A stretch of 64,000 nucleotides of DNA from Sphingomonadales bacterium (GTDB lineage: Bacteria; Pseudomonadota; Alphaproteobacteria; Sphingomonadales; Sphingomonadaceae): assembly GCA_027486415.1 (NCBI GenBank), contig JAIXPC010000011.1, forward strand, positions 355,411-419,410. Direction: 5' to 3'. Of the stretch, positions 1 to 64,000 are shown piece by piece. Below the pieces are notes generated by a model. It saw only the letters and a program-made list of their open reading frames with translations. It ran no database searches and was not told the DNA's origin. Positions within the stretch are counted from its first letter, which is position 1. Every line of letters begins with the position of its first letter. Made by a program: the position numbers and the translations under genes.

Positions 1-2
1 GC

Positions 3-311
3 TCACGCGGCGGCCTGCCAGTCGCTGCGCGCCCAGTTGGCGACATCGTCGGCGGCATAGCCTGAACCCGCGCGGCGCACGCGGCGGATACTGACCTCCC
101 GACACGAGGGCAGATGGGCCAGCGCCAGGCCCAGGGCATGGGCCCCAGCCCGGCTGACATGGCGCGGACAGAGCAATTCGAAGGCGATTTCATTGCCGAC
201 ACGGCGGACGCCGATCGACGCCGATGCCGCGCCGTGGCTGGCAATCAGATCCAGCGCGCCGCCAAGATCGGTGGTGCGGGCAAGGATCAGCATCTGGCCA
301 TCATGTTGCAT
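3..311 (-). CDS. Hypothetical protein, 102 aa
   Basis: Complete small gene with ATG at 311 and TGA at 5-3. A GGAG lies about 9 bases upstream of the ATG, which supports this start. The protein is soluble, has no signal peptide or membrane segment, and shows no motif I recognise. It contains a central hydrophobic stretch and an Arg-rich part near residues 70-80 (SIRRVRRAG). It is divergent from the Lrp/AsnC gene at 437 with a 125-base intergenic region, so it could be that regulator's target. Whatever lies downstream of it is outside the window. Function unknown. Confidence 0.6.
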   Translation of the reverse strand: MQHDGQMLILARTTDLGGALDLIASHGAASASIGVRRVGNEIAFELLCPRHVSRAGAHALGLALAHLPSCREVSIRRVRRAGSGYAADDVANWARSDWQAAA

Positions 312-436
312 GGGCGTTCGCTCCGTGGGGGCTTGAACAGGTTGCTTTTACGCGGAATCATGCGCCTATGCTTGGCAAATTGCGCTCTTCATGGCATTGG
401 CGCGCATGATCAACGCTATAAACGGCGATATGGCAC
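312..436. promoter_or_regulatory. Divergent intergenic region with inverted repeat, candidate Lrp/AsnC operator
   Basis: This 125-base stretch separates the minus-strand hypothetical gene from the plus-strand Lrp/AsnC gene. It contains the perfect inverted repeat ATCATGCGC (357-365) and GCGCATGAT (402-410). Between the arms is an AT-richer segment with TTGGCAAATTGCGC (372-385). Lrp-family regulators often bind loosely palindromic sites in their own promoters, so autoregulation here is an inference from layout. Confidence 0.35.
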
Positions 437-922
437 ATGAACGATGCTGAACCTTTCGACGCCTTCGACTGGAAGATTCTCGCCCTGCTGCAGGGCAATG
501 CCGAGCTGTCGGCCACCCAGATCGGGGAGCGGATCGGCCTGTCGCAATCCCCGGTGTCGCGCCGGATCGCGCGGCTGAAGGCGCAGGGCTATGTGCGGCG
601 CACGGTGGCGCTGCTTGATCGGCACAAGTTGGGGCTGTCAGCGCAGATCTTCGCGCAGGTGAAGCTTTCGGCGCATGGGCGCACCCATCTCGAGGAGTTC
701 ACCGCCGCGATCCGCGATTTTCCCGAAGTGCTGGAATGCCACGTGCTGATGGGATCGGTGGATTTCCTGCTGCGCGTGGTGGCGAAGGATATCGGCGAAT
801 ATGAACGCTTCTTCTTCGAGAAATTGTCGCGCGTGCCGGGCATCCAGGAAGTGACGTCCACGGTGGCGCTGTCGGAAATCAAGTCCACGACGAGCCTGCC
901 TCTCCACTCTGCCAGCGGCTGA
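437..922 (+). CDS. Lrp/AsnC family transcriptional regulator
   Basis: A 161-residue protein with the standard family architecture and length. The N-terminal AsnC-type helix-turn-helix covers about residues 5-60 (FDWKILALLQGNAELSATQI, then GLSQSPVSRRIARL as recognition helix), followed by a RAM ligand-sensing domain (about 65-150). Members sense amino acids and act as dimers or octamers, controlling amino-acid catabolism or transport. It lies 76 bases upstream of an M19 dipeptidase gene that begins a peptide-degradation run, and is divergent from a small hypothetical gene. Control of one or both neighbours is plausible. The effector cannot be read from sequence. Confidence 0.9.
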   Translation: MNDAEPFDAFDWKILALLQGNAELSATQIGERIGLSQSPVSRRIARLKAQGYVRRTVALLDRHKLGLSAQIFAQVKLSAHGRTHLEEFTAAIRDFPEVLECHVLMGSVDFLLRVVAKDIGEYERFFFEKLSRVPGIQEVTSTVALSEIKSTTSLPLHSASG

Positions 923-932
923 CCCCGCAGCG

Positions 933-977
933 TTGACCGTCTCCGTTTGGGCTTGTATCGTCCTGATCAGAAAAAAC
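933..977 (+). promoter_or_regulatory. Promoter and candidate operator of the M19/S12 operon
   Basis: A sigma70-like promoter is visible: TTGACC (933-938), a 17-base spacer and TATCGT (956-961). Immediately downstream is CCTGATCAGAAAAAA (962-976), which contains the palindrome CTGATCAG (963-970). The block TATCGTCCTGATCNGAAAA (956-974) recurs at 13071-13088 in front of the dgcN operon, which marks it as a shared regulatory site. Its position over the probable transcription start suggests repression, but this is inference. Confidence 0.5.
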
Positions 978-998
978 GGCAGGCGGGGAGGCTGGCCA

Positions 999-2159
999 GT
1001 GCAGATTGATCGCAGGACGATGCTGGGGGCTGCGGTTGCAGCGGTGGCAGCCCCCGTTGTGGCGAAGGCAAAGCTGGCGGCACCGGCCATTGCGAAGGCC
1101 AAGGTGCCGGTCAGCCCGTTTTCGGGCAAGGCCTACAGCCCGCGCGCCATCACGCTGGTGCGCGAGAGCGTGGTGGTCGACATGCTGGCGCCGATCAAGA
1201 TCGAGTTCAGCCCCGGTTTCTACAGCAAGCCCCTGACCGAGAAGGACGCCGCCGATTTCCGCAGCAGCGGCATCAATGCCATCCACCACGCCGTCGGGCT
1301 GGGCGGCACCGATGCCTATACGCAGGCAATGGAATTCTTTGCCGTGTGGGGCAATTTCGTCGCCCGCAACAGCCATGTGCTGACCGGGGTCGGCAGCTTT
1401 GCCGACATCCTGCGCGCCAAGCAGGATGGCAAGGTGGCGGTGATCATGGGCCTGCAGAATGCCGATCATTTCCGCCGCCCGGCCGATGTGCAGACCTTCT
1501 ACGACCTCGGCCAGCGCTGCGCCCAGTTGACCTATAATTCGCAGAACCGCATCGGATCGGGCTCCACCGACCGGATCGACGGCGGCATCAGCGATTTCGG
1601 CGCAGCCATCATCGAGGCGATGAACAAGGCCGGCATGCTGATCGACGTGTCGCACAGCGGTGATCGCACCACGCTCGATGCCATCCAGCTTTCAAAGAAG
1701 CCGATCGCCATCACCCACAGCAACTGCCGCGCGCTGGTCGATCATCCGCGCGTGAAGCGGGACGAGGCAATCAAGGCGCTGGGGGCCAACGGCGGCGTGA
1801 TGGGCATCACCGGGGTCAGGATGTTCGTGAAGAAGACCGATCCCACGACCATCGCCGACGTCGTCGATCATATCGATCATGTCGTGAAGCTGATCGGCAT
1901 CGATCATGTCGGCATCGGGACGGACAGCGACCTCAATGGCTATGACGACACCACGCCCGAAACCAACAAGATGCTGCGCGGTGCCTACAAGGACAGTTAT
2001 GCTTTTCGCGAAAAGATCGATGTCGACGGCTTTGATCACCCGCTGAAGATGTATGACCTGACCGAGGAGCTGATCCGGCGCGGCTATTCCGATGCCAACA
2101 TCAAGGCAGTGCTGGGCGGCAATTTCCAGCGCCTGCTCACCTCCACCTGGGGCGGCTGA
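999..2159 (+). CDS. Exported M19-family (membrane dipeptidase-like) protein lacking several metal ligands
   Basis: I place the start at GTG 999, preceded by GGGAG (986-990). The product then begins with DRRTMLG and an Ala-rich hydrophobic stretch, a likely Tat signal. The 386-residue protein follows the M19 renal-dipeptidase fold, a family that cleaves dipeptides, often with a D residue at the C-terminal position. The two late metal histidines are present: VSH (H219) and ITHS (H240). The usual first-strand HxD is replaced by L63-A-P65 in VVDMLAP, and the usual bridging Glu appears as Gln153 in MGLQNAD. It may therefore be a divergent subfamily with different metal use, or inactive. It is first in a run with two S12 hydrolases. 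Confidence 0.85.
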   Translation: MQIDRRTMLGAAVAAVAAPVVAKAKLAAPAIAKAKVPVSPFSGKAYSPRAITLVRESVVVDMLAPIKIEFSPGFYSKPLTEKDAADFRSSGINAIHHAVGLGGTDAYTQAMEFFAVWGNFVARNSHVLTGVGSFADILRAKQDGKVAVIMGLQNADHFRRPADVQTFYDLGQRCAQLTYNSQNRIGSGSTDRIDGGISDFGAAIIEAMNKAGMLIDVSHSGDRTTLDAIQLSKKPIAITHSNCRALVDHPRVKRDEAIKALGANGGVMGITGVRMFVKKTDPTTIADVVDHIDHVVKLIGIDHVGIGTDSDLNGYDDTTPETNKMLRGAYKDSYAFREKIDVDGFDHPLKMYDLTEELIRRGYSDANIKAVLGGNFQRLLTSTWGG

Positions 2160-2162
2160 GCC

Positions 2163-3629
2163 GTGACGCGCCCCTTGATCAGGGCCGCGCTGGCCGCACT
2201 GGCGCTGTCCACCGCGACGGCGCCGCTGCTGGCGGCACCTGCTGCCACCACGGTGGCGCCCGCCGAACTGGCCGGCTTTGTCGATGGCGTCGTGGCCGAG
2301 CAGATTGCCGCGCGCGAAGTGGCGGGCGCGGTGGTGACGGTGGTGCAGGGCGGCCGTGTCGTGCTCAACCGCGGCTATGGCCACCAGGATCTCGCCGCCG
2401 GCGTGCCGGTGGATGCGATGCGCAGCCTGTTCCGCCCCGGTTCGGTGTCGAAGCTGATCACCTGGACGGCGTTGATGCAGCAGGTGGAGGCCGGGCGCGT
2501 CGATCTGGATGCGGACGTGAACCGCTATCTGGATTTCGCCATCCCGCCATTCGACGGCAAGCCGATCCGGGTGCGCGACCTGTTCACCCACAGTGTCGGC
2601 ATGAGCGATGCGCCCGGCATCATCACCCGCGATCCGGCGAAATTGCTGCCCTTCCGCGACTGGATGAAGCGCAACATCCCGCGCCGCGTGTGGGCGCCGG
2701 GCACGGAGATCGCCTATTCCAACTATGGCGCGGCGCTGGCCGGCTATATCGTCGCGCAGGTGAGCGGCGAGGAATTTGATCCCTATGTCGAGCGCCACGT
2801 CCTGGGCCCGCTGAAGATGGCTGCGACCTCGTTCCGCGAGCCGCTGCCCCCGGCATTGGCGCCGCGCATGACCAAGGGCTATCGGCTTGAAAATGGACGC
2901 TTTGTCGAGCAGGCGCCAGAACTGATCAGCGCGATTGCGCCGGCGGGGTCCGCCACCAGCAGCGGGCCCGACATGGCGCGCTTCATCCGCATGCTGCTGG
3001 GGGGCGGCACGCTGGATGGCCAAAGGGTGCTGAAGCCGGAAAGCGTGCGCTTCCTGCTGTCGGATGGCCTGTCGAACGCGCCCGGCCTGCCCGGCATGGC
3101 GCATGGCTTCTTCGTGTTCCGCAACGCCGGGCCCACATCCGGACCGCGCCTGTTGGGCCACGGCGGCAACACGGCCGATTTCCACTCGATCCTGGTGCTG
3201 GCGCCGCAAGCCAATGCCGGCTTCTTCATCTCCATGACCGGCGGTGTTGGCAGTTATGGCGCGCGCACGGAACTGTCCGACCTGCTGGTGGCAAGACTGT
3301 TCCCCGATAGGCCAATGGCCCGCCAGCCGCGCCCGGCCGACGAGCCGCAGCCAGCCGGGGCCTTCCGCGCCAACCGCCGCAATTATGATGCGCCGGTTCG
3401 GCCCGAATATGATGCGACCGTCGCTGTCGCCGGCCCCGACGCGCTGACCGTCACCATGGAGGGCAAGGCCAGCCATTGGGAACGGGTCGGCCCGCTGATG
3501 TATGAGCGGGTCACCGCCACCGGGCGCACCGGCCCGTTCGAGCGGCTGCAGTTCGTCACCGGCCCCGCTGGCTGGCGACTGGTGTTCGGCACCCAGCCGC
3601 ACATGGCCTGGCACCGCGTCACTCCCTGA
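2163..3629 (+). CDS. Exported serine hydrolase, S12 beta-lactamase/DD-peptidase family
   Basis: GTG start at 2163, three bases after the M19 stop codon, so almost certainly co-transcribed and coupled. The 488-residue product has an N-terminal signal peptide (about residues 1-25). The S12 catalytic motifs are intact: SVSK (S94 and K97), YSN in the middle, and HGG late in the domain. A C-terminal beta-rich tail of about 100 residues follows. Relatives include D-aminopeptidases, esterases and carboxypeptidases, so the substrate cannot be assigned by motif. Between two peptidase genes and before a TonB receptor, a periplasmic role on D-residue peptides is likely. It resembles the hydrolase at 14108-16069 in LFRPGSVSKL and YSNY. 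Confidence 0.88.
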   Translation: MTRPLIRAALAALALSTATAPLLAAPAATTVAPAELAGFVDGVVAEQIAAREVAGAVVTVVQGGRVVLNRGYGHQDLAAGVPVDAMRSLFRPGSVSKLITWTALMQQVEAGRVDLDADVNRYLDFAIPPFDGKPIRVRDLFTHSVGMSDAPGIITRDPAKLLPFRDWMKRNIPRRVWAPGTEIAYSNYGAALAGYIVAQVSGEEFDPYVERHVLGPLKMAATSFREPLPPALAPRMTKGYRLENGRFVEQAPELISAIAPAGSATSSGPDMARFIRMLLGGGTLDGQRVLKPESVRFLLSDGLSNAPGLPGMAHGFFVFRNAGPTSGPRLLGHGGNTADFHSILVLAPQANAGFFISMTGGVGSYGARTELSDLLVARLFPDRPMARQPRPADEPQPAGAFRANRRNYDAPVRPEYDATVAVAGPDALTVTMEGKASHWERVGPLMYERVTATGRTGPFERLQFVTGPAGWRLVFGTQPHMAWHRVTP

Positions 3630-3650
3630 TCCCAGACAAAGGACAAGCCC

Positions 3651-5594
3651 ATGCGCGCCCGTTTTTCCCGGCTTCTCGTCATGCTTCCTGCCGCAGCCCT
3701 GCTCGCCATGGCACCTGCGGCTGCGGCACCGGTATCTGCCAATTTCACGGCGCCTGCTGACTGGACGGCGACCAATGCCGATGGCCTTGTCCGCTATGCT
3801 GCGCCCGAAGCCAATTTCACCCTGACCGTGGTCGATGTCGGCGCGGCTGCCGATGCACGGGCGGCGGTGACAGCGGCCTGGGCGAAGGCGCGTCCGGGCC
3901 TGTCGCCGACGCCGCTGCTGGTCAATTCCGCCGGGGCAGGGGATGGCTGGGATGAACGGGTCAGCATCCAGTATGAAATGCCGCCGGCCGCCGGCGCCAT
4001 CCGCGCCGCCAGCGCCCAGCGCGCTGGCACCAGCTGGACCGTGCTGCTGATCGATGGCGCGATGGCGACCTATGCCAAGCGGTCGGCTGCGGTGGGTGTG
4101 CTGCAGCAGAGCCTGCGCCCCGCCGGCTATGCGCCCGAGAATTTCGTCGGCAAGCCGGCCCATCACCTGACGCCCGATCGCGTCGCCACGCTGCGCCAGT
4201 TCGTGGCCGACAGTGCAAAGGCGCTGGGCGTGCCGGGCGTGGGCCTTGCCTTCATCGATGGCGGCAAGGTGGTGTGGCAGGGCGGCGTTGGCGTGCGCGC
4301 GCTGGGTTCGAACGAGCCGGTGGATGAACACACCAAGTTCATGGTGGCATCGAACACCAAGGGCATGGCGACCCTGCTGCTGTCGATCCTGGCCGATGAC
4401 GGCAAGCTGCGCTGGGATCAGAAGGTCGTCGATCTCTATCCGCAATTTCGCTTGGGCAGCGATGAAGTGACGAAATCGGTGGAGGTGCGCCATCTCGTGT
4501 GTGCCTGCACCGGCCTGCCGCGCAAGGATTATGCCTTCATCCTGGCCGAACCGGGCGCGCCGGCATCCGACACGTTCGTGCAGCTTTCGCAGACGATGCC
4601 GACCAGCAAGTTCAACGAACTGTTCCAATACAGCAATCTGATGGCGTCGGCCGCCGGTTATCTGGGCGGGGCGCTGAGCTATCCCAGGATGGAACTGGGC
4701 GCGGCCTTCGACAAGGCGATGGAAGAACGCATCTTCAAGCCGCTGGGCATGGTGGACACCACCTTTGATTTCCAGCGCGGCATGGCCGGCAACTGGGCGC
4801 AGCCGCACGGGCTGGGGCTGGATGGCAAGACGGCGCTGCTGTCCAACGATTTCAACGCCACCGTCTATCCGCATCGCCCGGCCGGCGGCGCGTTTTCCAC
4901 CGCTGCCGACATGGCGCAATATGCTCTGCTGGAGTTGACCAAGGGCGTCGGCCCCGGCGGCAAGCGCGTGGTGGGCGAAGCCAGCATCACCGAACGGCGC
5001 AAGCGCGGCGTGCCGGTGGGCGAGAATATGTGGTATGGCATGGGCCTGTTCAGCCGCATGGCCTGGGGCGTTCCGGTCGTCACCCACGGCGGCACGCTGC
5101 AGGGCTATCACAGCAATTTCTATGCGCTGCCCGATGCCGGTATTGGTGCGGTGATCCTGACCAACGCCGATCCGGGCGCTGCCATGCTGGGACCGTTCCT
5201 GCGCCGCCTGATGGAAGTGGTCTATGATGGCCGGCCCGAAGCCGCCGCCGAAATCGCCACCGCCGCCGCACGCCAGCAGGCGCAGGCCGCCGCCCGCAAG
5301 GCGCGGCTGACCCTGCCGGGCGATCCGGCGGTGATCGCCGGCCTGGCCAGAAGCTATCGCAGCCCGGAAGGCCTGATCGTCTCCATTGCCCGGAAGAACG
5401 GCCAGCCGTGGCTGAAAGCCGGCTTCATCGAAGGGCCGTTCGCCACCCGCAAGAATGCCGATGGCAGCGTTTCGGTCGTCTCGTCGGGGCCGGGGCTGGT
5501 GGGCTTTGACGCGCAGGTGGGAATGAAGGACGGCGTGCGGACGCTGACCGTGCGCGATGCCCAGCATGATTATGTCTATGCCGAGGTGCGTTGA
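3651..5594 (+). CDS. Exported serine hydrolase, S12 family, with extra N-terminal domain
   Basis: ATG 3651 is preceded by AAGGA at a suitable distance, 21 bases after the previous stop. The 647-residue product has a signal peptide (about 1-25), then an N-terminal domain of roughly 120 residues that is not part of the S12 fold. The hydrolase domain carries SNTK (S234 and K237), YSN (in QYSNLMAS) and HGG (in THGGTLQGYHS). A C-terminal domain of about 100 residues ends the protein. Its sequence differs enough from the preceding hydrolase that a recent tandem duplication is unlikely. It is third in the M19-S12-S12 run, 120 bases before the TonB receptor. Substrate not inferable. Confidence 0.87.
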   Translation: MRARFSRLLVMLPAAALLAMAPAAAAPVSANFTAPADWTATNADGLVRYAAPEANFTLTVVDVGAAADARAAVTAAWAKARPGLSPTPLLVNSAGAGDGWDERVSIQYEMPPAAGAIRAASAQRAGTSWTVLLIDGAMATYAKRSAAVGVLQQSLRPAGYAPENFVGKPAHHLTPDRVATLRQFVADSAKALGVPGVGLAFIDGGKVVWQGGVGVRALGSNEPVDEHTKFMVASNTKGMATLLLSILADDGKLRWDQKVVDLYPQFRLGSDEVTKSVEVRHLVCACTGLPRKDYAFILAEPGAPASDTFVQLSQTMPTSKFNELFQYSNLMASAAGYLGGALSYPRMELGAAFDKAMEERIFKPLGMVDTTFDFQRGMAGNWAQPHGLGLDGKTALLSNDFNATVYPHRPAGGAFSTAADMAQYALLELTKGVGPGGKRVVGEASITERRKRGVPVGENMWYGMGLFSRMAWGVPVVTHGGTLQGYHSNFYALPDAGIGAVILTNADPGAAMLGPFLRRLMEVVYDGRPEAAAEIATAAARQQAQAAARKARLTLPGDPAVIAGLARSYRSPEGLIVSIARKNGQPWLKAGFIEGPFATRKNADGSVSVVSSGPGLVGFDAQVGMKDGVRTLTVRDAQHDYVYAEVR

Positions 5595-5714
5595 GGCGTG
5601 GCCTTGGCGCAACGACAGGCGAAATCACGCAACAATTGTCCTGAATGGGATTGATTTCTCTCATCGGACGTGATGCATCAAGGACGCAAGCATATTCCAA
5701 GAGGGGGAAGCGCT
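5595..5714 (+). promoter_or_regulatory. Leader of TonB receptor gene with a weak copy of the locus motif
   Basis: This 120-base gap precedes the receptor start. It contains ATTGTCCTGAATGGGATTGA (5636-5655), which resembles the CCTGATYGGAAAATTG element found elsewhere in the locus but with mismatches. A purine-rich AGAGGGGGAAG (5700-5710) serves as ribosome-binding site for GTG 5715. No convincing -35/-10 pair is evident. Confidence 0.25.
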
Positions 5715-8024
5715 GTGAAGAAGCAAGTTCTGCTGGGGTCGGTGGGGATCGCGATGCTGCTGGCAGGTGCGCCGGCGCTGGCTGCCGATGCCGCCGAGGA
5801 AACGGCCACCACGGAAATCATCGTGACGGCCCAGCGCCGGCAGCAGACGATGATCGAGGTGCCGCAATCGGTTTCGGTGGTGAACGGCGACGCGCTGCAG
5901 CGCCAGCAGGCCGCCAGCTTCCTCGATTATGCCGCGCTGATCCCCGGTTTCACCGTCACCCAGGCCAACCCCGGGGAATCCCGCCTGATCCTGCGCGGCG
6001 TCAACACCGGTTCGGTCGGTTCGACCGTGGCGGTGTATGTGGATGACGTGCCGTTCGGTTCCAGCGGCAGCCTTTCCAACGGCGGCGTGCTGGCCGGTGA
6101 TTTCGACACTGCCGATGTCGAACGGGTGGAAGTGCTGCGCGGCCCGCAGGGCACGCTTTACGGCTCCAACGCGCTGGGCGGCGTGCTGAAATATGTGACG
6201 GCCAAGCCCAAGCTGGGCACGGTGGAAGTCGCCGGCCGCATCGGCGTGGAGGACACCAAGGGCGGCGGCAGTGGCTGGCTGACCACGGGCGTTGTCAACC
6301 TGCCGCTGGGTGACAAGATCGCCGTGCGCGCCAGCGGCTATTACCGGTCAAACCCCGGCGTCGTCGATGCTGCCGGCCGCAATGCCACCGGCGTCGACAA
6401 GAACCAGAGCTATGGCGGCCGCGTGTCGGTGCTGTTCCAGCCGACCGACAATTTCTCGGCCCGCCTGTCGGCCCAGATGCAGAATATCCGCGTCGACAGC
6501 CCGGCGACCTTCACTGCCGATCCGTTGTCGGTGCAGCCGGTCAATCCGGTCACCGGCATCCCGACCGGCGGCCAGCGCGTCCGTTACGAACGCTACCCGG
6601 AACTGAACGACCTGGATTATCGCCTGTACAGCGGCGTGCTGGATTGGGATCTGGGCTTTGCGACCCTGACCTCGGTGACCAGCTATGCCGAGCAGAACCA
6701 GCGCCAGATCAGCGATGTCAGCACCAACGCAGCGCGCAACACCGCGCAGGCGGTCTATGGCGGCACGCCGCCGACCACCGTTGGCCTGTTCTTCCAGAAC
6801 GATATCACCCTTGAAAAATTCACCCAGGAAGTGCGGCTGGCCTCGCCGGATGACGGTGCGTTCGAATGGCTGATCGGTGGCTATTACACCAAGGAAGACA
6901 GCGCGCTGAAGCAGCGGTTTGCGCCGTTCACGCTGGCCACGCAGGCGATCATTCCGCCCGCCGGCACCTTCGGCCCGTTCACCTTCACCCAGTTCGTGAC
7001 GGCCGGCATCACCGCCAAGTACGAGGAAATCGCCGTGTTCGGCAGCGGCACGCTGCACGTGTCGGACCGCTTCGACATCACGGCGGGCGGCCGCTACAGC
7101 CACAACAACCAGTCGTCGCTGCAGTCGGTGATCCAGCTTGGCAACGGCAGTCCGCAGAGCGGCAGGTCGGGCGAAGGCGTGTTCACCTGGTCGGTGGCGC
7201 CGCGCTTTGAAGTCAGCGACAATTTCGCGATCTATGCCCGCGCGGCCAAGGGTTATCGCCCCGGTGGCCCGAACTTCATCCCGCCCAACGCGCCGGCCAA
7301 TTTCCCGACCGAGTTCGGTGCCGATACCATCGTCAGCTATGAAGTGGGCGTCCACTACCAGAGCAGCGATCGCACGCTCACCCTGGATGCCGCTGCCTAC
7401 ACGCTGGATTGGGACAATGTGCTGATCACGTCGACCGTCACCACGGCGGCCGGCCCGGTGGGCGTCAACAGCAATGGCCGTCGCGCCCGCAGCCAGGGCT
7501 TTGAAGCCAGCGCCACGCTGCGTCCCACCAAGGGCCTCAGCATCGGCCTGAATGGCGCCTTCACCGATGCCAAGCTGCGTGATGACACCGTCCCGCCGGG
7601 CGGTGGCCTCAACCTGACCGGCGGTCTGGCCGGCGATCAGCTGCCCTATTCGCCGCGGCTTTCGGGCACGGTCACCGCCGATTACGAATGGTCGGTGGGC
7701 GATGGCGCCATGGCCTATGTGGGGGCCAGCGCGCGTATGATGGGCGATCAGACCGGGGGCTTCAACGCCGCCTATCGCGCCGCGTTCAACCGCCGCATCC
7801 AGATCGACAGCTATACCGTGGTCGATGCCCGCGCCGGCATTGATTTCGGCACGTTCAACATCTCGGTCTATGCCCGCAACCTGTTCAACTCCTATGGCGT
7901 GGTCGCTGCCGGTGAATATCCGTTCGCGGTGCCGGCTGCCATCGGTGGCACTGGCCTGCCGCTGATGACCGCCAGCACCATCCGCCCGCGTGTTCTGGGC
8001 GTGACGCTGGGGGCACGTTTCTGA
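5715..8024 (+). CDS. TonB-dependent outer-membrane receptor
   Basis: GTG 5715, with an AGAGGGGG ribosome-binding site, gives a signal peptide ending near AGAPALAAD. The 769-residue protein begins with a TonB-box-like TTEIIVTAQRR, then the plug domain (VPQSVSVVNGD through VERVEVLRGPQGTLYGSNALGG) and a 22-strand-type barrel ending in the aromatic C terminus GARF. Such receptors import scarce substrates using TonB-ExbBD energy, and many in sphingomonads take up oligomers. Because it follows three exported peptidase-type enzymes, a peptide or D-amino-acid-containing ligand is a reasonable guess. No FecR/sigma or SusD partner is adjacent. Confidence 0.93.
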   Translation: MKKQVLLGSVGIAMLLAGAPALAADAAEETATTEIIVTAQRRQQTMIEVPQSVSVVNGDALQRQQAASFLDYAALIPGFTVTQANPGESRLILRGVNTGSVGSTVAVYVDDVPFGSSGSLSNGGVLAGDFDTADVERVEVLRGPQGTLYGSNALGGVLKYVTAKPKLGTVEVAGRIGVEDTKGGGSGWLTTGVVNLPLGDKIAVRASGYYRSNPGVVDAAGRNATGVDKNQSYGGRVSVLFQPTDNFSARLSAQMQNIRVDSPATFTADPLSVQPVNPVTGIPTGGQRVRYERYPELNDLDYRLYSGVLDWDLGFATLTSVTSYAEQNQRQISDVSTNAARNTAQAVYGGTPPTTVGLFFQNDITLEKFTQEVRLASPDDGAFEWLIGGYYTKEDSALKQRFAPFTLATQAIIPPAGTFGPFTFTQFVTAGITAKYEEIAVFGSGTLHVSDRFDITAGGRYSHNNQSSLQSVIQLGNGSPQSGRSGEGVFTWSVAPRFEVSDNFAIYARAAKGYRPGGPNFIPPNAPANFPTEFGADTIVSYEVGVHYQSSDRTLTLDAAAYTLDWDNVLITSTVTTAAGPVGVNSNGRRARSQGFEASATLRPTKGLSIGLNGAFTDAKLRDDTVPPGGGLNLTGGLAGDQLPYSPRLSGTVTADYEWSVGDGAMAYVGASARMMGDQTGGFNAAYRAAFNRRIQIDSYTVVDARAGIDFGTFNISVYARNLFNSYGVVAAGEYPFAVPAAIGGTGLPLMTASTIRPRVLGVTLGARF

Positions 8025-8036
8025 GACGAAAATGAT

Positions 8037-8119
8037 GCGGCCGGCGCAGGATGCGCCGGCCGCTTCTGCCGCTTTTCTGCGAACTCAAAGGCCGGGGCAT
8101 CATGCTCCGGCCGCTTTTT
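8037..8119 (+). terminator. Two tandem hairpins between convergent genes, the second with a T tract
   Basis: The first hairpin pairs GCGGCCGGCGCA (8037-8048) with TGCGCCGGCCGC (8052-8063) across a 3-base loop. The second pairs GGCCGGGGCAT (8090-8100) with ATGCTCCGGCC (8102-8112) and is followed by GCTTTTTG (8113-8120), a classic intrinsic terminator for the TonB gene. The minus-strand M19 gene ends at 8121, so the hairpins may stop both convergent transcripts. Confidence 0.8.
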
Positions 8120-8120
8120 G

Positions 8121-9281
8121 TCAGTTCTGCGCGGCCTCGACGATGCGGAGCACGTTGCCGCCCCACATCTTGGCCAGATCGGCGTCGCTGTAACCGGCGG
8201 CGCGCAGGCGTTCCGTCACCTTGGGCAGGGCCGCGATGTCCTCGATGCCCTTGAGGCCGCCACCGCCATCCCAATCGGCGCCAAAGCAGATGTGATCGAC
8301 GCCGGCCACCGCGATCGCGCGCAGCACCATCGTCATGTAGGCTTCGAAATCGGCCGCCCACATCGGCTCGCTCTTGTCGAGCGCGCGCCATTTCGCGACC
8401 ATGTCAGCCTGCTGCGCCGGGGTCAGCCGGTCGCTGTGCTCATACTGGCCGAACACTTCGGCGCGGGCCGGCGTCATGTTCATCGGCGACATGAAGATGG
8501 TGGAAATGCACATGGCGCCGCCCTTGGCCGCCAGCTGCTTCAGCCGGCCTTCGTCAAGGTTGCGCGGGTGATCGAACGTCGACCGCAGGCTGGAGTGGGA
8601 GAGGATGATCGGCCTGGTCGACAGCGCCAGCATACGATCGAAGGCGGCATCAGAAGCGTGGCTGGCGTCGATGACCATGCCCAGCCGGTTCATCTCCTGC
8701 ACCCACGCCTTGCCGAGCGGGCTGAGCCCGCCCCATTTCGGGGTGTCGGTGGCGCTGTCGGCGAACTGGTTGTTGGCCGAATGCACCGGGCTGGCCAGCC
8801 TGACCCCGCGACGGTGAAACTCCGCCAGCAGCGACAGGTCTTCGCCCAGCGCATAGCTGTTTTCCATCGACTTGAAGGCGATCAGCGTGCCAGCCTTGTC
8901 GAGCCGACGCGCATCCGCCGCGGTCAGCGCCGGCCTGATGGCCTTGCTGTTGGCGGCGATGGTGCGATCGATCAGGTCTGACCGGCCGCGCGCGAAGGCG
9001 AGCGCATCGGCATAGCCCTTGGCCGACAATGGCCCCTGTTCGGTGTAGATGGCGAAGAAGCCGCCATCCAGCGCGCCATCCTGCATCCGCGGGATGTCGA
9101 GCTGGGAGATGTCGGTGTCGTAGCTGTGGCGCGCGGCAAAGTCCCAGCCCGGCCGGGCAAAGCTGATCCCGGTATCAAGATGGGTGTCGAGCGTCAGGAA
9201 GCTGCTGTGCGGAGCGGGCGCCGCAGCGGCCGCACTGGCCAGCAGCAGGGCCGGGAACAGGGCGGGGAGCAAGCGCCTCAT
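8121..9281 (-). CDS. Exported membrane dipeptidase, peptidase family M19
   Basis: A 386-residue protein with a signal peptide (MRRLLPALFPALLLASAAAAA). The metal site is intact, unlike the paralogue at 999: HxD as H34 and D36 in DTHLDT, a Glu in FKSMENSYAL, and histidines in DASHASD and LSHSS. M19 enzymes are dizinc dipeptidases, and bacterial members commonly prefer L-Xaa-D-Xaa dipeptides. Its ATG overlaps the stop of the upstream S12 gene by four bases (ATGA), making it the last gene of the dgcN operon. In that context it may release D-glutamate or another D residue in the periplasm for uptake. Confidence 0.93.
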   Translation of the reverse strand: MRRLLPALFPALLLASAAAAAPAPHSSFLTLDTHLDTGISFARPGWDFAARHSYDTDISQLDIPRMQDGALDGGFFAIYTEQGPLSAKGYADALAFARGRSDLIDRTIAANSKAIRPALTAADARRLDKAGTLIAFKSMENSYALGEDLSLLAEFHRRGVRLASPVHSANNQFADSATDTPKWGGLSPLGKAWVQEMNRLGMVIDASHASDAAFDRMLALSTRPIILSHSSLRSTFDHPRNLDEGRLKQLAAKGGAMCISTIFMSPMNMTPARAEVFGQYEHSDRLTPAQQADMVAKWRALDKSEPMWAADFEAYMTMVLRAIAVAGVDHICFGADWDGGGGLKGIEDIAALPKVTERLRAAGYSDADLAKMWGGNVLRIVEAAQN

Positions 9282-10858
9282 TTGCCGTCAGCCACCGGCT
9301 TCAGATCGAGATCGTGATAATCCCAGCTGAAATCGGCGATCGGGTTGGCCGCCTTCATGGTGACGCCGGTCACCTTGCCCTTGTCGTCGATGGCGAAGGT
9401 GACGATGGCCTTTTCCAGGGTCTTGTCATCGAAATCGGTGATGAAGCTGTTGTAGGCCCAGTGGGTCAGGCGCCCGGCCATGTTGGGCGACGAGGTGAAA
9501 TCGATCGTCAGCCCCCTGGCATCGTTGCCCACCACCACATCGCCATACCAGGCGTCGCGATAGCGGCCGGCGTAGCGTTCGGTCGGCAGGGATGGCGCGC
9601 CCTTGGCCTCGCCCGTGGTCTTTTGCATCGCCGCCAGCGCCTGGCGTCCGCCTTCAAGGCGCTGCTGGTACCAGCTTTCCCACTTGGCGATCCAGCCATT
9701 GTCGGGGAGGCCGAGATAATGATCGATCATGCGATAGGTGAGGCCAAGCAGCATGCCGCTGTCCTCGCTGTTCATCATGATCGCGAAACCGACATTCCTT
9801 TCCGGGATCAGGACGACGCGTGTGATCGACCCCAGCACGCCGCCACCGTGGCTGATGATCTTGTGGCCGCGATAGTCCTGCACCTGCCAGCCCAGTGCAT
9901 AGCTCTGGTAGGTCGGCTGTGCCAGTTTCAGGCTGTCGGGCAGCTGCGGCACCGGCATGATCGTCACCGGCTTCCACATTTCGGCGTGCTGGGCCTTGCT
10001 GAACAGCGGCTTGCCGTCGGGCAGGGCGCCGCCATTGAGCTGGATCTTCAGCCACGCCGCTTCGTCATTGGCGCTGAAGGTCAGCCCGCCGGCCGGGGCG
10101 GCGTTGCGGCCGAGCTCGTCCTTTTCATCCAGCGGTTGCTGCGCGCCCAGGCCGCGCAGCGGGCCCGAAAGGCGGGCGTGCGGGTAGGAGCGGTTCTCGA
10201 CCGTGAAGCGTTCCGGGCTGTCGGTGGTGGCCGTCATCATGCCGCCGGCACGCAGCACGCGGGCGCGGACGAAATCCTCCCAGCGCTGGCCGGTCACTTC
10301 CTCGATCAGCTGGCCGGCCACGGCATAGAGGATATTGTCATAGGCATAGGCCGACCGGAAACTGGTGCGGGGCTTGAGATGCGCCACGCGTTCCACCGTC
10401 TGCTTGCGGGTCAGCCGGGTGCGGGGCACCATCATCAGGTCGCCCTGGCCCAGCCCCAGCCCGCTGCGGTGGACGAGGAGATCGCGCACGGTGATCTCGC
10501 GCGTCACCCACGGATCGTTCATGCGGAACCACGGCATGTGCCGGATCACCGGATCGTCCCATTTGATCTTGCCTTCATCGACCAGGATGGCGAGGGCGGC
10601 GGCGGTGACGGCCTTGCCGGTGGAGCCGGTCTGGAAGGTGGTATCGGCATCAACCGGTGCGGTGCTGCCGAGCTGGCGGACGCCAAAGCCCCTTGCCATC
10701 GTCGTCTTGCCGTTTTCGACGATTGCAATGGCGACGCCGGGCGCGCCGATCTTCTGGCGCAGGGCCTCGACTTCCTTTTCAAAACCGGCGGGCGGCGCGG
10801 CAACGGCCGGAATGGCCACGGCAGAGAGCAGCAGGGCAGCAATTTTCAGGCGCATCAT
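9278..10858 (-). CDS. Exported serine hydrolase, S12 family, with C-terminal beta domain
   Basis: The ATG at 10858 overlaps the stop of the YkvI-like gene by four bases and begins a signal peptide (MMRLKIAALLLSAVAIPAVAA). The 526-residue protein has the S12 motifs SxxK as STGK (S79 and K82), a Tyr motif present as YDN instead of YSN, and HGG in SHGGGVLGS. The C-terminal 110 residues look like the beta-rich accessory domain (DUF3471-like) common in these hydrolases. It is third in the operon dgcN, ykvI-like, S12, M19. Translational coupling implies a matched role with the dipeptidase. Precise substrate unknown. Confidence 0.88.
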   Translation of the reverse strand: MMRLKIAALLLSAVAIPAVAAPPAGFEKEVEALRQKIGAPGVAIAIVENGKTTMARGFGVRQLGSTAPVDADTTFQTGSTGKAVTAAALAILVDEGKIKWDDPVIRHMPWFRMNDPWVTREITVRDLLVHRSGLGLGQGDLMMVPRTRLTRKQTVERVAHLKPRTSFRSAYAYDNILYAVAGQLIEEVTGQRWEDFVRARVLRAGGMMTATTDSPERFTVENRSYPHARLSGPLRGLGAQQPLDEKDELGRNAAPAGGLTFSANDEAAWLKIQLNGGALPDGKPLFSKAQHAEMWKPVTIMPVPQLPDSLKLAQPTYQSYALGWQVQDYRGHKIISHGGGVLGSITRVVLIPERNVGFAIMMNSEDSGMLLGLTYRMIDHYLGLPDNGWIAKWESWYQQRLEGGRQALAAMQKTTGEAKGAPSLPTERYAGRYRDAWYGDVVVGNDARGLTIDFTSSPNMAGRLTHWAYNSFITDFDDKTLEKAIVTFAIDDKGKVTGVTMKAANPIADFSWDYHDLDLKPVADGK

Positions 10859-11976
10859 GGCAAAGGCTCCGGTTTGAGCAGGCGATAGACGCCGATGGTG
10901 AGCAACGGCACGAGAAAGACGGCCAGGAACAGCCAGGCGAGGAAACGATAGCCCTGCGCGATCAGATCGACGAGGCCGACTTCGACCGCGACCAGCATGC
11001 AGCCGGCAAGGATGATGCTGCCGCTCAGCAGCCGGCCCTTCAGGCCCGGGGCCGCCCGTCCGCGCGCCACCAGCGCGCCGGCAATGCGTTCGTTGATGGC
11101 GTGGACGGCACCGACGCCGCTTTCCCACAGCGCGGCAAAGATCATCACCTGGAACAACAGGCCCAGCCACGGCAGCGCAATGGCGCCCAACAGCACCTCG
11201 GACGGCAACGCCGCCGATCCGATCGCGGGGTAGAACGCCAGCATGGCGGTGAAGAACAGCAGCGCAGGCAGCATGGCCAGCGGCCCGGCGATCGCGCCGG
11301 CAATCATCGCGTCGCGCCGGCTTCCGAGGTGGCGCAGAACGGGAAGCACCACCACCGCGCCGACGATGTTGTAGGCGGCATAGGTGACGCCGCCTTCCAG
11401 CCAGCCGGGCTTCACCGCCGGCTGCATGGCAAGGCCGGCGGAAATGCCGTCACCCAGCCGGACAAAGGCGATCAGGATGAAGATGATGTAGGTGGCGTAG
11501 ATGAGGAAGCTGGCATAGCGGAACAGTTCTTCCACCGCCGCTTCGCCGGGCGCGCTGGCGACGAGGATGGCCACGGCCAGTGCCAGCGTGCCGGCAACCG
11601 GCGGCCAGCCGAAGGTGGCAGCGCCGATGGCCCCCGCCGCCGCGCCGAACACGGCGAGGATCAGCACGACGAACACCAGATAGGCGATTTCGAACAGCGG
11701 CCACGCCGGCCCGAGCAGTTTCTGGAAGAAGCTGCGATAATCCAGCGCCTGCCATTGGTGGGCCAGCGCAAAGCTGATGGCGGCGACCACGCTCCAGATC
11801 AGCATGGCGAGGCCCATGGCGATGAGGCCGCCAATGGGCCCGGCCGGCACGAAGAATTCCGCCAGTTCGCGGCCGGTGGCATAGCCGCCACCGATGATCA
11901 CTGCCTTCAGGGCGAAGCCCGGCAGCAGGTAACGCTGGAACCAGCTGCCCTTCGTGCCGGGCGCGGAAGCGCTCAT
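10855..11976 (-). CDS. YkvI-like multi-pass membrane protein, probable amino-acid transporter
   Basis: A 373-residue protein with about ten hydrophobic segments, beginning GFALKAVIIGGGYATGRELAEFF. The glycine-rich first helix and overall layout match the YkvI family, related to APC/LeuT-fold transporters. The ATG overlaps the dgcN stop by four bases (ATGA), and its own stop overlaps the next start. Being fixed between the D-glutamate-type enzyme gene and two exported hydrolases, it is the best candidate for the inner-membrane importer of the released D-amino acid or peptide. That substrate is inferred from context only; YkvI proteins are poorly characterised. Confidence 0.75.
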   Translation of the reverse strand: MSASAPGTKGSWFQRYLLPGFALKAVIIGGGYATGRELAEFFVPAGPIGGLIAMGLAMLIWSVVAAISFALAHQWQALDYRSFFQKLLGPAWPLFEIAYLVFVVLILAVFGAAAGAIGAATFGWPPVAGTLALAVAILVASAPGEAAVEELFRYASFLIYATYIIFILIAFVRLGDGISAGLAMQPAVKPGWLEGGVTYAAYNIVGAVVVLPVLRHLGSRRDAMIAGAIAGPLAMLPALLFFTAMLAFYPAIGSAALPSEVLLGAIALPWLGLLFQVMIFAALWESGVGAVHAINERIAGALVARGRAAPGLKGRLLSGSIILAGCMLVAVEVGLVDLIAQGYRFLAWLFLAVFLVPLLTIGVYRLLKPEPLP

Positions 11977-13010
11977 GCCAGGCAGTTGTCCACCAGCGCG
12001 TCGAAGGCCGGGCCACCGCGGATGGGATCAGCGACCGGCAGGCCCAGCCGCAGCCGTTCGGCGGCCATCACCGCTTCTGCCGCGCCCTCGTTCAGGGCAA
12101 CGGTGTTGAGGCTGACCCCGCCACAGCGGATGGCCGGATTGGTGCGACGGCCCAGGCGTATCGTCATGTCGATCACCTCTTCGATGGCCGGCAGCGCATA
12201 GCCATCAAGGCCCAGCATATGGGTGCGGGTGGGATCGTGGCAGACGACGAAAACATCGGGCTGGCTGCCGTGCAGCAGGCCCAGTGAGACGGCGGCATAG
12301 GCCGGGTTGAACAGGGAACCCTGGCCTTCGATCACATCCCAGTGATCCGGCGCGGCGTCAGGGCTTAGGATCTCGGCGGCACCGGCTTCGAAATCCGAAA
12401 CGACGGCGTCCATCGGGATGCCGCCGCCGGCGATCAGGATGCCGGTCTGGCCGCTGGCACGGAAATCGGCGGCAAGGCCGCGCGCCACGAAGGCGCGGTG
12501 CAGGGCAAGTGCGGTGTATTTCTTGCCCAGCGCGCAATCGGTGCCAACAGTGAGCAGGCGCTTCCCGCTGCGTTTGCGCCCGTTGCCGATCGGGATGCCA
12601 GCGGGCGGCGTGCGGATGTTGATGAGGCGCCGGCCGGTGCGGGCGGCGGCTTCGGCCAGTTCCGGGATGGCTTCCAGGCGGGCGTGCATGCCGCTGATGA
12701 TGTCGAGCCCGGCTTCGAGCGCGGCGACCAGCGCGCTGATCCACGATACCGGGATGAAGCCACCCTGATTGGCAACGCCGATGACGATGGCGCGGGCACC
12801 GGCGGCGTGGGCGGCGGCGGGGTCCATCGTCGGCAGGCCGGCGCTCACCGTGCAGCCGGGAACGCCGAATTCGGCAACACAACGGTCACGGGCCCAGTCG
12901 ACGAGGCCAAAGGCGGTCTTGGCATAGCCGGCTTCGGTGGTGTCGCCCAGAAACAGCAGATAAGGCTGGGGCAGGGCCAGTCCTTCCACCAGGCGTCCCA
13001 TCGCATTCAT
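11973..13010 (-). CDS. dgcN: DUF1611 family protein, probable D-glutamate N-acetyltransferase DgcN
   Basis: ATG 13010 is chosen because AGGAG sits 8 bases upstream. The 345-residue protein has a DUF1611 N-terminal region and a P-loop-like GTDCALGKK (residues 156-164), both typical of the family. DgcN members acetylate D-glutamate to N-acetyl-D-glutamate, which DgcA then racemises to N-acetyl-L-glutamate. The co-occurrence here with a DgcA-type epimerase gene immediately upstream supports this over a generic DUF1611 call. It is the first gene of a four-gene operon with ATGA overlaps. The deacetylase that would finish the pathway is not in the window. Strict substrate specificity is unproven from sequence. 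Confidence 0.8.
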   Translation of the reverse strand: MNAMGRLVEGLALPQPYLLFLGDTTEAGYAKTAFGLVDWARDRCVAEFGVPGCTVSAGLPTMDPAAAHAAGARAIVIGVANQGGFIPVSWISALVAALEAGLDIISGMHARLEAIPELAEAAARTGRRLINIRTPPAGIPIGNGRKRSGKRLLTVGTDCALGKKYTALALHRAFVARGLAADFRASGQTGILIAGGGIPMDAVVSDFEAGAAEILSPDAAPDHWDVIEGQGSLFNPAYAAVSLGLLHGSQPDVFVVCHDPTRTHMLGLDGYALPAIEEVIDMTIRLGRRTNPAIRCGGVSLNTVALNEGAAEAVMAAERLRLGLPVADPIRGGPAFDALVDNCLA

Positions 13011-13066
13011 GGCTTCTTCTCCTGCCCTGTCCGATTCTTGCGCCGGCCGTTGGAACTGATGTGGCA

Positions 13067-13105
13067 CGCTATCGTCCTGATCGGAAAATTGTCAACCTGA
13101 TCAGG
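13067..13105 (-). promoter_or_regulatory. Promoter and operator of the dgcN operon
   Basis: Read on the minus strand, TTGACAATTTTCCGATCAGG occupies 13095-13076. TTGACA is a perfect -35, and a weak -10 (TAGCGT or ATAGCG) lies at about 13072-13066. On the plus strand the block reads TATCGTCCTGATCGGAAAA from 13070, nearly identical to the site at 956-974. A palindrome CCTGATCAGG lies at 13096-13105, just upstream of the -35 and overlapping the end of dgcA. The operator-like core falls inside the promoter spacer, a position usual for repressors. Confidence 0.6.
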
Positions 13106-14108
13106 ATCGGTTCGCGAATTCCCATACGGAGGGCGCGCAATCGATGTGCCCGCGCGCATAGGTGACGCATGGGGTGCGGTCACGGGCAAGAAAGGTCGGC
13201 CCGTCGAGATCGACGACATCGCAAAACTGGCCGACAATGAAGCTGGGCGCCATCGCCAGGCTGGTGCCCATCATGTTGCCGACCATCACGCCCAACCCCA
13301 GTTCACGGGCGCGGCGCGCGATGGCCAGCGCTTCGGTGAGGCCGCCGCACTTGTCGAGCTTGATGTTGACGAGATCAAAGCGCCCGACCAGCCCATCGGT
13401 ATCGGCAAGGCACAGGGCGCTTTCGTCGGCGACGAAGGGCAGGGGGCGGACAAGGCCATCCAGCGACGCTTCATCGCCGCGCCTGAGCGGCTGTTCGAGC
13501 TGGGCGATATCGTGAGCCAGAAGCACCGGCAGCAAGCGTTCCAGCGTGGCGCGGTCATAGCCCTGGTTGGCATCGACGCCGATCCAGGCCGTGGGCCGCG
13601 CGGCGCGGATGGCGGCCACCCGCGCGCAATCGAGATCGAGATCGCCCGTCAGCTTGACCTTGACCGGAGCGAGCGGATCGATGGCCGTGGCGGCCGCTGC
13701 CATCGCTTCGGGTGCTTCGGCACCCAGGGTGAGCGTGGAGAGCAGCGGGCGCGGCGGATCGATGCCGGCCAGTTGCCAGACAGGCCTGCCGGTCTGCTGC
13801 GCCTCCAGCGCCCACAGCGCGCAATCGATCGCGTTGCGCGCGCCGCCCGGTGGCAGCAGCGATTGCAGGTCGGCGCGCGTGGCACCGGCCTCGATCGCGG
13901 CCCGCACGCTCTCGGCCTCAGCCAGCATGTGGGCGGCGTCGTCGTTCAGATAATAGACCCCGGCCGCTTCGCCGCAGCCGCTGTGTTCACCGTGTGTGAT
14001 CCGCGCCAGCAGCACGGCGGTTTCGGCAAACACATGGCCCGAAATGCGGAAGGGCTTGTGATAGGGAAAATGCTCGATGCGAAGGTCGAGCGATCGCGTT
14101 GTCGCCAT
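13101..14108 (-). CDS. dgcA: Dipeptide epimerase-family enzyme, probable N-acetyl-D-glutamate racemase DgcA
   Basis: The ATG at 14108 shares one base with the upstream S12 stop (TGATG). The 335-residue protein belongs to the enolase superfamily, dipeptide-epimerase branch: KVK (K150 and K152) is the first acid/base motif, the metal ligands are D179 (in GVDANQG), E205 (in LEQPL) and D228 (in ADES), and K250 (in NIKLDKCGG) is the second base. Family members epimerise L-Ala-D/L-Glu, while DgcA acts on N-acetyl-glutamate. With dgcN next downstream, the D-glutamate catabolic role is favoured, but recycling of the murein dipeptide L-Ala-D-Glu remains possible. Confidence 0.85.
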   Translation of the reverse strand: MATTRSLDLRIEHFPYHKPFRISGHVFAETAVLLARITHGEHSGCGEAAGVYYLNDDAAHMLAEAESVRAAIEAGATRADLQSLLPPGGARNAIDCALWALEAQQTGRPVWQLAGIDPPRPLLSTLTLGAEAPEAMAAAATAIDPLAPVKVKLTGDLDLDCARVAAIRAARPTAWIGVDANQGYDRATLERLLPVLLAHDIAQLEQPLRRGDEASLDGLVRPLPFVADESALCLADTDGLVGRFDLVNIKLDKCGGLTEALAIARRARELGLGVMVGNMMGTSLAMAPSFIVGQFCDVVDLDGPTFLARDRTPCVTYARGHIDCAPSVWEFANRS

Positions 14109-16069
14109 CAGTACACCAGCGAGAAGCCATAGAGGTTGAAGGCGAAGGTGAGCCAGGCGCAGACCAGCCCTGACGCCAGCAGCAGCAACGCGCCCAGTCG
14201 CATCGTCCACGCCCTGCCTTGGGACAGGGTGAGGGCGAAATGCCAGCCGGCGGTGAGCACGAGGCCGATGCTGGCAGCAGGGGTGAGCGCACGCAGCGTC
14301 TGGATCAGCCAGTCGAGCGGGCCGCCGATGCTGCCGATATCGGCCGAGAAGGCGACGACGAGGCCGAGCCAGCCGGCAACCGCGATCACCACCAGCCACG
14401 CTGCCAGCCGTGACAGCCGCCACGCTGTCAGCGCGCTGCCGCTGAGGGCGAATGTGGCGCCGAACGTGCGGCGCACCAGCGCCCGCACCGGCCAGCCCAG
14501 GGCGGCCAGCAGGACGAGGGCGAGAGCGCCACCCGCGGCAGGCAGCAGCCAGGCCGCATTGGTGCCGGCCGGGGCTGGTTCATAGACCATGAACGGCGAG
14601 ATGGCATCGGTGCTCATCCTGACGACGCGGCCATCCTTGACGACGGCAGCGATGCGCTCGCCGCTGTTGCGATCGGTCCACACGAACGGCGCGGTTTCCA
14701 CCCAGTCGGGCGTGCCCGCATTCAACGCCTCCAGCGCCGGCAGGGCGATCTTGCCATCCTTGTCGACGACCACCTTGGCCTGGCCGATGAGGCCCAGCAG
14801 GCTGAGGAAGTTGGTGAAGCTGCCGCGGCTGCTGACGTAGGTGCCAGCCAGCATCCGGGCGTGCTTGCGGGCGGTGGCGGGATCAACGGCTGCCACTGGC
14901 GGTCGGCCGGGCAGGTAGCGATCGGCAAAGCCGTGGAACAGGGCCGAACGCACGGCCGACGCCGCGCCCGCCGCACCGCCGCTGTTCACCGAGATGTAGA
15001 TGCCGACATCGGCATCGGGGAACAGCCACAGATAGGAATGGAATTGCGTGGTGTCGCCGCCATGACCGATGGCGCGGTGGCCATTGGTCCATTGTTCATA
15101 GAAGCCCAGTGCCATGCGGTTGAGCGGGCCGACTCCGGCTGCGTTGGTGTCGTGCATCTGGCGCGCGGTTTCGGGCTTCAGCAGGCCGGCACCATCATTG
15201 AGATGGGCCATCATGAAGCGGCCCATGTCGGCGCCGCTGGCGGCAAGACTGCCGGCCGGCCAGGGCAGCACGATCTCATAGGGTTGCGGATCCCTGGAGC
15301 CATCCTTGTAGCCCCGCGACATCAGCGGTGCGAGGCCGGCGGGCAGGGGCTGGCGAAAGCTCGACCGTGTCATGCCGATGGGCGAGAAGATGTGCTTTTC
15401 GATATAGGCTTCCAGCGGTTCGCCGCTGACCCGCTCGACGATGTAGCCGGCGAGCGCCGTGGCATAGTTGGAATAGGCCGGCGTGGTGCCCGGCGCGAAC
15501 ACGCGGCTGGGCAGGGCGCGCTTCATCAGCACCGAAAGCGGCAGTGCAGCCTTGGGATCGGTACCGATCAGGTAGCGCACCGATTCCTCGAACCCGGCGG
15601 TGTGGGTGAGGATGTGGCGCAGGGTGATCGGCTTGCCGTCGAACGGCGGGATGGTGAAATCCAGATAGGCGTTGACGTCGCGATCCAGATCAAGCTTGCC
15701 GGCTTCGACCTGCTGCATCACCGCCGTCCAGGTGAACAGCTTTGACACCGAACCGGGCCGGAACAGCGTGGCATCGGGATCGACAGGCGCGCGTTTGGCG
15801 ACATCGGCAAAGCCATAGCCCTTGGCCAGCAAGGGGCCATTGCCGCGCACGACGACGACAACCGCGCCGGGGATATGCCCCTTGGCGAGGGCATAGGGCA
15901 TGAAGCCGTCCAGCCAGGCTTCAAGGTCGCGGGCATCGATGGCCGGGGTGGCCGCAGGCACGGCTGCCGCTGCCACCGCAGGTGCCTGCACGGATTGCGC
16001 TGTCGCGGCCGGCGACCCCACGATCAGCAGCGCCAGAGCCGCCACCCATCCCTTCAGCAGCCTGTGCAT
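14108..16069 (-). CDS. S12 serine hydrolase with C-terminal transmembrane domain
   Basis: I choose ATG 16069, which gives a clean signal peptide (MHRLLKGWVAALALLIVGS); a G-rich ribosome-binding site lies 10 bases upstream. The 653-residue protein has SVSK (S107 and K110), YSN (in YSNYATALAG) and HGG (in GHGGDTTQFHS). After the catalytic domain come about four membrane helices (roughly residues 495-650), which should anchor it in the inner membrane with the enzyme facing the periplasm. It is the first gene of the operon with dgcA, under the double-motif promoter at 16156-16199. The closest sibling in the window is the hydrolase at 2163. Confidence 0.88.
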   Translation of the reverse strand: MHRLLKGWVAALALLIVGSPAATAQSVQAPAVAAAAVPAATPAIDARDLEAWLDGFMPYALAKGHIPGAVVVVVRGNGPLLAKGYGFADVAKRAPVDPDATLFRPGSVSKLFTWTAVMQQVEAGKLDLDRDVNAYLDFTIPPFDGKPITLRHILTHTAGFEESVRYLIGTDPKAALPLSVLMKRALPSRVFAPGTTPAYSNYATALAGYIVERVSGEPLEAYIEKHIFSPIGMTRSSFRQPLPAGLAPLMSRGYKDGSRDPQPYEIVLPWPAGSLAASGADMGRFMMAHLNDGAGLLKPETARQMHDTNAAGVGPLNRMALGFYEQWTNGHRAIGHGGDTTQFHSYLWLFPDADVGIYISVNSGGAAGAASAVRSALFHGFADRYLPGRPPVAAVDPATARKHARMLAGTYVSSRGSFTNFLSLLGLIGQAKVVVDKDGKIALPALEALNAGTPDWVETAPFVWTDRNSGERIAAVVKDGRVVRMSTDAISPFMVYEPAPAGTNAAWLLPAAGGALALVLLAALGWPVRALVRRTFGATFALSGSALTAWRLSRLAAWLVVIAVAGWLGLVVAFSADIGSIGGPLDWLIQTLRALTPAASIGLVLTAGWHFALTLSQGRAWTMRLGALLLLASGLVCAWLTFAFNLYGFSLVY

Positions 16070-16155
16070 CACTGTTTCACTTCCCCCCATTTGTCACCGG
16101 CATGCCGGTGGAACTTGCAGGCGCGCTCGCAAACCCTTACCAATTGAGCGGGCGC

Positions 16156-16199
16156 ATCAGTCTGATTGGAAATAATGAGCCTGATTGGAAAATTGTCAA
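16156..16199 (-). promoter_or_regulatory. Promoter with two operator-like repeats between S12-dgcA and the XRE-cupin gene
   Basis: On the minus strand TTGACAATTTTCCAATCAGG (16199-16180) matches the dgcN promoter element at 19 of 20 positions. TTGACA is the -35 and CATTAT/ATTATT (about 16177-16171) the -10. A second copy of the core on the plus strand, TCTGATTGGAAATAA, lies at 16161-16175 and forms the palindrome ATCAG-T-CTGAT (16156-16166). The region lies directly upstream of the divergent XRE-cupin regulator gene (GTG 16219), the natural arrangement for an autoregulated repressor. Confidence 0.65.
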
Positions 16200-16218
16200 A
16201 CGGCGTTTGGGGGTACAG

Positions 16219-16842
16219 GTGAACGATCAATCGGTTCCGCCAACGCTGGGCACGGTGCTGAAGGGCATCCGATCCCGGCATGGCTGGACGCTCAAGGAGA
16301 TGAGCGACCGCTGCGGCATCCCGGTCTCGACCCTTTCAAAGGTCGAGCATGACCGGCTGACGCTGTCGTATGACAAGCTGCAGCAACTCAGCCGCCGCCT
16401 GAAGATCCGCATGTCGGACCTGTTCGCCGACGGGCCGGACGACAGTGCGCCCAGGGTGACCGGCCGGCGCAGCATCGGATCCATCGACCGGGCGGTGCGC
16501 GTTGTCACCGACAATTATGATTATTCCTATCTGTGCACCGATCTGCGCCGCAAGCGCATGATCCCGATCCTCACCCGCATCCGCGCCCAGAGCGCCAGCG
16601 AATTTGGCGACCTGGTTCGCCACCAGGGCGAGGAATTCATCTACGTGCTGGAAGGCCGCATCGAGGTGCATTCGGAATTCTATGACCCGGTGGTGCTGGA
16701 AACCGGGCAGGGCATCTATCTCGACAGTTCGATGGGCCACGCCTACGTGGTCGGCGAAGGCTGCAAGGAAGCCCTGGTGCTGGGCGTCTGCTCAAGCGCC
16801 GACGAGAATCTGATGGATTCGCTGATGAACTTGCACAACTGA
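16219..16842 (+). CDS. XRE-family transcriptional regulator with C-terminal cupin domain
   Basis: The reading frame is open further upstream, but the homologous sequence starts near GTG 16219, so I use that. The 207-residue protein has an N-terminal XRE helix-turn-helix (about 10-68: LGTVLKGIRSRHGWTLKEMS, CGIPVSTLSKVEH) and a cupin domain (about 115-200, with GEEFIYVLEG and GHAYVVGEG). This two-domain type senses a small metabolite in the cupin pocket and controls nearby amino-acid or peptide catabolic genes. It is divergent from the S12-dgcA operon across a region with repeated motif copies, and is the prime candidate to bind the shared element in this locus. Confidence 0.9.
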   Translation: MNDQSVPPTLGTVLKGIRSRHGWTLKEMSDRCGIPVSTLSKVEHDRLTLSYDKLQQLSRRLKIRMSDLFADGPDDSAPRVTGRRSIGSIDRAVRVVTDNYDYSYLCTDLRRKRMIPILTRIRAQSASEFGDLVRHQGEEFIYVLEGRIEVHSEFYDPVVLETGQGIYLDSSMGHAYVVGEGCKEALVLGVCSSADENLMDSLMNLHN

Positions 16843-16860
16843 GCCGGCGTCAGGCCGGCT
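16842..16860. terminator. Short hairpin between convergent stops
   Basis: AGCCGGC (16842-16848) pairs with GCCGGCT (16854-16860) around loop GTCAG. It overlaps the 3' ends of the XRE-cupin and cupin genes, whose stops are only seven bases apart. There is little T tract (TTGTT), so termination efficiency is uncertain. Confidence 0.4.
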
Positions 16861-17182
16861 TGTTGATCGGCATGGTGAACGTCGCCGGGTCCATCGAAAA
16901 GCCGAACAAGGCCTTGAAGCCGTCATGGGCTTCCTGGTGGACCCAGCCGGCGCTGGCCACCACCCGGTCGCCCGGCCGCACCTCGTGACGGTGACCGGTG
17001 GCGACATCGGTGAGGGTGAGGCCGCCTTCCAGCACAAAGAAGCGGGTGTGGAATTCGTGGAAGTGCGGCGCATTGCGTTCGGCCGGCACGTCGATCAGCA
17101 TGGCGTGAAAGCCGGCCGCCGCGACCTCCGCGCGCGCCTCGCTCTCGGTGGTGAAATGCCGGTGGTCAACGCTGTAGCGCAT
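16850..17182 (-). CDS. Small single-domain cupin protein
   Basis: Start ATG 17182 has GGGG upstream; a TTG seven codons earlier overlapping the lipoxygenase stop is the alternative. The 110-residue protein is one beta-barrel cupin: motif 1 is visible as HFHEFHTRFFVLEGG with metal-type His residues and Glu, followed by GDRVVASAGWVHQ. Such proteins bind a metal and a small ligand, or act as dioxygenase or isomerase domains. It is 17 bases downstream of the lipoxygenase-family gene and very probably co-transcribed with it. Substrate unknown. Confidence 0.75.
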   Translation of the reverse strand: MRYSVDHRHFTTESEARAEVAAAGFHAMLIDVPAERNAPHFHEFHTRFFVLEGGLTLTDVATGHRHEVRPGDRVVASAGWVHQEAHDGFKALFGFSMDPATFTMPINKPA

Positions 17183-17199
17183 GGCCAATCCCCCGTCTC

Positions 17200-18933
17200 T
17201 CAATACTGCACCCCGCAGGCCATCACATCCAGCGGGACGACATGCAGCTTGGGATTCTCGGCTTTCAGCGTCGCATCCAGTGTCTTCAGATCGGCGTGGA
17301 AGCGGCTGACAAGCGTGGACAATTCCGGCGTGTCAAAGCCCAGGTAGGCACGGTTGCCATCGCCGCTGGCCGCCGGCTCGATCTCGGCCAGGCACAGGCT
17401 GTTGTGCGGTTTGTAGAACAGCTGGTCGGCAAGATGGCTCGACACATTGTCCATCGGCCAGCTCAAGGGCGTGTTGTCGATCAGATGTTCGAACCAGCGC
17501 TCCAGTTTCGACACGAGGCCGAGCTGGCTGCTGTCGACCGTGACGGCTTCACGCACGTAATCGCGTGTCATTGGCGGCTTCACGCGCAGGATGAACGGCA
17601 CGGGCATCGCCTGGCGATACAGGGTGCCGCTGGCATCATGCATGCTTTCGTACATCTCGTGCAGCGATTCATGGTCGGATGAATGCATCACCGCGCCGTT
17701 CCAGATGAAATGCGCCAGGAGATCGGCGAGCAGGTCCTTGTTCGGGGTGCCATCGCCGGCCAGGAGATCCTTGCCGGTGGGATGGCCGGGCAGATAGGCC
17801 GCGATGGCATCGGCCCAGAACGCTGCTTCCTGCCATTCCTGCGCCGACAGGTGATCGACAACGCCACGGGTGAAGGCACGGATCGGATCATAATAGCGGC
17901 GCAGGAACTCGCCATAATGGGACGGAATGTCGGCCGGGCGCGGGCTGAAACGATACGGGCGATAGCTGCTGTTGGGCTGATCGAAATAGGGATCTGCATC
18001 CGGCGACCTGTCGGGATTGGTCGTCGCGTAGAAGTCCGATCCATACCAGCAGAAGGGCAGAAGTTTCCTGACCTCCTCTCCTTTCGCCACGAACGGGCAC
18101 CACGGATACCAGGTGTTGGGATTGATGATCGATCGCTGGCCTTCCAGCACGGCATTGTTCACGGGGAGCGACAGCCACATGTGCGGCTGCAGCAGGCGCA
18201 GGATGATGTTGGATTTGGGCAGCACGCTTTTCGTCAGCGCGTTGATCGTGTCGGCCGGGAAGTGCACGCCGGGATGATCGATCAGGTTGATGCGGTGGAT
18301 GGCGCCCTGCAGCACGAAGTAGCGCGCCACCGTCCATGCCTCGCCATCCCCCGGGCGAAACACCTCCGACGGGTTCCAGTGCTTGCCGTCGAACACCCAC
18401 AGGGCAATGGCCACGACCTCGTAGTTGAAGCCCTTGTCATCCTTTGGCCGGCGCACGAGCGCCACTGACGCTGCAGAGGCTTCGCCCGGGTAGAGCGATT
18501 TCACCACCCGCATGCAGGAAAAATCGGATTTCAGATATTCATGGCGGTCTTCGTCGACGATCTCGCTGTGAAACGTCTTTTTATCGGTCTCGTCCAGAGG
18601 CGAGAGATATTTGCTGTACAGCCCCTCGCACAGCAGATGGGTGAAATCATCGTCGTGGAGATCGGGATAATCCGATCGGTGCTCCACCGCGGTGGCGAGC
18701 GCGGCGGCCGTCGAGGCAACGCCGAACTGCAGGATGCTGTTCTCATAATATTTGCCGATGAAGCGCTGCCAGTCGGACTGTTCGGCGGCAGGGATCGGGT
18801 CGATGGCCGGGGCAAGGCCATTGTAATGCAGCTTGTTCTTGATCGGCCACGGGGTCATGTCGTCGGGGTAGAGGAAGGCGGATGGCGGCAGCCCCGGAAA
18901 CCGCGCGTTCTGAGGAGAGATGTCGCTGGCCAT
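17200..18933 (-). CDS. Lipoxygenase-family protein
   Basis: ATG 18933 starts a 577-residue protein without a signal peptide. The iron-site pattern of lipoxygenases can be followed: a His-rich helix (H213, H220, H224), the family signature RLLQPHMWLSLPVNNAVLEG (compare LLxPHxxxxxxIN), and IWNGAVMHSSDH, where H417 and H421 align with the later His and the His/Asn ligand. Classical lipoxygenases end in Ile, whose carboxylate binds iron; this one ends in Tyr577. There is no plant-type PLAT domain. The reaction, if conserved, is dioxygenation of polyunsaturated fatty acids, though typical bacteria lack these. It pairs with the downstream cupin gene. Family call fairly firm, substrate unknown. Confidence 0.72.
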   Translation of the reverse strand: MASDISPQNARFPGLPPSAFLYPDDMTPWPIKNKLHYNGLAPAIDPIPAAEQSDWQRFIGKYYENSILQFGVASTAAALATAVEHRSDYPDLHDDDFTHLLCEGLYSKYLSPLDETDKKTFHSEIVDEDRHEYLKSDFSCMRVVKSLYPGEASAASVALVRRPKDDKGFNYEVVAIALWVFDGKHWNPSEVFRPGDGEAWTVARYFVLQGAIHRINLIDHPGVHFPADTINALTKSVLPKSNIILRLLQPHMWLSLPVNNAVLEGQRSIINPNTWYPWCPFVAKGEEVRKLLPFCWYGSDFYATTNPDRSPDADPYFDQPNSSYRPYRFSPRPADIPSHYGEFLRRYYDPIRAFTRGVVDHLSAQEWQEAAFWADAIAAYLPGHPTGKDLLAGDGTPNKDLLADLLAHFIWNGAVMHSSDHESLHEMYESMHDASGTLYRQAMPVPFILRVKPPMTRDYVREAVTVDSSQLGLVSKLERWFEHLIDNTPLSWPMDNVSSHLADQLFYKPHNSLCLAEIEPAASGDGNRAYLGFDTPELSTLVSRFHADLKTLDATLKAENPKLHVVPLDVMACGVQY

Positions 18934-18959
18934 CGTGATCACCCCACGGCTTTTGTCGT

Positions 18960-19028
18960 TGGTGATTGGAAGGCTATCGCGAATATTGCAGAACGGCAAA
19001 TAAAAGTGAAATTGGCCTATCAGTCTGT
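18960..19028 (-). promoter_or_regulatory. Upstream region of the lipoxygenase-cupin pair with partial locus motifs
   Basis: This AT-richer segment contains TGATTGGAA (18963-18971) and ATCAGTCTG (19019-19027), each a nine-base match to parts of the double element at 16156-16190. On the minus strand TTGCCG, a 17-base spacer and TAGCCT form a possible promoter. The matches are short, so membership in the same regulon is only suggested. Confidence 0.3.
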
Positions 19029-22000
19029 TTACGGAGGTGAATTTTCCGTAGCCGGGGAGGCCGCATGGCGCCATCCGGCGAGGCCGAGTTCGCGCGCGCT
19101 GTCGGCAGCGCGCTCCAGCGCCGCCGCAATATCTCCGGCGTTGGCGCCGGCACGCTGCAGGGCCGCTGCGTGCAGGCGGTGGACTTCGGGTTCGGACCAG
19201 CGTTCCCCGGTTTCGGCAATCGCTGCCAGCGCATCGGCAAACAGGCCCGCCGCACCAGCGTGATCGCCGCGCGCCGACAGAGCGTCAGCCAGCAGCGACC
19301 AGCGATAGGGCAGGAAACAGCGCGATCCGGTGGCGCAATAGATGTCCAGCCCCTGCCGGAACAGGGCTGGGCCATCGTCATCGCCCCGCTGACAGTGCAG
19401 CCAGCCGGTGAGCATGATGCCGTTGCCCAGGAACAGCGGGATCTTTTCCTTGCTGCACAGGCTGGTCAGCTCGTCGGCCAGAGGCGCGAGCGCCGCTTCG
19501 TCATGGGCATATTGGGCGATCCAGGCAGCATAGGCGAGGACGTTGGTCAGGCTGTAGAGGTGGTTCAGCTGGCGGGCATGGGCCAGCGCATCCGCACTTG
19601 CGGCCGCCGCGCCCGCGGCATCGCCCAGCAGCCACAGGGCCTGCGCGCGATAACCCCGCGCCATCGCCGCGGCATCGACCCCGATGGCAAAACGGTGGCC
19701 GGCGTGACGCTGTGGATCATGGCGCGCCAGGATGGCATCGCCGGTGGCCAGCACCTCGGCCATGTTGCCCAGGAAAAAGCAGGACGACATGCGCGCCAGA
19801 AGGCCGCTCAACAGCAGGTCATCGCTGTTGCTGCTGCGCGCAAGTTCCAGCAGGGCACCGGCATGGCCCAGCGCCGCCCGGTGGTTGGCGCGCACGGTTT
19901 CCAGCTGCCACAGGCCAAACAGCACGGTTCCACGCCGCGCGGTATCGCCAACCCGATCGGAAAGCTCCAGCGCCCGCCGCCACACCTGTTCGTTCTCGGC
20001 CGATGCCTGGCCCTTGGCCACCATCACCGCTGCGCCCAATGCCAGTTCGATATCCAGTTCAAAGGCGTCGCGGGCCGGGGCGGCGGGCAGACTGCGAACC
20101 GCGCCAAGGGCGTTTTCCAGGTGCGCGATCGCTTCCAGTGGCGCATTGCGGCGCAGGGCCTGCTGGCCGGCCGTCAGCCAGTGGCGGGCTGCCGCCTCCG
20201 CCTTGCCGCCATTGGCATAATGCCAGGCCACGATCTCGGGATGCGCCTCGGCTTCGCTGGCAAAATCACGACACAACAGCTCCGCAACACGCGTGTGCTC
20301 GGCCTTGCGCCGCGCCTTGGGCAACAGTTCATAGGCGGCTTCGTGGGTGAGCGCGTGGCGGAAACTGTAATGCGCGCGCGGCGGCACACCGCGCACCTGC
20401 AGCAGTTCCTCCCCCACCATCTGGGCCAGATGCGCGTCCAGCACGGCCTCATCGATGCCGGCAAAGGCGCGGATCATGTCGTGGCTGAAATTGCGCCCCA
20501 GGATGGCGCCAGCCTGCGCCGTGTCGCGCGCAGGCCCCAGCCGGTCGAGCCGGGCCGCAAGCAGGCCGCGCAAGGTGGTCGGGATGTCGCCAGCGGCACG
20601 GCTGCTGCCGTGGACAAGGATCTGGCGAGCGAGTTCCTGCACGAAGAAGGGCACGCCATCGGTGCGCGCCAGCAGCGTCTGCACCATGTCGGCGTCGATA
20701 TCGGCGGCACCGATGGCATCGGCCACCAGCGCCCGCGTCTGCCCGCTGCTGAGCCGGCCCAGGTTTATCTGCAGGTGATGCCCGCGATCCAGCCACGCCT
20801 TGCGGAATTCCGGCCGGGCCGTGCCGATGATCATCAACGGCAACGTGTCTCCCTGTTCCACCAGGATCTGCACCAGTTCCAGCGTCGATGGGTCGATCCA
20901 GTGCAGATCCTCGATCGCCAGCACCACCGGCCGATCGCGGGTGAGGGCAAAGATCCATTCGATCAGCGTTTCCTTCAGCCGGCGGCGGCGCTGGACCGGG
21001 TTGAGATCGGGTACGGCGTGGCCCGGCGGCAGCGGCAGTCCGATCATCGTCGCGACCAGATCAAAGGCATCGGCGGGCAGGGCGGCGGCAGCCAGTTCGC
21101 GCCGCAGCGCCTCGGCCGGGGCTCCGCCGCTCTCGTCCAGCAACTGCCGCAGCATCTGGACGACAGCATGGAAGGGCGTGTTGGCAAACAGGGATTCGCC
21201 GCTCCATCCCAGCCAGCGGTGTGGTTGCGCAGCAAGGGTGGCGCGAAACTCGGCGATCAGCCGGCTTTTGCCGATGCCGGGCTCTCCGCGCACCAGGATA
21301 TGCTGGCCATCGCCATCGATCAGCCGGCGCCAGCGGCTTGTCATCAATCCCAGCTCGTCTTCGCGGCCGACGAACAACTGGCCGGAATGGGTGGCCGGCA
21401 CCCGGCTGCGCCGGGCCGCCAGCGCCCGGAACAGCGCAAGGTCCGGTGCGCCCTCGCTGGCCGGCAACGGGGCCAGCGGTTCGTGATCGAACAGGGTGCC
21501 AGCCAGTTCGGCCACATCGGCGGTGAAGGCCACACCGGCCACCGGGGCGGCAGCGCGGGCGCGGGCGGCGATGGCGGGGCCATCCCCAAACACCTCGATC
21601 GCGCCGTTGGCATCGTTGCCCACCAGCGCCGTGCCGCAGTGGATGCCGATGCGCGCCGTCGCCGCCGCGCCATGGTCCGCGATCAGGTCGCCGTTCATTC
21701 CGGCCAGCGCGGCGATGATGTCCAGGCCGGCGCGGATGGCGCGCTGTGCAGCGTCCTCCTGGGCGACAGGATAGCCAAAGATGGCGGAGGCCGCGCCGCT
21801 TTGCCAGGTGACAGTGCCGCCCAGTGCCGCCAGCGTGGCTGTCACCACCGGCTGCGCCGCGCGGACAATGGCCTGCCAGTCTTCCGGATCGATGGCGCCC
21901 GCGCCGCCTCTGTCCTCCAGCCGGCACGACAGGAAGGTGAGGTGGCGACGTTCGCTGCGCCCGGTTGCGGGGATGGCAGTGCGCGGCGTGGGAGGTGCTG

Positions 22001-22454
22001 TGGCAGGGGCAGGGGAAGGGGCAGGGGCAGGGGCAGGGACAGCTTGGGCCACAGGCGGCGCGCGGTGGCCCACCCGCAAGGTGACGTCGGCCACGAACGC
22101 CTGCCAGCGCGGATCATCGCCGTCGCCTGCCCAGCCGGCAAGATCGGCCGTCTGCGTCAGCTCGAACATGATCGGCCGGTCGCATGGCTCGATCATGCAC
22201 GGCACCAACGTGCCGTTGCGCTGCGCCAGCGTTGCTTCGGCCCGTACCCAGCGCGACATCACGGAACGGGTGGACCACAGCACCACGACCGCCTTGGCCG
22301 ATCGCAGCGCGGCTTCCGTCACCTCGTCATAGGCTTCACCGGGCCGCAGCGTGGTATCCCACCACACGTTCAGTCCACGCGCCGCAAAACCGTCCGCAAA
22401 CAGCCTGGCAACCGCCTGATCGTCCCGATTGTAAGACAGAAATATGTCGGTCAC
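19029..22454 (-). CDS. TIR domain, degenerate class III cyclase domain, AAA-type ATPase and TPR-like repeat protein
   Basis: Start is GTG 22454, or TTG 22463 three codons earlier. The roughly 1,141-residue protein begins with a TIR domain (about 1-130: TDIFLSYNRDDQAVARLF, then SRWVRAEATLA with the conserved Glu), followed by a Pro/Ala linker. A class III nucleotide-cyclase fold follows (about 170-340), but the metal aspartates are missing: the first position reads LTFLSCRLED and the second QSGAASAIFGYP. Next is an ATPase with Walker A GEPGIGKS (K396) and Walker B-like VVLAIEDLHWID. The C-terminal half is helical TPR-like repeats. The layout resembles STAND-type signalling ATPases. It is soluble and of unknown trigger; a stress or phage-sensing role is speculation. 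Confidence 0.85.
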   Translation of the reverse strand: MTDIFLSYNRDDQAVARLFADGFAARGLNVWWDTTLRPGEAYDEVTEAALRSAKAVVVLWSTRSVMSRWVRAEATLAQRNGTLVPCMIEPCDRPIMFELTQTADLAGWAGDGDDPRWQAFVADVTLRVGHRAPPVAQAVPAPAPAPSPAPATAPPTPRTAIPATGRSERRHLTFLSCRLEDRGGAGAIDPEDWQAIVRAAQPVVTATLAALGGTVTWQSGAASAIFGYPVAQEDAAQRAIRAGLDIIAALAGMNGDLIADHGAAATARIGIHCGTALVGNDANGAIEVFGDGPAIAARARAAAPVAGVAFTADVAELAGTLFDHEPLAPLPASEGAPDLALFRALAARRSRVPATHSGQLFVGREDELGLMTSRWRRLIDGDGQHILVRGEPGIGKSRLIAEFRATLAAQPHRWLGWSGESLFANTPFHAVVQMLRQLLDESGGAPAEALRRELAAAALPADAFDLVATMIGLPLPPGHAVPDLNPVQRRRRLKETLIEWIFALTRDRPVVLAIEDLHWIDPSTLELVQILVEQGDTLPLMIIGTARPEFRKAWLDRGHHLQINLGRLSSGQTRALVADAIGAADIDADMVQTLLARTDGVPFFVQELARQILVHGSSRAAGDIPTTLRGLLAARLDRLGPARDTAQAGAILGRNFSHDMIRAFAGIDEAVLDAHLAQMVGEELLQVRGVPPRAHYSFRHALTHEAAYELLPKARRKAEHTRVAELLCRDFASEAEAHPEIVAWHYANGGKAEAAARHWLTAGQQALRRNAPLEAIAHLENALGAVRSLPAAPARDAFELDIELALGAAVMVAKGQASAENEQVWRRALELSDRVGDTARRGTVLFGLWQLETVRANHRAALGHAGALLELARSSNSDDLLLSGLLARMSSCFFLGNMAEVLATGDAILARHDPQRHAGHRFAIGVDAAAMARGYRAQALWLLGDAAGAAAASADALAHARQLNHLYSLTNVLAYAAWIAQYAHDEAALAPLADELTSLCSKEKIPLFLGNGIMLTGWLHCQRGDDDGPALFRQGLDIYCATGSRCFLPYRWSLLADALSARGDHAGAAGLFADALAAIAETGERWSEPEVHRLHAAALQRAGANAGDIAAALERAADSARELGLAGWRHAASPATENSPP

Positions 22455-22703
22455 GACCTGCAACGCCCTCTTTGCGGCAGTGTAAATGCCATTAACCGCG
22501 TTGCAAGGGGTGAGATGCGCTCACGACAAATGACCGCGCCCAGGAATGGGAGCTGACGGTCGGCCGATCTGCCGGCCTGCGACAAAGAGAGGTGGCGGAC
22601 CTGCAGGGAGGATGTTCGAACCCGCAGGGTTCGCAAGCCCGAACGGGCGCCGCGGCCAGTGCCGCGCCCCCGCGGAGGGCTTCGCCCGTGAGCGACAAAA
22701 AGC

Positions 22704-22793
22704 TGGCGGACAGAGTGGGATTCGAACCCACGGTGAGGTTTCCCCCACGGCGGTTTTCAAGACCGCTGCCTTAAACCACTCGGCCATCTGTCC
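22704..22793 (-). tRNA. tRNA-Ser (anticodon UGA)
   Basis: The minus strand folds as a class II tRNA of 90 bases including encoded CCA (22706-22704). The acceptor stem is GGACAGA at the 5' end pairing with TCTGTCC. The anticodon loop is CTTGAAA with anticodon TGA, the T arm contains GGTTCGAATCC, and a long variable arm, typical of serine tRNAs, is present. A T-run immediately follows the CCA. The 249 bases between it and the TIR-protein gene hold GC-rich hairpin-prone sequence and no gene that I can support. Confidence 0.97.
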
Positions 22794-22825
22794 ACGGGCG
22801 GGGGTATTGGTTGGGGGGCGTGCGG

Positions 22826-23431
22826 TCAAGTCACGTTGTGCGGGCGGACCTTGCGGAGCGCGGTGGGGGTGCGGGCATAGCGGGCGGCGATGACTTCGTT
22901 GAAGCGGCGGAGCGAGGCAAAGCCGGCAGCGTGGGCGATTTCCGTCATCGGCAACCGGGTGTGCGCGATCATCTGCATGGCGCGCTGGACGCGGCGGGTT
23001 TGCGCGACGGCGATGGGAGATGCGCCCAGATGCTGGGCGAACAGGCGAGCGAGGTGGCGCGGGCCGACGCCGCAGCGTTCGGCCAGTTGCTCGACTGTTC
23101 CGTTGCCATCGAGCGCGCCGGCATCGATGAGCTTGAGGGCGCGATCGACGGTGGTTCTTGTGCCGTTCCAGGCCGGGCAGAAGGGGGCGCTTTCGGGCCG
23201 GCATTTCAGGCAGGGGCGAAAACCGGCGCCTTCGGCAGCGGCGGCGCTGGGATAGAAGGCAATGTTGCGGGCCAGCGGCGGGCGGACGCGGCAGACGGGG
23301 CGACAATAGATGCCGGTGGTCTTGACCGCGATGAAGAAGACCCCGTCAAAGGCCGGGTCGCGCGCCAGCCGGGCAGCATTCATCGTGTCGAAATCGAGTC
23401 CGTGGACGGCGGCAGTGACGGGCGCATGCAT
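22826..23431 (-). CDS. Ada-type metal-binding domain and AraC helix-turn-helix protein
   Basis: A 201-residue protein. Residues 18-85 form the Ada N-terminal zinc domain with C43, C47, C74 and C77 (IYCRPVC and FRPCLKC). In Ada, the first Cys accepts methyl groups from DNA phosphotriesters. Residues 95-195 are an AraC-type helix-turn-helix (MTEIAHAAGFASLRRFN). The sequence is of the kind usually fused to an AlkA glycosylase, yet it stops right after the helix-turn-helix, as in stand-alone AdaA. Only 32 bases separate its stop from tRNA-Ser. Likely role: methylation-responsive activator of DNA repair genes. No alkyltransferase or glycosylase gene is adjacent. Confidence 0.85.
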   Translation of the reverse strand: MHAPVTAAVHGLDFDTMNAARLARDPAFDGVFFIAVKTTGIYCRPVCRVRPPLARNIAFYPSAAAAEGAGFRPCLKCRPESAPFCPAWNGTRTTVDRALKLIDAGALDGNGTVEQLAERCGVGPRHLARLFAQHLGASPIAVAQTRRVQRAMQMIAHTRLPMTEIAHAAGFASLRRFNEVIAARYARTPTALRKVRPHNVT

Positions 23432-23502
23432 CGGGCAAGATTATCGCTGCGGCGGCGGCGCGGCCAGATGGCGACGCAGCACGATGGCCGATTTCCGCCA
23501 GT

Positions 23503-24495
23503 TCACAATCGTGTCATGGCCAGCGCGGCCTTGCTGCCATAACGATCGCCGGCGGTTGCGGGCAGGGCGGTATCAAGTGCGGCGATGTTGGCGGCGGACA
23601 GGGTGAGCGTGGCAGCGCCGGCGGTATCGGCCAGCGTGGCGCGGCGCTTGCAGCCGGGGATGGGGACAACGTCCGGCCCCTTGGCCAGCAGCCACGCGAT
23701 GGCGACCTGCGCCGGGCTGGCGTTGTGGGCGGCGGCGATGGCCTTGACCATGGCGACGGCAGCCATGTTGGCATCGTAATTGGCGCCCCGATAACGCGGA
23801 TCGGCCTTGCGGTAATCGCTGTCGGGCAGATCCTCGGCGCGGGGCACGCTGCCGGTGAGGAAGCCCCGCCCCAGGGGCGAGTATGGCACGAAGGTCACGC
23901 CCAGTTCGCGCGCGGTGGGGGCGATTTCGGCTTCGACGTCGCGTTCCCACAGGCTCCATTCGCTTTGCAGGGCCGCGATGGGCGCCACGGCGCAGGCGCG
24001 GCGCAAGGTGGCGGCGGAGCATTCGGAAAGGCCGATCGCACGGATTTTTCCTTCGCGCACCAGATCGGCCATCGTGCCGACCACGTCCTCGATCGCTACG
24101 GCGGGATCGACACGGTGCTGGTAGAACAGGTCGATCACATCGGTTCCGAGGCGCTTCAAGGACGCTTCGCAGACGGCGCGGATATGGGCGGGCTGGCTGT
24201 TGACGCCGGCGACCCGGCCATTTTCGATGCGAAAGCCGAACTTGGTGGCGATGATGGCCTGCTGACGGCGGCCGGCCAGCGCTTCGGCGACGAGCTCTTC
24301 ATTGGCGAACGGGCCATAGATTTCGGCCGTGTCGAAGAAGTTGATGCCGATATCCAGCGCCATGTGGATGGTGGCGATGGCTTCGGCGCGGTCGACAGGG
24401 CCATACATGGCGGCCTGGCCCGCCGTGCCGGCCATGCCCATGCAGCCCAGCCCCAGGGCAGACACCGACAGCGGGCCGATCTTGCGATGTTCCAT
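23503..24495 (-). CDS. Aldo/keto reductase
   Basis: ATG 24495 is preceded by AAAGGA six bases upstream. The 330-residue protein is a typical AKR TIM barrel: [10 protein letters not shown] near the N terminus, [12 protein letters not shown] with the catalytic Tyr, ATKFGF with the catalytic Lys, FYQHRVD with the catalytic His, and IPGCKR near the C terminus for NADPH 2'-phosphate binding. It resembles the AKR13-like oxidoreductases that reduce varied aldehydes. It is divergent from glmM with a 46-base gap. The physiological substrate cannot be assigned. Confidence 0.93.
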
Positions 24496-24541
24496 GGTGC
24501 ATCCTTTCAAAGCGTCGGCCAAGACGCTAGAGACTGTCGCC

Positions 24542-25891
24542 ATGACAGCCAAGCACACCCGTCGTTATTTCGGCACCGATGGCATCCGCGGCCTGACCAA
24601 CACCGCGCCGATGACGGCGGCGATCGCCATGAAGGTGGGGCAGGCGGCCGGGCGGCATTTCCTGCGCGGACCGCACACGCACCGGGTGGTGATCGGCAAG
24701 GACACGCGGCTTTCCGGTTACATGATGGAATCGGCACTGGTGGCCGGCTTCACCAGCGTGGGCATGGACGTGACGTTGCTGGGCCCGCTGCCGACGCCGG
24801 CAGTGGCGATGCTGACCCGATCGATGCGCGCTGATCTGGGCGTCATGATCTCGGCCAGCCACAACCCGTTCCACGACAATGGCATCAAGCTGTTCGGCCC
24901 CGATGGTTACAAATTGTCGGATGCGGATGAAGCCGCGATCGAGGCGATGCTGGATGACGAGATCCCGCTCGCCGATGCGCGCGCCATCGGCCGGGCCCGG
25001 CGGATCGATGATGCACAGGGCCGCTATATCCACTTCGCCAAGGCAACCTTTCCGGAGGCGCTGCGCCTTGATGGGCTGAAGATCGTCATCGATTGCGCGC
25101 ATGGCGCGGCCTACAAGGTGGCGCCGGCGGCGCTGTGGGAACTGGGCGCGGAGGTGACCGCGATTGGTGTGTCGCCCGACGGGTTCAACGTGAACGACAA
25201 GGTGGGATCGACCCATCCCAAGGCGCTGCAGCTGAAGGTGCTGGAGGTGGGCGCCGATATCGGCATCGCGCTGGATGGTGATGCTGATCGGCTGATCGTG
25301 GTGGATGAGCGCGGGCAGGTGGTGGATGGTGACCAGCTGATGGCGCTGATCGCTAGCCGTGCAGCCGATGCTGGCACGCTGAAGGGCGGCGCGCTGGTGG
25401 CGACCGTGATGTCGAACCTGGGCCTTGAGCGGTTCCTGGGCGGCAAGGGCATCGCCCTGCACCGCGCTGCCGTCGGAGATCGCCACGTGCTGGAAATGAT
25501 GCGCGACAAGGGCTGCAATGTCGGCGGCGAGCAATCGGGCCACATCATCCTTTCGGATCACGCGACCACGGGTGACGGGCTGGTGGCGGCGCTGCAGGTG
25601 CTTGCCGCCATGGTGGCAACGGGCAAACCGGCGAGCGAGTTGCTGCACCAGTTCGATCCGCTGCCGCAGTTGCTGAAGAATGTCCGTTTCAAGGGCGGGG
25701 CGCCGCTGGAGGCGCAAAGTGTGAAGGACGCGATTGCCGCGGCCGAGGCGACGCTGGCCGGCAAGGGCCGGCTGCTCATTCGCAAGAGCGGCACCGAGCC
25801 GCTGATCCGCGTCATGGCCGAAGGCGAGGACAAGGCGCTGGTGGGCCGGGTGGTGGATGACATCTGCGCGGCGGTGGCGGCGGCGGCATGA
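24542..25891 (+). CDS. glmM: Phosphoglucosamine mutase
   Basis: ATG 24542 gives 449 residues, the usual GlmM length, beginning [11 protein letters not shown]. The enzyme converts glucosamine-6-phosphate to glucosamine-1-phosphate for UDP-GlcNAc, peptidoglycan and lipopolysaccharide synthesis. The phosphoserine loop SASHNPF is present (S106), as are the metal loop DGDADR and the C-terminal sugar-phosphate loop [12 protein letters not shown]. It overlaps thiD by four bases (ATGA) and heads a glmM-thiD-rnhB run. In many bacteria glmM follows ftsH and folP, but here folP lies about 6 kb downstream. Confidence 0.97.
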
Positions 25892-26670
25892 CGGCGCGCA
25901 TATTGGCGATTGCCGGGTCTGACAGCGGCGGCGGCGCCGGCATCCAGGCCGATATCAAGGCGATCACCTGCTTGGGCGGCTTTGCCATGACGGCGGTGAC
26001 GGCCGTGACGGTGCAGAACACGCAGGGCGTGAGCGCAGTTCACCTCGTGCCGCCGGAGATCGTGGCCGGGCAGATCCGCGCCTGCATCGATGATATCGGC
26101 GTAGACGCGATCAAGATCGGCATGCTGGGCAACGAGGCGGTGATTACTGCGGTTGCTGACGCGCTGGATGGCGTCACGGTGCCGGTAGTGCTCGATCCGG
26201 TGATGATCGCCAAGGGCGGCGCACCGCTGATCGAGGACGAGGCGGTGTGGGCGCTGATGCAGCGCCTGGTGCCGCGGGCAAGCGTGATCACGCCCAACGC
26301 GCCCGAACTGTCGGCATTGACGGGAACCGATATCGAGGACGCGGCCGACATGCTGTTGGCGGCGCAGGAACTGCTGAATGCCGGGCCGAAGGCCGTCCTC
26401 GCCAAGGGCGGGCATCTGGACGGTGACGAACTGACCGACTGGCTGGTGACACGCCAGGGCCACCAGGGCTTTTCCGACGCGCGCATCGCGACGCGGCACA
26501 GCCATGGCACCGGTTGCACGCTTTCGGCGGCGCTGGCCTGCGGGCTGGGGCAGGGGCTGGCATTGCCAGAGGCCGTGACACGGGCGCGGGCGTTCGTGCG
26601 GCAGGGGCTACAGCGCGCGCCCGGGTTTGGCGGCGGTCATGGGCCGCTGGGCTTTTTCCCGCTGCCCTGA
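25888..26670 (+). CDS. thiD: Bifunctional hydroxymethylpyrimidine kinase/phosphomethylpyrimidine kinase
   Basis: 260 residues, standard for ThiD. It phosphorylates HMP and HMP-P in thiamine biosynthesis. Recognisable blocks are [19 protein letters not shown] at the N terminus (substrate and ATP region), [24 protein letters not shown] and [15 protein letters not shown] with the anion hole and catalytic region. The start overlaps glmM by four bases and the stop overlaps rnhB by one. No other thiamine gene and no TPP riboswitch is seen nearby, so expression probably follows the glmM transcript. Confidence 0.96.
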
Positions 26671-27249
26671 TGATCATCGCGGGGGTGGACGAGGCCGGGC
26701 GGGGGCCGTGGGCGGGGCCGGTGGTGGCAGCGGCTGTGATCCTGCGCGGGCCGGTGCCCGAAGGCCTCAATGACAGCAAGAAACTGAGCGCCAGGCGCCG
26801 CGAGGAACTGTTTGCAGCGCTGATGGCAAGCGAGTGCGTCATCGGCATCGGCCAGGCCAGCGTGGCCGAGATCGACAGCATCAACATCCTGCAGGCGACC
26901 TATCTGGCCATGAACCGCGCCGTCGATGCGCTGGCGCATCCGCCTTGCCACGTGCTGGTGGATGGCAATCGCCTGCCCAAATGGCGCTGGCCGGCGACCG
27001 CGATCGTGGGCGGTGATGCGCTGGAACCGGCCATCTCGGCCGCTTCGATCATCGCCAAGGTGACGCGTGACCGGATCATGGCCGAACTGGATGCGGCGCA
27101 CGCCGGCTATGGCTGGGCCGCCAATCAGGGCTATGGCACGCCGGCCCACGCGGCGGCCTTGAACCAGCTGGGCCCGACCCCCCATCATCGCACCAGCTTT
27201 GCGCCGGTTCGCCTGGTGATGGCCGGCGGTGCCCAAATCATATCCGGGT

Positions 27250-27251
<2 letters not shown>
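26670..27251 (+). CDS. rnhB: Ribonuclease HII
   Basis: ATG 26670 shares a base with the thiD stop (TGATG). The 193-residue protein begins IIAGVDEAGRGPWAGPVVAA, the diagnostic RNase HII motif with the Asp-Glu of the active site; further acidic residues occur in VLVDGN and in the ISAASIIAKVTRDR block. It removes ribonucleotides and RNA from DNA hybrids. The neighbouring ccrM gene 182 bases downstream reproduces the rnhB-ccrM order known from other alphaproteobacteria. The rnhB stop codon overlaps the first of a series of GANTC sites. Confidence 0.97.
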
Positions 27252-28597
<1,346 letters not shown>

Positions 28598-28722
28598 CCG
28601 CCTGGCATCCATTTCCGGCCTGACCATTTGCGGCGGCGTCGCAGCCTGACCGCCTTGCTTGTGCCGCGTATGTGGCTTCGCTATGCCCCGCCCACCTGAT
28701 TCAAAGGTGGGGAGTTTTGAAA

Positions 28723-30759
28723 TTGACGATCCTGCGTAACCTGTTGCTGGCTGCCAGTGTGACTGCGATGTCGGTGCCGGCCATGGCTGCCGGTGCCAAG
28801 CCACAGATCGGCACGTTTGGCTTTGACGTGGCGGGCATGGACACCAGTGTGAAGGCCGGCGACGATTTCGTTGGCCACACCGCTGGCAAATATATGGCCG
28901 CGCTGGAAATCCCGGCCGACAAGACCAATTATGGCATGTTCACCAAGCTGCGTGACCTGTCGCAGGAGCGCACGCGCGTCATCATCGAAAAGGCCGCCGC
29001 CAGCGGTGGCGCGCCCGGCAGCGAAGCCCAGAAGGTTGGCGATTTCTTTGCCAGCTTCATGGACGAGGCCGCCATCGAGGCCAAGGGCCTCGCCCCCCTG
29101 AAGCCGCAGCTCGATGCCATCGCCGCCATCCAGACCAAGGGCGATTATGCCGAACTGGTGGGCCGCAATTTCCGACTGGGCGTGCCTGGCCCGGTGTTCA
29201 TGGGCGTGGGGCCGGATCGCAAGAACCCGGATCGCTTCGTGGTGCAGGCTGGTCAGTCTGGCCTGGGCCTGCCTGATCGGGATTATTATCTGGACGAGAA
29301 GAACCCGAGCTTTGCCGCTGCGCGCACCAAGTACAAGGCCTACATCGCCACCCTGTTGGGGCTGGCCGGTCATGACAACGCTGCGGCGCGGGCCGAAGCG
29401 GTGTTTGCACTGGAAACGGCGATCGCCCGCACCCACTGGACCCGCGTCGAGCGGCGCCAGGCCGAAAAAACCTACAACCCGGTGCCTGTGGCCGAACTGG
29501 GCACGCGTTTCCCCGGCATCGACTGGGCCCGCCTGATCGCCGGCAGCAGCATCCCGGTGCAGGGTGACGTGATCATCGCCACGCCCAGTGCCGTCGAAGG
29601 CACTGCCAAGGTGATCGCGGCGGCCGATATTGCCGTTCTGAAGGATTACATGACCTTCCACGGCATTCGTTCGGCATCGGCGTTCCTGCCCAAGGCCTTT
29701 GTCGATGCCAATTTCGACATGTACGGCAAGACGCTGGGTGGCCAGCCAGAACAGGCACCGCGCTGGAAGCGGGGCGTGGATCTGACGACTGGCGTGCTCG
29801 GCGAAGCACTGGGCAAGCTGTATGTGGCAGAGTATTTCCCGCCCGAAGCCAAGGCCAAGGCCGACGAGCTGGTGAAGAACATCATCGCCGCCATGGACGC
29901 CCGCCTCGCCACGCTGGCATGGATGGATCCGAAGACCCGGGCTGCCGCCCGCGAGAAGCTGGCCGCATTCAAGCCGAAGATCGGGTACCCGGACAAGTGG
30001 CAGGATTATTCGGCGCTGCAGATCGTGCGCGGCGATGCTCTGGGCAACGCCCGCCGTGCTGCCGAATTCGAATATGCCGACAGCGTGGCCAAGCTGAACA
30101 AGCCGGTGGATCGTGGCGAATGGTTCATGACCCCGATGACGGTGAACGCCTATGCCAATCCGACCTGGAACGAGATCGTGTTCCCGGCCGCCATTCTGCA
30201 GGCACCGTTTTTCGATCCCAACGCTGATGATGCGGTGAATTACGGCGGCATCGGCGCCGTGATCGGTCACGAGATCACCCACCATTTCGACGATCAGGGC
30301 CGCAAGTACGACAAGACCGGTCGCCTCGCCGATTGGTGGACCGCCGAGGACGTGAAGCGGTTCAAGGAAGGCACCGACAAGGTGGTCGCACAATATGGCG
30401 CCTATGAACCGGTGCCGGGCAAGAAGGTGAACGGCGAACTGACCCTGGGCGAGAACATCGCCGATCTGGCCGGCATCACCATTGCCTATGATGGCTGGAA
30501 GCGCTCGCTGGGCGGCAAGAAGCCCAGGACCATCGGCGGCTTCACCGGCGATCAGCGGTTCTTCCTGGGCTTCAGCCAGGTGTGGCGTCAGAAATATCGT
30601 GAACAGGCGCTGTTGCAGCAGCTGGTGACCGATCCGCATACACCGGGGCATTTCCGCCCTTACGTGGTTCGCAACATCGATGCCTGGTACAAGGCGTTCA
30701 ACGTGAAGCCGGGCGAGAAGATGTATCTGTCGCCGGAAGAGCGCATTCGGCTGTGGTAA
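28723..30759 (+). CDS. Exported M13 family zinc metallopeptidase (neprilysin-like)
   Basis: I favour TTG 28723 because GGAG (28711-28714) lies 8 bases upstream; TTG 28717 is too close. The 678-residue product has a signal peptide ending near VPAMAAG. The zinc site is HEITH (H516, E517, H520), with the third ligand Glu in GENIADLAG, both hallmarks of M13 oligopeptidases, and the S1' region NAYANPTWNEIVFPAAILQ is conserved (as NAYY/NP in homologues). It degrades oligopeptides in the periplasm. It starts 125 bases after ccrM and overlaps folP by seven bases, so folP translation is probably coupled to it. Confidence 0.94.
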   Translation: MTILRNLLLAASVTAMSVPAMAAGAKPQIGTFGFDVAGMDTSVKAGDDFVGHTAGKYMAALEIPADKTNYGMFTKLRDLSQERTRVIIEKAAASGGAPGSEAQKVGDFFASFMDEAAIEAKGLAPLKPQLDAIAAIQTKGDYAELVGRNFRLGVPGPVFMGVGPDRKNPDRFVVQAGQSGLGLPDRDYYLDEKNPSFAAARTKYKAYIATLLGLAGHDNAAARAEAVFALETAIARTHWTRVERRQAEKTYNPVPVAELGTRFPGIDWARLIAGSSIPVQGDVIIATPSAVEGTAKVIAAADIAVLKDYMTFHGIRSASAFLPKAFVDANFDMYGKTLGGQPEQAPRWKRGVDLTTGVLGEALGKLYVAEYFPPEAKAKADELVKNIIAAMDARLATLAWMDPKTRAAAREKLAAFKPKIGYPDKWQDYSALQIVRGDALGNARRAAEFEYADSVAKLNKPVDRGEWFMTPMTVNAYANPTWNEIVFPAAILQAPFFDPNADDAVNYGGIGAVIGHEITHHFDDQGRKYDKTGRLADWWTAEDVKRFKEGTDKVVAQYGAYEPVPGKKVNGELTLGENIADLAGITIAYDGWKRSLGGKKPRTIGGFTGDQRFFLGFSQVWRQKYREQALLQQLVTDPHTPGHFRPYVVRNIDAWYKAFNVKPGEKMYLSPEERIRLW

Positions 30760-31742
30760 GGCGCTATTACCGGCCGATCCTGAGTGAAGGAGAGGGGCTG
30801 CCGCTGGCCGGCGGCCCCTTTTCCTTTGCGCGCTGCGAGGTGCTGACGCGCGCTGGCCGTGAAGATGTGGTTGCGGCAGAGGATGTGCCGGCGGAGTGGC
30901 GTCAACGGCTGACTTCGTCCCGGCCCATGCTGGCCGGATTTGCCGCGCCGCAACCGCTGGTGATGGGCATATTGAACATCACGCCCGACAGTTTTTCCGA
31001 TGGCGGCCGCCACGATGCGCCCGAAGCCGCCATCGCTGCTGCCCACGCCATGCACGAGGCGGGTGCGGCCATCATCGATGTCGGCGCCGAATCCACCCGG
31101 CCCGGCGCGCCGGAATTGCCGGTGGCCGATGAGCTGGCGCGGTTGACGCCGCTTTGGGGCGGAATGGCCGGCCTGCCGCTGTCGATTGATACGCGAAAGG
31201 CGGCGGTGATGGCGGCGGCGCTGGATGCAGGCGCGATGATCGTCAATGATGTCAGTGCGCTGGGGCATGACCCGGCGGCGATGGCGCTGGTGGCCGCGCG
31301 CGGCTGCCCGGTGATCCTGATGCACCACCAGGGCACGCCGGAAACCATGCAACTGGCACCGCATTACGATAATGCGTTGCTCGACGTGTTCGACTGGCTG
31401 GAGGGGCGGATTGCCGCAGCCACCGCCGCCGGCATCGCGCACGACACGATCATCGCGGATCCCGGTATCGGGTTCGGCAAGGGGCTGACGCACAATCTGG
31501 CGCTGATGCGGGGCCTCAGCCTGCTCCATGGTCTGGGTGTGCCGATCCTGCTGGGTGCCAGCCGCAAATCCTTGATTTCCAAGGTGGCAGGTGAGACCCC
31601 AGTGGGGCAGCGCTTGCCGGGAAGCGTGGCGCTGGCCCTGGCCGGCGCGAACGCCGGCGTGCAGATGCTGCGCGTTCACGACGTGGCGGAAACGGTGCAG
31701 GCGCTGGCGCTGTGGCGGGCCTGCCATCCGGCGCTGGCCTGA
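30753..31742 (+). CDS. folP: Dihydropteroate synthase
   Basis: GTG 30753 overlaps the end of the M13 peptidase gene by seven bases. The 329-residue protein carries both FolP signatures, MGILNITPDSFSDGG and IIDVGAESTRPG, plus GFGKG and GASRKS for pterin and sulfa/pABA binding. It condenses pABA with dihydropterin pyrophosphate in folate synthesis. There is an N-terminal extension of about 65 residues before the barrel, longer than in E. coli (about 280 residues in all) but common in alphaproteobacteria. No other folate gene is adjacent. Confidence 0.96.
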   Translation: MVRRYYRPILSEGEGLPLAGGPFSFARCEVLTRAGREDVVAAEDVPAEWRQRLTSSRPMLAGFAAPQPLVMGILNITPDSFSDGGRHDAPEAAIAAAHAMHEAGAAIIDVGAESTRPGAPELPVADELARLTPLWGGMAGLPLSIDTRKAAVMAAALDAGAMIVNDVSALGHDPAAMALVAARGCPVILMHHQGTPETMQLAPHYDNALLDVFDWLEGRIAAATAAGIAHDTIIADPGIGFGKGLTHNLALMRGLSLLHGLGVPILLGASRKSLISKVAGETPVGQRLPGSVALALAGANAGVQMLRVHDVAETVQALALWRACHPALA

Positions 31743-31848
31743 ACCGGCATTTGCCCCTTCACACCCGCGCCTCTTCTGCTAACACGCAATCGGCGCGTGG
31801 TGCGGCTGCACTGCGTGGAAACGAACTATCGCAAGGGTTTCGCCTGTC

Positions 31849-31974
31849 ATGGCCAGCAACGAACAGCAGAACGGCGCGCATCGCTCGACCTACGAGAGCT
31901 TCACCAGCTTCACCAAGTGGGGCACCATTGCCGTGGTGGTCGTTCTCATCGGGCTCTACGTGTTCCTGGTCTGA
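31849..31974 (+). CDS. aa3-type cytochrome c oxidase subunit IV, 41 aa
   Basis: A very short gene that is easy to miss: ATG 31849 to TGA 31974. The product has a polar N terminus, a motif STYESFTSFTKWGTIA and a single membrane helix to the C-terminal residue. This matches the small bacterial aa3 oxidase subunit IV family (about 40-70 residues), whose signature is a Tyr/Phe-rich box followed by KWG and one helix. It would sit in the inner-membrane oxidase complex. The main oxidase genes are not here; instead it precedes pntAA by 22 bases and may be co-transcribed with the transhydrogenase. Confidence 0.85.
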   Translation: MASNEQQNGAHRSTYESFTSFTKWGTIAVVVVLIGLYVFLV

Positions 31975-31996
31975 CACGCATTTTGGGGGCTGAACC

Positions 31997-33124
31997 ATGA
32001 AGATCGCGGTGCTCAAGGAAACCGCCGCCACCGAAACGCGCGTGGCAGCGACGCCGGAAACGGTGAAGAAGCTGATCGGGCTTGGGGCCGAGGTCGCGGT
32101 GGAAACCGGTGCCGGTGCCCATGCGCGCATCAGCGATGCCGATTACCAGGCCGCGGGTGCCACGGTGGCGGGCCGCGCCGACGTGATCGGCGGTGCCGAC
32201 ATGGTGATGGGCGTGCAGGGGCCGCAGGTGGCCGATCTGCCGGGCATCAAGCCGGGTGCGATCCTGGCCGCGATCCTGTCGCCGTTCACCGAACGCGCCA
32301 AGATCGAAGCCTATGCCGCGGCCGGGCTCAACGCCTATGCCATGGAATTCATGCCGCGCACGACGCGCGCGCAGTCGATGGACGTGCTGTCGTCGCAGTC
32401 GAACCTTGCCGGTTACAAGGCGGTGATCGATGCCGGTGAAGCCTATGGCCGCGCCTTCCCGATGATGATGACCGCCGCCGGCACGATCAGCGCCGCGCGC
32501 GTGTTCATCATGGGTGTCGGCGTTGCCGGCCTGCAGGCGATTGCCACCGCCCGCCGCCTGGGGGCGCTGGTGTCGGCCACCGATGTGCGCTCGGCCACCA
32601 AGGAACAGATTGAATCGCTGGGTGCCAAGGCCATCTTCGTCGACAAGGTGAAGGGCATCGAAGGCGAAGGTGCCGGCGGCTATGCCACGGAAATGAGCGA
32701 TGAATACAAGGCGGCGCAGGCCGAACTGGTGTCGTCGCATATCGCCAAGCAGGATATCGTCATCACCACCGCGCTGATCCCCGGCCGCCCGGCGCCGCGC
32801 CTGATCACCGACGCGCAGGTCGCCTCCATGCGGCCGGGCAGTGTCATCGTCGACCTGGCGGTGGACAGCGGCGGCAACGTCGAAGGCGTGGTGCCCGGCG
32901 AGATCGTCGAGCGTCACGGCGTCAAGATCATCGGCCACCGCAACCCGGCCAGCCGTTTGGCGCCCGATGCGTCGGCGCTGTACAGCCGCAACCTGTTCAA
33001 CATGATCAGCGCCTTCTGGGACAAGGAAGCGAAAGCCGCCGTGTGGCCGGGCGATGACGACATCGTGAAGGGCATCAAGCTGACCGAGGGCGGCAAGATC
33101 GTCCACGAACGTTTGCTGGGCTGA
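31997..33124 (+). CDS. pntAA: NAD(P) transhydrogenase subunit alpha, part 1 (soluble NAD-binding domain)
   Basis: A 375-residue protein matching the domain I component of proton-translocating transhydrogenase. It opens [20 protein letters not shown], has the NAD-binding loop [19 protein letters not shown] and the mobile-loop region [20 protein letters not shown]. It transfers hydride from NADH to NADP bound on PntB. Alphaproteobacteria split PntA into two proteins, as here. It is the first of pntAA-pntAB-pntB with gaps of 11 and 18 bases. Confidence 0.96.
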
Positions 33125-33135
33125 GGGGACAAGCC

Positions 33136-33447
33136 ATGGATTTCCTGTCGATCCTGTCGATCTTCGTGCTGGCGGTGTTCGTCGGCTATTACGTGGTGTG
33201 GTCGGTCACCCCGGCGCTGCACACGCCGCTGATGGCGGTGACCAACGCGATTTCATCGGTGATCATCGTTGGCGCGCTGATCGCGGCGGCGGCCGGCGCC
33301 ATCACCGAAGGCGGTGGCCTGTCGCAGTGGCTGGGTCTGCTGGGCGTCGTGCTGGCCAGCATCAACATCTTCGGCGGCTTTGCCGTCACCCGCCGCATGC
33401 TCGCCATGTACAAGAAAAAAGACAAGAAGCCGGCGGCTTCGAAGTAA
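33136..33447 (+). CDS. pntAB: NAD(P) transhydrogenase subunit alpha, part 2 (membrane)
   Basis: A 103-residue protein with three to four transmembrane helices (about 5-25, 35-60, 65-88) and a basic C terminus ([13 protein letters not shown]). It corresponds to the C-terminal membrane part of E. coli PntA and forms the proton channel together with PntB. The motif [20 protein letters not shown] is the conserved signature. It lies between pntAA and pntB in the same direction. Confidence 0.96.
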
Positions 33448-33465
33448 GGCAGGGGGACAAGGCAA

Positions 33466-34908
33466 ATGGAACACGCAGTCGCCGCCACCCCGGCCTGGGC
33501 CGTGCTGGCCTATCTCGTCGCCGGGGTGCTCTTCATCCTTTCGCTCCGCGGCCTGTCGTCGCCGGAAACCAGCCAGGCGGGCAACCGCAATGGCATGATC
33601 GGCATGCTCATCGCTGTTGGCACCACGCTGGCGCTGCACCCGACCGGCCTGCCGCTGATCATCGCCGCCATCGCCATCGGTGGCGGCATTGGCTGGGTGA
33701 TCGCCCAGCGCATCCAGATGACAGCGATGCCCGAACTGGTCGCCGGCTTCCACAGCCTCGTCGGCATGGCCGCCGTGCTGGTCGGCTGCGCCGCCTATCT
33801 CAACCCGGCGGCGTTCGGCATCGTTGATGGCACCGGTGCCATCCTCGCCGTGTCGCGCGTGGAAATGGGCCTGGGTGTTGCCATCGGCGCCATCACTTTC
33901 TCCGGCTCGATCATCGCCTTCCTCAAGCTGTCGGGCCGCATGTCGGGCTCCCCGATCCTGCTGCCGGCGCGCCACGTGCTCAACCTGGGCATGCTGGCTG
34001 GCATCCTGATCCTCACCGGCGTGTTCGCCTTTGATGCCGCCGCTGGCATGGGGCAGGGGCCGCTGCTCTGGATCATCCTCGCGCTCAGCTTCATCATCGG
34101 CGTCACCCTGATCATCCCGATCGGCGGGGCAGACATGCCGGTCGTCATCTCGATGCTGAACAGCTATTCGGGCTGGGCGGCGGCCGCGATGGGCTTCACG
34201 CTGCAGAACACCGCCATGATCATCACCGGCGCGCTGGTCGGCTCGTCGGGCGCGATCCTGTCGTACATCATGTGCAAGGCGATGAACCGCAGCTTCATCA
34301 GCGTCATCGCCGGCGGCTTCGGTGCCGAGGCGGATGCCGGCGGGCCGAAGGGCGCCGCCATCCAGAAGAGCTACAAGGCTGGCTCGGCTGACGATGCGGC
34401 CTTCATCATGAAGAACGCCGAAAGCGTCATCATCGTCCCCGGTTACGGCATGGCCGTCTCCCAGGCGCAGCACGCGCTGCGTGAAATGGGCGACCTGCTG
34501 AAGAAGGAAGGCGTCAGCGTCAAATACGCCATCCACCCGGTCGCGGGCCGCATGCCCGGCCACATGAACGTGCTGCTGGCCGAAGCCAACGTGTCGTACG
34601 ACGAAGTGTTCGAGCTGGAAGACATCAACAGCGAGTTCGGCCAGTGCGACGTCGCCTTCGTCATCGGCGCCAACGACGTGACCAACCCGCTGGCCAAGAC
34701 CGACAAGTCGTCGCCGATCTATGGCATGCCCGTGCTGGACGTCGAAAAGGCCAAGACCGTGCTGTTCGTGAAGCGCTCGATGGGCGGTGTGGGCTATGCC
34801 GGCGTCGACAACCCGGTGTTCTACATGGACAACACCATGATGCTGCTCGCGGATGCGAAGAAGATGGTGGAGAATATCGTCAAGTCGCTGAACGGCGGCG
34901 GGCACTGA
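33466..34908 (+). CDS. pntB: NAD(P) transhydrogenase subunit beta
   Basis: 480 residues, as expected. The N-terminal half has about eight membrane helices; the C-terminal domain (about 295-480) is the NADP-binding dIII, with VPGYGMAVSQAQHALREM, HPVAGRMPGHMNVLLAEA, IGANDVTNP and the KRSMGGVGYAGVDNP loop. It uses the proton gradient to drive NADPH formation from NADH. It is the last gene of the pnt operon, ending 64 bases before a strong intrinsic terminator. Confidence 0.97.
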   Translation: MEHAVAATPAWAVLAYLVAGVLFILSLRGLSSPETSQAGNRNGMIGMLIAVGTTLALHPTGLPLIIAAIAIGGGIGWVIAQRIQMTAMPELVAGFHSLVGMAAVLVGCAAYLNPAAFGIVDGTGAILAVSRVEMGLGVAIGAITFSGSIIAFLKLSGRMSGSPILLPARHVLNLGMLAGILILTGVFAFDAAAGMGQGPLLWIILALSFIIGVTLIIPIGGADMPVVISMLNSYSGWAAAAMGFTLQNTAMIITGALVGSSGAILSYIMCKAMNRSFISVIAGGFGAEADAGGPKGAAIQKSYKAGSADDAAFIMKNAESVIIVPGYGMAVSQAQHALREMGDLLKKEGVSVKYAIHPVAGRMPGHMNVLLAEANVSYDEVFELEDINSEFGQCDVAFVIGANDVTNPLAKTDKSSPIYGMPVLDVEKAKTVLFVKRSMGGVGYAGVDNPVFYMDNTMMLLADAKKMVENIVKSLNGGGH

Positions 34909-34971
34909 TCGCAGCGCGGCCAGCGCGCGTGCCGCGCTCGGACTCGCGCAAGATCGGACGGCGAGCGAAAA

Positions 34972-34998
34972 GGGCGGCCCCCCAGGGCCGCCCTTTTT
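34972..34998 (+). terminator. Rho-independent terminator of the pnt operon
   Basis: GGGCGGCCC (34972-34980) pairs with GGGCCGCCC (34985-34993) around loop CCCA, followed directly by TTTTT (34994-34998). An AAAA run precedes the hairpin, so it can also work on the minus strand for transcripts coming from the msr genes. Confidence 0.85.
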
Positions 34999-35233
34999 GA
35001 CTCGTCCGACGGCGTGGCTCCGCCACGCACTTCTTTGACGGACGTCGGCACATCCAGCGGACTCGGCGGCTTCGCCGCCGGCCGCGTATCTTATTGCACG
35101 GTCCAGCACCGCGAGTGCCCGGACACGGGCCGCACGTGCGCTCATCCCATTTCCACCCCCGGCCGCTGGCGCTGCGCGCCGCCTTCGGCTCCCCACAAGC
35201 GGGGCGTGGCAGGTGTAGGCCTGCAACCGCCCG
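34999..35233. other. GC-rich intergenic stretch, no gene seen
   Basis: Together with the terminator region this makes a 325-base gap between pntB and msrA. I see no gene with a credible ribosome-binding site. It has GC-rich blocks with short hairpins, for example GGCGGCTTCGCCGCC (35065-35079), and short open frames that look like chance products of base composition. Confidence 0.5.
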
Positions 35234-35887
35234 CTACGCCGCCGGCCTCTCGCTCCACAGCGCCGGAAACAGCCGCTTGAACCCCTCGACCTTGGGGATG
35301 TCGTTGTAGACGATGTAAGGTTGTGTCGTGTGCCCGCGCAGGTAGTTCTGGTGGTATGTTTCGGCCGCATAGAAGGGCTTGGTGCCCTCGAACGTCGTCA
35401 CGATCTTCGGCTTCCACGTGCCAGCCTTTTCCAGCTGCGCGACATAGGCTTTCGCAATCCGCTCCTGCTCCGGCCCGCGCGTGAACAGGGCGCTGCGATA
35501 CTGGGGACCGCTGTCTGGCCCCTGGCGGTTCAGCTGGGTCGGATCATGCGCGACCGAGAAGAAGATCCGCAGCAGCGTGCCGTACGACACGACCGCCGGA
35601 TCATAGGTCACTTCCACCGCTTCGGCATGGCCGGTCAGGCCGGTGCCGGTGACTTCATAGATGGCGGTCGCCTTCGATCCGCCGGCATAGCCCGAGACGG
35701 CCGCGCGCACGCCCTTCACCCGTTCGAACACGCCTTCCACGCCCCAGAAACAGCCGCCGGCAAACACCGCCTTTTGCAGCGGGCCCTTGGCCAGCGGCGC
35801 ATCGATGGCGGGGGCGGGTGCCAGCACCATGCGCTCGGCAGCGCAGGCGGGGGTGGCGAGAGCCAGGGCAAGGAACAGCGCGCGCAT
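35234..35887 (-). CDS. msrA: Exported peptide-methionine (S)-S-oxide reductase
   Basis: ATG 35887 shares one base with the msrB stop (TGATG). The 217-residue protein has a signal peptide (MRALFLALALATPACAAE) and the MsrA active site AGGCFWGVE with the catalytic Cys, then GYAGG, HAEAVEVTYDP and YHQNYL. It reduces the S form of methionine sulfoxide in proteins. The signal peptide puts it in the periplasm. The partner MsrB directly upstream handles the R form, so the pair repairs both diastereomers of exported proteins. Confidence 0.95.
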   Translation of the reverse strand: MRALFLALALATPACAAERMVLAPAPAIDAPLAKGPLQKAVFAGGCFWGVEGVFERVKGVRAAVSGYAGGSKATAIYEVTGTGLTGHAEAVEVTYDPAVVSYGTLLRIFFSVAHDPTQLNRQGPDSGPQYRSALFTRGPEQERIAKAYVAQLEKAGTWKPKIVTTFEGTKPFYAAETYHQNYLRGHTTQPYIVYNDIPKVEGFKRLFPALWSERPAA

Positions 35888-36363
35888 CAGGCGGCCCTTG
35901 CCGGCACGAAGCTGAGCGCCAGCCCGTTGATGCAATAGCGCAGGCCGGTGGGCTTGGGGCCATCGTCGAATACATGGCCCTGGTGGCCGCCGCAGCGGCT
36001 GCAATGCACTTCGGTGCGGACCATGAAATAGCTGCGGTCAACATTGGTGCCGAGCGCCGCCTTGTTGATCGGCTGCCAGAAGCTCGGCCAGCCGGTGCCG
36101 CTGTCAAACTTGTGCGCCGAACTGAACAGCGGCAGCGCGCAGCCGCGGCAGACGAAGGTACCGGCGCGTTTCTCGCTGTTCAGCGGTGAGGTGAACGGAC
36201 GTTCGGTGGCCTCCTCGCGCAGCACGGCATAGGCTTCCTTGCCAAGCCGGCGCTGCCATTCGGCGGGCGTGAAGCTGATGGCGAACTTGCCGCCGGCGGC
36301 CAGGGCGGGCGCGGCGAAGGGCAGGGCGGCGAGGGCACCGAGGATCGTTCTGCGACTGGTCAT
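35887..36363 (-). CDS. msrB: Exported peptide-methionine (R)-S-oxide reductase
   Basis: 158 residues, with a Tat-like N terminus (MTSRRTILGALAALPFAAPALA). The zinc site CxxC pairs are visible as CRGC and CSRC, and the catalytic Cys is in RYCINGLAL; GTGWPSFW and GGHQGHVFDDGP are the other family blocks. It reduces methionine-R-sulfoxide. It is the first of the msrB-msrA pair; its ATG lies 64 bases from the end of the DUF3089 gene. Confidence 0.95.
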   Translation of the reverse strand: MTSRRTILGALAALPFAAPALAAGGKFAISFTPAEWQRRLGKEAYAVLREEATERPFTSPLNSEKRAGTFVCRGCALPLFSSAHKFDSGTGWPSFWQPINKAALGTNVDRSYFMVRTEVHCSRCGGHQGHVFDDGPKPTGLRYCINGLALSFVPARAA

Positions 36364-36427
36364 ACGCGTATATACGCATGGCCAGTCTGAACGGTGACTT
36401 TCCGTGATGCCGCAGGCGCCGCCGGGA

Positions 36428-37579
36428 TCAGCCCTTGCGCTTTTGCCACGCCGCGCCCTGCGTTCTGGCGAGCTGGACCAGGTCCTCCATCACCGCCTGC
36501 ATGTCGATGAGGTGGAGGCCCCAGGCTTCGACCACCTGGCCATTGATGACGACATCGCCATTGATCGTATCGGTGCGCGGATCCTGCGCATCGGCGTTGA
36601 CGGCGATGGACAGCACGTTGGCATTGTCGCGGGCCATGCATTCGCCGCTCATCAGGCCGGGCACGGCGACGAAGGGCGTGTAGATGTTGCGGCCCTTGGC
36701 CCATTTTGGCGGCGGGGCGCCGTTGTCGACGATGCCGGTGGTGTTGACCATCAGCGGGCGCAGCGGGGCGCGGCCACCGGAAAGTGCGGCGGGGTTGGTG
36801 CAGGCCACGGCCATGCCGGCGGGCGAACCGGCCGGCGGGCGGCCGAACAGGCTGGTGGGCGGTACCTTCATCGTGTCGCGGAACGACACCCATGCCACGG
36901 CACAGCCGGTCTGGGTGGCGGACCGGCAGAGCGGCGTCGATTTCAGGTCGCCGCCGACATCCTTGCCTTCCGGCACCAGCACATTGTGGCCAGCGAGATA
37001 GGCGGCGATGATCTGCTTCTGGACCGGTTTGCCCTCGATATCGTTCTGAATCAGCGCCTTGAGCACGCCGCTGCCCTGGCTGTGGCCGATCAGGATGACG
37101 CCCCGGCCCTTGTTGTCGTGCTTCATGTAATCGGCGAAGGCGGCGGCGACGTCGCTATAGCCGAGCTTGGGATCGGCGGTGACGGGCTTGCCCATCAGCC
37201 GATCGCGCAAGGTGGCCAGCGTGACCTGGCGATACAGCGGCGCGAACACCCGGCAGGCCTGGCGGAACGGCGCGGCCTGGGCCTGGGCGACGTTCTTCTC
37301 CGCCGGATCGGCGATCATGTCGCTGTTGGGCGTCGGATCGGTGGAGACCGTGGGATAGACATAGAAACAGTCGATCGCCGGCTTCTTCGCGGCGGGCAGC
37401 ATGTCGAGCGTGACAGTGGCATCGGCCGCCACGCGGCTGACGCTGGCATCGCCGCTGCACGCATCGCTGGCGCCGGGGCGGCAGAGCCAGCTGGCCGGGT
37501 TGCGGTAGTCGACCGGATCGGCGGCCAGCGCCGGGGTGGCGGCGGCGAGAGCGAGAAGGGGGAGGAGGGCGCGTTTCAT
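36428..37579 (-). CDS. Exported DUF3089 alpha/beta-hydrolase-like protein
   Basis: A 383-residue protein with a signal peptide (MKRALLPLLALAAATPALA). It matches the DUF3089 family: CFYVYPTVS near residue 72 and a nucleophile elbow GHSQGSG in the middle, which implies a serine alpha/beta hydrolase. A late His within the C-terminal region (AWGLHLID) could complete the triad. Substrate unknown; lipase or esterase activity is plausible. It is upstream of msrB on the same strand, and its own 5' side abuts the palindromic repeat at 37600-37692. Confidence 0.8.
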   Translation of the reverse strand: MKRALLPLLALAAATPALAADPVDYRNPASWLCRPGASDACSGDASVSRVAADATVTLDMLPAAKKPAIDCFYVYPTVSTDPTPNSDMIADPAEKNVAQAQAAPFRQACRVFAPLYRQVTLATLRDRLMGKPVTADPKLGYSDVAAAFADYMKHDNKGRGVILIGHSQGSGVLKALIQNDIEGKPVQKQIIAAYLAGHNVLVPEGKDVGGDLKSTPLCRSATQTGCAVAWVSFRDTMKVPPTSLFGRPPAGSPAGMAVACTNPAALSGGRAPLRPLMVNTTGIVDNGAPPPKWAKGRNIYTPFVAVPGLMSGECMARDNANVLSIAVNADAQDPRTDTINGDVVINGQVVEAWGLHLIDMQAVMEDLVQLARTQGAAWQKRKG

Positions 37580-37599
37580 GGGTCTGGTCCTCAGTCTTT

Positions 37600-37692
37600 C
37601 CCACCCCCGGCCCCTCCCGCCAGCGGGAGGGGAGCAGAAAGTGGCAAGGGCATAGGGTTCCCCTCCCGCTGGCGGGAGGGGTCAGGGGTGGG
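37600..37692. repeat. Inverted pair of palindromic repeats (REP/BIME-like)
   Basis: Two 22-base palindromes, CCCCTCCCGCCAGCGGGAGGGG (first copy, 37611-37632) and its exact reverse complement (37660-37681), face each other across 27 bases. Each is extended outward by a further similar arm (CCCACCCCCGG, 37600-37610, against TCAGGGGTGGG, 37682-37692). This is the layout of REP doublets mobilised by RAYT transposases; no such gene is in the window. It sits between two minus-strand genes and could also affect mRNA stability or termination. Confidence 0.75.
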
Positions 37693-37698
37693 CGTGGG

Positions 37699-39738
37699 TC
37701 AGCGCCACCCATCCTTCAGCAGCGGCGACACCTCTTCGCCCATCTTTTCCAGCACTTCGACAATGCGGTCGCGGCCGACGTCGTTCTGCGCCCAGAACAT
37801 CGGGCCGCCGCGATAGACCGGCCAGCCATAGCCGTTGATCCAGACGATATCGATGTCGCTGGCGCGCTGGGCCTTGCCTTCGGCGAGGATGCGGGCGCCT
37901 TCGTTCACCATCGGGAACAGGCAGCGTTCCAGGATTTCCTGATCGTCGATGGTGCGGCGGTTGATGCCCTTTTCCGCCGCATAGGCGTCGATGATGGCCA
38001 GAGCTTCCGGGTTGGGCGTGCGGTTGCGGTTTTCATCGTAGGTGTAGAAGCCCTTGCCGTTCTTCTGGCCGCGCAGGCCGGCTTCGCAGAGGCGGTCGCG
38101 CACGGTTTCGCCCTTAGAGGTTTCGGCGTTCCAGCCGATGTCGAGGCCGGCCAGGTCGCTCATCTGGAACGGGCCCATCGGGAAGCCGAACTGGGTCAGC
38201 ACGCGGTCAATATCGGCCGGGGCGGCGCCTTCCAGCATCAACAGATTGGCCTGTTGCTGGCGGCGGGCAAGCATGCGGTTGCCGATGAAGCCATGGCACA
38301 CGCCGGCGACGACGGCGATCTTCCCGGTCTGCTTGCCGATAGCCATGGCGGTCGCCAGCACCTGCGGATCGGTCTTGGCGCCGCGCACGACTTCGAGCAG
38401 GCGCATGACGTTGGCCGGCGAGAAATAGTGCATGCCCAGCACATATTCGGGCCGCGACGTGGCCGAGGCGATGTCATCGACGTCGAGGTAGGAGGTGTTG
38501 CTGGCGAGAATCGCGCCGGGCTTGGCGATCTTGTCCAGCTTGCCAAAGATGTCCTTCTTGATCGCCATGTTCTCGAACACGGCTTCGATGATCAGGTCGC
38601 AATCGGCGAGATCGTCCATGTTGAGCGTCGGCGTCAGCCGGCCCATACGGGCTTCGACCTCTTCCATGCTGAAGCGGCCCTTCTTGGCGCTGTTCTCGTA
38701 ATTCTTGCGGATGATGCCGACGCCGCGGTCCAGCGCCTCCTGCTTCATCTCGACGATGGTGACCGGGATGCCGACCGACAGGAAGTTCATCGAGATGCCG
38801 CCGCCCATGGTGCCGGCACCGATGACGCCGACCTTTTTCACCGGCAGCGGCTGCACGTCGGCCGGCAGGCCGTCGATCTTGGCGGCGGCGCGCTCGGCAA
38901 AGAAGACGTGGCGCTGGGCGGCCGATTGCAGGCCGGTCATCAGCTTCATGAACTCGCTGCGTTCGACTTTCAGGCCTTCATCGAAGGGCAGGCCGACCGC
39001 GGCCTCGATGCACTTGATGTTGGCTTCGGGCGCGTCGAAGCCGGCAAAGGCCTTGGCGTTCTTCGCGCGGAATTCGGCGAAGAAGGGAGCGAGCTCCTGA
39101 GCCGTGCCGCCGAGTTTGTTGGCATCGTCGCGCACCTTCTTGAGCGGGCGACCTTCGGCGACGACGCGGCGGGCAAAGGCGATGGCGCCGGCGGTCAGAT
39201 CGCCGTCCACCACGTCATCGACCAGGCCGGTGGCGAGTGCGTCGCGCGCGTTCATCTGGGCGCCGCTGGTCACCATTTCGGTGGCCTTCTTCGCGCCGAC
39301 AATCCGCGGCAGGCGCTGGGTGCCGCCAGCGCCGGGCAGCAGGCCGAGCTTGACTTCGGGCAGGCCGAACTTGGCCTTGGCATCGCTGACCCGATAATGG
39401 GCGCACAGCGCGACTTCGAGGCCGCCGCCAAGCGCGGTGCCGTGGATGGCGGCGACGACCGGAACGGGGGCGCTTTCCATCGCGTCCTGAACAGCGGGCA
39501 GGGCAGCGCCGCGCGGCGGCTTGCCGAATTCGGAAATGTCGGCACCGGCGATGAAGGTGCGCCCGGCGCAGACCAGCACGGCGGCCTTGACCGATCCGTC
39601 GGCGGCGATGGCGGCAAAGGCGCCGGCCAGGCCATCGCGCACGTCGGCGGACAGCGCGTTCACGGGCGGCGAATTGACCGTGACGACGGCGATATCGCCA
39701 TCCTTCGACAGATCGACGACATTGTTGATGGCGGCCAT
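37699..39738 (-). CDS. Bifunctional enoyl-CoA hydratase/3-hydroxyacyl-CoA dehydrogenase (FadB/FadJ type)
   Basis: ATG 39738 follows GGAGGAAAC. The 679-residue protein has a crotonase domain (about 5-190: [18 protein letters not shown] for the oxyanion hole and [20 protein letters not shown] with the Glu) and an NAD-binding 3-hydroxyacyl-CoA dehydrogenase domain (about 295-475: [17 protein letters not shown]). Two C-terminal dehydrogenase segments follow. It performs the second and third steps of beta-oxidation. It is slightly shorter than E. coli FadB, and no thiolase gene is next to it, so its partner lies elsewhere. Confidence 0.94.
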
Positions 39739-39839
39739 GTTGGTTTCCTCCCCGCAAAATGGCTTTGGATGCAGGATTAGCACCAGTTTCGGCCGATTGC
39801 AGCCTTGTGGATAGGCCAGTGTTTGCGTAAGTTCTGAGC

Positions 39840-40169
39840 ATGGCCGTCAAGCTGACCCTGCAGCAGATGATGATGCGCTCTGCCCTGCCGGCAGTGTGTG
39901 TGGCCGTGGGTGGTTATTTCGCCCTCCACGCCATCAGCGGTCCGACAGGGTATGTCGCGTGGCGGGATTATCAGGCGCAGCGTTCGCGCCTGCAGGTTGC
40001 GGTGCACAACAGCGAGGAGCAGCAGGCAGCCCTGCAGCGCCAGCTCGTGCTTCTGGATCCGCGCCACGTCGATCCGGATCTGGCTGACGAACTGGTTCGT
40101 CGCAACTTGGACCTGGTCAAGCCGGACGAAGTGATCGTGCCGCTGCCGTCGGTGCCCCAATCGCGCTGA
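39840..40169 (+). CDS. Septum formation initiator (FtsB/DivIC-like) protein
   Basis: A 109-residue protein with one N-terminal membrane helix (about 15-33), then a coiled coil (about 42-72, [21 protein letters not shown]) and the short conserved tail [26 protein letters not shown]. This is the FtsB/DivIC layout, a bitopic protein of the divisome FtsQLB complex. It is 88 bases upstream of pdhA, the same neighbour pair seen in many alphaproteobacteria, but it probably has its own promoter. Confidence 0.88.
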
Positions 40170-40214
40170 GATTTCACGGTTTAACCGGTTTGGCACAACT
40201 CTTTTGATAAGGGG

Positions 40215-40244
40215 TTGTGGTCTGCGCCTGCGACATTTTATACC
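40215..40244 (+). promoter_or_regulatory. Putative promoter of the pdh operon
   Basis: TTGTGG (40215-40220), an 18-base spacer and TATACC (40239-40244) lie 14 bases before GTG 40258. A short leader with AGGG serves as ribosome-binding site. Upstream is a run of near-palindromic AACCGGTT sequence (40182-40189), which could bind a regulator. Confidence 0.4.
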
Positions 40245-40257
40245 GGCAGGGTAGCGA

Positions 40258-41325
40258 GTGAGAAAGGTCACTGAGTTGGCGCGCAATCCCGGCCGCAAGG
40301 CAGCATCCGCCCCGCCCGTTGGCAACTGGCCACGGCCCGACGAACCGGAACGGTTCGTCGCTTCACGTGAAGAATATCTCGCCATGTATCGCGACATGGT
40401 GCTGATCCGCCGCTTTGAGGAGCGTGCCGGCCAGCTGTATGGCATGGGCCAGATTGGCGGCTTCTGTCACCTCTACATCGGCCAGGAAGCCGTGGTGGTG
40501 GGCATGCAGGGTGAACTGAAGCGCGGCGATTCCATCATCACCGGCTATCGCGATCATGGCCACATGCTGGCCTGCGGGATCGATGCCAAGGCGGTGATGG
40601 CAGAACTAACCGGCCGGGCTGCCGGCATCAGCGCCGGCAAGGGCGGTTCGATGCACATGTTCAGCGTGGAGCACGGCTTTTTCGGCGGCCACGGCATCGT
40701 TGGCGCGCAGGTGCCGCTGGGTGCGGGCCTCGGCTTTGCTCACAAGTACAAGGGCGATGGCCACATCGCAGTCACCTATTTCGGCGACGGCGCGGCCAAC
40801 CAGGGCCAAGTCTATGAAAGCTTCAACATGGCCGAGCTGTGGAAGCTGCCGGTGATCTTTGTCATCGAGAACAACCAGTATGCCATGGGCACATCGGTGA
40901 ACCGGGCGAGTGCCGAGGACCAGCTGTATCGCCGCGGCGAGAGCTTCCGCGTGCCGGGTATCCAGGTCGACGGGATGGACGTGCTGGCGGTGCGCGGTGC
41001 CGCGAAAACAGCGGTGGAATGGGTGCGCGGCGGCAATGGCCCGGTGCTGCTGGAAATGAAGACCTATCGTTATCGTGGCCATTCGATGAGCGACCCGGCG
41101 AAGTATCGCAGCCGCGAGGAAGTGCAGGCGATGCGCGAGAAGAGCGACCCGATCGAGGGCCTGAAGAAGGAAATCATCGAAGGCGGCCATGCCGATGAAG
41201 CTGCGCTGAAGGCCATCGACCGCGAGGTGCGCGACATCGTTGCCGAATCCGCCGACTTCGCGCTGGAAGCCCCGGAACCCGCGGCGTCCGAACTTTATAC
41301 CGATGTGTTGCTGGGAACCTACTGA
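40258..41325 (+). CDS. pdhA: Pyruvate dehydrogenase E1 component, alpha subunit
   Basis: GTG 40258 with AGGG upstream. The 355-residue protein is the alpha chain of the heterotetrameric E1: the thiamine diphosphate motif [20 protein letters not shown] and [14 protein letters not shown] are conserved, as is the region [13 protein letters not shown] that holds the phosphorylation-loop serine in eukaryotes. It decarboxylates pyruvate and, with PdhB, passes the acetyl group to lipoyl-E2. It begins the operon pdhA-pdhB-NYN-pdhC-lpdA, overlapping pdhB by one base. Confidence 0.97.
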
Positions 41326-42674
41326 TGCCGCAGATCCTGCTCCCCGCGATGTCGCCGACGATGGAAGACGGCACGCTGGCCAAGTGGTTGGTGGCGGTTG
41401 GTGATGTCGTCAAGCCCGGCGACGTGATTGCCGAGATCGAAACCGACAAGGCGACGATGGAACTGGAGGCCGACGATGGCGGCACCGTGACGGCGTTGCT
41501 GGTGCCAGCTGGCAGCGAAGGCGTGAAGGTGGGAACGCCGATCATCGCCATTGCCGGCGAGGATGAAGCGGAAGCGCCGCCGCCTGCGCCTGCGTCTGCC
41601 AGGCCTCCGGCCGCCGTGCCGGTGGCTGCTGCTGAGTCAAAGACCGAAGCACCCGTGGCCATACCGGCCAGCGCGCCTGAAACGGCCACCGGCCCCACAC
41701 GTCGTCAGACCGTGCGCGAAGCGCTGCGCGATGCCATGGCCGAAGAAATGCGGACCGACGAGCGCGTGTTCGTGATGGGCGAAGAGGTTGCCGAGTATCA
41801 GGGCGCCTACAAGGTAACCCAGGGGCTGCTGGAAGAGTTTGGCGACAAGCGCGTCATCGACACGCCGATCACGGAAATCGGCTTTGCTGGCCTTGGCACC
41901 GGCGCGGCGATGGGCGGTTTGAAGCCGATCGTCGAGTTCATGACGTTCAATTTCGCCATGCAGGCGATCGACCATGTCATCAATTCGGCGGCCAAGACGC
42001 TTTACATGTCGGGTGGCCAGATGCGCTGTCCGATCGTGTTCCGCGGCCCCAACGGCGCCGCGAGCCGCGTGGGCGCCCAGCACAGCCAGAATTATGGCCC
42101 CTGGTATGCCAGCGTGCCCGGCCTTGTGGTGATCGCGCCCTACAGCGCCGATGATGCCAAGGGCTTGCTGAAGGCCGCCATCCGCAGTCCCGATCCGGTT
42201 GTCTTCCTCGAAAACGAGCTGATGTATGGCCAGAGCTTCGACGTGCCCGAGGGCGACCATGTCGTGCCGATCGGCAAGGCGCGCATCGTCAGGGCCGGCA
42301 AGGATGTGACACTGGTCAGCTATTCGATCGGCGTCGGCGTGGCGCTGCAGGCGGCCGAAACGCTGGCCGGGCAGGGGATCGATGCCGAGGTGATCGACCT
42401 TCGCACCCTGCGCCCGATGGACACGGCGACGGTGTTGGAAAGCGTGGGGAAGACCAATCGCCTGGTGGTGGTGGAAGAAGGCTGGCCGGTCTGCTCCATC
42501 GCATCGGAAATCAGCGCCGTGGTGATGGAAAAGGGCTTTGACGATCTGGATGCGCCGGTGCTGCGTGTCACCAACGCCGATGTGCCGCTGCCTTATGCCG
42601 CCAACCTGGAAAAGCTGGCGTTGGTGAAGGCTGACGATGTGGTGACCGCCGCCCGCTCCGTCTGTTATCGGTGA
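41325..42674 (+). CDS. pdhB: Pyruvate dehydrogenase E1 component, beta subunit with N-terminal lipoyl domain
   Basis: 449 residues. Residues 1-78 are a lipoyl domain (ETDKATME with K42 as the lipoylation site), joined by a flexible Ala/Pro linker (85-120) to the E1-beta catalytic domain (about 125-449: [27 protein letters not shown], ALLxx transketolase C-terminal part). A lipoyl domain on PdhB is characteristic of alphaproteobacteria. Lipoyl synthase LipA, which could modify it, is encoded 5.3 kb downstream. It ends overlapping the region of the NYN-domain gene start. Confidence 0.97.
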
Positions 42675-42679
42675 CAGCC

Positions 42680-43333
42680 ATGCAGACGCGCGTCGCCGTG
42701 ATGATCGACGGCAGCTATTTCAACCGCATATCGAACTTCTACAAGTTCGAGCATGAGGTTGGCCGGCGCGTGTCGCTTTCTGGTCTGCTGGAATTCATCC
42801 GGGTTGCCGCTGCCGACATGGAGGACGTGTCGCGCAGCCGCTGCCGGGTGGTGGAGGCGCATTATTTCCGTGGCCGCTACACGCTGCGCGATCTGGAAGA
42901 CCGGGCACGCTCGGCAAGTTTCGTGGAGGAATCGCTCCGCAATGACCGGGTGTTCGATCAGATCCTGGCGGCCAGCAACATCACGCCGCATTTCACCCGC
43001 ATCGACACCAACAGCGAACCGCCCAAGGAGCAGGGTATTGACGTGTGGCTGGCGCTGGAGGCGTTCGACCTGGCCGTGAGTGATCGCTGCGACGTGGTGG
43101 CGCTGGTGGCCGGCGACGGCGATTTCGTGCCGTTGGTGAAGAAGATCAACGCCATCGGCAAGCGCGCGCTGGTGGCGGGGTGGGGGATGAAATCCGATAC
43201 CGGCACCGAAGTGCGTTATTCTGGCCCACTGGCTGGCGCTGCTGCTTATTTCCTGGATATGGCCGACCTGATCGACAACCCGGACGACGACGAACAGCGC
43301 GCCCTGGTTGATCAGCTTTTTGTGGACAATTGA
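42680..43333 (+). CDS. NYN domain protein (PIN-like nuclease family)
   Basis: ATG 42680 is used; GTG 42671, overlapping the pdhB stop, is equally possible. The protein of about 217 residues has the NYN/LabA fold: [12 protein letters not shown] at the N terminus with the first acidic residue, [16 protein letters not shown] in the middle and [17 protein letters not shown], together giving the acidic cluster of PIN-like nucleases. NYN proteins are often RNA-cleaving or RNA-binding. Its position within the pdh operon, with two bases separating its stop from pdhC, means it is co-expressed with pyruvate dehydrogenase; a functional link is not obvious. Confidence 0.85.
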
Positions 43334-43335
43334 TC

Positions 43336-44607
43336 ATGGCAATCGATGTGACCATGCCCGCCCTGTCACCGACGATGGAGGTGGGCACGCTGGCCAAATG
43401 GCATGTGACCGTGGGGCAGACGATCAAACCCGGCGACGTGATCGCCGAGATCGAAACCGACAAGGCGACCATGGAAGTGGAAGCCGTCGACGAAGGCACG
43501 GTGATCGAGATCGCGGTGCCCGAGGGTCTGGAGAATGTGCCGGTCGGCACGGTGATCCTGCGCCTTGCGGGAGAGGATGGCACGCCGGCGCCAGTGCCCG
43601 CACCGAAGGCCGCCCCCGCGCCGGTGCCTACGCCGGAGCCGGCTGCTGCCCCCGTCAACGCACCGGCGCCCGCAGCAGCGCGCCCTGCATTTGCTGGCGA
43701 CCGCACCATCGCCAGTCCGCTTGCCCGCCGCATTGCCGAACTGAAGGGGATCGATCTGGCCAGCGTTACCGGCAGTGGCCCGCGCGGGCGCATCGTGCGT
43801 GCCGATGTTGAGGCGGCGACCGGCAAGCCGGCGGCGGCTCCGCCCGTGTCTGCTGCTGTTGCGCCTGCACCAGCTACGGCGACAGCACCGGCACCGGCTG
43901 CTCCTGTGAGCAGCGATATCCCGCACACGCTTGAAAAGCTCGGCAATGTCCGCAAGGTCATCGCCCGACGCCTGACCGAGGCCAAGCAGGCCATTCCGCA
44001 CATTTACCTGACGCTTGATGTCGAACTGGATGCGCTGCTGAAACTGCGCGGCGAGCTCAACAGGGCGCTGGAGCCGCGTGGCATCAAGGTCAGTGTCAAC
44101 GATCTCGTTATCAAGGCGCTGGCGCTCGGCCTGCGGCAGGTGCCGAAATGCAACGTGTCGTTCGCCGGCGACAATCTGCTGGTCTATGACCGCTCCGATA
44201 TTTCCGTCGCCGTCGCCGCACCCTCTGGCCTGATCACGCCGATCATCGTCGGGGCTGATGGCAAGGCCGTCAGCCAGATTGCCAGCGAAATGAAGGCGCT
44301 CGCCGAAAAGGCCCGCGGTGGCAAGCTGCAGCCGCACGAATACCAGGGTGGGACGGCCAGCCTTTCCAACCTCGGCATGTATGGCATCAAGCAGTTCGAA
44401 GCCGTGATCAACCCGCCGCAGGCGATGATCCTGGCGGTGGGCGCCGGCGAAAAGCGCGCCGTGGTGAAGGGCGATGCGCTGGCCATCGCCACCGTGATGA
44501 CCATCACCGGCAGCTTTGACCATCGCGCCATCGACGGGGCGGACGGCGCTGAACTGATGAGCGCCATCAAGGGTCTGATCGAGAACCCGCTGGGCCTGGT
44601 GGCGTGA
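43336..44607 (+). CDS. pdhC: Pyruvate dehydrogenase E2, dihydrolipoamide acetyltransferase
   Basis: ATG 43336, two bases after the NYN gene. The 423-residue protein contains one lipoyl domain (1-78, K43 in ETDKATME), a Pro/Ala linker, a peripheral-subunit-binding domain (about 118-155: [23 protein letters not shown] region), a second linker, and the catalytic domain (about 195-423) ending with the [15 protein letters not shown] block that holds the catalytic His and Asp. It transfers acetyl groups to CoA and forms the core of the complex. Confidence 0.97.
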
Positions 44608-46001
44608 TGGCCGCCACCCATGATCTCGTCATCCTCGGCTCTGGCCCCGGCGGCTATGTCGCTGCCATCCGCGCGGCGCAATTGGGGATGAAGGTTGCCA
44701 TCGTCGAGCGGGAGCGCCTGGGCGGCATCTGCCTGAACTGGGGCTGCATACCGACCAAGGCGCTGCTGCGGACCAGCGAGATCTATCATTACATCACCCA
44801 CGCCGATGCCTATGGACTGAGCGTCGAGAAGCCGTCGTTCGATCTGAAGAAGGTGACGGATCGCAGCCGGAAGGTGGCGGCGCAGCTGAACAGCGGCGTG
44901 AAGTCGCTGATGAAGAAGAACAAGGTAGAGGTGGTTGAAGGGCAGGGGCGACTGACGGGAGTGACGACTGTAACCGTGACCGCGGCCAACGGCGAGCGGG
45001 TGCTGACGGCGAAGAATGTCATCGTGGCGACCGGCGCCCGCGCCCGCGATTTGCCGGGGGTCGAGGCGGACGGCAATCGTGTCTGGACTTACCGTCACGC
45101 CATGGTGCCGCCGGCGATGCCGACAAAGTTGCTGATGATCGGATCGGGTGCGATCGGGGTCGAATTCGCCAGCTTCTACAGCGACATGGGCGCGCATGTG
45201 ACCGTGGTCGAAATGCTGGATCGCATCCTGCCCGTGGAAGACGAGGATGTTTCCGCCTTTGCCCAGAAGGCGTTGACAAAGCAGGGTATGAGCATCGTGA
45301 CCGGCGCCAGGGTGTCGGACGTGACGCCGGGTCCTGATGGTGTTTCGGCGACCATCACCACCGCCGACGGCACGGCGAGCACGGACAGGTACAGCCACGT
45401 GATCGTCGCCATCGGCATCGTGCCGAACACGGAACAGATCGGGCTGGAGGCGTTGGGTGTCGCCACCAACCGCGGCCACATCGTCACCGACGCGATGTGC
45501 CGCACCAACGTGCCGGGGCTTTATGCCATCGGCGACGTCACCGGCCCGCCGTGGCTGGCACACAAGGCCAGCCACGAAGGCATCATCGCCGTCGAGCATA
45601 TTGCCGGCGGCCACCCGCACGCTATGGACGTGGCTCGTATTCCGGGTTGCACTTATGCCCGCCCGCAGGTGGCGAGCATCGGCCTGACCGAGGCCAAGGC
45701 CAAGGCCGCGGGGCACAAGGTCCGTGTCGGCAAATTTCCGTTCATCGGCAATGGCAAGGCCATCGCGCTGGGTGAGGCGGACGGCTTTGTGAAAACCGTG
45801 TTCGATGCCGAAACGGGCCAGTTGTTGGGCGCGCACATGGTGGGAGCGGAAGTGACCGAGCTGATCCAGGGCTATGCCATCGCGATGGGGCTGGAGACGA
45901 CGGAAGCGGAGCTGATGCACACGGTCTTCCCGCATCCGACCCTCTCCGAGATGATGCACGAGAGTGTGCTCGACGCTTACGGACGGGCGCTTCACTATTG
46001 A
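44607..46001 (+). CDS. lpdA: Dihydrolipoyl dehydrogenase (E3)
   Basis: ATG 44607 shares a base with the pdhC stop; GTG 44604 is an alternative. About 464 residues: FAD-binding LGSGPGGYVAAIRAAQLG, redox disulfide GGICLNWGCIPTKALL, NAD-binding IGSGAIGVEFASFYSDMG, and the C-terminal dimer domain with the catalytic HPHPTLSE motif as FPHPTLSEMMHE. It reoxidises dihydrolipoamide on E2 using NAD. It ends the pdh operon, with a small hypothetical gene starting on its stop codon. Confidence 0.97.
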   Translation: MAATHDLVILGSGPGGYVAAIRAAQLGMKVAIVERERLGGICLNWGCIPTKALLRTSEIYHYITHADAYGLSVEKPSFDLKKVTDRSRKVAAQLNSGVKSLMKKNKVEVVEGQGRLTGVTTVTVTAANGERVLTAKNVIVATGARARDLPGVEADGNRVWTYRHAMVPPAMPTKLLMIGSGAIGVEFASFYSDMGAHVTVVEMLDRILPVEDEDVSAFAQKALTKQGMSIVTGARVSDVTPGPDGVSATITTADGTASTDRYSHVIVAIGIVPNTEQIGLEALGVATNRGHIVTDAMCRTNVPGLYAIGDVTGPPWLAHKASHEGIIAVEHIAGGHPHAMDVARIPGCTYARPQVASIGLTEAKAKAAGHKVRVGKFPFIGNGKAIALGEADGFVKTVFDAETGQLLGAHMVGAEVTELIQGYAIAMGLETTEAELMHTVFPHPTLSEMMHESVLDAYGRALHY

Positions 46002-46381
46002 TGTGGCTTGCGGCGGCCCTGCTGGCAGCCATGGCCGCTCCTGAAGGCGGCACCGCGGCATTGATGCCGCCGGGGTGGAGCAGCCTGTGCCCGCCCAAGG
46101 CCAGCCCGGACGAGATCCAGGTTTGCGGGTCACGGGAACCGAAATCATCGCCTTACCGTGCTCCGCTGCCGGTCCTTCGGGAATTCGGCGGCCGTGGCAC
46201 GGCCAGCGTATCGGCCGAACGCAACAGCCTGCTGGGGCCGGATGTGGGCACCATCGGCACCTGTTCAACCTGGGGCGCTGGCGGCGCATTCGGCTGCAAT
46301 TTCCAGCAGTTCAAGAACAATGTTAACCAGGCCGCCGGATCACGCGATCCGCGCGGCCGGGTCTATCAATCGCCCCGCTAG
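46001..46381 (+). CDS. Small secreted hypothetical protein
   Basis: ATG 46001 overlaps the lpdA stop by one base, so it is translated from the pdh transcript. The 126-residue protein starts with a short hydrophobic signal-like segment (MWLAAALLAAMAAPEGG) and contains four Cys (in SLCPPK, QVCGSRE, TCSTWG and FGCNF), suggesting disulfides outside the cytoplasm. The middle part is SREPKSSPYRAPLP. No known domain is apparent. Function unknown. Confidence 0.6.
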   Translation: MWLAAALLAAMAAPEGGTAALMPPGWSSLCPPKASPDEIQVCGSREPKSSPYRAPLPVLREFGGRGTASVSAERNSLLGPDVGTIGTCSTWGAGGAFGCNFQQFKNNVNQAAGSRDPRGRVYQSPR

Positions 46382-46516
46382 GCTGCGTCAGCCTGTCGCA
46401 GGCAAATATGACAATGCCGCAATCTTTGTTCTTGCAATCCGGACTAAATCAGTCGTATATCACTGGCAACGGAGCGGCCACCGTGGCAACTGCCCTTGTC
46501 ACAGGCCTCCCCGCTG

Positions 46517-46560
46517 CGGGCGTATCCGACACTCCCCCCTGTTTGTGTCGGATACGCCCG
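46517..46560. terminator. Perfect 15-bp hairpin between convergent genes
   Basis: CGGGCGTATCCGACA (46517-46531) pairs perfectly with TGTCGGATACGCCCG (46546-46560) across a 14-base loop. It lies between the end of the small secreted-protein gene (46381) and the end of the convergent carbonic anhydrase gene (46571). No T tract follows on either strand, so it is either a factor-dependent terminator, an mRNA 3' end stabiliser or a protein-binding palindrome. Confidence 0.55.
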
Positions 46561-46570
46561 TCTCTGTCGG

Positions 46571-47263
46571 TCAGGCGGATTTCAGCGCTGTCACGTTCTC
46601 GTCTTCCCACTCCACCGACAGCGACTCGAACTTGCCGGTCTCGTGGTTGAGCACGCGCAGCACCCCTTCGGCGATATCGAACAGGGCACCCTGGAGGTGC
46701 AGGTCGCCGGCCGCCTCGGCGGCGGCGATGAACGGGAAGCTCCGCAGATTCTCGATCGAAAGCCGGATGGACGCGAGTTCCAGCGCGCTGCAGGCATCGA
46801 TATCGGGAGACAATTGGGCCGCGGCTCGGATGGTGTCGCGGGCCGGGGCAATCTGGCTCATCCAGCGGTTGATGAAGCCGCCTTCACCTGGCTGCGCGCC
46901 ATCGAACGTGCCTTCCAAACTGGCCTTGATGCCGCCGCAGCGGGCATGGCCCAGTACCAATATATGGTGCACTTTCAACTGGGTAACGGCATATTCGATG
47001 GCGGCTGATGTGCTGTGCTGGCCATGGCTGGGATCGGGATCGAAGTGCGGCACCAGATTGGCGACGTTGCGGACCACGAACATCTGGCCGGGCTCGGTAT
47101 CAAAGATGCGGGTGGGGTCCACCCGGCTGTCGGAACAGGAAATCACCAGCACGCCGGGGGCCTGCCCCTTGTCGGCCAGGGCGTCATAGCGGCGGCGCTG
47201 TTCCTGGTATGCTCCGGTGCGAAACCGGCGATAGCCTTCCAGCAAGGCCTTGAACTCGGGCAT
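46571..47263 (-). CDS. Beta-class carbonic anhydrase
   Basis: ATG 47263 with GGAG six bases upstream. The 230-residue protein has the beta-CA zinc motif CSDSRVDP and HARCGG (ligands Cys, His, Cys; Asp-Arg dyad in SDSR). It hydrates CO2 to bicarbonate in the cytoplasm, supplying carboxylases. Length and motif spacing match the standard family. It is convergent with the pdh operon and divergent from the membrane protein at 47385. Confidence 0.95.
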   Translation of the reverse strand: MPEFKALLEGYRRFRTGAYQEQRRRYDALADKGQAPGVLVISCSDSRVDPTRIFDTEPGQMFVVRNVANLVPHFDPDPSHGQHSTSAAIEYAVTQLKVHHILVLGHARCGGIKASLEGTFDGAQPGEGGFINRWMSQIAPARDTIRAAAQLSPDIDACSALELASIRLSIENLRSFPFIAAAEAAGDLHLQGALFDIAEGVLRVLNHETGKFESLSVEWEDENVTALKSA

Positions 47264-47384
47264 CACATTCTCCGCAATCTGGTGTTAATCTTGAATCCGG
47301 TATCACAGCATCGGCCCGGCCTGCCAAGCGGCTTTGCGACAGGGTGTGCCGGCCAAGTGTGAGTTTGCGTAACGGAGGGGCATC

Positions 47385-47948
47385 ATGCGTTTTGCTGTCC
47401 ACTATCGCGACGAGTTTCCCCTGCACGTGGCACTGGGGGCACTGGCCCTGTTGATCTGGGCGGTCGATTTCAGCTTTCTGCTGCGAGATGGTGACCATCT
47501 GGCGACCGGGCCCGGCCTGGCGTTGGTCTGGAGCATGGTCTTGCTGGCAGGCGTTGGCCTGCTGAAGGCAGTGGGCATGGCCCGCCGCCGGCAACCGGCG
47601 GTGCGCCTTGGCCAGGATGGCATTGTGGATCGTCGCTGGTCCCGAAAGCCGATCAGCTGGTTCAACATTGCCGAATTCGATCCGCTCCGCCGCTTTGGCG
47701 TATGGGTGGTGCAATTGCGCCTTAAGAACCCGGCCGCCGATCCGCCCGGAACGCTGGTGGCACGCCTGGGCCGGGGCACCGGACTGGTGCCGGCGGATGC
47801 CGTGCTGGTGGTGGTGCCCGGCCTTGATTGCACCGCCGACGAACTGGCGCAGCGTATTCTGGAAATCGGCACGGCGGCAATCGAGACGGCGCAGGAGGCC
47901 GAGGAATGGGCCAAGGCCAGTCCCTATGCCGCACCGCCGAATGGCTGA
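47385..47948 (+). CDS. Hypothetical protein with two N-terminal membrane helices
   Basis: 187 residues. Two hydrophobic segments (about 14-32 and 46-66) are followed by a cytoplasmic domain of about 115 residues with the pattern DGIVDRRWSRKPISWFNIAEF, resembling PH-like or STM3941-type domains in which a short basic strand follows the membrane hairpin. ATG 47385 has GGAGGGG 4-10 bases upstream. The neighbour lipA begins 52 bases later on the same strand. No function can be assigned. Confidence 0.65.
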   Translation: MRFAVHYRDEFPLHVALGALALLIWAVDFSFLLRDGDHLATGPGLALVWSMVLLAGVGLLKAVGMARRRQPAVRLGQDGIVDRRWSRKPISWFNIAEFDPLRRFGVWVVQLRLKNPAADPPGTLVARLGRGTGLVPADAVLVVVPGLDCTADELAQRILEIGTAAIETAQEAEEWAKASPYAAPPNG

Positions 47949-48000
47949 CATGCACAACTGACCGGTTGTTTGCCGCAGCCTGGCCGGCTATCCCGTCTGC

Positions 48001-48933
48001 ATGAGCGAACCCGTCCTCGATCTGCCCCTCACGCCGTCTGGCCTGCCGCGCAAGCCGGACTGGATCCGCGTGAAGGCGCCGACCAGCACGGCGTACAACG
48101 AAACCCGCGCGCTGATGCGGAGCCTGAAGCTGAACACCGTGTGCGAGGAGGCGGCCTGCCCGAACATCGGGGAGTGCTGGAGCCAGAAGCACGCCACCGT
48201 GATGATCCTGGGCGACACCTGCACGCGCGCCTGTGCCTTCTGCAACGTCAAGACCGGGATGCCGCGCGCCGTCGACGCCAGCGAACCGGGCCATGTTGCC
48301 GAAGCGGCTGCCAAGCTGGGCCTTGAGCATATCGTCATCACCTCGGTCGACCGCGATGATCTGCCCGACGGCGGTGCCAGCCAGTTCGTCAAGGTGATCA
48401 AGGAACTGCGCCGGCAGACGCCCACCACCACCATCGAGATCCTGACGCCGGATTTCCGCAACAAGATGGACCGGGCGGTGGAGATGATCGTCGAGGCCGG
48501 GCCGGATGTGTACAACCACAATCTGGAAACCGTGCCGCGCCTGTATCCGACGATCCGGCCCGGTGCGCGCTATTTCCACTCGCTGCGACTGCTCGACAAG
48601 GTCAAGCAGATGAGTCCGACGATCTTCACCAAGTCCGGCCTGATGGTCGGCCTGGGTGAGACGGCGCTGGAAATGCACCAGGTGTTCGATGACATGCGCT
48701 CGGCAGGTGTCGATTTCCTCACGGTTGGCCAGTATCTGCAGCCGACGCCGCGCCATGCCAAGGTGATGGAGTTCGTGCCGCCGGCCACTTTCAATACCTA
48801 TGCAGCCGTCGCGCGCTCCAAGGGCTTCCTGCTGGTCGCCGCCACGCCGCTGACCCGTTCCAGCTATCACGCCGGCCGCGATTTCGCCGAGATGCAGGCT
48901 CGGCGGAAAGCGCAAGTGGCTGCACGAGCCTGA
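48001..48933 (+). CDS. lipA: Lipoyl synthase
   Basis: 310 residues, with both iron-sulfur clusters recognisable: the auxiliary cluster motif [13 protein letters not shown] and the radical-SAM motif CTRACAFC. The protein ends near the conserved SYHAGRDF, where the C-terminal serine ligand of the auxiliary cluster is expected (in RSSYHA). It inserts sulfur into octanoyl groups on lipoyl domains such as those of PdhB, PdhC and other E2s. It overlaps the downstream START-type gene by one base. Confidence 0.97.
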
Positions 48934-49370
48934 TGCCCAAGCATCGCGAAGTGCGCCGACTGGCCTGGTCGGCGGCGGAGATGTTCGATCTCGTCGCCGA
49001 CATCGGCCGCTATCCGGAATTCCTGCCCTGGGTGCAGGGTATGCGCGTCGGACCGCGGCAGGGCGACGTGGTGGTGGCCGACATGATCGTCGGCTTCCGC
49101 ATGATCCGCGAGAAATTTACCAGCCGGGTGACGCTGCAGCGGCCCACCCATGTCCATGTCGACTATCTCGACGGGCCGATGAAGCATCTGTTCAACGACT
49201 GGACGTTCCGCGACCTGCCCGATGGTGGCTGCGAGATCGATTTTGCGGTGGACTTCGAATTTCGCAACAAGGCGTTCGAAACGCTGGCGGGGCTGTTCTT
49301 CACCCAGGCCTTTGAAAAGATGGTGGCGGCCTTCGTGACCCGCGCGCAGGCACTGTACGGGCCGCGCTGA
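48933..49370 (+). CDS. Coenzyme Q-binding START-type (Coq10/RatA) protein
   Basis: A 145-residue SRPBCC protein. The family pattern MFDLVADIGRYPEFLPWVQGMRV near the N terminus and FKTLAGxFFxxA-type region (NKAFETLAGLFFTQAFEKMVAAF) near the C terminus match Coq10 and RatA. In eukaryotes Coq10 aids ubiquinone function; in E. coli the homologue RatA was called a ribosome-binding toxin. The adjacent lipA suggests a housekeeping respiration role instead. Its ATG shares a base with the lipA stop. Confidence 0.9.
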   Translation: MPKHREVRRLAWSAAEMFDLVADIGRYPEFLPWVQGMRVGPRQGDVVVADMIVGFRMIREKFTSRVTLQRPTHVHVDYLDGPMKHLFNDWTFRDLPDGGCEIDFAVDFEFRNKAFETLAGLFFTQAFEKMVAAFVTRAQALYGPR

Positions 49371-49373
49371 ACC

Positions 49374-49862
49374 TTACGGCCGCAGCAGATCCAGCGCCAC
49401 CAGCGCCGCCTGTCGCCGCACTTCGGCACGGCCAAGATCGCCGAACTGGCGGGTATCGGCAACCACGCTTTCCGGATCCTGCCCGCGCACTGCCCGGGCA
49501 AACACCACCATGCCGACAGGCTTGCTGGGCGTCGCGCCGCCGGGGCCGGCGATGCCGGTGATCGACACGGCGACATCGGCGCCGCTGTGCGCCAGCGCGC
49601 CCTGCGCCATCGCCCAGGCCGTCGCCACCGAAACGGCACCAAAGGTAGCGATCACGTCTTCCGAAACGCCCAGCATCTCCTGCTTGGCCTCGTTGGAATA
49701 GGTCACAAAGCCGCGATCGAACACGTCTGACGAGCCAGCGATTTCGGTCAGCGACGCCGCAACCAGCCCGCCGGTGCAGCTTTCGGCGATGGCGATGCGG
49801 CGGCCGGCCGCGCGGTTTTCGGCCAGCACGGTTTCGGCAAGAGCGATCAGAGCGGGGTCCAT
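49374..49862 (-). CDS. CinA-family nicotinamide-nucleotide amidase (PncC type)
   Basis: 162 residues corresponding to the C-terminal domain of CinA alone: AIAESCTGGLVAASLTEIAGSS carries the active Ser-x-x and Lys environment, with SITGIAGPGGATPSKPVGMV conserved. PncC deamidates nicotinamide mononucleotide to nicotinate mononucleotide, recycling NAD. The missing N-terminal MocF-like domain is usual in alphaproteobacteria. The start overlaps the ispDF stop by one base; the downstream gene is convergent. Confidence 0.93.
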   Translation of the reverse strand: MDPALIALAETVLAENRAAGRRIAIAESCTGGLVAASLTEIAGSSDVFDRGFVTYSNEAKQEMLGVSEDVIATFGAVSVATAWAMAQGALAHSGADVAVSITGIAGPGGATPSKPVGMVVFARAVRGQDPESVVADTRQFGDLGRAEVRRQAALVALDLLRP

Positions 49863-51013
49863 CAGGCCGTCTCCGCCAGGCGCACACTGGCCATGGCCTG
49901 TGCGGCGATCCCTTCCTGGCGGCCGGTGAAGCCGAGTTTTTCCGTGGTCGTTGCTTTCACGCTCACCCGGTCGATGGCGAGGCCCAGGATCTCGGCAATG
50001 CGCGCCCGCATCGCGTCGCGGTGGGGGCCGACCTTGGGTCGCTCGCAGATCAGCGTCACATCGACATGATCGATGATCCCGCCACGCTCGCGCACCAGGT
50101 GGGCGGCGTGGGCCAGGAACTGATCGGAGGCCGCGCCGCGCCAGCGTTCATCGCTGGGCGGGAAATGATCGCCGATATCGCCAGCGGCGATGGTGCCAAG
50201 CAGCGCATCGGTCAGCGCGTGCAGGCCGGCATCGGCATCACTGTGGCCGATCAGGCCGTGATCGTGGGCGACCCTGACCCCGCACAGCCAGACATGATCG
50301 CCCGGCCCGAACTTGTGAACATCAAAGCCGGAAGCGGCGCGGGAGGAATAGGTCGTCATCGTTTCGGCTTTGGCAAAGTCGGCGGGTTCCGTCACCTTGA
50401 AAGCGCGTTCGTCGCCTGGCGTGATCGCCACGGTCAGGCCAGCGGCCAGCGCGATGGCGACCTCGTCCGTCTGGCCCGGGGCGGCGGCGCGATGTGCGGC
50501 CAGCAGGGCGGGATAGCGGAAGGCTTGCGGGGTCTGCACGCGCCAGAGATTGTCGCGATCAACACTGCCGGAAAAGCGCCCGTTCTGACCACGACGCAGG
50601 CTGTCGATCTGGGGCAGGGCCGGGCAGGCGCCATCCACCGCCGGATCGGCAAAGGCTGCCACCAGCGCATCGATCACCGTGTCGGGGACAAAGGCGCGGG
50701 CGGCATCGTGGACGAGGACGATATCGGGCGGATGGGCGACCAATGCCTCCAGCCCTGCAGCCACGCTGTCTTGCCGGGTCGCGCCGCCGGCCACGGGTTC
50801 AGGCAGGGCCAATCCGGCCACCGCATCGTTGTAAAGCGCCCGACAGCCAGGGTTGATGACGACGCTGACCGACGTGATGGCAGGATGACGCAGCAACCGC
50901 TGGGCGGCATGGCGCAACAACGGTTGGCCGGCAACGGCGCGATATTGCTTGGGCACCCCGCCCCCGGCGCGAATGCCGCTGCCAGCGGCGACAATGATGG
51001 CGTGGACACGCAT
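49862..51013 (-). CDS. ispDF: Bifunctional 2-C-methyl-D-erythritol 4-phosphate cytidylyltransferase/MECDP synthase
   Basis: ATG 51013 begins [21 protein letters not shown] 51025 is possible. The 383-residue protein fuses IspD (about 1-220, CTP site [17 protein letters not shown], and VHDAARAFV) to IspF (about 225-383: [19 protein letters not shown] with the Asp/His zinc ligands, then [33 protein letters not shown]). It performs steps three and five of the MEP isoprenoid pathway. This fusion is typical of alphaproteobacteria. It is divergent from dusB. Confidence 0.97.
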
Positions 51014-51077
51014 GGTGGGCCGCATAGGACGGGCTTGCCTTGTCGGGAAGGGGCATTTTGCGATATGGGCGCGGCCG

Positions 51078-52088
51078 ATGAGCCTGATTTCCCCCATCCA
51101 GATCGGCCCGAACCGCATCGACGTGCCGGTGATCCTGGCGCCGATGACCGGCGTGACCGACATGCCGTTCCGCACGCTGGTCAAGCGCTTTGGCGCGGGG
51201 CTGACCGTGACGGAGATGATTGCTTCGGAAGCGATGATCCGCGAGACGCGGCAGAGCATCCAGAAAGCGGCCTGGCACCCCAGTGAGGAGCCGGTGTCGA
51301 TGCAGCTGGCCGGCTGCGAGCCGGAGCGGATGGCCGAAGCCGCCAAGCTGAACGAGCAGAAGGGCGCGGCCATCATCGACATCAACATGGGCTGCCCGGT
51401 GAAGAAGGTGGTGAACGGCCACGCCGGATCGAGCCTGATGCGCGACCTGCCGCTGGCGACGCAGCTGATCCGCGCCACGGTGAAGGCGGTGAAGCTGCCG
51501 GTCACGCTGAAGATGCGGATGGGCTGGGACCACAACAGCCTGAATGCGCCGGAACTGGCCCGCATTGCGGAAGGCGAGGGCGTCCACCTGATCACCGTGC
51601 ACGGCCGCACACGCTGCCAGCTCTATTCGGGCACCGCCGATTGGGCGTTTGTCCGCAAGGTGAAGGACGCGATCAGGCTGCCGGTGATCGTCAATGGCGA
51701 CATCTGTTCGATCGATGATGCCAAGACCGCGCTGGCGCAGAGCGGGGCGGACGGCGTGATGATCGGGCGCGGTGCCTATGGCAAGCCGTGGCTGATCGGT
51801 CAGGTGATGGCGGCGCTGACCGGGCATGAGGCGCCGGCCGATCCGACGCTGGCCCAGCAGCACGCCATCGTGCGCGAACATTACCAGATGATGCTGGCGC
51901 TTTATAGCGAACTGAACGGCGTCAACCTCGCCCGCAAGCATCTGGGCTGGTACACCAAGGGCCTGTATGACAGCGCCACCTTCCGCAACGCCGTCAATCA
52001 GGTCACCGACAGTGCCACCGTGCTCGCCATGATCGACCGGTTCTACGAAGAGCGCCTCGGTCAATCGGAACCGGCGCTCGCTGCCTGA
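51078..52088 (+). CDS. dusB: tRNA-dihydrouridine synthase B
   Basis: The frame is open farther upstream but homology begins at ATG 51078 ([20 protein letters not shown]). The 336-residue protein has the FMN TIM barrel and [21 protein letters not shown] with the catalytic Cys, plus VTVHGRTRxQ and VIVNGDICS. It reduces uridines in the tRNA D loop (the old name nifR3 reflects its link to ntrBC). It is followed at 75 bases by ntrY, but ntrB and ntrC, usual in between, are not here. Confidence 0.96.
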
Positions 52089-52162
52089 TCTGTCGCACCA
52101 CTGCAACGCTGCGGCGTGGCGGTGTGTTCCAGAAGCCACAATATTGGGTATAGTCCGGCGCA

Positions 52163-54487
52163 GTGACGGCCGAATCGTACCCTCGCCTCCAAAAATCGGC
52201 CCGTCGCCGCCGGGCAATGGGCGCGTTGCTGGCGCTGCGCTGGCGGCGGCTGACCCGGGCATCGGGCTTCTATCCCCGCCTGGAGGTGCTGGCCGCCGTC
52301 GCCACGCTGGTGCTGGGCTGGTCGAGCTACGCCTTTCTGACCGGACGCGGCCTGCCGGCCAATGGCGCCTCGCAGCCGATGGTGGCGCTGCTGCTGGTGG
52401 CCAACCTGGTGCCGGCAATGATGCTGGTGGTGCTGATCGGCCGGCGTGTCGCCATCCTGATCACCGCCCGCCGGCAGGGACTGGCGGGTGCGCGCCTGCA
52501 CCTGAGACTGGTGGCGCTGTTCGCCACCATCGCGGCCGTGCCGACCCTGCTGGTCGTGGTGTTCGCTTCGCTGCTGTTCCAGTTCGGCGTGCAGTTCTGG
52601 TTCTCTGACCGGGTGAAGACCATCCTTTACGGGTCGAACCAGGTCGCGCAGGCCTATGTCGAGGAAAACCGCCAGCGTATCGGTGACGACATCATCGTGA
52701 TGGCCGCCGACGTGGCGAGTTATGCCCGCGATTTTGGCGAGGGCACGCCGCTGTATCGCCGCGGCCTGGATTTCCAGGTTGCGGGCCGCACATTGACCGA
52801 AGCTGCCGTCTTGCGGCGTTCGCCCGGCGGGCTGGAGGTGGTCGCAGCCAGCGGAGTCACGCCCGATCTGGCGCGCGCCCATGCCGGCGACGTGGACCTC
52901 GCCCGGGCCGTGGCCGGCCCGGTGACGGTGATTGGCACTGGCGAGGATCGGCTCGAGGCTGCCGTTGCCGTGCCGGGGGTGCCCGACACGTTCCTGTATG
53001 TCAGTCGCAAGGTTGATCCCGCCGTGCTGGCCCGCGCCAGTCAGGCCGCCGGTGCGCTGGGGGAATATCAGGCGCTGATCGAGCGCAGCCGGGTGATGCA
53101 GCTGCGCTTCAACCTGGTGCTGATGGCGGTGTCGCTGCTGACGTTGATCGTCGCCGTCTGGTACGCGCTGTGGCTGGCGAACCGCCTGGTGGCTCCCATT
53201 GCAAGGCTTGCCGATGCTGCCGAGCGGGTGGGGGCAGGGGACCTTGATGCCCGCGTGCCGGTGCGCGGCCAGGCCGACGAGATCGGCGTGCTGGAACGTG
53301 CCTTCAACCGCATGACCGGCCAGCTGAAGGCGCAGCAGACGGCGCTGCTGAGTGCCAATGATGAGCTCGATACCCGCCGCCGCTTTACCGAGGCCGTGCT
53401 GGCGGGCGTATCGGCGGGCGTCATGTCGATCTCGCCCGAAGGCGTCATCCGTGTCGCCAATGCGTCGGCGGCGGCGCTGCTGGCACTGCCACACCGGGTG
53501 CTGCGCGGCCAGATGCTGGGCGATGTCGCGCCGGAACTGGCTGACTTGCTCGAACAGGCGCGGCAGACCGGGGATGCGGCGGGCCAGATCCGCATCCAGC
53601 GCGGCGAGGAAACCCAGACACTGGCGGTTCGCATCGGATCGGCCGAAGCCGGCGGGGAGACTGCGGAAGGCCGCAACGCCGGGTTCGTGCTGACATTCGA
53701 CGATATCACGGCGCAGCTGGCTGACCAGCGCCGCGCCGCATGGGCCGATGTCGCGCGCCGTATCGCGCATGAGATCAAGAACCCGCTGACCCCCATCCAG
53801 CTGGCCGCCGAACGCCTGCAGCGCAAGTTCGGCAAGCAGATCAACGAAGATGCCGACACGTTCGGCACGCTGACCAGCACCATCGTCCGCCAGGTCGGCG
53901 ACCTCCGGCGCATGGTGGATGAATTTTCCGAGTTCGCCCGGCTTCCGCGGCCGGTGTTCGCATCCGACGCGCTTGACCGGCTGCTCAGGCAGGCGCTGGT
54001 GCTGCAGGAAGTGGCCTTTCCGGCGATCCGTTTCACCATGGCGGGGACCACCGATCTGGCGCTGGTGTGCGATCGTCAGCAACTGGGCCGGGCGTTGACC
54101 AACCTGATCAAGAATGCCGCCGAAAGCGTGATGGCGCGCATCGATCGCGATGGTGACGGGGCCGCGCCCGGTGCCATCAGCATTACAGTGAGCACCGATG
54201 CCGACATGCTGCACATCAGTATCGCTGACAATGGCCTCGGCTTCCCGGTGGAAGACCGCATGCGCCTGCTGGAGCCCTACGTGACCACGCGGGCGCGTGG
54301 CACCGGGCTGGGTCTCGCGATCTGTGCCAAGATCATCGAGGACCATGGTGGCACGCTGGAGCTGACCGACAATCTCCAGCCGTGGCCGGATGGACCCGGC
54401 GCGCTGGTCATCGCCCATCTGAGCCGCCATCTTGTTGCCGAACCGCAGCCGGGTCCGCCGCTGACCGCCACCCCCGCCACCGCCTGA
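52163..54487 (+). CDS. ntrY: Nitrogen-regulation sensor histidine kinase NtrY
   Basis: GTG 52163. The 774-residue protein has membrane helices near 40-60, 75-95 and 115-140, a periplasmic sensor region, another helix near 315-335, a HAMP domain (about 335-390), PAS (about 400-505), then the H-box WADVARRIAHEIKNPLTPIQ with H536 and the ATPase domain (N box LTNLIKNAAE, G boxes NGLGF and GTGLGL). It is the partner kinase of NtrX and controls nitrogen, respiration or envelope responses in alphaproteobacteria. ntrX follows 20 bases downstream. Confidence 0.95.
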   Translation: MTAESYPRLQKSARRRRAMGALLALRWRRLTRASGFYPRLEVLAAVATLVLGWSSYAFLTGRGLPANGASQPMVALLLVANLVPAMMLVVLIGRRVAILITARRQGLAGARLHLRLVALFATIAAVPTLLVVVFASLLFQFGVQFWFSDRVKTILYGSNQVAQAYVEENRQRIGDDIIVMAADVASYARDFGEGTPLYRRGLDFQVAGRTLTEAAVLRRSPGGLEVVAASGVTPDLARAHAGDVDLARAVAGPVTVIGTGEDRLEAAVAVPGVPDTFLYVSRKVDPAVLARASQAAGALGEYQALIERSRVMQLRFNLVLMAVSLLTLIVAVWYALWLANRLVAPIARLADAAERVGAGDLDARVPVRGQADEIGVLERAFNRMTGQLKAQQTALLSANDELDTRRRFTEAVLAGVSAGVMSISPEGVIRVANASAAALLALPHRVLRGQMLGDVAPELADLLEQARQTGDAAGQIRIQRGEETQTLAVRIGSAEAGGETAEGRNAGFVLTFDDITAQLADQRRAAWADVARRIAHEIKNPLTPIQLAAERLQRKFGKQINEDADTFGTLTSTIVRQVGDLRRMVDEFSEFARLPRPVFASDALDRLLRQALVLQEVAFPAIRFTMAGTTDLALVCDRQQLGRALTNLIKNAAESVMARIDRDGDGAAPGAISITVSTDADMLHISIADNGLGFPVEDRMRLLEPYVTTRARGTGLGLAICAKIIEDHGGTLELTDNLQPWPDGPGALVIAHLSRHLVAEPQPGPPLTATPATA

Positions 54488-54507
54488 CAGAAGGACCACA
54501 TCGCGCC

Positions 54508-55905
54508 ATGGCCCTTGATATCCTGATCGTCGACGATGAAGCCGATATCCGTGATCTGGTTGCGGGCGTGCTGGGCGATGAAGGGTTTGAAACGCGCGTC
54601 GCCGCCAATGCCCAGGGCGCGCTGGCGGCGCTGGCCGAACGCCGGCCCAGCCTGGTGATCCTCGATGTCTGGCTGCAGGGATCGTCGATGGATGGAATCG
54701 AGCTGCTGGATGCGATGAAGTCGCGCGATCCCACGCTCCCCGTGGTGGTGATTTCCGGGCACGGTAATCTGGATACCGCCGTCGCCGCCATCAAGCGCGG
54801 TGCCTATGACTATATCGAAAAGCCGTTCCAGGCAGAACAATTGCTGCTCGTCGTGCAGCGTGCCACTGAAACGGAACGGCTGCGGCGCGAGTTTCAGGAA
54901 CTGAAGGAACGCGTTGGTTTCGATATCGAACTGACCGGCACGTCGCCCCAGATCAATCTTGTCCGCGCGACGCTGAAGCGGGTTTCCGCCACTGGCAGCC
55001 GCGTGCTGATCAGCGGACCCGCCGGTTCCGGCAAGGAGGTCGCGGCCCGCCTACTGCACCAGTGGAGCCCGCGTGCCGATGCGCCTTTCGTGGTGGTTTC
55101 GGCGGCGCGCATGACGCCGGAGCGGGTGGAGGAGGCGTTGTTCGGCATTGAGGATGGCGCCGAAAATGTGCGCCCCGGCCTTCTGGAACAGGCGCATGGC
55201 GGCACATTGTTCCTTGATGACGTGACCGACATGCCGATGACGACGCAGGCCAAGATCCTGCGCGTGCTGACCGAACAGGTGTTCCAGCGCGTGGGCGGAT
55301 CACGCTGGGTGCGGGTGGATGTGCGGGTGATTTCGGCCACCAGCCGTGACCTCGCCGCCGAAATCGCCGCCGGCCGCTTCCGCGAAGACCTCTATTATCG
55401 TCTGAACGTCGTGCCGGTGCGCCTGCCGCCACTTTCGGAACGGCGCGAGGACGTTGGCGAACTCACCCGCTATTTCCTTGCCCGCTATGCCGCCGAGCGT
55501 GGCATGCCGACACCCGAATTGTCGGACGATGCGCTGGCCGCGCTGCAGACCTATGACTGGCCGGGCAATGTCCGCCAGCTCAGGAATGTCGTCGAGCGCA
55601 CGATGATCATGGCACCCACCACCAGCATGGGTCGGCTCGATATCGACATGCTGCCACCCGAAGTGACGGCCGAGCCGGCGCGACTGGTACCGGGGCAGGC
55701 GGTGCGATCGATCATGGGCACGCCGCTGCGCGAGGCGCGCGAGGCCTTCGAGCGCGAGTATCTGCGTGCCCAGATCCGCCGCTTTTCCGGCAATATCAGT
55801 CGAACGGCCGCCTTCATCGGCATGGAACGCAGCGCCCTCCACCGCAAGCTGAAGGCACTTGGCCTTGCTGATGAACCGGATGGCGACGACAGCGGCGGCG
55901 AGTGA
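54508..55905 (+). CDS. ntrX: Response regulator NtrX
   Basis: 465 residues: receiver domain (1-120, phosphoacceptor D53 in VILDVWLQG), AAA+ domain (about 140-380: Walker A GPAGSGKE, GGTLFLDDV, and the arginine-finger region FREDLYYRLNVVPVRLPPL) and a Fis-type DNA-binding C terminus (SRTAAFIGMERSALHRKLKALG). The sigma54-contacting GAFTGA loop is not conserved: the position reads FGIEDGAENVRPG. That is also reported for other alphaproteobacterial NtrX proteins, which are thought not to act through sigma54. It lies 20 bases after ntrY in the same transcript. Confidence 0.95.
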   Translation: MALDILIVDDEADIRDLVAGVLGDEGFETRVAANAQGALAALAERRPSLVILDVWLQGSSMDGIELLDAMKSRDPTLPVVVISGHGNLDTAVAAIKRGAYDYIEKPFQAEQLLLVVQRATETERLRREFQELKERVGFDIELTGTSPQINLVRATLKRVSATGSRVLISGPAGSGKEVAARLLHQWSPRADAPFVVVSAARMTPERVEEALFGIEDGAENVRPGLLEQAHGGTLFLDDVTDMPMTTQAKILRVLTEQVFQRVGGSRWVRVDVRVISATSRDLAAEIAAGRFREDLYYRLNVVPVRLPPLSERREDVGELTRYFLARYAAERGMPTPELSDDALAALQTYDWPGNVRQLRNVVERTMIMAPTTSMGRLDIDMLPPEVTAEPARLVPGQAVRSIMGTPLREAREAFEREYLRAQIRRFSGNISRTAAFIGMERSALHRKLKALGLADEPDGDDSGGE

Positions 55906-55980
55906 CATCCGGCCTTGTCTGATGACAGGGCGTGCGCGATACTGATTGCGGGTCGGGGTCTTTCCTGGGGGGAAGTTTCC

Positions 55981-56175
55981 GTGAAAGCACCGCTTTGGGC
56001 CAGTACGGCCGGATTCCTGATCGGTCTTGTCATCGTGTGGTGGCTGCAGCCGGAAACCACCGAAGGGGCAGCGCTGGTCATACTTGTCTGCACCGCCATC
56101 CTCACGCTGTCGGGCCTCATCGTGCAGGCCGTTCGCCGCAAGGGCGCGCCGCCGGCGGCGGAGAAGGGCAAATGA
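55981..56175 (+). CDS. Small two-helix membrane protein
   Basis: GTG 55981, with GGGGGGAAG upstream at good spacing. The 64-residue product has two hydrophobic segments (about 6-22 and 29-50), separated by the turn LQPETTEGA, and a basic tail (VQAVRRKG). No family is recognised. Its stop overlaps the following lipoprotein start by four bases (ATGA), so the two are made together, between ntrX and hfq. Confidence 0.6.
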   Translation: MKAPLWASTAGFLIGLVIVWWLQPETTEGAALVILVCTAILTLSGLIVQAVRRKGAPPAAEKGK

Positions 56176-57011
56176 CGCGCCTGGCCCTTGTTGTCCCCCT
56201 GCTGCTGGCCGCCTGTTCGGCGCCGCCGCCGGAACAGACCGTGGAAACGAGTGCGCCCGTCGAGCTTCCACCGCCGCCACCGCCACCGCCGCCACCGCCG
56301 CCGCCGCCACCCGCCGTCGTGGAACCACCACCCGTGGGGGCTGTGCGACCGCCAACGGCTTCACGCCCGCCAACGTCGCGGCCAATGGCGATTGCCACCC
56401 GCATCTTCCTGGCCGGCAATGAGCCGATTCCGGGCCAGTTCGGTGCTGTTGCCGTGGTGATCTTCCCCAATGGCTCCAGCCCGGCGCGGTTGCAGCAGGT
56501 GTGCCGCGCCTTTGTCGCCGTTCTGGACGACAGCCGCACGGTGAGCGAGCGGCTGCCCGATGCCGCGCAGATGGTGACGGTCTGGCCGGTCAGGGATCGC
56601 GGCGCCGTGCCGCGATCGGGGGTCGCCAACAGTCCGGCTGAAGCTGATCGCATATGCGCTGCGGCAGCGGCCAATTATGATTATCTGCGCGCTCAGCAGG
56701 CGCAGGCTGCGCTGCCAACGGCCGAGCGCCTGAAGCCCACGGCGCGCGGGCCGTTGCTGGCGGCGTGGGCGCCCGGTGCCAATTTCGGTCAGCAGCGCGT
56801 CGCGATCCTGCGATATGATCTGTCGGGTGTCGCCGGCGATCAGCGGCTGATCGATGCGATGCGGATCTGGAAGGACAAGATCGAGCGCCAGCCGGAGCTT
56901 TGGCAATCGGGCTGGAATGCCACCAAGGTGAGGCTGTGGCTTTCCACCCAGGTCGACGCGCTGGGGGCGCAGATTGGCGCTGCCATGAAACTGGTGAGCG
57001 CAGGCGGCTAG
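56172..57011 (+). CDS. Predicted lipoprotein with a 15-proline tract
   Basis: ATG 56172, overlapping the previous gene by four bases. The 279-residue product starts with a signal peptide and lipobox LLLAAC, then a Pro-rich spacer with 15 consecutive prolines (about 33-47), encoded by CCR/CCN triplets. The rest is a soluble domain of about 210 residues, rich in Ala and ending with a helical segment. It should be anchored to a membrane on the outside of the cytoplasm. The proline run would require EF-P for translation and might act as a rigid spacer through the peptidoglycan. Function unknown. Confidence 0.7.
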   Translation: MTRLALVVPLLLAACSAPPPEQTVETSAPVELPPPPPPPPPPPPPPPAVVEPPPVGAVRPPTASRPPTSRPMAIATRIFLAGNEPIPGQFGAVAVVIFPNGSSPARLQQVCRAFVAVLDDSRTVSERLPDAAQMVTVWPVRDRGAVPRSGVANSPAEADRICAAAAANYDYLRAQQAQAALPTAERLKPTARGPLLAAWAPGANFGQQRVAILRYDLSGVAGDQRLIDAMRIWKDKIERQPELWQSGWNATKVRLWLSTQVDALGAQIGAAMKLVSAGG

Positions 57012-57043
57012 GGCCCGAATGGCGGATGTGACGAAAGGCCGGT

Positions 57044-57072
57044 TTGAAAAGCCGGCGCTGTCTCCCTATGTG
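57044..57072 (+). promoter_or_regulatory. Putative hfq promoter
   Basis: TTGAAA (57044-57049), a 17-base spacer and TATGTG (57067-57072) lie 47 bases before the hfq start. A ribosome-binding site AAGGATG precedes ATG 57120. This is a good sigma70-type match in an otherwise GC-rich gap. Confidence 0.55.
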
Positions 57073-57119
57073 AACGAGGCGGCGGCATCTGGCCGGCCCA
57101 AGAACATAAGGATGACCCG

Positions 57120-57359
57120 ATGGCGGACAAGTCCAACAGCCTGCAGGACATGTTCCTGAATACCGTTCGCAAGACGCGCACCCCCGTCACGATGTTTCTC
57201 GTCAACGGCGTCAAGCTGCAGGGCGTGATCACCTGGTTCGACAATTTTTCCGTGCTGCTGCGCCGCGATGGCCACAGCCAGCTGGTTTACAAGCACGCCA
57301 TCTCGACGGTGATGCCGGCAACGCCGCTGCAATTGTTCGAAGCCGAAACCGAAGAGTGA
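57120..57359 (+). CDS. hfq: RNA chaperone Hfq
   Basis: 79 residues, standard for alphaproteobacterial Hfq. The Sm1 motif ([19 protein letters not shown], then [20 protein letters not shown]) and Sm2 (YKHAIST) are conserved; the short C terminus is typical. It forms hexamers that match small RNAs with mRNAs. It is followed by hflX at seven bases, the common hfq-hflX order. Confidence 0.98.
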
Positions 57360-57366
57360 GACTGAT

Positions 57367-58695
57367 TTGGGTTTTCATCCGCCTGAAGCCGGCGAATTGA
57401 CCATCGGCGGTTTCGACGAGGCGCTGGGCATCCGCACTGGCGCCCGTGCCATGGTGATCCTGCCGCAGCTGGGCAATTCGCAAGCAATGCGCTCCCCTGA
57501 AGCCAAGCTGGCCGAAGCGGTGGGGCTGACGCGCGCCATCGCGCTGAACGTTGTCCACTCGGAAGTGGTGAAGCTGCGTTCGGCGCAGGTTTCCCGCCTG
57601 CTCGGCACCGGCCAGATCGAACGTCTGGCCGGGATGGCTGCGGCGATGGACGTGGAGGTTGTGGTCATCGATGGCCCCGTCACGCCGGTGCAGCAGCGCA
57701 ACCTTGAAAAGATGCTGAAGGCCAAGGTGATCGACCGCACGGGCCTGATCCTCGAAATCTTCGGCGAACGCGCCAGCACGGCCGAAGGCACGTTGCAGGT
57801 GGAGCTGGCGCATCTGCAATATCAGGCCAGCCGGCTCGTTCGCAGCTGGACCCACCTCGAGCGCCAGCGCGGCGGCTTCGGCTTCCTTGGCGGCCCCGGC
57901 GAATCCCAGATCGAGACCGACCGCCGCCTGATCCGCGACCGCATCGCCCGGCTGCGCAAGGAATTGGAGGAGGTGCGGCGCACCCGCCGTCTCCACCGCC
58001 GCAATCGCCAGAAGGCGCCGTGGCCGGTGGTCGCGCTTGTCGGCTACACCAACGCTGGCAAATCGACGCTTTTCAATCGGTTGACCGGTGCCGAAGTGCG
58101 GGCCGAGGATCTGCTGTTTGCGACGCTTGATCCCACGATGCGGGCCATTCGCCTGCCGGGGCATGACAAGGTGGTGCTGTCGGACACGGTGGGTTTTGTT
58201 TCCGATCTGCCGACGCAACTGGTGGCGGCCTTCCGCGCCACGCTGGAAGAGGTGCTTGAGGCGGACCTGATCGTCCATGTTCGTGACATCAGCCACCCTG
58301 ACAGCGACGCGCAGGCGCAGGACGTGATCGACGTGCTCACCAGCCTCGGTCTGGCACCGGGCCAGCGCGAAACGCCAATGTTAACGGTTTTCAACAAGAT
58401 CGATGCACTTGATGCCGAGCAACGTGAACTCGTGCTGGCCGAGGCCGGCAATGATGCCATCCCGGTATCGGCGCTGACCGGTGAGGGCATCGACCGGTTG
58501 CAGGCGGCGATGGACCTCGCCTTGCGCGCCGGCGCGCGCGTTCACCGCATCATGCTGCCACTGCACGATGGCCGCCGCATCGCCTGGCTGCACAGCCACG
58601 GCGAAGTGGTGGGGCAGGCCAGTGACGATGCCAGCATGACCATCGACGTGCGACTGTCGGACAAGGACAAGGCGCGGTTTGACGCGCTGGCCTGA
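57367..58695 (+). CDS. hflX: GTPase HflX
   Basis: TTG 57367 is the likely start, seven bases after hfq. The 442-residue protein has an N-terminal HflX domain, a basic linker (FGFLGGPGESQIETDRRLIRDRI region), and a G domain with G1 GYTNAGKST, G3 DTVGF and G4 NKID. It is a ribosome-associated GTPase that splits stalled or hibernating ribosomes under stress. It follows the hfq transcript, and a lytic transglycosylase gene begins just after it. Confidence 0.96.
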   Translation: MGFHPPEAGELTIGGFDEALGIRTGARAMVILPQLGNSQAMRSPEAKLAEAVGLTRAIALNVVHSEVVKLRSAQVSRLLGTGQIERLAGMAAAMDVEVVVIDGPVTPVQQRNLEKMLKAKVIDRTGLILEIFGERASTAEGTLQVELAHLQYQASRLVRSWTHLERQRGGFGFLGGPGESQIETDRRLIRDRIARLRKELEEVRRTRRLHRRNRQKAPWPVVALVGYTNAGKSTLFNRLTGAEVRAEDLLFATLDPTMRAIRLPGHDKVVLSDTVGFVSDLPTQLVAAFRATLEEVLEADLIVHVRDISHPDSDAQAQDVIDVLTSLGLAPGQRETPMLTVFNKIDALDAEQRELVLAEAGNDAIPVSALTGEGIDRLQAAMDLALRAGARVHRIMLPLHDGRRIAWLHSHGEVVGQASDDASMTIDVRLSDKDKARFDALA

Positions 58696-58737
58696 TTGCC
58701 CTCTTTCAACTGCGGCAAGGCTTTGGCAAAAGGGGCC

Positions 58738-59820
58738 ATGCGCGCTTCACCGTTCCGTATCGTGGCTGCACTGGCCCTTGCTTTTCCGGCCTTGGCACCC
58801 GCGCGTGCCGATGAAACGCCGGTGTCTGCCGCCCAACAGGCCGCCTTTGCCGACTGGCTGAACATCTATCGCGCTGAAGCCCTGGCGCGCGGCCTGAAAG
58901 CCGAATGGCTGGATGCGGCGCTGACCGATGTGAAGCTGGTGCCGCGCGTGATCGGTGCCGATCGCAATCAACCCGGCAGCGCCGCGCGCCTACTGCGCTT
59001 CCCCGAATATCTGGCAGCCAAGTTCCGGGGGGATCGTATTCCCTATGGCCAGCGCCAGTTTGCTGCCAATGGCGAGCAGTTGGCCCGCGCCGAGAGCGTG
59101 TCCGGGGTGCCGGCGGCGGTGATCGCGGCAGTGTGGGGCATCGAAACCAGCTATGGCCGTGTGCTTGGCCGTTATGATCTGCCGTCGGCACTGGCGACCC
59201 TGGCTTTTGAAGGCCGGCGGCGCGACCTGTTCACCCGCGAACTGGATGCCGCCGTCAGGATGATCGGCGAGGGCCACGCCGCCCGCGATCAGATGAAGGG
59301 CAGCTGGGCCGGGGCCTTCGGCCAGACGCAGTTCCTGCCATCCAGCTATCTGGCCCATGGCCGCGATGGCGATGGTGATGGCAAGGTTGACCTGTGGGGC
59401 AGCGCTGCCGACGTGTTTGCCTCGATTGGCCATTATCTCGCCACCAGTGGCTGGCAGCGCGGCGAATCCTGGGGGTTCCGCGCGCTGGTGCCGGACGGGT
59501 TTGATCGCGTCACCGTGGCTGCCACTGATCAGCCGACGCGCTGCGTCGCGCCCCTGCGTCGTCACAGCGCCCTGAAACCGGCGCGCGAATGGCGGGCGAT
59601 GGGTTTCACCCCGGTCAATGCCGCCTGGCCGGCCGATGACGTGATGATGAGCCTGATCGAGCCGGATGGCGACGGGCAGGGAGCTTATCTGGTGTCCCGT
59701 TCGTATCGCGCGACCCTCAATTACAACTGCTCCAATTTCTATGCGCTGTCGGTTTCACTGCTGGCCGATGCCATCAGCCTGCCGCAGCCTTCGGCCGCCG
59801 AACCGGTGGTGGCCCAGTGA
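58738..59820 (+). CDS. Lytic murein transglycosylase (MltB-like)
   Basis: ATG 58738 begins a signal peptide (MRASPFRIVAALALAFPALAPARA) and is better than an upstream TTG. The 360-residue protein matches MltB: WGIETSYGRVLGRYD with the catalytic Glu, GSWAGAFGQTQFLPSSY and DLWGSAADVFASIGHYL. It cleaves peptidoglycan glycan strands, leaving 1,6-anhydro ends. There is no lipobox, so it may be soluble in the periplasm. It overlaps rlpA by four bases (GTGA). Confidence 0.94.
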   Translation: MRASPFRIVAALALAFPALAPARADETPVSAAQQAAFADWLNIYRAEALARGLKAEWLDAALTDVKLVPRVIGADRNQPGSAARLLRFPEYLAAKFRGDRIPYGQRQFAANGEQLARAESVSGVPAAVIAAVWGIETSYGRVLGRYDLPSALATLAFEGRRRDLFTRELDAAVRMIGEGHAARDQMKGSWAGAFGQTQFLPSSYLAHGRDGDGDGKVDLWGSAADVFASIGHYLATSGWQRGESWGFRALVPDGFDRVTVAATDQPTRCVAPLRRHSALKPAREWRAMGFTPVNAAWPADDVMMSLIEPDGDGQGAYLVSRSYRATLNYNCSNFYALSVSLLADAISLPQPSAAEPVVAQ

Positions 59821-60701
59821 GGCAGATTGCCGGGTTGCTGATTGGCGGGGCACTGGTTGCGGCCTGCGGTGGCAAGCCACCACCGCGCACGGTGTCGCCG
59901 CCGCCCCGCCAGACGACGACGCCCGCAACCGAAGCCGTGGCACGCGATGCGGCCAAGCTGGGCAATTGGCCGGTGAAGATCGGCAAGCCCTATCAGGTGG
60001 CCGGCATCACCTATTATCCGGCCGATGATCGCGATTATGCCGAAACCGGCGTCGCCAGCTGGTATGGGCCGGGCTTTCACGCGGGGGCGACGGCCAATGG
60101 CGAAACCTATGATCAGGATGATCTGACCGCCGCCCACCGCACGCTGCCGATGCCGAGCTGGGTGGAGGTGGAAAATCTCGACAATGGCCGCAAGCTGACC
60201 GTGCGGATCAATGATCGCGGTCCGTTTGCCAAGGAGCGCATCATCGATCTGTCGCGCAAGTCGGCACAGCTGCTGGGCGTCGATCGGGTTGGCACGGCCC
60301 GCGTGCGCCTGCGCCGGGTCTATCCGCAAGGCCAGCCGACAACGCCGCCACCGCCTGTTGTGGTGGCTGCTGCGCCCGTTGCGGCCCCGGTTGCCACTGT
60401 CAGCACCGTTGCACTGCCGCCCGCTGCTCCTGCTGCCCCTGCCGTGGCTGCCGGCACGCGCTGGCTGGTGCAGGTGGCGGCGCTGGCGAATGGCGGGCGG
60501 GTCGACTGGCTGAAAGGGTTCCTGTCCGGTTTTGGTCCCGTGCTTACCGAAAGCCTGCCCGGCGGGCTGACACGGGTGCGGCTTGGCCCGTTTGCCAGCG
60601 AGACTTTGGCCAGCGCGGCGCTGGCGCAGGTGCGCGCCGCGGGCTATGGCGATGCCAGGATGATTCCGCCCACCCAAGCTTCCAACACGCTCGCCCGTTG
60701 A
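59817..60701 (+). CDS. rlpA: Septal ring lytic transglycosylase RlpA family lipoprotein
   Basis: GTG 59817 overlaps the upstream stop. The 294-residue product has a signal peptide with lipobox VAAC (C near residue 19), a double-psi beta-barrel (about 78-160: ASWYGPGFHAGATANGE, then NGRKLTVRINDRGPF with the catalytic Asp) and a C-terminal SPOR domain (about 215-290). SPOR binds denuded glycan at the septum. It follows an MltB-like gene and precedes a D,D-carboxypeptidase gene, a cell-division peptidoglycan cluster. Confidence 0.95.
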   Translation: MRQIAGLLIGGALVAACGGKPPPRTVSPPPRQTTTPATEAVARDAAKLGNWPVKIGKPYQVAGITYYPADDRDYAETGVASWYGPGFHAGATANGETYDQDDLTAAHRTLPMPSWVEVENLDNGRKLTVRINDRGPFAKERIIDLSRKSAQLLGVDRVGTARVRLRRVYPQGQPTTPPPPVVVAAAPVAAPVATVSTVALPPAAPAAPAVAAGTRWLVQVAALANGGRVDWLKGFLSGFGPVLTESLPGGLTRVRLGPFASETLASAALAQVRAAGYGDARMIPPTQASNTLAR

Positions 60702-60723
60702 TCGGGCTCAAGGACCTTTCGCA

Positions 60724-61881
60724 ATGCGTTTTTCTGTTCCCGCCGCGATCCTCAGCATCGCCGTTGCCGCCCCGGCGCTGGCCCAGGCGCCCGCCTATGA
60801 CACCGCCGCGCCCATCGCCTTCATGAAGGATCTGCAAACTGGCCGCGTGCTGTTTGCCAAGGACGCCGACAAGCGCATTCCGCCGGCATCGATGGCCAAG
60901 ATGATGAGCGTCTATGTGGCGTTCAAGCTGATCAAGTCTGGCGAGGCGAACCTCAACCAGATGGTCATGGTGCGCCCGGAAACCTGGACCAGGTGGAACA
61001 ACCAGGGCAGCACCATGTTCCTGTCGGTCAACGAGCAGGTGAGCGTGGAAAACCTGCTGCACGGTATCGTCACCCTGTCTGGCAATGATGCCTGTGTCGT
61101 GCTGGCCGAAGGGCTTGGCGGCACCGAGGCCAATTACGTCGCGCTGATGAACCGGGAGGCCGCCCGCCTTGGCCTGAAAGGCAGCCACTTTGCCAACACC
61201 AATGGCTGGCCTGATCCCAACGAATATGTGACGGCGCGCGATCTCGCCACGATTGCCGAAGCGACCATTCGCGATTTCCCCGATCTCTATGCCCGCTTCT
61301 ATCAGAAGGAAGGCTTCACCTGGGGCAAGACGATGGGCAGCGGCCAGGCCATCAGCCAAGGCAACCGCAACCCCATATTGGGCAAGGTGCCGGGCGCAGA
61401 CGGGCTGAAGACCGGCCACACCGAAGAGGCCGGCTATGGCTTCACCGGCTCGGCGGTGCAGAACGGCCGTCGTATCGTCATGGTCGTCGCCGGCCTGCCC
61501 AGCTTTGGCGAGCGGGTCTCGGCAAGCGTCGATTTCATGAACTGGGGCTTTGCGGCCTGGCAGAACATCCCGCTTGGCAAGAAAGGCCAGGTGATGGGCA
61601 AGGTCGCCATCGAGGGCGCCGCTGATCCGCAGATCGACGCGGTGGCGGGCAAGGACCTGTTTGTCACCCTGCCGCGCGGTTTCGGCATGGAGCGCAAGAC
61701 CAGCGTGCAGGCTCTGCCGGGCCTGAAGGCGCCGCTGAAGGCCGGCAGCCAGGTGGGCTGGCTCACCGTCACCATGCCCGGCCAGCAGCCGGCGCGTGCG
61801 CCGCTGGTGACGCCGGTGGCCGTTGAGGAGGCCGGCATCTTCCGCCGCGCCTGGAACTGGCTGATGAGCCTGTTTGGCTGA
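60724..61881 (+). CDS. D-alanyl-D-alanine carboxypeptidase (PBP5/6 type, family S11)
   Basis: 385 residues, with a signal peptide and the S11 motifs SMAK (S56 to K59), SGN (in TLSGNDACV) and KTG (in GLKTGHTEEAGYG). A C-terminal beta domain and a final amphipathic helix (FRRAWNWLMSLFG) for membrane attachment complete the usual dacA/dacC architecture. It removes the terminal D-Ala from murein pentapeptides. It is 22 bases after rlpA, and tmk starts two bases after its stop. Confidence 0.96.
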   Translation: MRFSVPAAILSIAVAAPALAQAPAYDTAAPIAFMKDLQTGRVLFAKDADKRIPPASMAKMMSVYVAFKLIKSGEANLNQMVMVRPETWTRWNNQGSTMFLSVNEQVSVENLLHGIVTLSGNDACVVLAEGLGGTEANYVALMNREAARLGLKGSHFANTNGWPDPNEYVTARDLATIAEATIRDFPDLYARFYQKEGFTWGKTMGSGQAISQGNRNPILGKVPGADGLKTGHTEEAGYGFTGSAVQNGRRIVMVVAGLPSFGERVSASVDFMNWGFAAWQNIPLGKKGQVMGKVAIEGAADPQIDAVAGKDLFVTLPRGFGMERKTSVQALPGLKAPLKAGSQVGWLTVTMPGQQPARAPLVTPVAVEEAGIFRRAWNWLMSLFG

Positions 61882-61883
61882 GC

Positions 61884-62495
61884 ATGACCGGGGGCCGTTT
61901 CATCACGCTGGAAGGCGGGGAGGGGAGCGGCAAGTCCACGCAAAGCCGTCTGCTGGCCGAACGGTTGCGCGCCGCGGGCCACGAGGTGGTGCTGACGCGT
62001 GAACCCGGCGGCACGCCCGGCGCGGAGGCAATTCGCGGCCTGCTGGTGACGGGAGATGCCGATCGCTGGACGCCGTGGAGCGAGGCCTTGTTGATGACCG
62101 CTGCGCGGGTCGATCATGTCGCCCGCACGATCCGTCCGGCGTTGCAACGGGGCGCCGTCGTGATCTGCGACCGTTATATCGATTCCACCCGGGCCTATCA
62201 GGGTGCGGGCCACGGCCTTGCCGATGCAGCGCTCTGCCGCCTGCATGACGAGGCGGTGGGCCTGTGGCCTGACCTGACACTGGTGCTGCAAATTGGCGAA
62301 ACCGAAGGGCTGGGCCGGGCAGCGGCGCGCGGCGGCGCGGAAGCGCGTTACGAGGCCATGGGCAGCGCGTTCCATGCCCGCATTGGCGCATTCTTTGCCG
62401 GCCTGCCCGCCGCCGATCCGGCCCGTTGCCGGGCCATTGATGCGGGCGGCAGCGTGGATGATGTCGCAGCGCGCATCTGGGCAGCGACATGCTGA
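61884..62495 (+). CDS. tmk: Thymidylate kinase
   Basis: 203 residues, standard length. The P-loop LEGGEGSGKSTQS, the DR(Y/H) motif in CDRYIDSTRAYQGAG and the LID region GRAAARGGAEARYE are all in place. It phosphorylates dTMP to dTDP. It overlaps holB by seven bases, the widespread tmk-holB order. Confidence 0.97.
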   Translation: MTGGRFITLEGGEGSGKSTQSRLLAERLRAAGHEVVLTREPGGTPGAEAIRGLLVTGDADRWTPWSEALLMTAARVDHVARTIRPALQRGAVVICDRYIDSTRAYQGAGHGLADAALCRLHDEAVGLWPDLTLVLQIGETEGLGRAAARGGAEARYEAMGSAFHARIGAFFAGLPAADPARCRAIDAGGSVDDVAARIWAATC

Positions 62496-63457
62496 TCGGC
62501 CACCAATCGCAGGTTGATGCCTTCACCGCTGCCTTCACCGGCGGGCGGCCCCACCACGCCTGGCTGCTGGTCGGCCAGCAGGGGTTGGGCAAGGCCAGTT
62601 TTGCCCGCGCGGCGGCAACGTGGCTGCTGGCGGGTGCGCCGGCGGGCGGAGGTTTTGACGTGGCCGAAACCAGCGACGCGCCGCGGCTGATGGCTGCGGG
62701 GTCACACCTGGATTATCGCCTGATTGAACGCACGCCCGGCAAGACGGGCAAGCTGCGATCGGAAATCGTCATCGGCCAGATCGTCCGCCGCGAGGCCAGT
62801 GATCCGCAACCGCTGCGCGAATTCCTGTCAGGTACGCCAATGCTGGGCGATCGCCGGGTGGTGGTCATCGATGCTGCCGACGACATGAACCGTAACACAG
62901 CCAATGCCTTGCTGAAGAATCTTGAGGAACCGTCTGCAGACACCGTGTTCCTGCTGATCAGCCACACGCCGGGGCGGCTGCTGCCAACCATCCGCTCGCG
63001 CTGCCGCACACTGCGCTTCTCTCGCCTTTCGGATGACGACGTTTCGAGAGTGCTGGCCACCGCCGATCTCGAGGGTGAGAATGAAAGCCTGCTCGTCCGC
63101 CTCGCGGAAGGCTGCCCAGGCCGCGCGCTGGCACTGGCGCAGGCTGGCATCACCGCGCTGGAGCAGGATCTGGCCGCACTCGCCGGCTTGCCGATGGCGG
63201 TGGCCAACCCGGCCGCGCTTATGCTGGCGCGCGGGATCGGCGGCAAGGGGCGGGAAGGGCGATATGTAGCGCTGCTCGATCGGGTGCCAGCCCTGATCGC
63301 CGCCCGCGCCCAGCGCCTCACCGGCCCGGCCCGCGGCGCTGCCATCGCCGAGTGGGAGGCCGCCGCGAAGCTGGCGCGCGAAGCCGTGCCGCTCCAGCTG
63401 GAGCCAGGGCAGGTGGCGCATCGCCTCGCCCTGCATCTCGCCGCCGTTCCGGCTTGA
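62489..63457 (+). CDS. holB: DNA polymerase III subunit delta'
   Basis: 322 residues. The AAA-type P-loop is LLVGQQGLGKASFARA, with ISHTPGRLLPTIRSRCRTLRF being the sensor-1/arginine region of clamp-loader subunits. The zinc-module cysteines of E. coli HolB are not visible, as in several alphaproteobacteria. It loads the sliding clamp with the gamma/tau and delta subunits. It overlaps tmk and precedes metG by 33 bases. Confidence 0.95.
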   Translation: MLIGHQSQVDAFTAAFTGGRPHHAWLLVGQQGLGKASFARAAATWLLAGAPAGGGFDVAETSDAPRLMAAGSHLDYRLIERTPGKTGKLRSEIVIGQIVRREASDPQPLREFLSGTPMLGDRRVVVIDAADDMNRNTANALLKNLEEPSADTVFLLISHTPGRLLPTIRSRCRTLRFSRLSDDDVSRVLATADLEGENESLLVRLAEGCPGRALALAQAGITALEQDLAALAGLPMAVANPAALMLARGIGGKGREGRYVALLDRVPALIAARAQRLTGPARGAAIAEWEAAAKLAREAVPLQLEPGQVAHRLALHLAAVPA

Positions 63458-63490
63458 ACCCACGCCGATATTGCCCCATTGCGCGTGGCC

Positions 63491-64000
63491 ATGACCAAGC
63501 CCCGTTTCTACGTCACCACTGCGATCGCCTATCCCAACGGCCGACCGCACATGGGCCATGCCTATGAAGCGATCGCCACCGATGTCATTGCCCGGTTCAA
63601 GCGCCTTGATGGCTTTGACGTGCGCTTCCTCACCGGCACCGACGAACATGGCCTGAAGATCGACCAGGCCGCCCGCGCCGCCGGCAAGCCGCCGCAGAGC
63701 TATGTTGACGAGATGGTGGCGCCGTTCCGCGATCTAGATGAGGCGCTGGGCATCAGTTTCGACCGCTTCATCCGCACCACCGATGCCGATCACAAGGCGC
63801 TGGTACAGGCGCTGTGGCAGCGCATGGCCGCCAATGGGGATCTTTATCTCGGCCGCTACGAGGGCTGGTACTCGGTCCGCGATGAGGCCTATTATGACGA
63901 AGGTGAACTGACCACGGGCGAGGACGGCGTGAAGCTGTCGCCGCAGGGCACGCCGGTCGAATGGACCGTGGAAGAAAGCTGGTTCTTCAAGCTTTCGGCC
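63491..64000 (+). CDS. metG: Methionine-tRNA ligase, N-terminal part (cut by window end)
   Basis: ATG 63491; 170 codons are inside the window. The class I signature is HMGH (in YPNGRPHMGHAYEA), followed by the metal- and tRNA-editing region FLTGTDEHGLKIDQAARAAG, WYSVRDEAYYDEGEL and ESWFFKLS. The TDEHG block is diagnostic of MetRS. The KMSKS motif and the anticodon domain lie beyond the window. The tmk-holB-metG order is common in bacteria. Confidence 0.96.
   Translation, partial: MTKPRFYVTTAIAYPNGRPHMGHAYEAIATDVIARFKRLDGFDVRFLTGTDEHGLKIDQAARAAGKPPQSYVDEMVAPFRDLDEALGISFDRFIRTTDADHKALVQALWQRMAANGDLYLGRYEGWYSVRDEAYYDEGELTTGEDGVKLSPQGTPVEWTVEESWFFKLSA

What the first reader, a model, noticed from the sequence alone, without database searches (positions are those of the whole stretch)
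437..18933. A D-amino-acid/peptide scavenging regulon with four S12 hydrolases and two M19 dipeptidases around dgcN-dgcA
Within about 18 kb there are four exported S12 serine hydrolases, two exported M19 proteins, a TonB receptor, a YkvI-like transporter, DgcN, DgcA and an XRE-cupin regulator, arranged in operons with shared promoter elements. DUF1611 (DgcN) and dipeptide-epimerase (DgcA) pairs are known to convert D-glutamate to N-acetyl-L-glutamate. The surrounding exported enzymes could release D-Glu or L-Xaa-D-Xaa dipeptides from peptidoglycan or other D-residue peptides. The set as a whole is not a pathway I know as described.
Basis: partly seen in the sequence, partly recalled or inferred. 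Interest (0 to 1): 0.8.

Follow-up and report, generated by a model that had tools for sequence, protein, structure and literature searches.

The report
Co-regulated D-peptide scavenging gene cluster
A set of bacterial genes that probably takes up and breaks down peptides containing mirror-image amino acids is conserved with a shared control signal in many related bacteria, and its two central enzymes look retuned away from D-glutamate, the substrate first proposed.

Summary
In detail: window 437-16842 carries Lrp, two M19 proteins, four exported S12 hydrolases, a TonB receptor, a YkvI-like transporter, DgcN, DgcA and an XRE-cupin regulator. It is a real unit: among 39 window-type loci from other genomes of the family, S12 genes lie nearby in 35, YkvI in 31, the regulator in 31, M19 in 25. 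It also occurs in Gammaproteobacteria (15 of 78 named loci). A conserved element (at most one mismatch), absent from 26 canonical control loci, precedes several cluster genes and suggests one regulon. The D-Glu reading is weakened. Canonical dgcN-dgcA pairs of the family sit apart, with LysR (24 of 26) and often a dicarboxylate symporter (16 of 26); both were found in 0 of the 39. DgcA lacks Arg24 (Gly in 90 of 92 window-type rows) and DgcN lacks Arg40 (Ala in 118 of 124), both usual in canonical rows. Best reading: a D-residue-peptide utilisation locus whose N-acetylation/racemisation pair acts on a non-acidic D-amino acid. Nothing was assayed. One M19 lacks canonical metal ligands; the ORF at 17200-18933 does not belong.

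The parts
437..922 (+). Lrp/AsnC-family regulator
   Evidence: PF01037 77.8 bits; a homologue lies in 6 of 39 window-type family loci
956..975 (+). operator-like element upstream of M19a, starting at the -10 of a predicted promoter (933-961)
999..2159 (+). M19a: exported M19-family protein lacking HxD and bridging Glu; Tat-like RR signal (start inferred)
   Evidence: PF01244 275.6 bits; ligand loss in 18 of 18 M19a rows; closest PDB chain 2i5g
2163..3629 (+). S12a: exported S12 serine hydrolase
   Evidence: PF00144 193.7 bits; SVSK/YSN/HGG and N-terminal hydrophobic segment
3651..5594 (+). S12b: exported S12 serine hydrolase with an N-terminal extension
   Evidence: PF00144 162.8 bits, residues 182-509; SNTK/YSN/HGG
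5715..8024 (+). TonB-dependent receptor (start inferred)
   Evidence: PF00593 and PF07715
8121..9281 (-). M19b: exported M19 dipeptidase, canonical ligands present
   Evidence: PF01244 280 bits; 399 bits to PDB 2rag dipeptidase
9278..10858 (-). S12c: exported S12 serine hydrolase with DUF3471 domain (start inferred)
   Evidence: PF00144 207.7 bits, PF11954 87.5 bits; STGK/YDN/HGG
10855..11976 (-). YkvI-like APC-fold transporter
   Evidence: AlphaFold2 mean pLDDT 90.4, pTM 0.87; best PDB matches 6f2g and 9h76 (BasC), TMq 0.77 and 0.73
11973..13010 (-). window-type DgcN (DUF1611), Ala at position 40
   Evidence: NF041892 447 bits, cut-off 480; position 40
13069..13097 (.). operator-like element upstream of dgcN
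   Evidence: shared motif; exact core 13076-13088
13101..14108 (-). window-type DgcA, Gly at position 24
   Evidence: NF042940 349.6 bits, cut-off 400; position 24
14108..16069 (-). S12d: exported S12 hydrolase with C-terminal hydrophobic segments (start inferred)
   Evidence: PF00144 212.4 bits; SVSK/YSN/HGG, three C-terminal hydrophobic segments
16156..16201 (.). divergent promoter/operator: two motif copies; TTGACA-16-CATTAT promoter-like site of the S12d-dgcA operon on the minus strand
   Evidence: element found in 59 of 68 equivalent gaps
16219..16842 (+). XRE-cupin regulator (GTG start inferred, downstream of the element; the open frame starts at 15982)
   Evidence: PF01381 34.1 bits, PF07883 34.8 bits; in 31 of 39 window-type and 0 of 26 canonical loci

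Best explanation
A regulon for using D-residue-containing peptides. A TonB receptor brings peptides into the periplasm (inferred). Exported S12 hydrolases and M19b there release D-amino acids or dipeptides (inferred from family). An APC-fold transporter carries the free amino acid inward (inferred from fold). DgcN acetylates the D-amino acid and DgcA converts the N-acetyl-D- into the N-acetyl-L-amino acid (inferred from the characterised pathway). A host deacylase then frees the L-amino acid (inferred; no candidate in the window's cluster). The XRE-cupin protein controls the operons through a conserved element that overlaps the S12d-dgcA promoter (element shown; binding inferred). The substrate of this DgcN-DgcA type is most likely a non-acidic D-amino acid, not D-Glu.
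For: Unit: 39 window-type loci against 26 canonical loci; 78 named loci; the five genes DgcN, DgcA, S12d, YkvI, XRE all present in 48, at least four in 62. Regulon: 59 of 68 divergent S12d/XRE gaps carry the 14-mer with at most 2 mismatches, 1.2 expected. With at most one mismatch: 54 sites in the 39 loci, 52 of them within -60 to 300 bases of a cluster-family gene start (M19a 12, TonB receptor families 6 and 4, DGCN 3 among them; one site can count for two genes); 98 sites in the 78 named loci, 93 so placed; 0 sites in 26 canonical loci. Substrate shift: DgcA position 24 is Gly in 90 of 92 window-type rows and Arg in 37 of 41 others; DgcN position 40 is Ala in 118 of 124 and Arg in 35 of 37; Ala/Gly or Arg/Arg together in 117 of 126 loci with one of each. 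1jpd (E. coli L-Ala-D/L-Glu epimerase) and 4gfi have Arg at the aligned position. Canonical loci carry LysR (24/26) and an SDF dicarboxylate symporter (16/26), window-type loci 0/39 for both. NCBIfam: canonical DgcN 495, 487, 494 bits (cut-off 480) and DgcA 410, 445, 398 (cut-off 400); window-type DgcN 447, 451, 419 and DgcA 350, 367, 328. D-residue theme: a D-aminoacylase/N-acyl-D-Glu-deacylase-like gene in 17 of 39 loci. A leucine-dehydrogenase-like gene (294 bits to 6acf, tested on one protein) with an Lrp gene in 11 of 78 named and 3 of 39 family loci. Transporter fold closest to BasC, titled asc/LAT transporter, in one entry with L-Ala.
Against: No substrate, binding or growth was measured. 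That Arg24 contacts the Glu side chain is recalled from work on B. subtilis YkfB; no held paper showed it. The role of DgcN Arg40 is unknown. The two Arg losses may go back to one or a few ancestral changes, so their linkage is not many independent events. Sequences from relatives were cut at tblastn ends and may lose some bits. The fold search does not tell substrates apart: its rank 4 is system xc- with glutamate (7p9u). 2 of 78 named loci do carry a distant (31%) symporter of the canonical type. The D-aminoacylase-like gene is also near canonical loci (22 of 26), and its best PDB match is an N-acyl-D-glutamate deacylase, which fits D-Glu as well. The leucine-dehydrogenase-like gene is in a minority of loci, and the window's genome shows only a 42.3-bit match over cut-off. 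10 of 39 window-type loci show no DgcA in the stretch. No aminoacylase for N-acetyl-L-Xaa was recognised among the recurrent ORFs, which were identified only in part; M20 genes were not sought in the loci.
Confidence: 0.5

Rival explanations
1. One reading: a D-glutamate pathway fed by exported hydrolases that release D-Glu or L-Ala-D-Glu; DgcN makes N-acetyl-D-Glu and DgcA makes N-acetyl-L-Glu, which enters arginine metabolism or is deacetylated.
For: Both enzymes score best on the DgcN and DgcA models. The product N-acetyl-L-Glu would need no special deacylase. The amidohydrolase of many loci is closest to an N-acyl-D-Glu deacylase. DgcN is described as key to racemisation of acidic D-amino acids and their amides (PMC12363236, passages).
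Against: Arg24 of DgcA and Arg40 of DgcN are lost; scores lie below cut-offs that canonical pairs reach or nearly reach; no LysR or dicarboxylate symporter in the 39 loci; ten genomes hold both types of locus, which suggests different jobs.
Confidence: 0.25
2. Handling of one particular class of D-residue natural products (cyclic or nonribosomal peptides, siderophores, beta-lactams), with the hydrolases opening them and the pair finishing the D-residue.
For: S12 and M19 enzymes can act on beta-lactams and modified peptides (recalled); TonB receptors found in the stretches vary, 23-66% identity to the window's; class A beta-lactamase-like or S9 genes lie in some loci; one locus is in Sphingosinicella microcystinivorans.
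Against: No single product is implied by the gene content. No homology search against the microcystin mlr genes was made.
Confidence: 0.15
3. Peptidoglycan-peptide recycling locus.
For: All four S12 proteins score best on the AmpH DD-carboxypeptidase model, though far below its cut-off.
Against: The genome has a second, separate DgcA-like enolase-superfamily gene that could serve murein recycling (C8:362140-363102). Patchy distribution (6 of 24 genomes of the genus have any DgcN match) does not fit a housekeeping role.
Confidence: 0.1

Closest known systems
DgcN-DgcA D-glutamate catabolism (N-acetylation then racemisation)
   Same: Same two enzyme families; best NCBIfam models NF041892 and NF042940
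   Different: Below both cut-offs; a usual Arg lost in each; different regulator and transporter; set among hydrolases
[quoted passage not shown]
   Same: Enolase-superfamily sequence; DLDGP motif and lysines align with 1jpd
   Different: Position 24 is Gly where 1jpd has Arg
M19 dipeptidases such as 2rag and 3id7
   Same: M19b matches 2rag over residues 18-385 of 386, 399 bits
   Different: M19a lacks HxD and the bridging Glu and is closest to 2i5g
TonB-linked utilisation loci such as polysaccharide utilisation loci (analogy, recalled)
   Same: Receptor, exported hydrolases, inner-membrane transporter, cytoplasmic enzymes, dedicated regulator, two or three loci in some genomes
   Different: Peptidase families and D-amino-acid enzymes in place of glycan enzymes; XRE-cupin regulator

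Membership tests
DgcN (NF041892 equivalog) | score at or above curated cut-off 480 | tested here: not met
   window 447, L034 451, L068 419 bits; canonical L098, L088, L102 reach 495, 487, 494
DgcN (NF041892 equivalog) | Arg at position 40 as in the canonical clade (role unknown) | tested here: not met
   Ala in window; 118 of 124 window-type rows Ala, 35 of 37 canonical rows Arg; 15 of 176 rows between the identity limits left out
DgcA (NF042940 equivalog) | score at or above curated cut-off 400 | tested here: not met
   window 349.6, L034 367, L068 328; canonical 410, 445 and 398, the last just short
DgcA (NF042940 equivalog) | Arg24, recalled as the side-chain carboxylate ligand in related epimerases | tested here: not met
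   Gly in window and in 90 of 92 other window-type rows; Arg in 37 of 41 others
DgcN-DgcA D-Glu pathway | D-Glu acetylation and N-acetyl-Glu racemisation | not testable with these tools
   needs enzyme assays
Dipeptide epimerase / enolase superfamily | catalytic Lys, metal ligands, DxD motif (roles recalled) | tested here: met
   K150, K152, D179, E205, D228, K250, D300, D302 invariant in 30 rows; alignment to 1jpd
M19 dipeptidase (M19b) | binuclear site: HxD, Glu, two His (recalled) | tested here: met
   THLD, SMENS, DASH and LSHS present and aligned with 2rag
M19 dipeptidase (M19a) | binuclear site: HxD, Glu, two His (recalled) | tested here: not met
   HxD and Glu replaced in 18 of 18 rows
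S12 serine hydrolases | SxxK, YxN, HxG motifs | tested here: met
   all four proteins
XRE-cupin regulon | regulator binds the conserved element | not testable with these tools
   element conserved; binding needs an in vitro test
Microcystin mlr cluster | mlrA and mlrC homologues | not tested
   no homology search against mlr genes was run

The most novel reading that the evidence does not exclude
A widespread family of D-peptide utilisation loci, shared between Alpha- and Gammaproteobacteria, each with its own outer-membrane receptor and hydrolase set, in which retuned DgcN and DgcA form a new catabolic route for neutral D-amino acids by N-acetylation and racemisation instead of oxidation, under one conserved XRE-cupin operator.
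Probability: 0.35. Interest if true: 0.75.

Novelty: new variant of a known kind. Interest (0 to 1): 0.55.

Why it matters
D-amino acids are counted among recalcitrant dissolved organic matter (PMC10845958 and PMC12363236, abstracts as listed). If the reading is right, it names a dedicated uptake and degradation system, present in several copies in some genomes, and a possible new route for non-acidic D-amino acids, with direct predictions: a receptor ligand, an operator, an inducer and two enzyme specificities. It also warns that the label 'D-Glu N-acetyltransferase' may be passed by homology to enzymes whose substrate differs.

Tried and rejected
Rejected: the ORF at 17200-18933 as part of the unit (no homologue in the loci searched; no Pfam, NCBIfam, PADLOC or PDB-sequence match). 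The 20 kb upstream as an extension: tblastn with the cluster proteins finds only a 26% TonB receptor there; its ORFs were named by eye only.

Led nowhere: a YkvI-based scan of genome contigs (43 pattern matches, none confirmed); a search for print support of Arg24; measuring where DgcN position 40 lies (no model coordinates were found in the box). Pairing of the two arms of a possible inverted repeat in the element was looked at by eye and is only suggestive.

Literature: searches show no description of this locus in their listings; most subscription papers are not held, so this is weak evidence of novelty. Seen: PMC12363236 and PMC10845958, passages; PMC13338154, passages and section 7; PMC5808125, passages; PMC3605383, a term search with no passage. 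PMC11747546, on a strain that hydrolyses D-residue peptides, was listed and not opened. The original DgcN-DgcA papers are recalled, not read.

Rows left out: the 78 family stretches leave out the window's own match, two near-threshold genomes and short fragment matches; 13 of the 78 fell between the two clades and were kept out of the counts; 15 of 176 DgcN rows were kept out of the position-40 count. The split for position 24 used a 58% DgcN identity limit, not the tree. The trees are quick ones with SH-aLRT alone (stands in for a careful search that did not finish). The probes were the window's own proteins, which favours window-type loci; LysR and the symporter were sought with canonical-locus probes. 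The family set (39) and the named set (78, the best of 465 confirmed stretches) share some genomes, so their counts must not be added; the 68 gaps hold some loci twice. The element was first seen in the window and the pattern then fitted to S12d/XRE gaps, so counts there are partly circular; the sites before M19a, receptors and dgcN are less so. The promoter scan by itself is not above chance (4 found, 2.7 expected).
Full report
What is there. Searches confirm the gene list: Lrp/AsnC, M19a, S12a, S12b and a TonB receptor on the plus strand; M19b, S12c, a YkvI-like transporter, DgcN, DgcA and S12d on the minus strand; and an XRE-cupin regulator divergent from S12d. All four S12 proteins keep SxxK, YxN and HGG and have N-terminal hydrophobic segments; S12d also has three C-terminal ones. 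M19b keeps the canonical ligands and matches PDB 2rag at 399 bits. M19a does not: HxD and the bridging Glu are replaced in all 18 M19a rows aligned. The transporter has no family match at E<=0.001, but its model (mean pLDDT 90.4) resembles BasC and other APC-fold transporters.

A real unit. A DgcN search found matches in 51 of 199 genomes of the family, two of them near threshold. I fetched 78 stretches of up to 20 kb. A quick tree splits DgcN into a window-type set (39 loci besides the window; SH-aLRT 97) and a canonical set (26 loci; 100), with 13 loci outside both. Window-type loci hold S12 genes in 35 of 39, YkvI in 31, XRE in 31, DgcA in 29, M19 in 25 and TonB receptors in 34; canonical loci hold them in 5, 0, 0, 26, 0 and 18 of 26. 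29 genomes besides the window's own have window-type loci, seven of these have two or three, and ten genomes have both types. Among 78 named loci (the best of 465 confirmed stretches), 48 hold all of DgcN, DgcA, S12d, YkvI and XRE, and 62 hold at least four; 15 of the 78 are from Gammaproteobacteria such as Lysobacter, Luteimonas, Rhodanobacter, Dyella and Steroidobacter. On a quick tree the gamma rows need three label changes; one origin is not ruled out. In a sample of 385 genomes of the class the best match outside the family (65%) has no cluster around it.

A shared cis element. A 13-base motif recurs upstream of M19a, upstream of dgcN and twice in the S12d/XRE gap; the assembly has three exact copies, all here. 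In the S12d/XRE gaps of related loci the element reads, by eye, GGGACATAATGATCCTGATTRGAAAATTGTCAAA. Read on the other strand it is a TTGACA-16-CATTAT promoter-like site for the S12d-dgcA operon; the scan lists this site in the window, though its total count is near chance. A 14-mer of it is present with at most two mismatches in 59 of 68 gaps against 1.2 expected, including Lysobacter, Luteimonas and Steroidobacter. With at most one mismatch, 52 of 54 sites in the 39 loci and 93 of 98 in the named loci lie close upstream of a cluster-family gene, and none occurs in the 26 canonical loci. This ties exported hydrolases, receptors and dgcN/dgcA to one control signal. That the XRE-cupin protein binds it is inferred.

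Not obviously D-glutamate. Canonical loci lie beside a LysR gene (24 of 26) and often an SDF dicarboxylate symporter (16 of 26); window-type family loci have neither (0 of 39 each), and of 78 named loci 0 have the LysR and 2 a distant symporter. Of three canonical pairs scanned, DgcN passes the NCBIfam cut-off in three and DgcA in two (the third 398 against 400); the three window-type pairs, the window included, fail both. DgcA Arg24, present in 1jpd and 4gfi and in 37 of 41 other rows, is Gly in 90 of 92 window-type rows; DgcN Arg40, Arg in 35 of 37 canonical rows, is Ala in 118 of 124. Both states go together in 117 of 126 loci. That Arg24 contacts the Glu side chain is recalled. Accessory genes are mixed evidence: a leucine-dehydrogenase-like gene with Lrp in 11 of 78 named loci points to hydrophobic amino acids, while the amidohydrolase in 17 of 39 loci, closest to an N-acyl-D-Glu deacylase, is also near 22 of 26 canonical loci.

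Mechanism. Shown: gene families, synteny, conserved element, residue changes. Inferred: uptake by the receptor, release of D-residues in the periplasm, transport by the APC-fold protein, N-acetylation and racemisation in the cytoplasm, deacylation by an enzyme outside the cluster (the assembly has 15 M20 matches, none on the window's contig), and control by the XRE-cupin protein. The weakest steps are the substrate and the deacylation.

Known or new. DgcN is described in print as key to racemisation of acidic D-amino acids and their amides (PMC12363236, passages). I found no description of this combined locus in the listings, within a library that lacks most subscription papers. I file it as a new variant of a known kind.

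Noticed in passing
window 17200-18933 (-): 577-aa ORF with no Pfam, NCBIfam, PADLOC or PDB-sequence match; by eye it recalls lipoxygenase-like His patterns, which no search supports.
   Followed up: partly
window 19029-22463 (-): 1144-aa TIR plus AAA-ATPase protein, 422 bits to the TOMM kinase/cyclase model (cut-off 705.75) and weak TIR hits in PADLOC.
   Followed up: partly
window 999-2159 (+) and 17 homologues: A conserved M19 subfamily without HxD and bridging Glu; its real chemistry is unknown.
   Followed up: partly
L076-L107 (canonical loci): Canonical dgcN-dgcA pairs in this family lie near a LysR gene, an SDF symporter and a D-aminoacylase-like amidohydrolase.
   Followed up: partly
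L074, L079, L085: Pairs between the clades that keep DgcN Arg40 but have Gly or Ser at DgcA position 24; they may show the order of change.
   Followed up: no
L213 (Sphingosinicella microcystinivorans): A window-type cluster in a species named for microcystin use; a link to the mlr genes was not tested.
   Followed up: no
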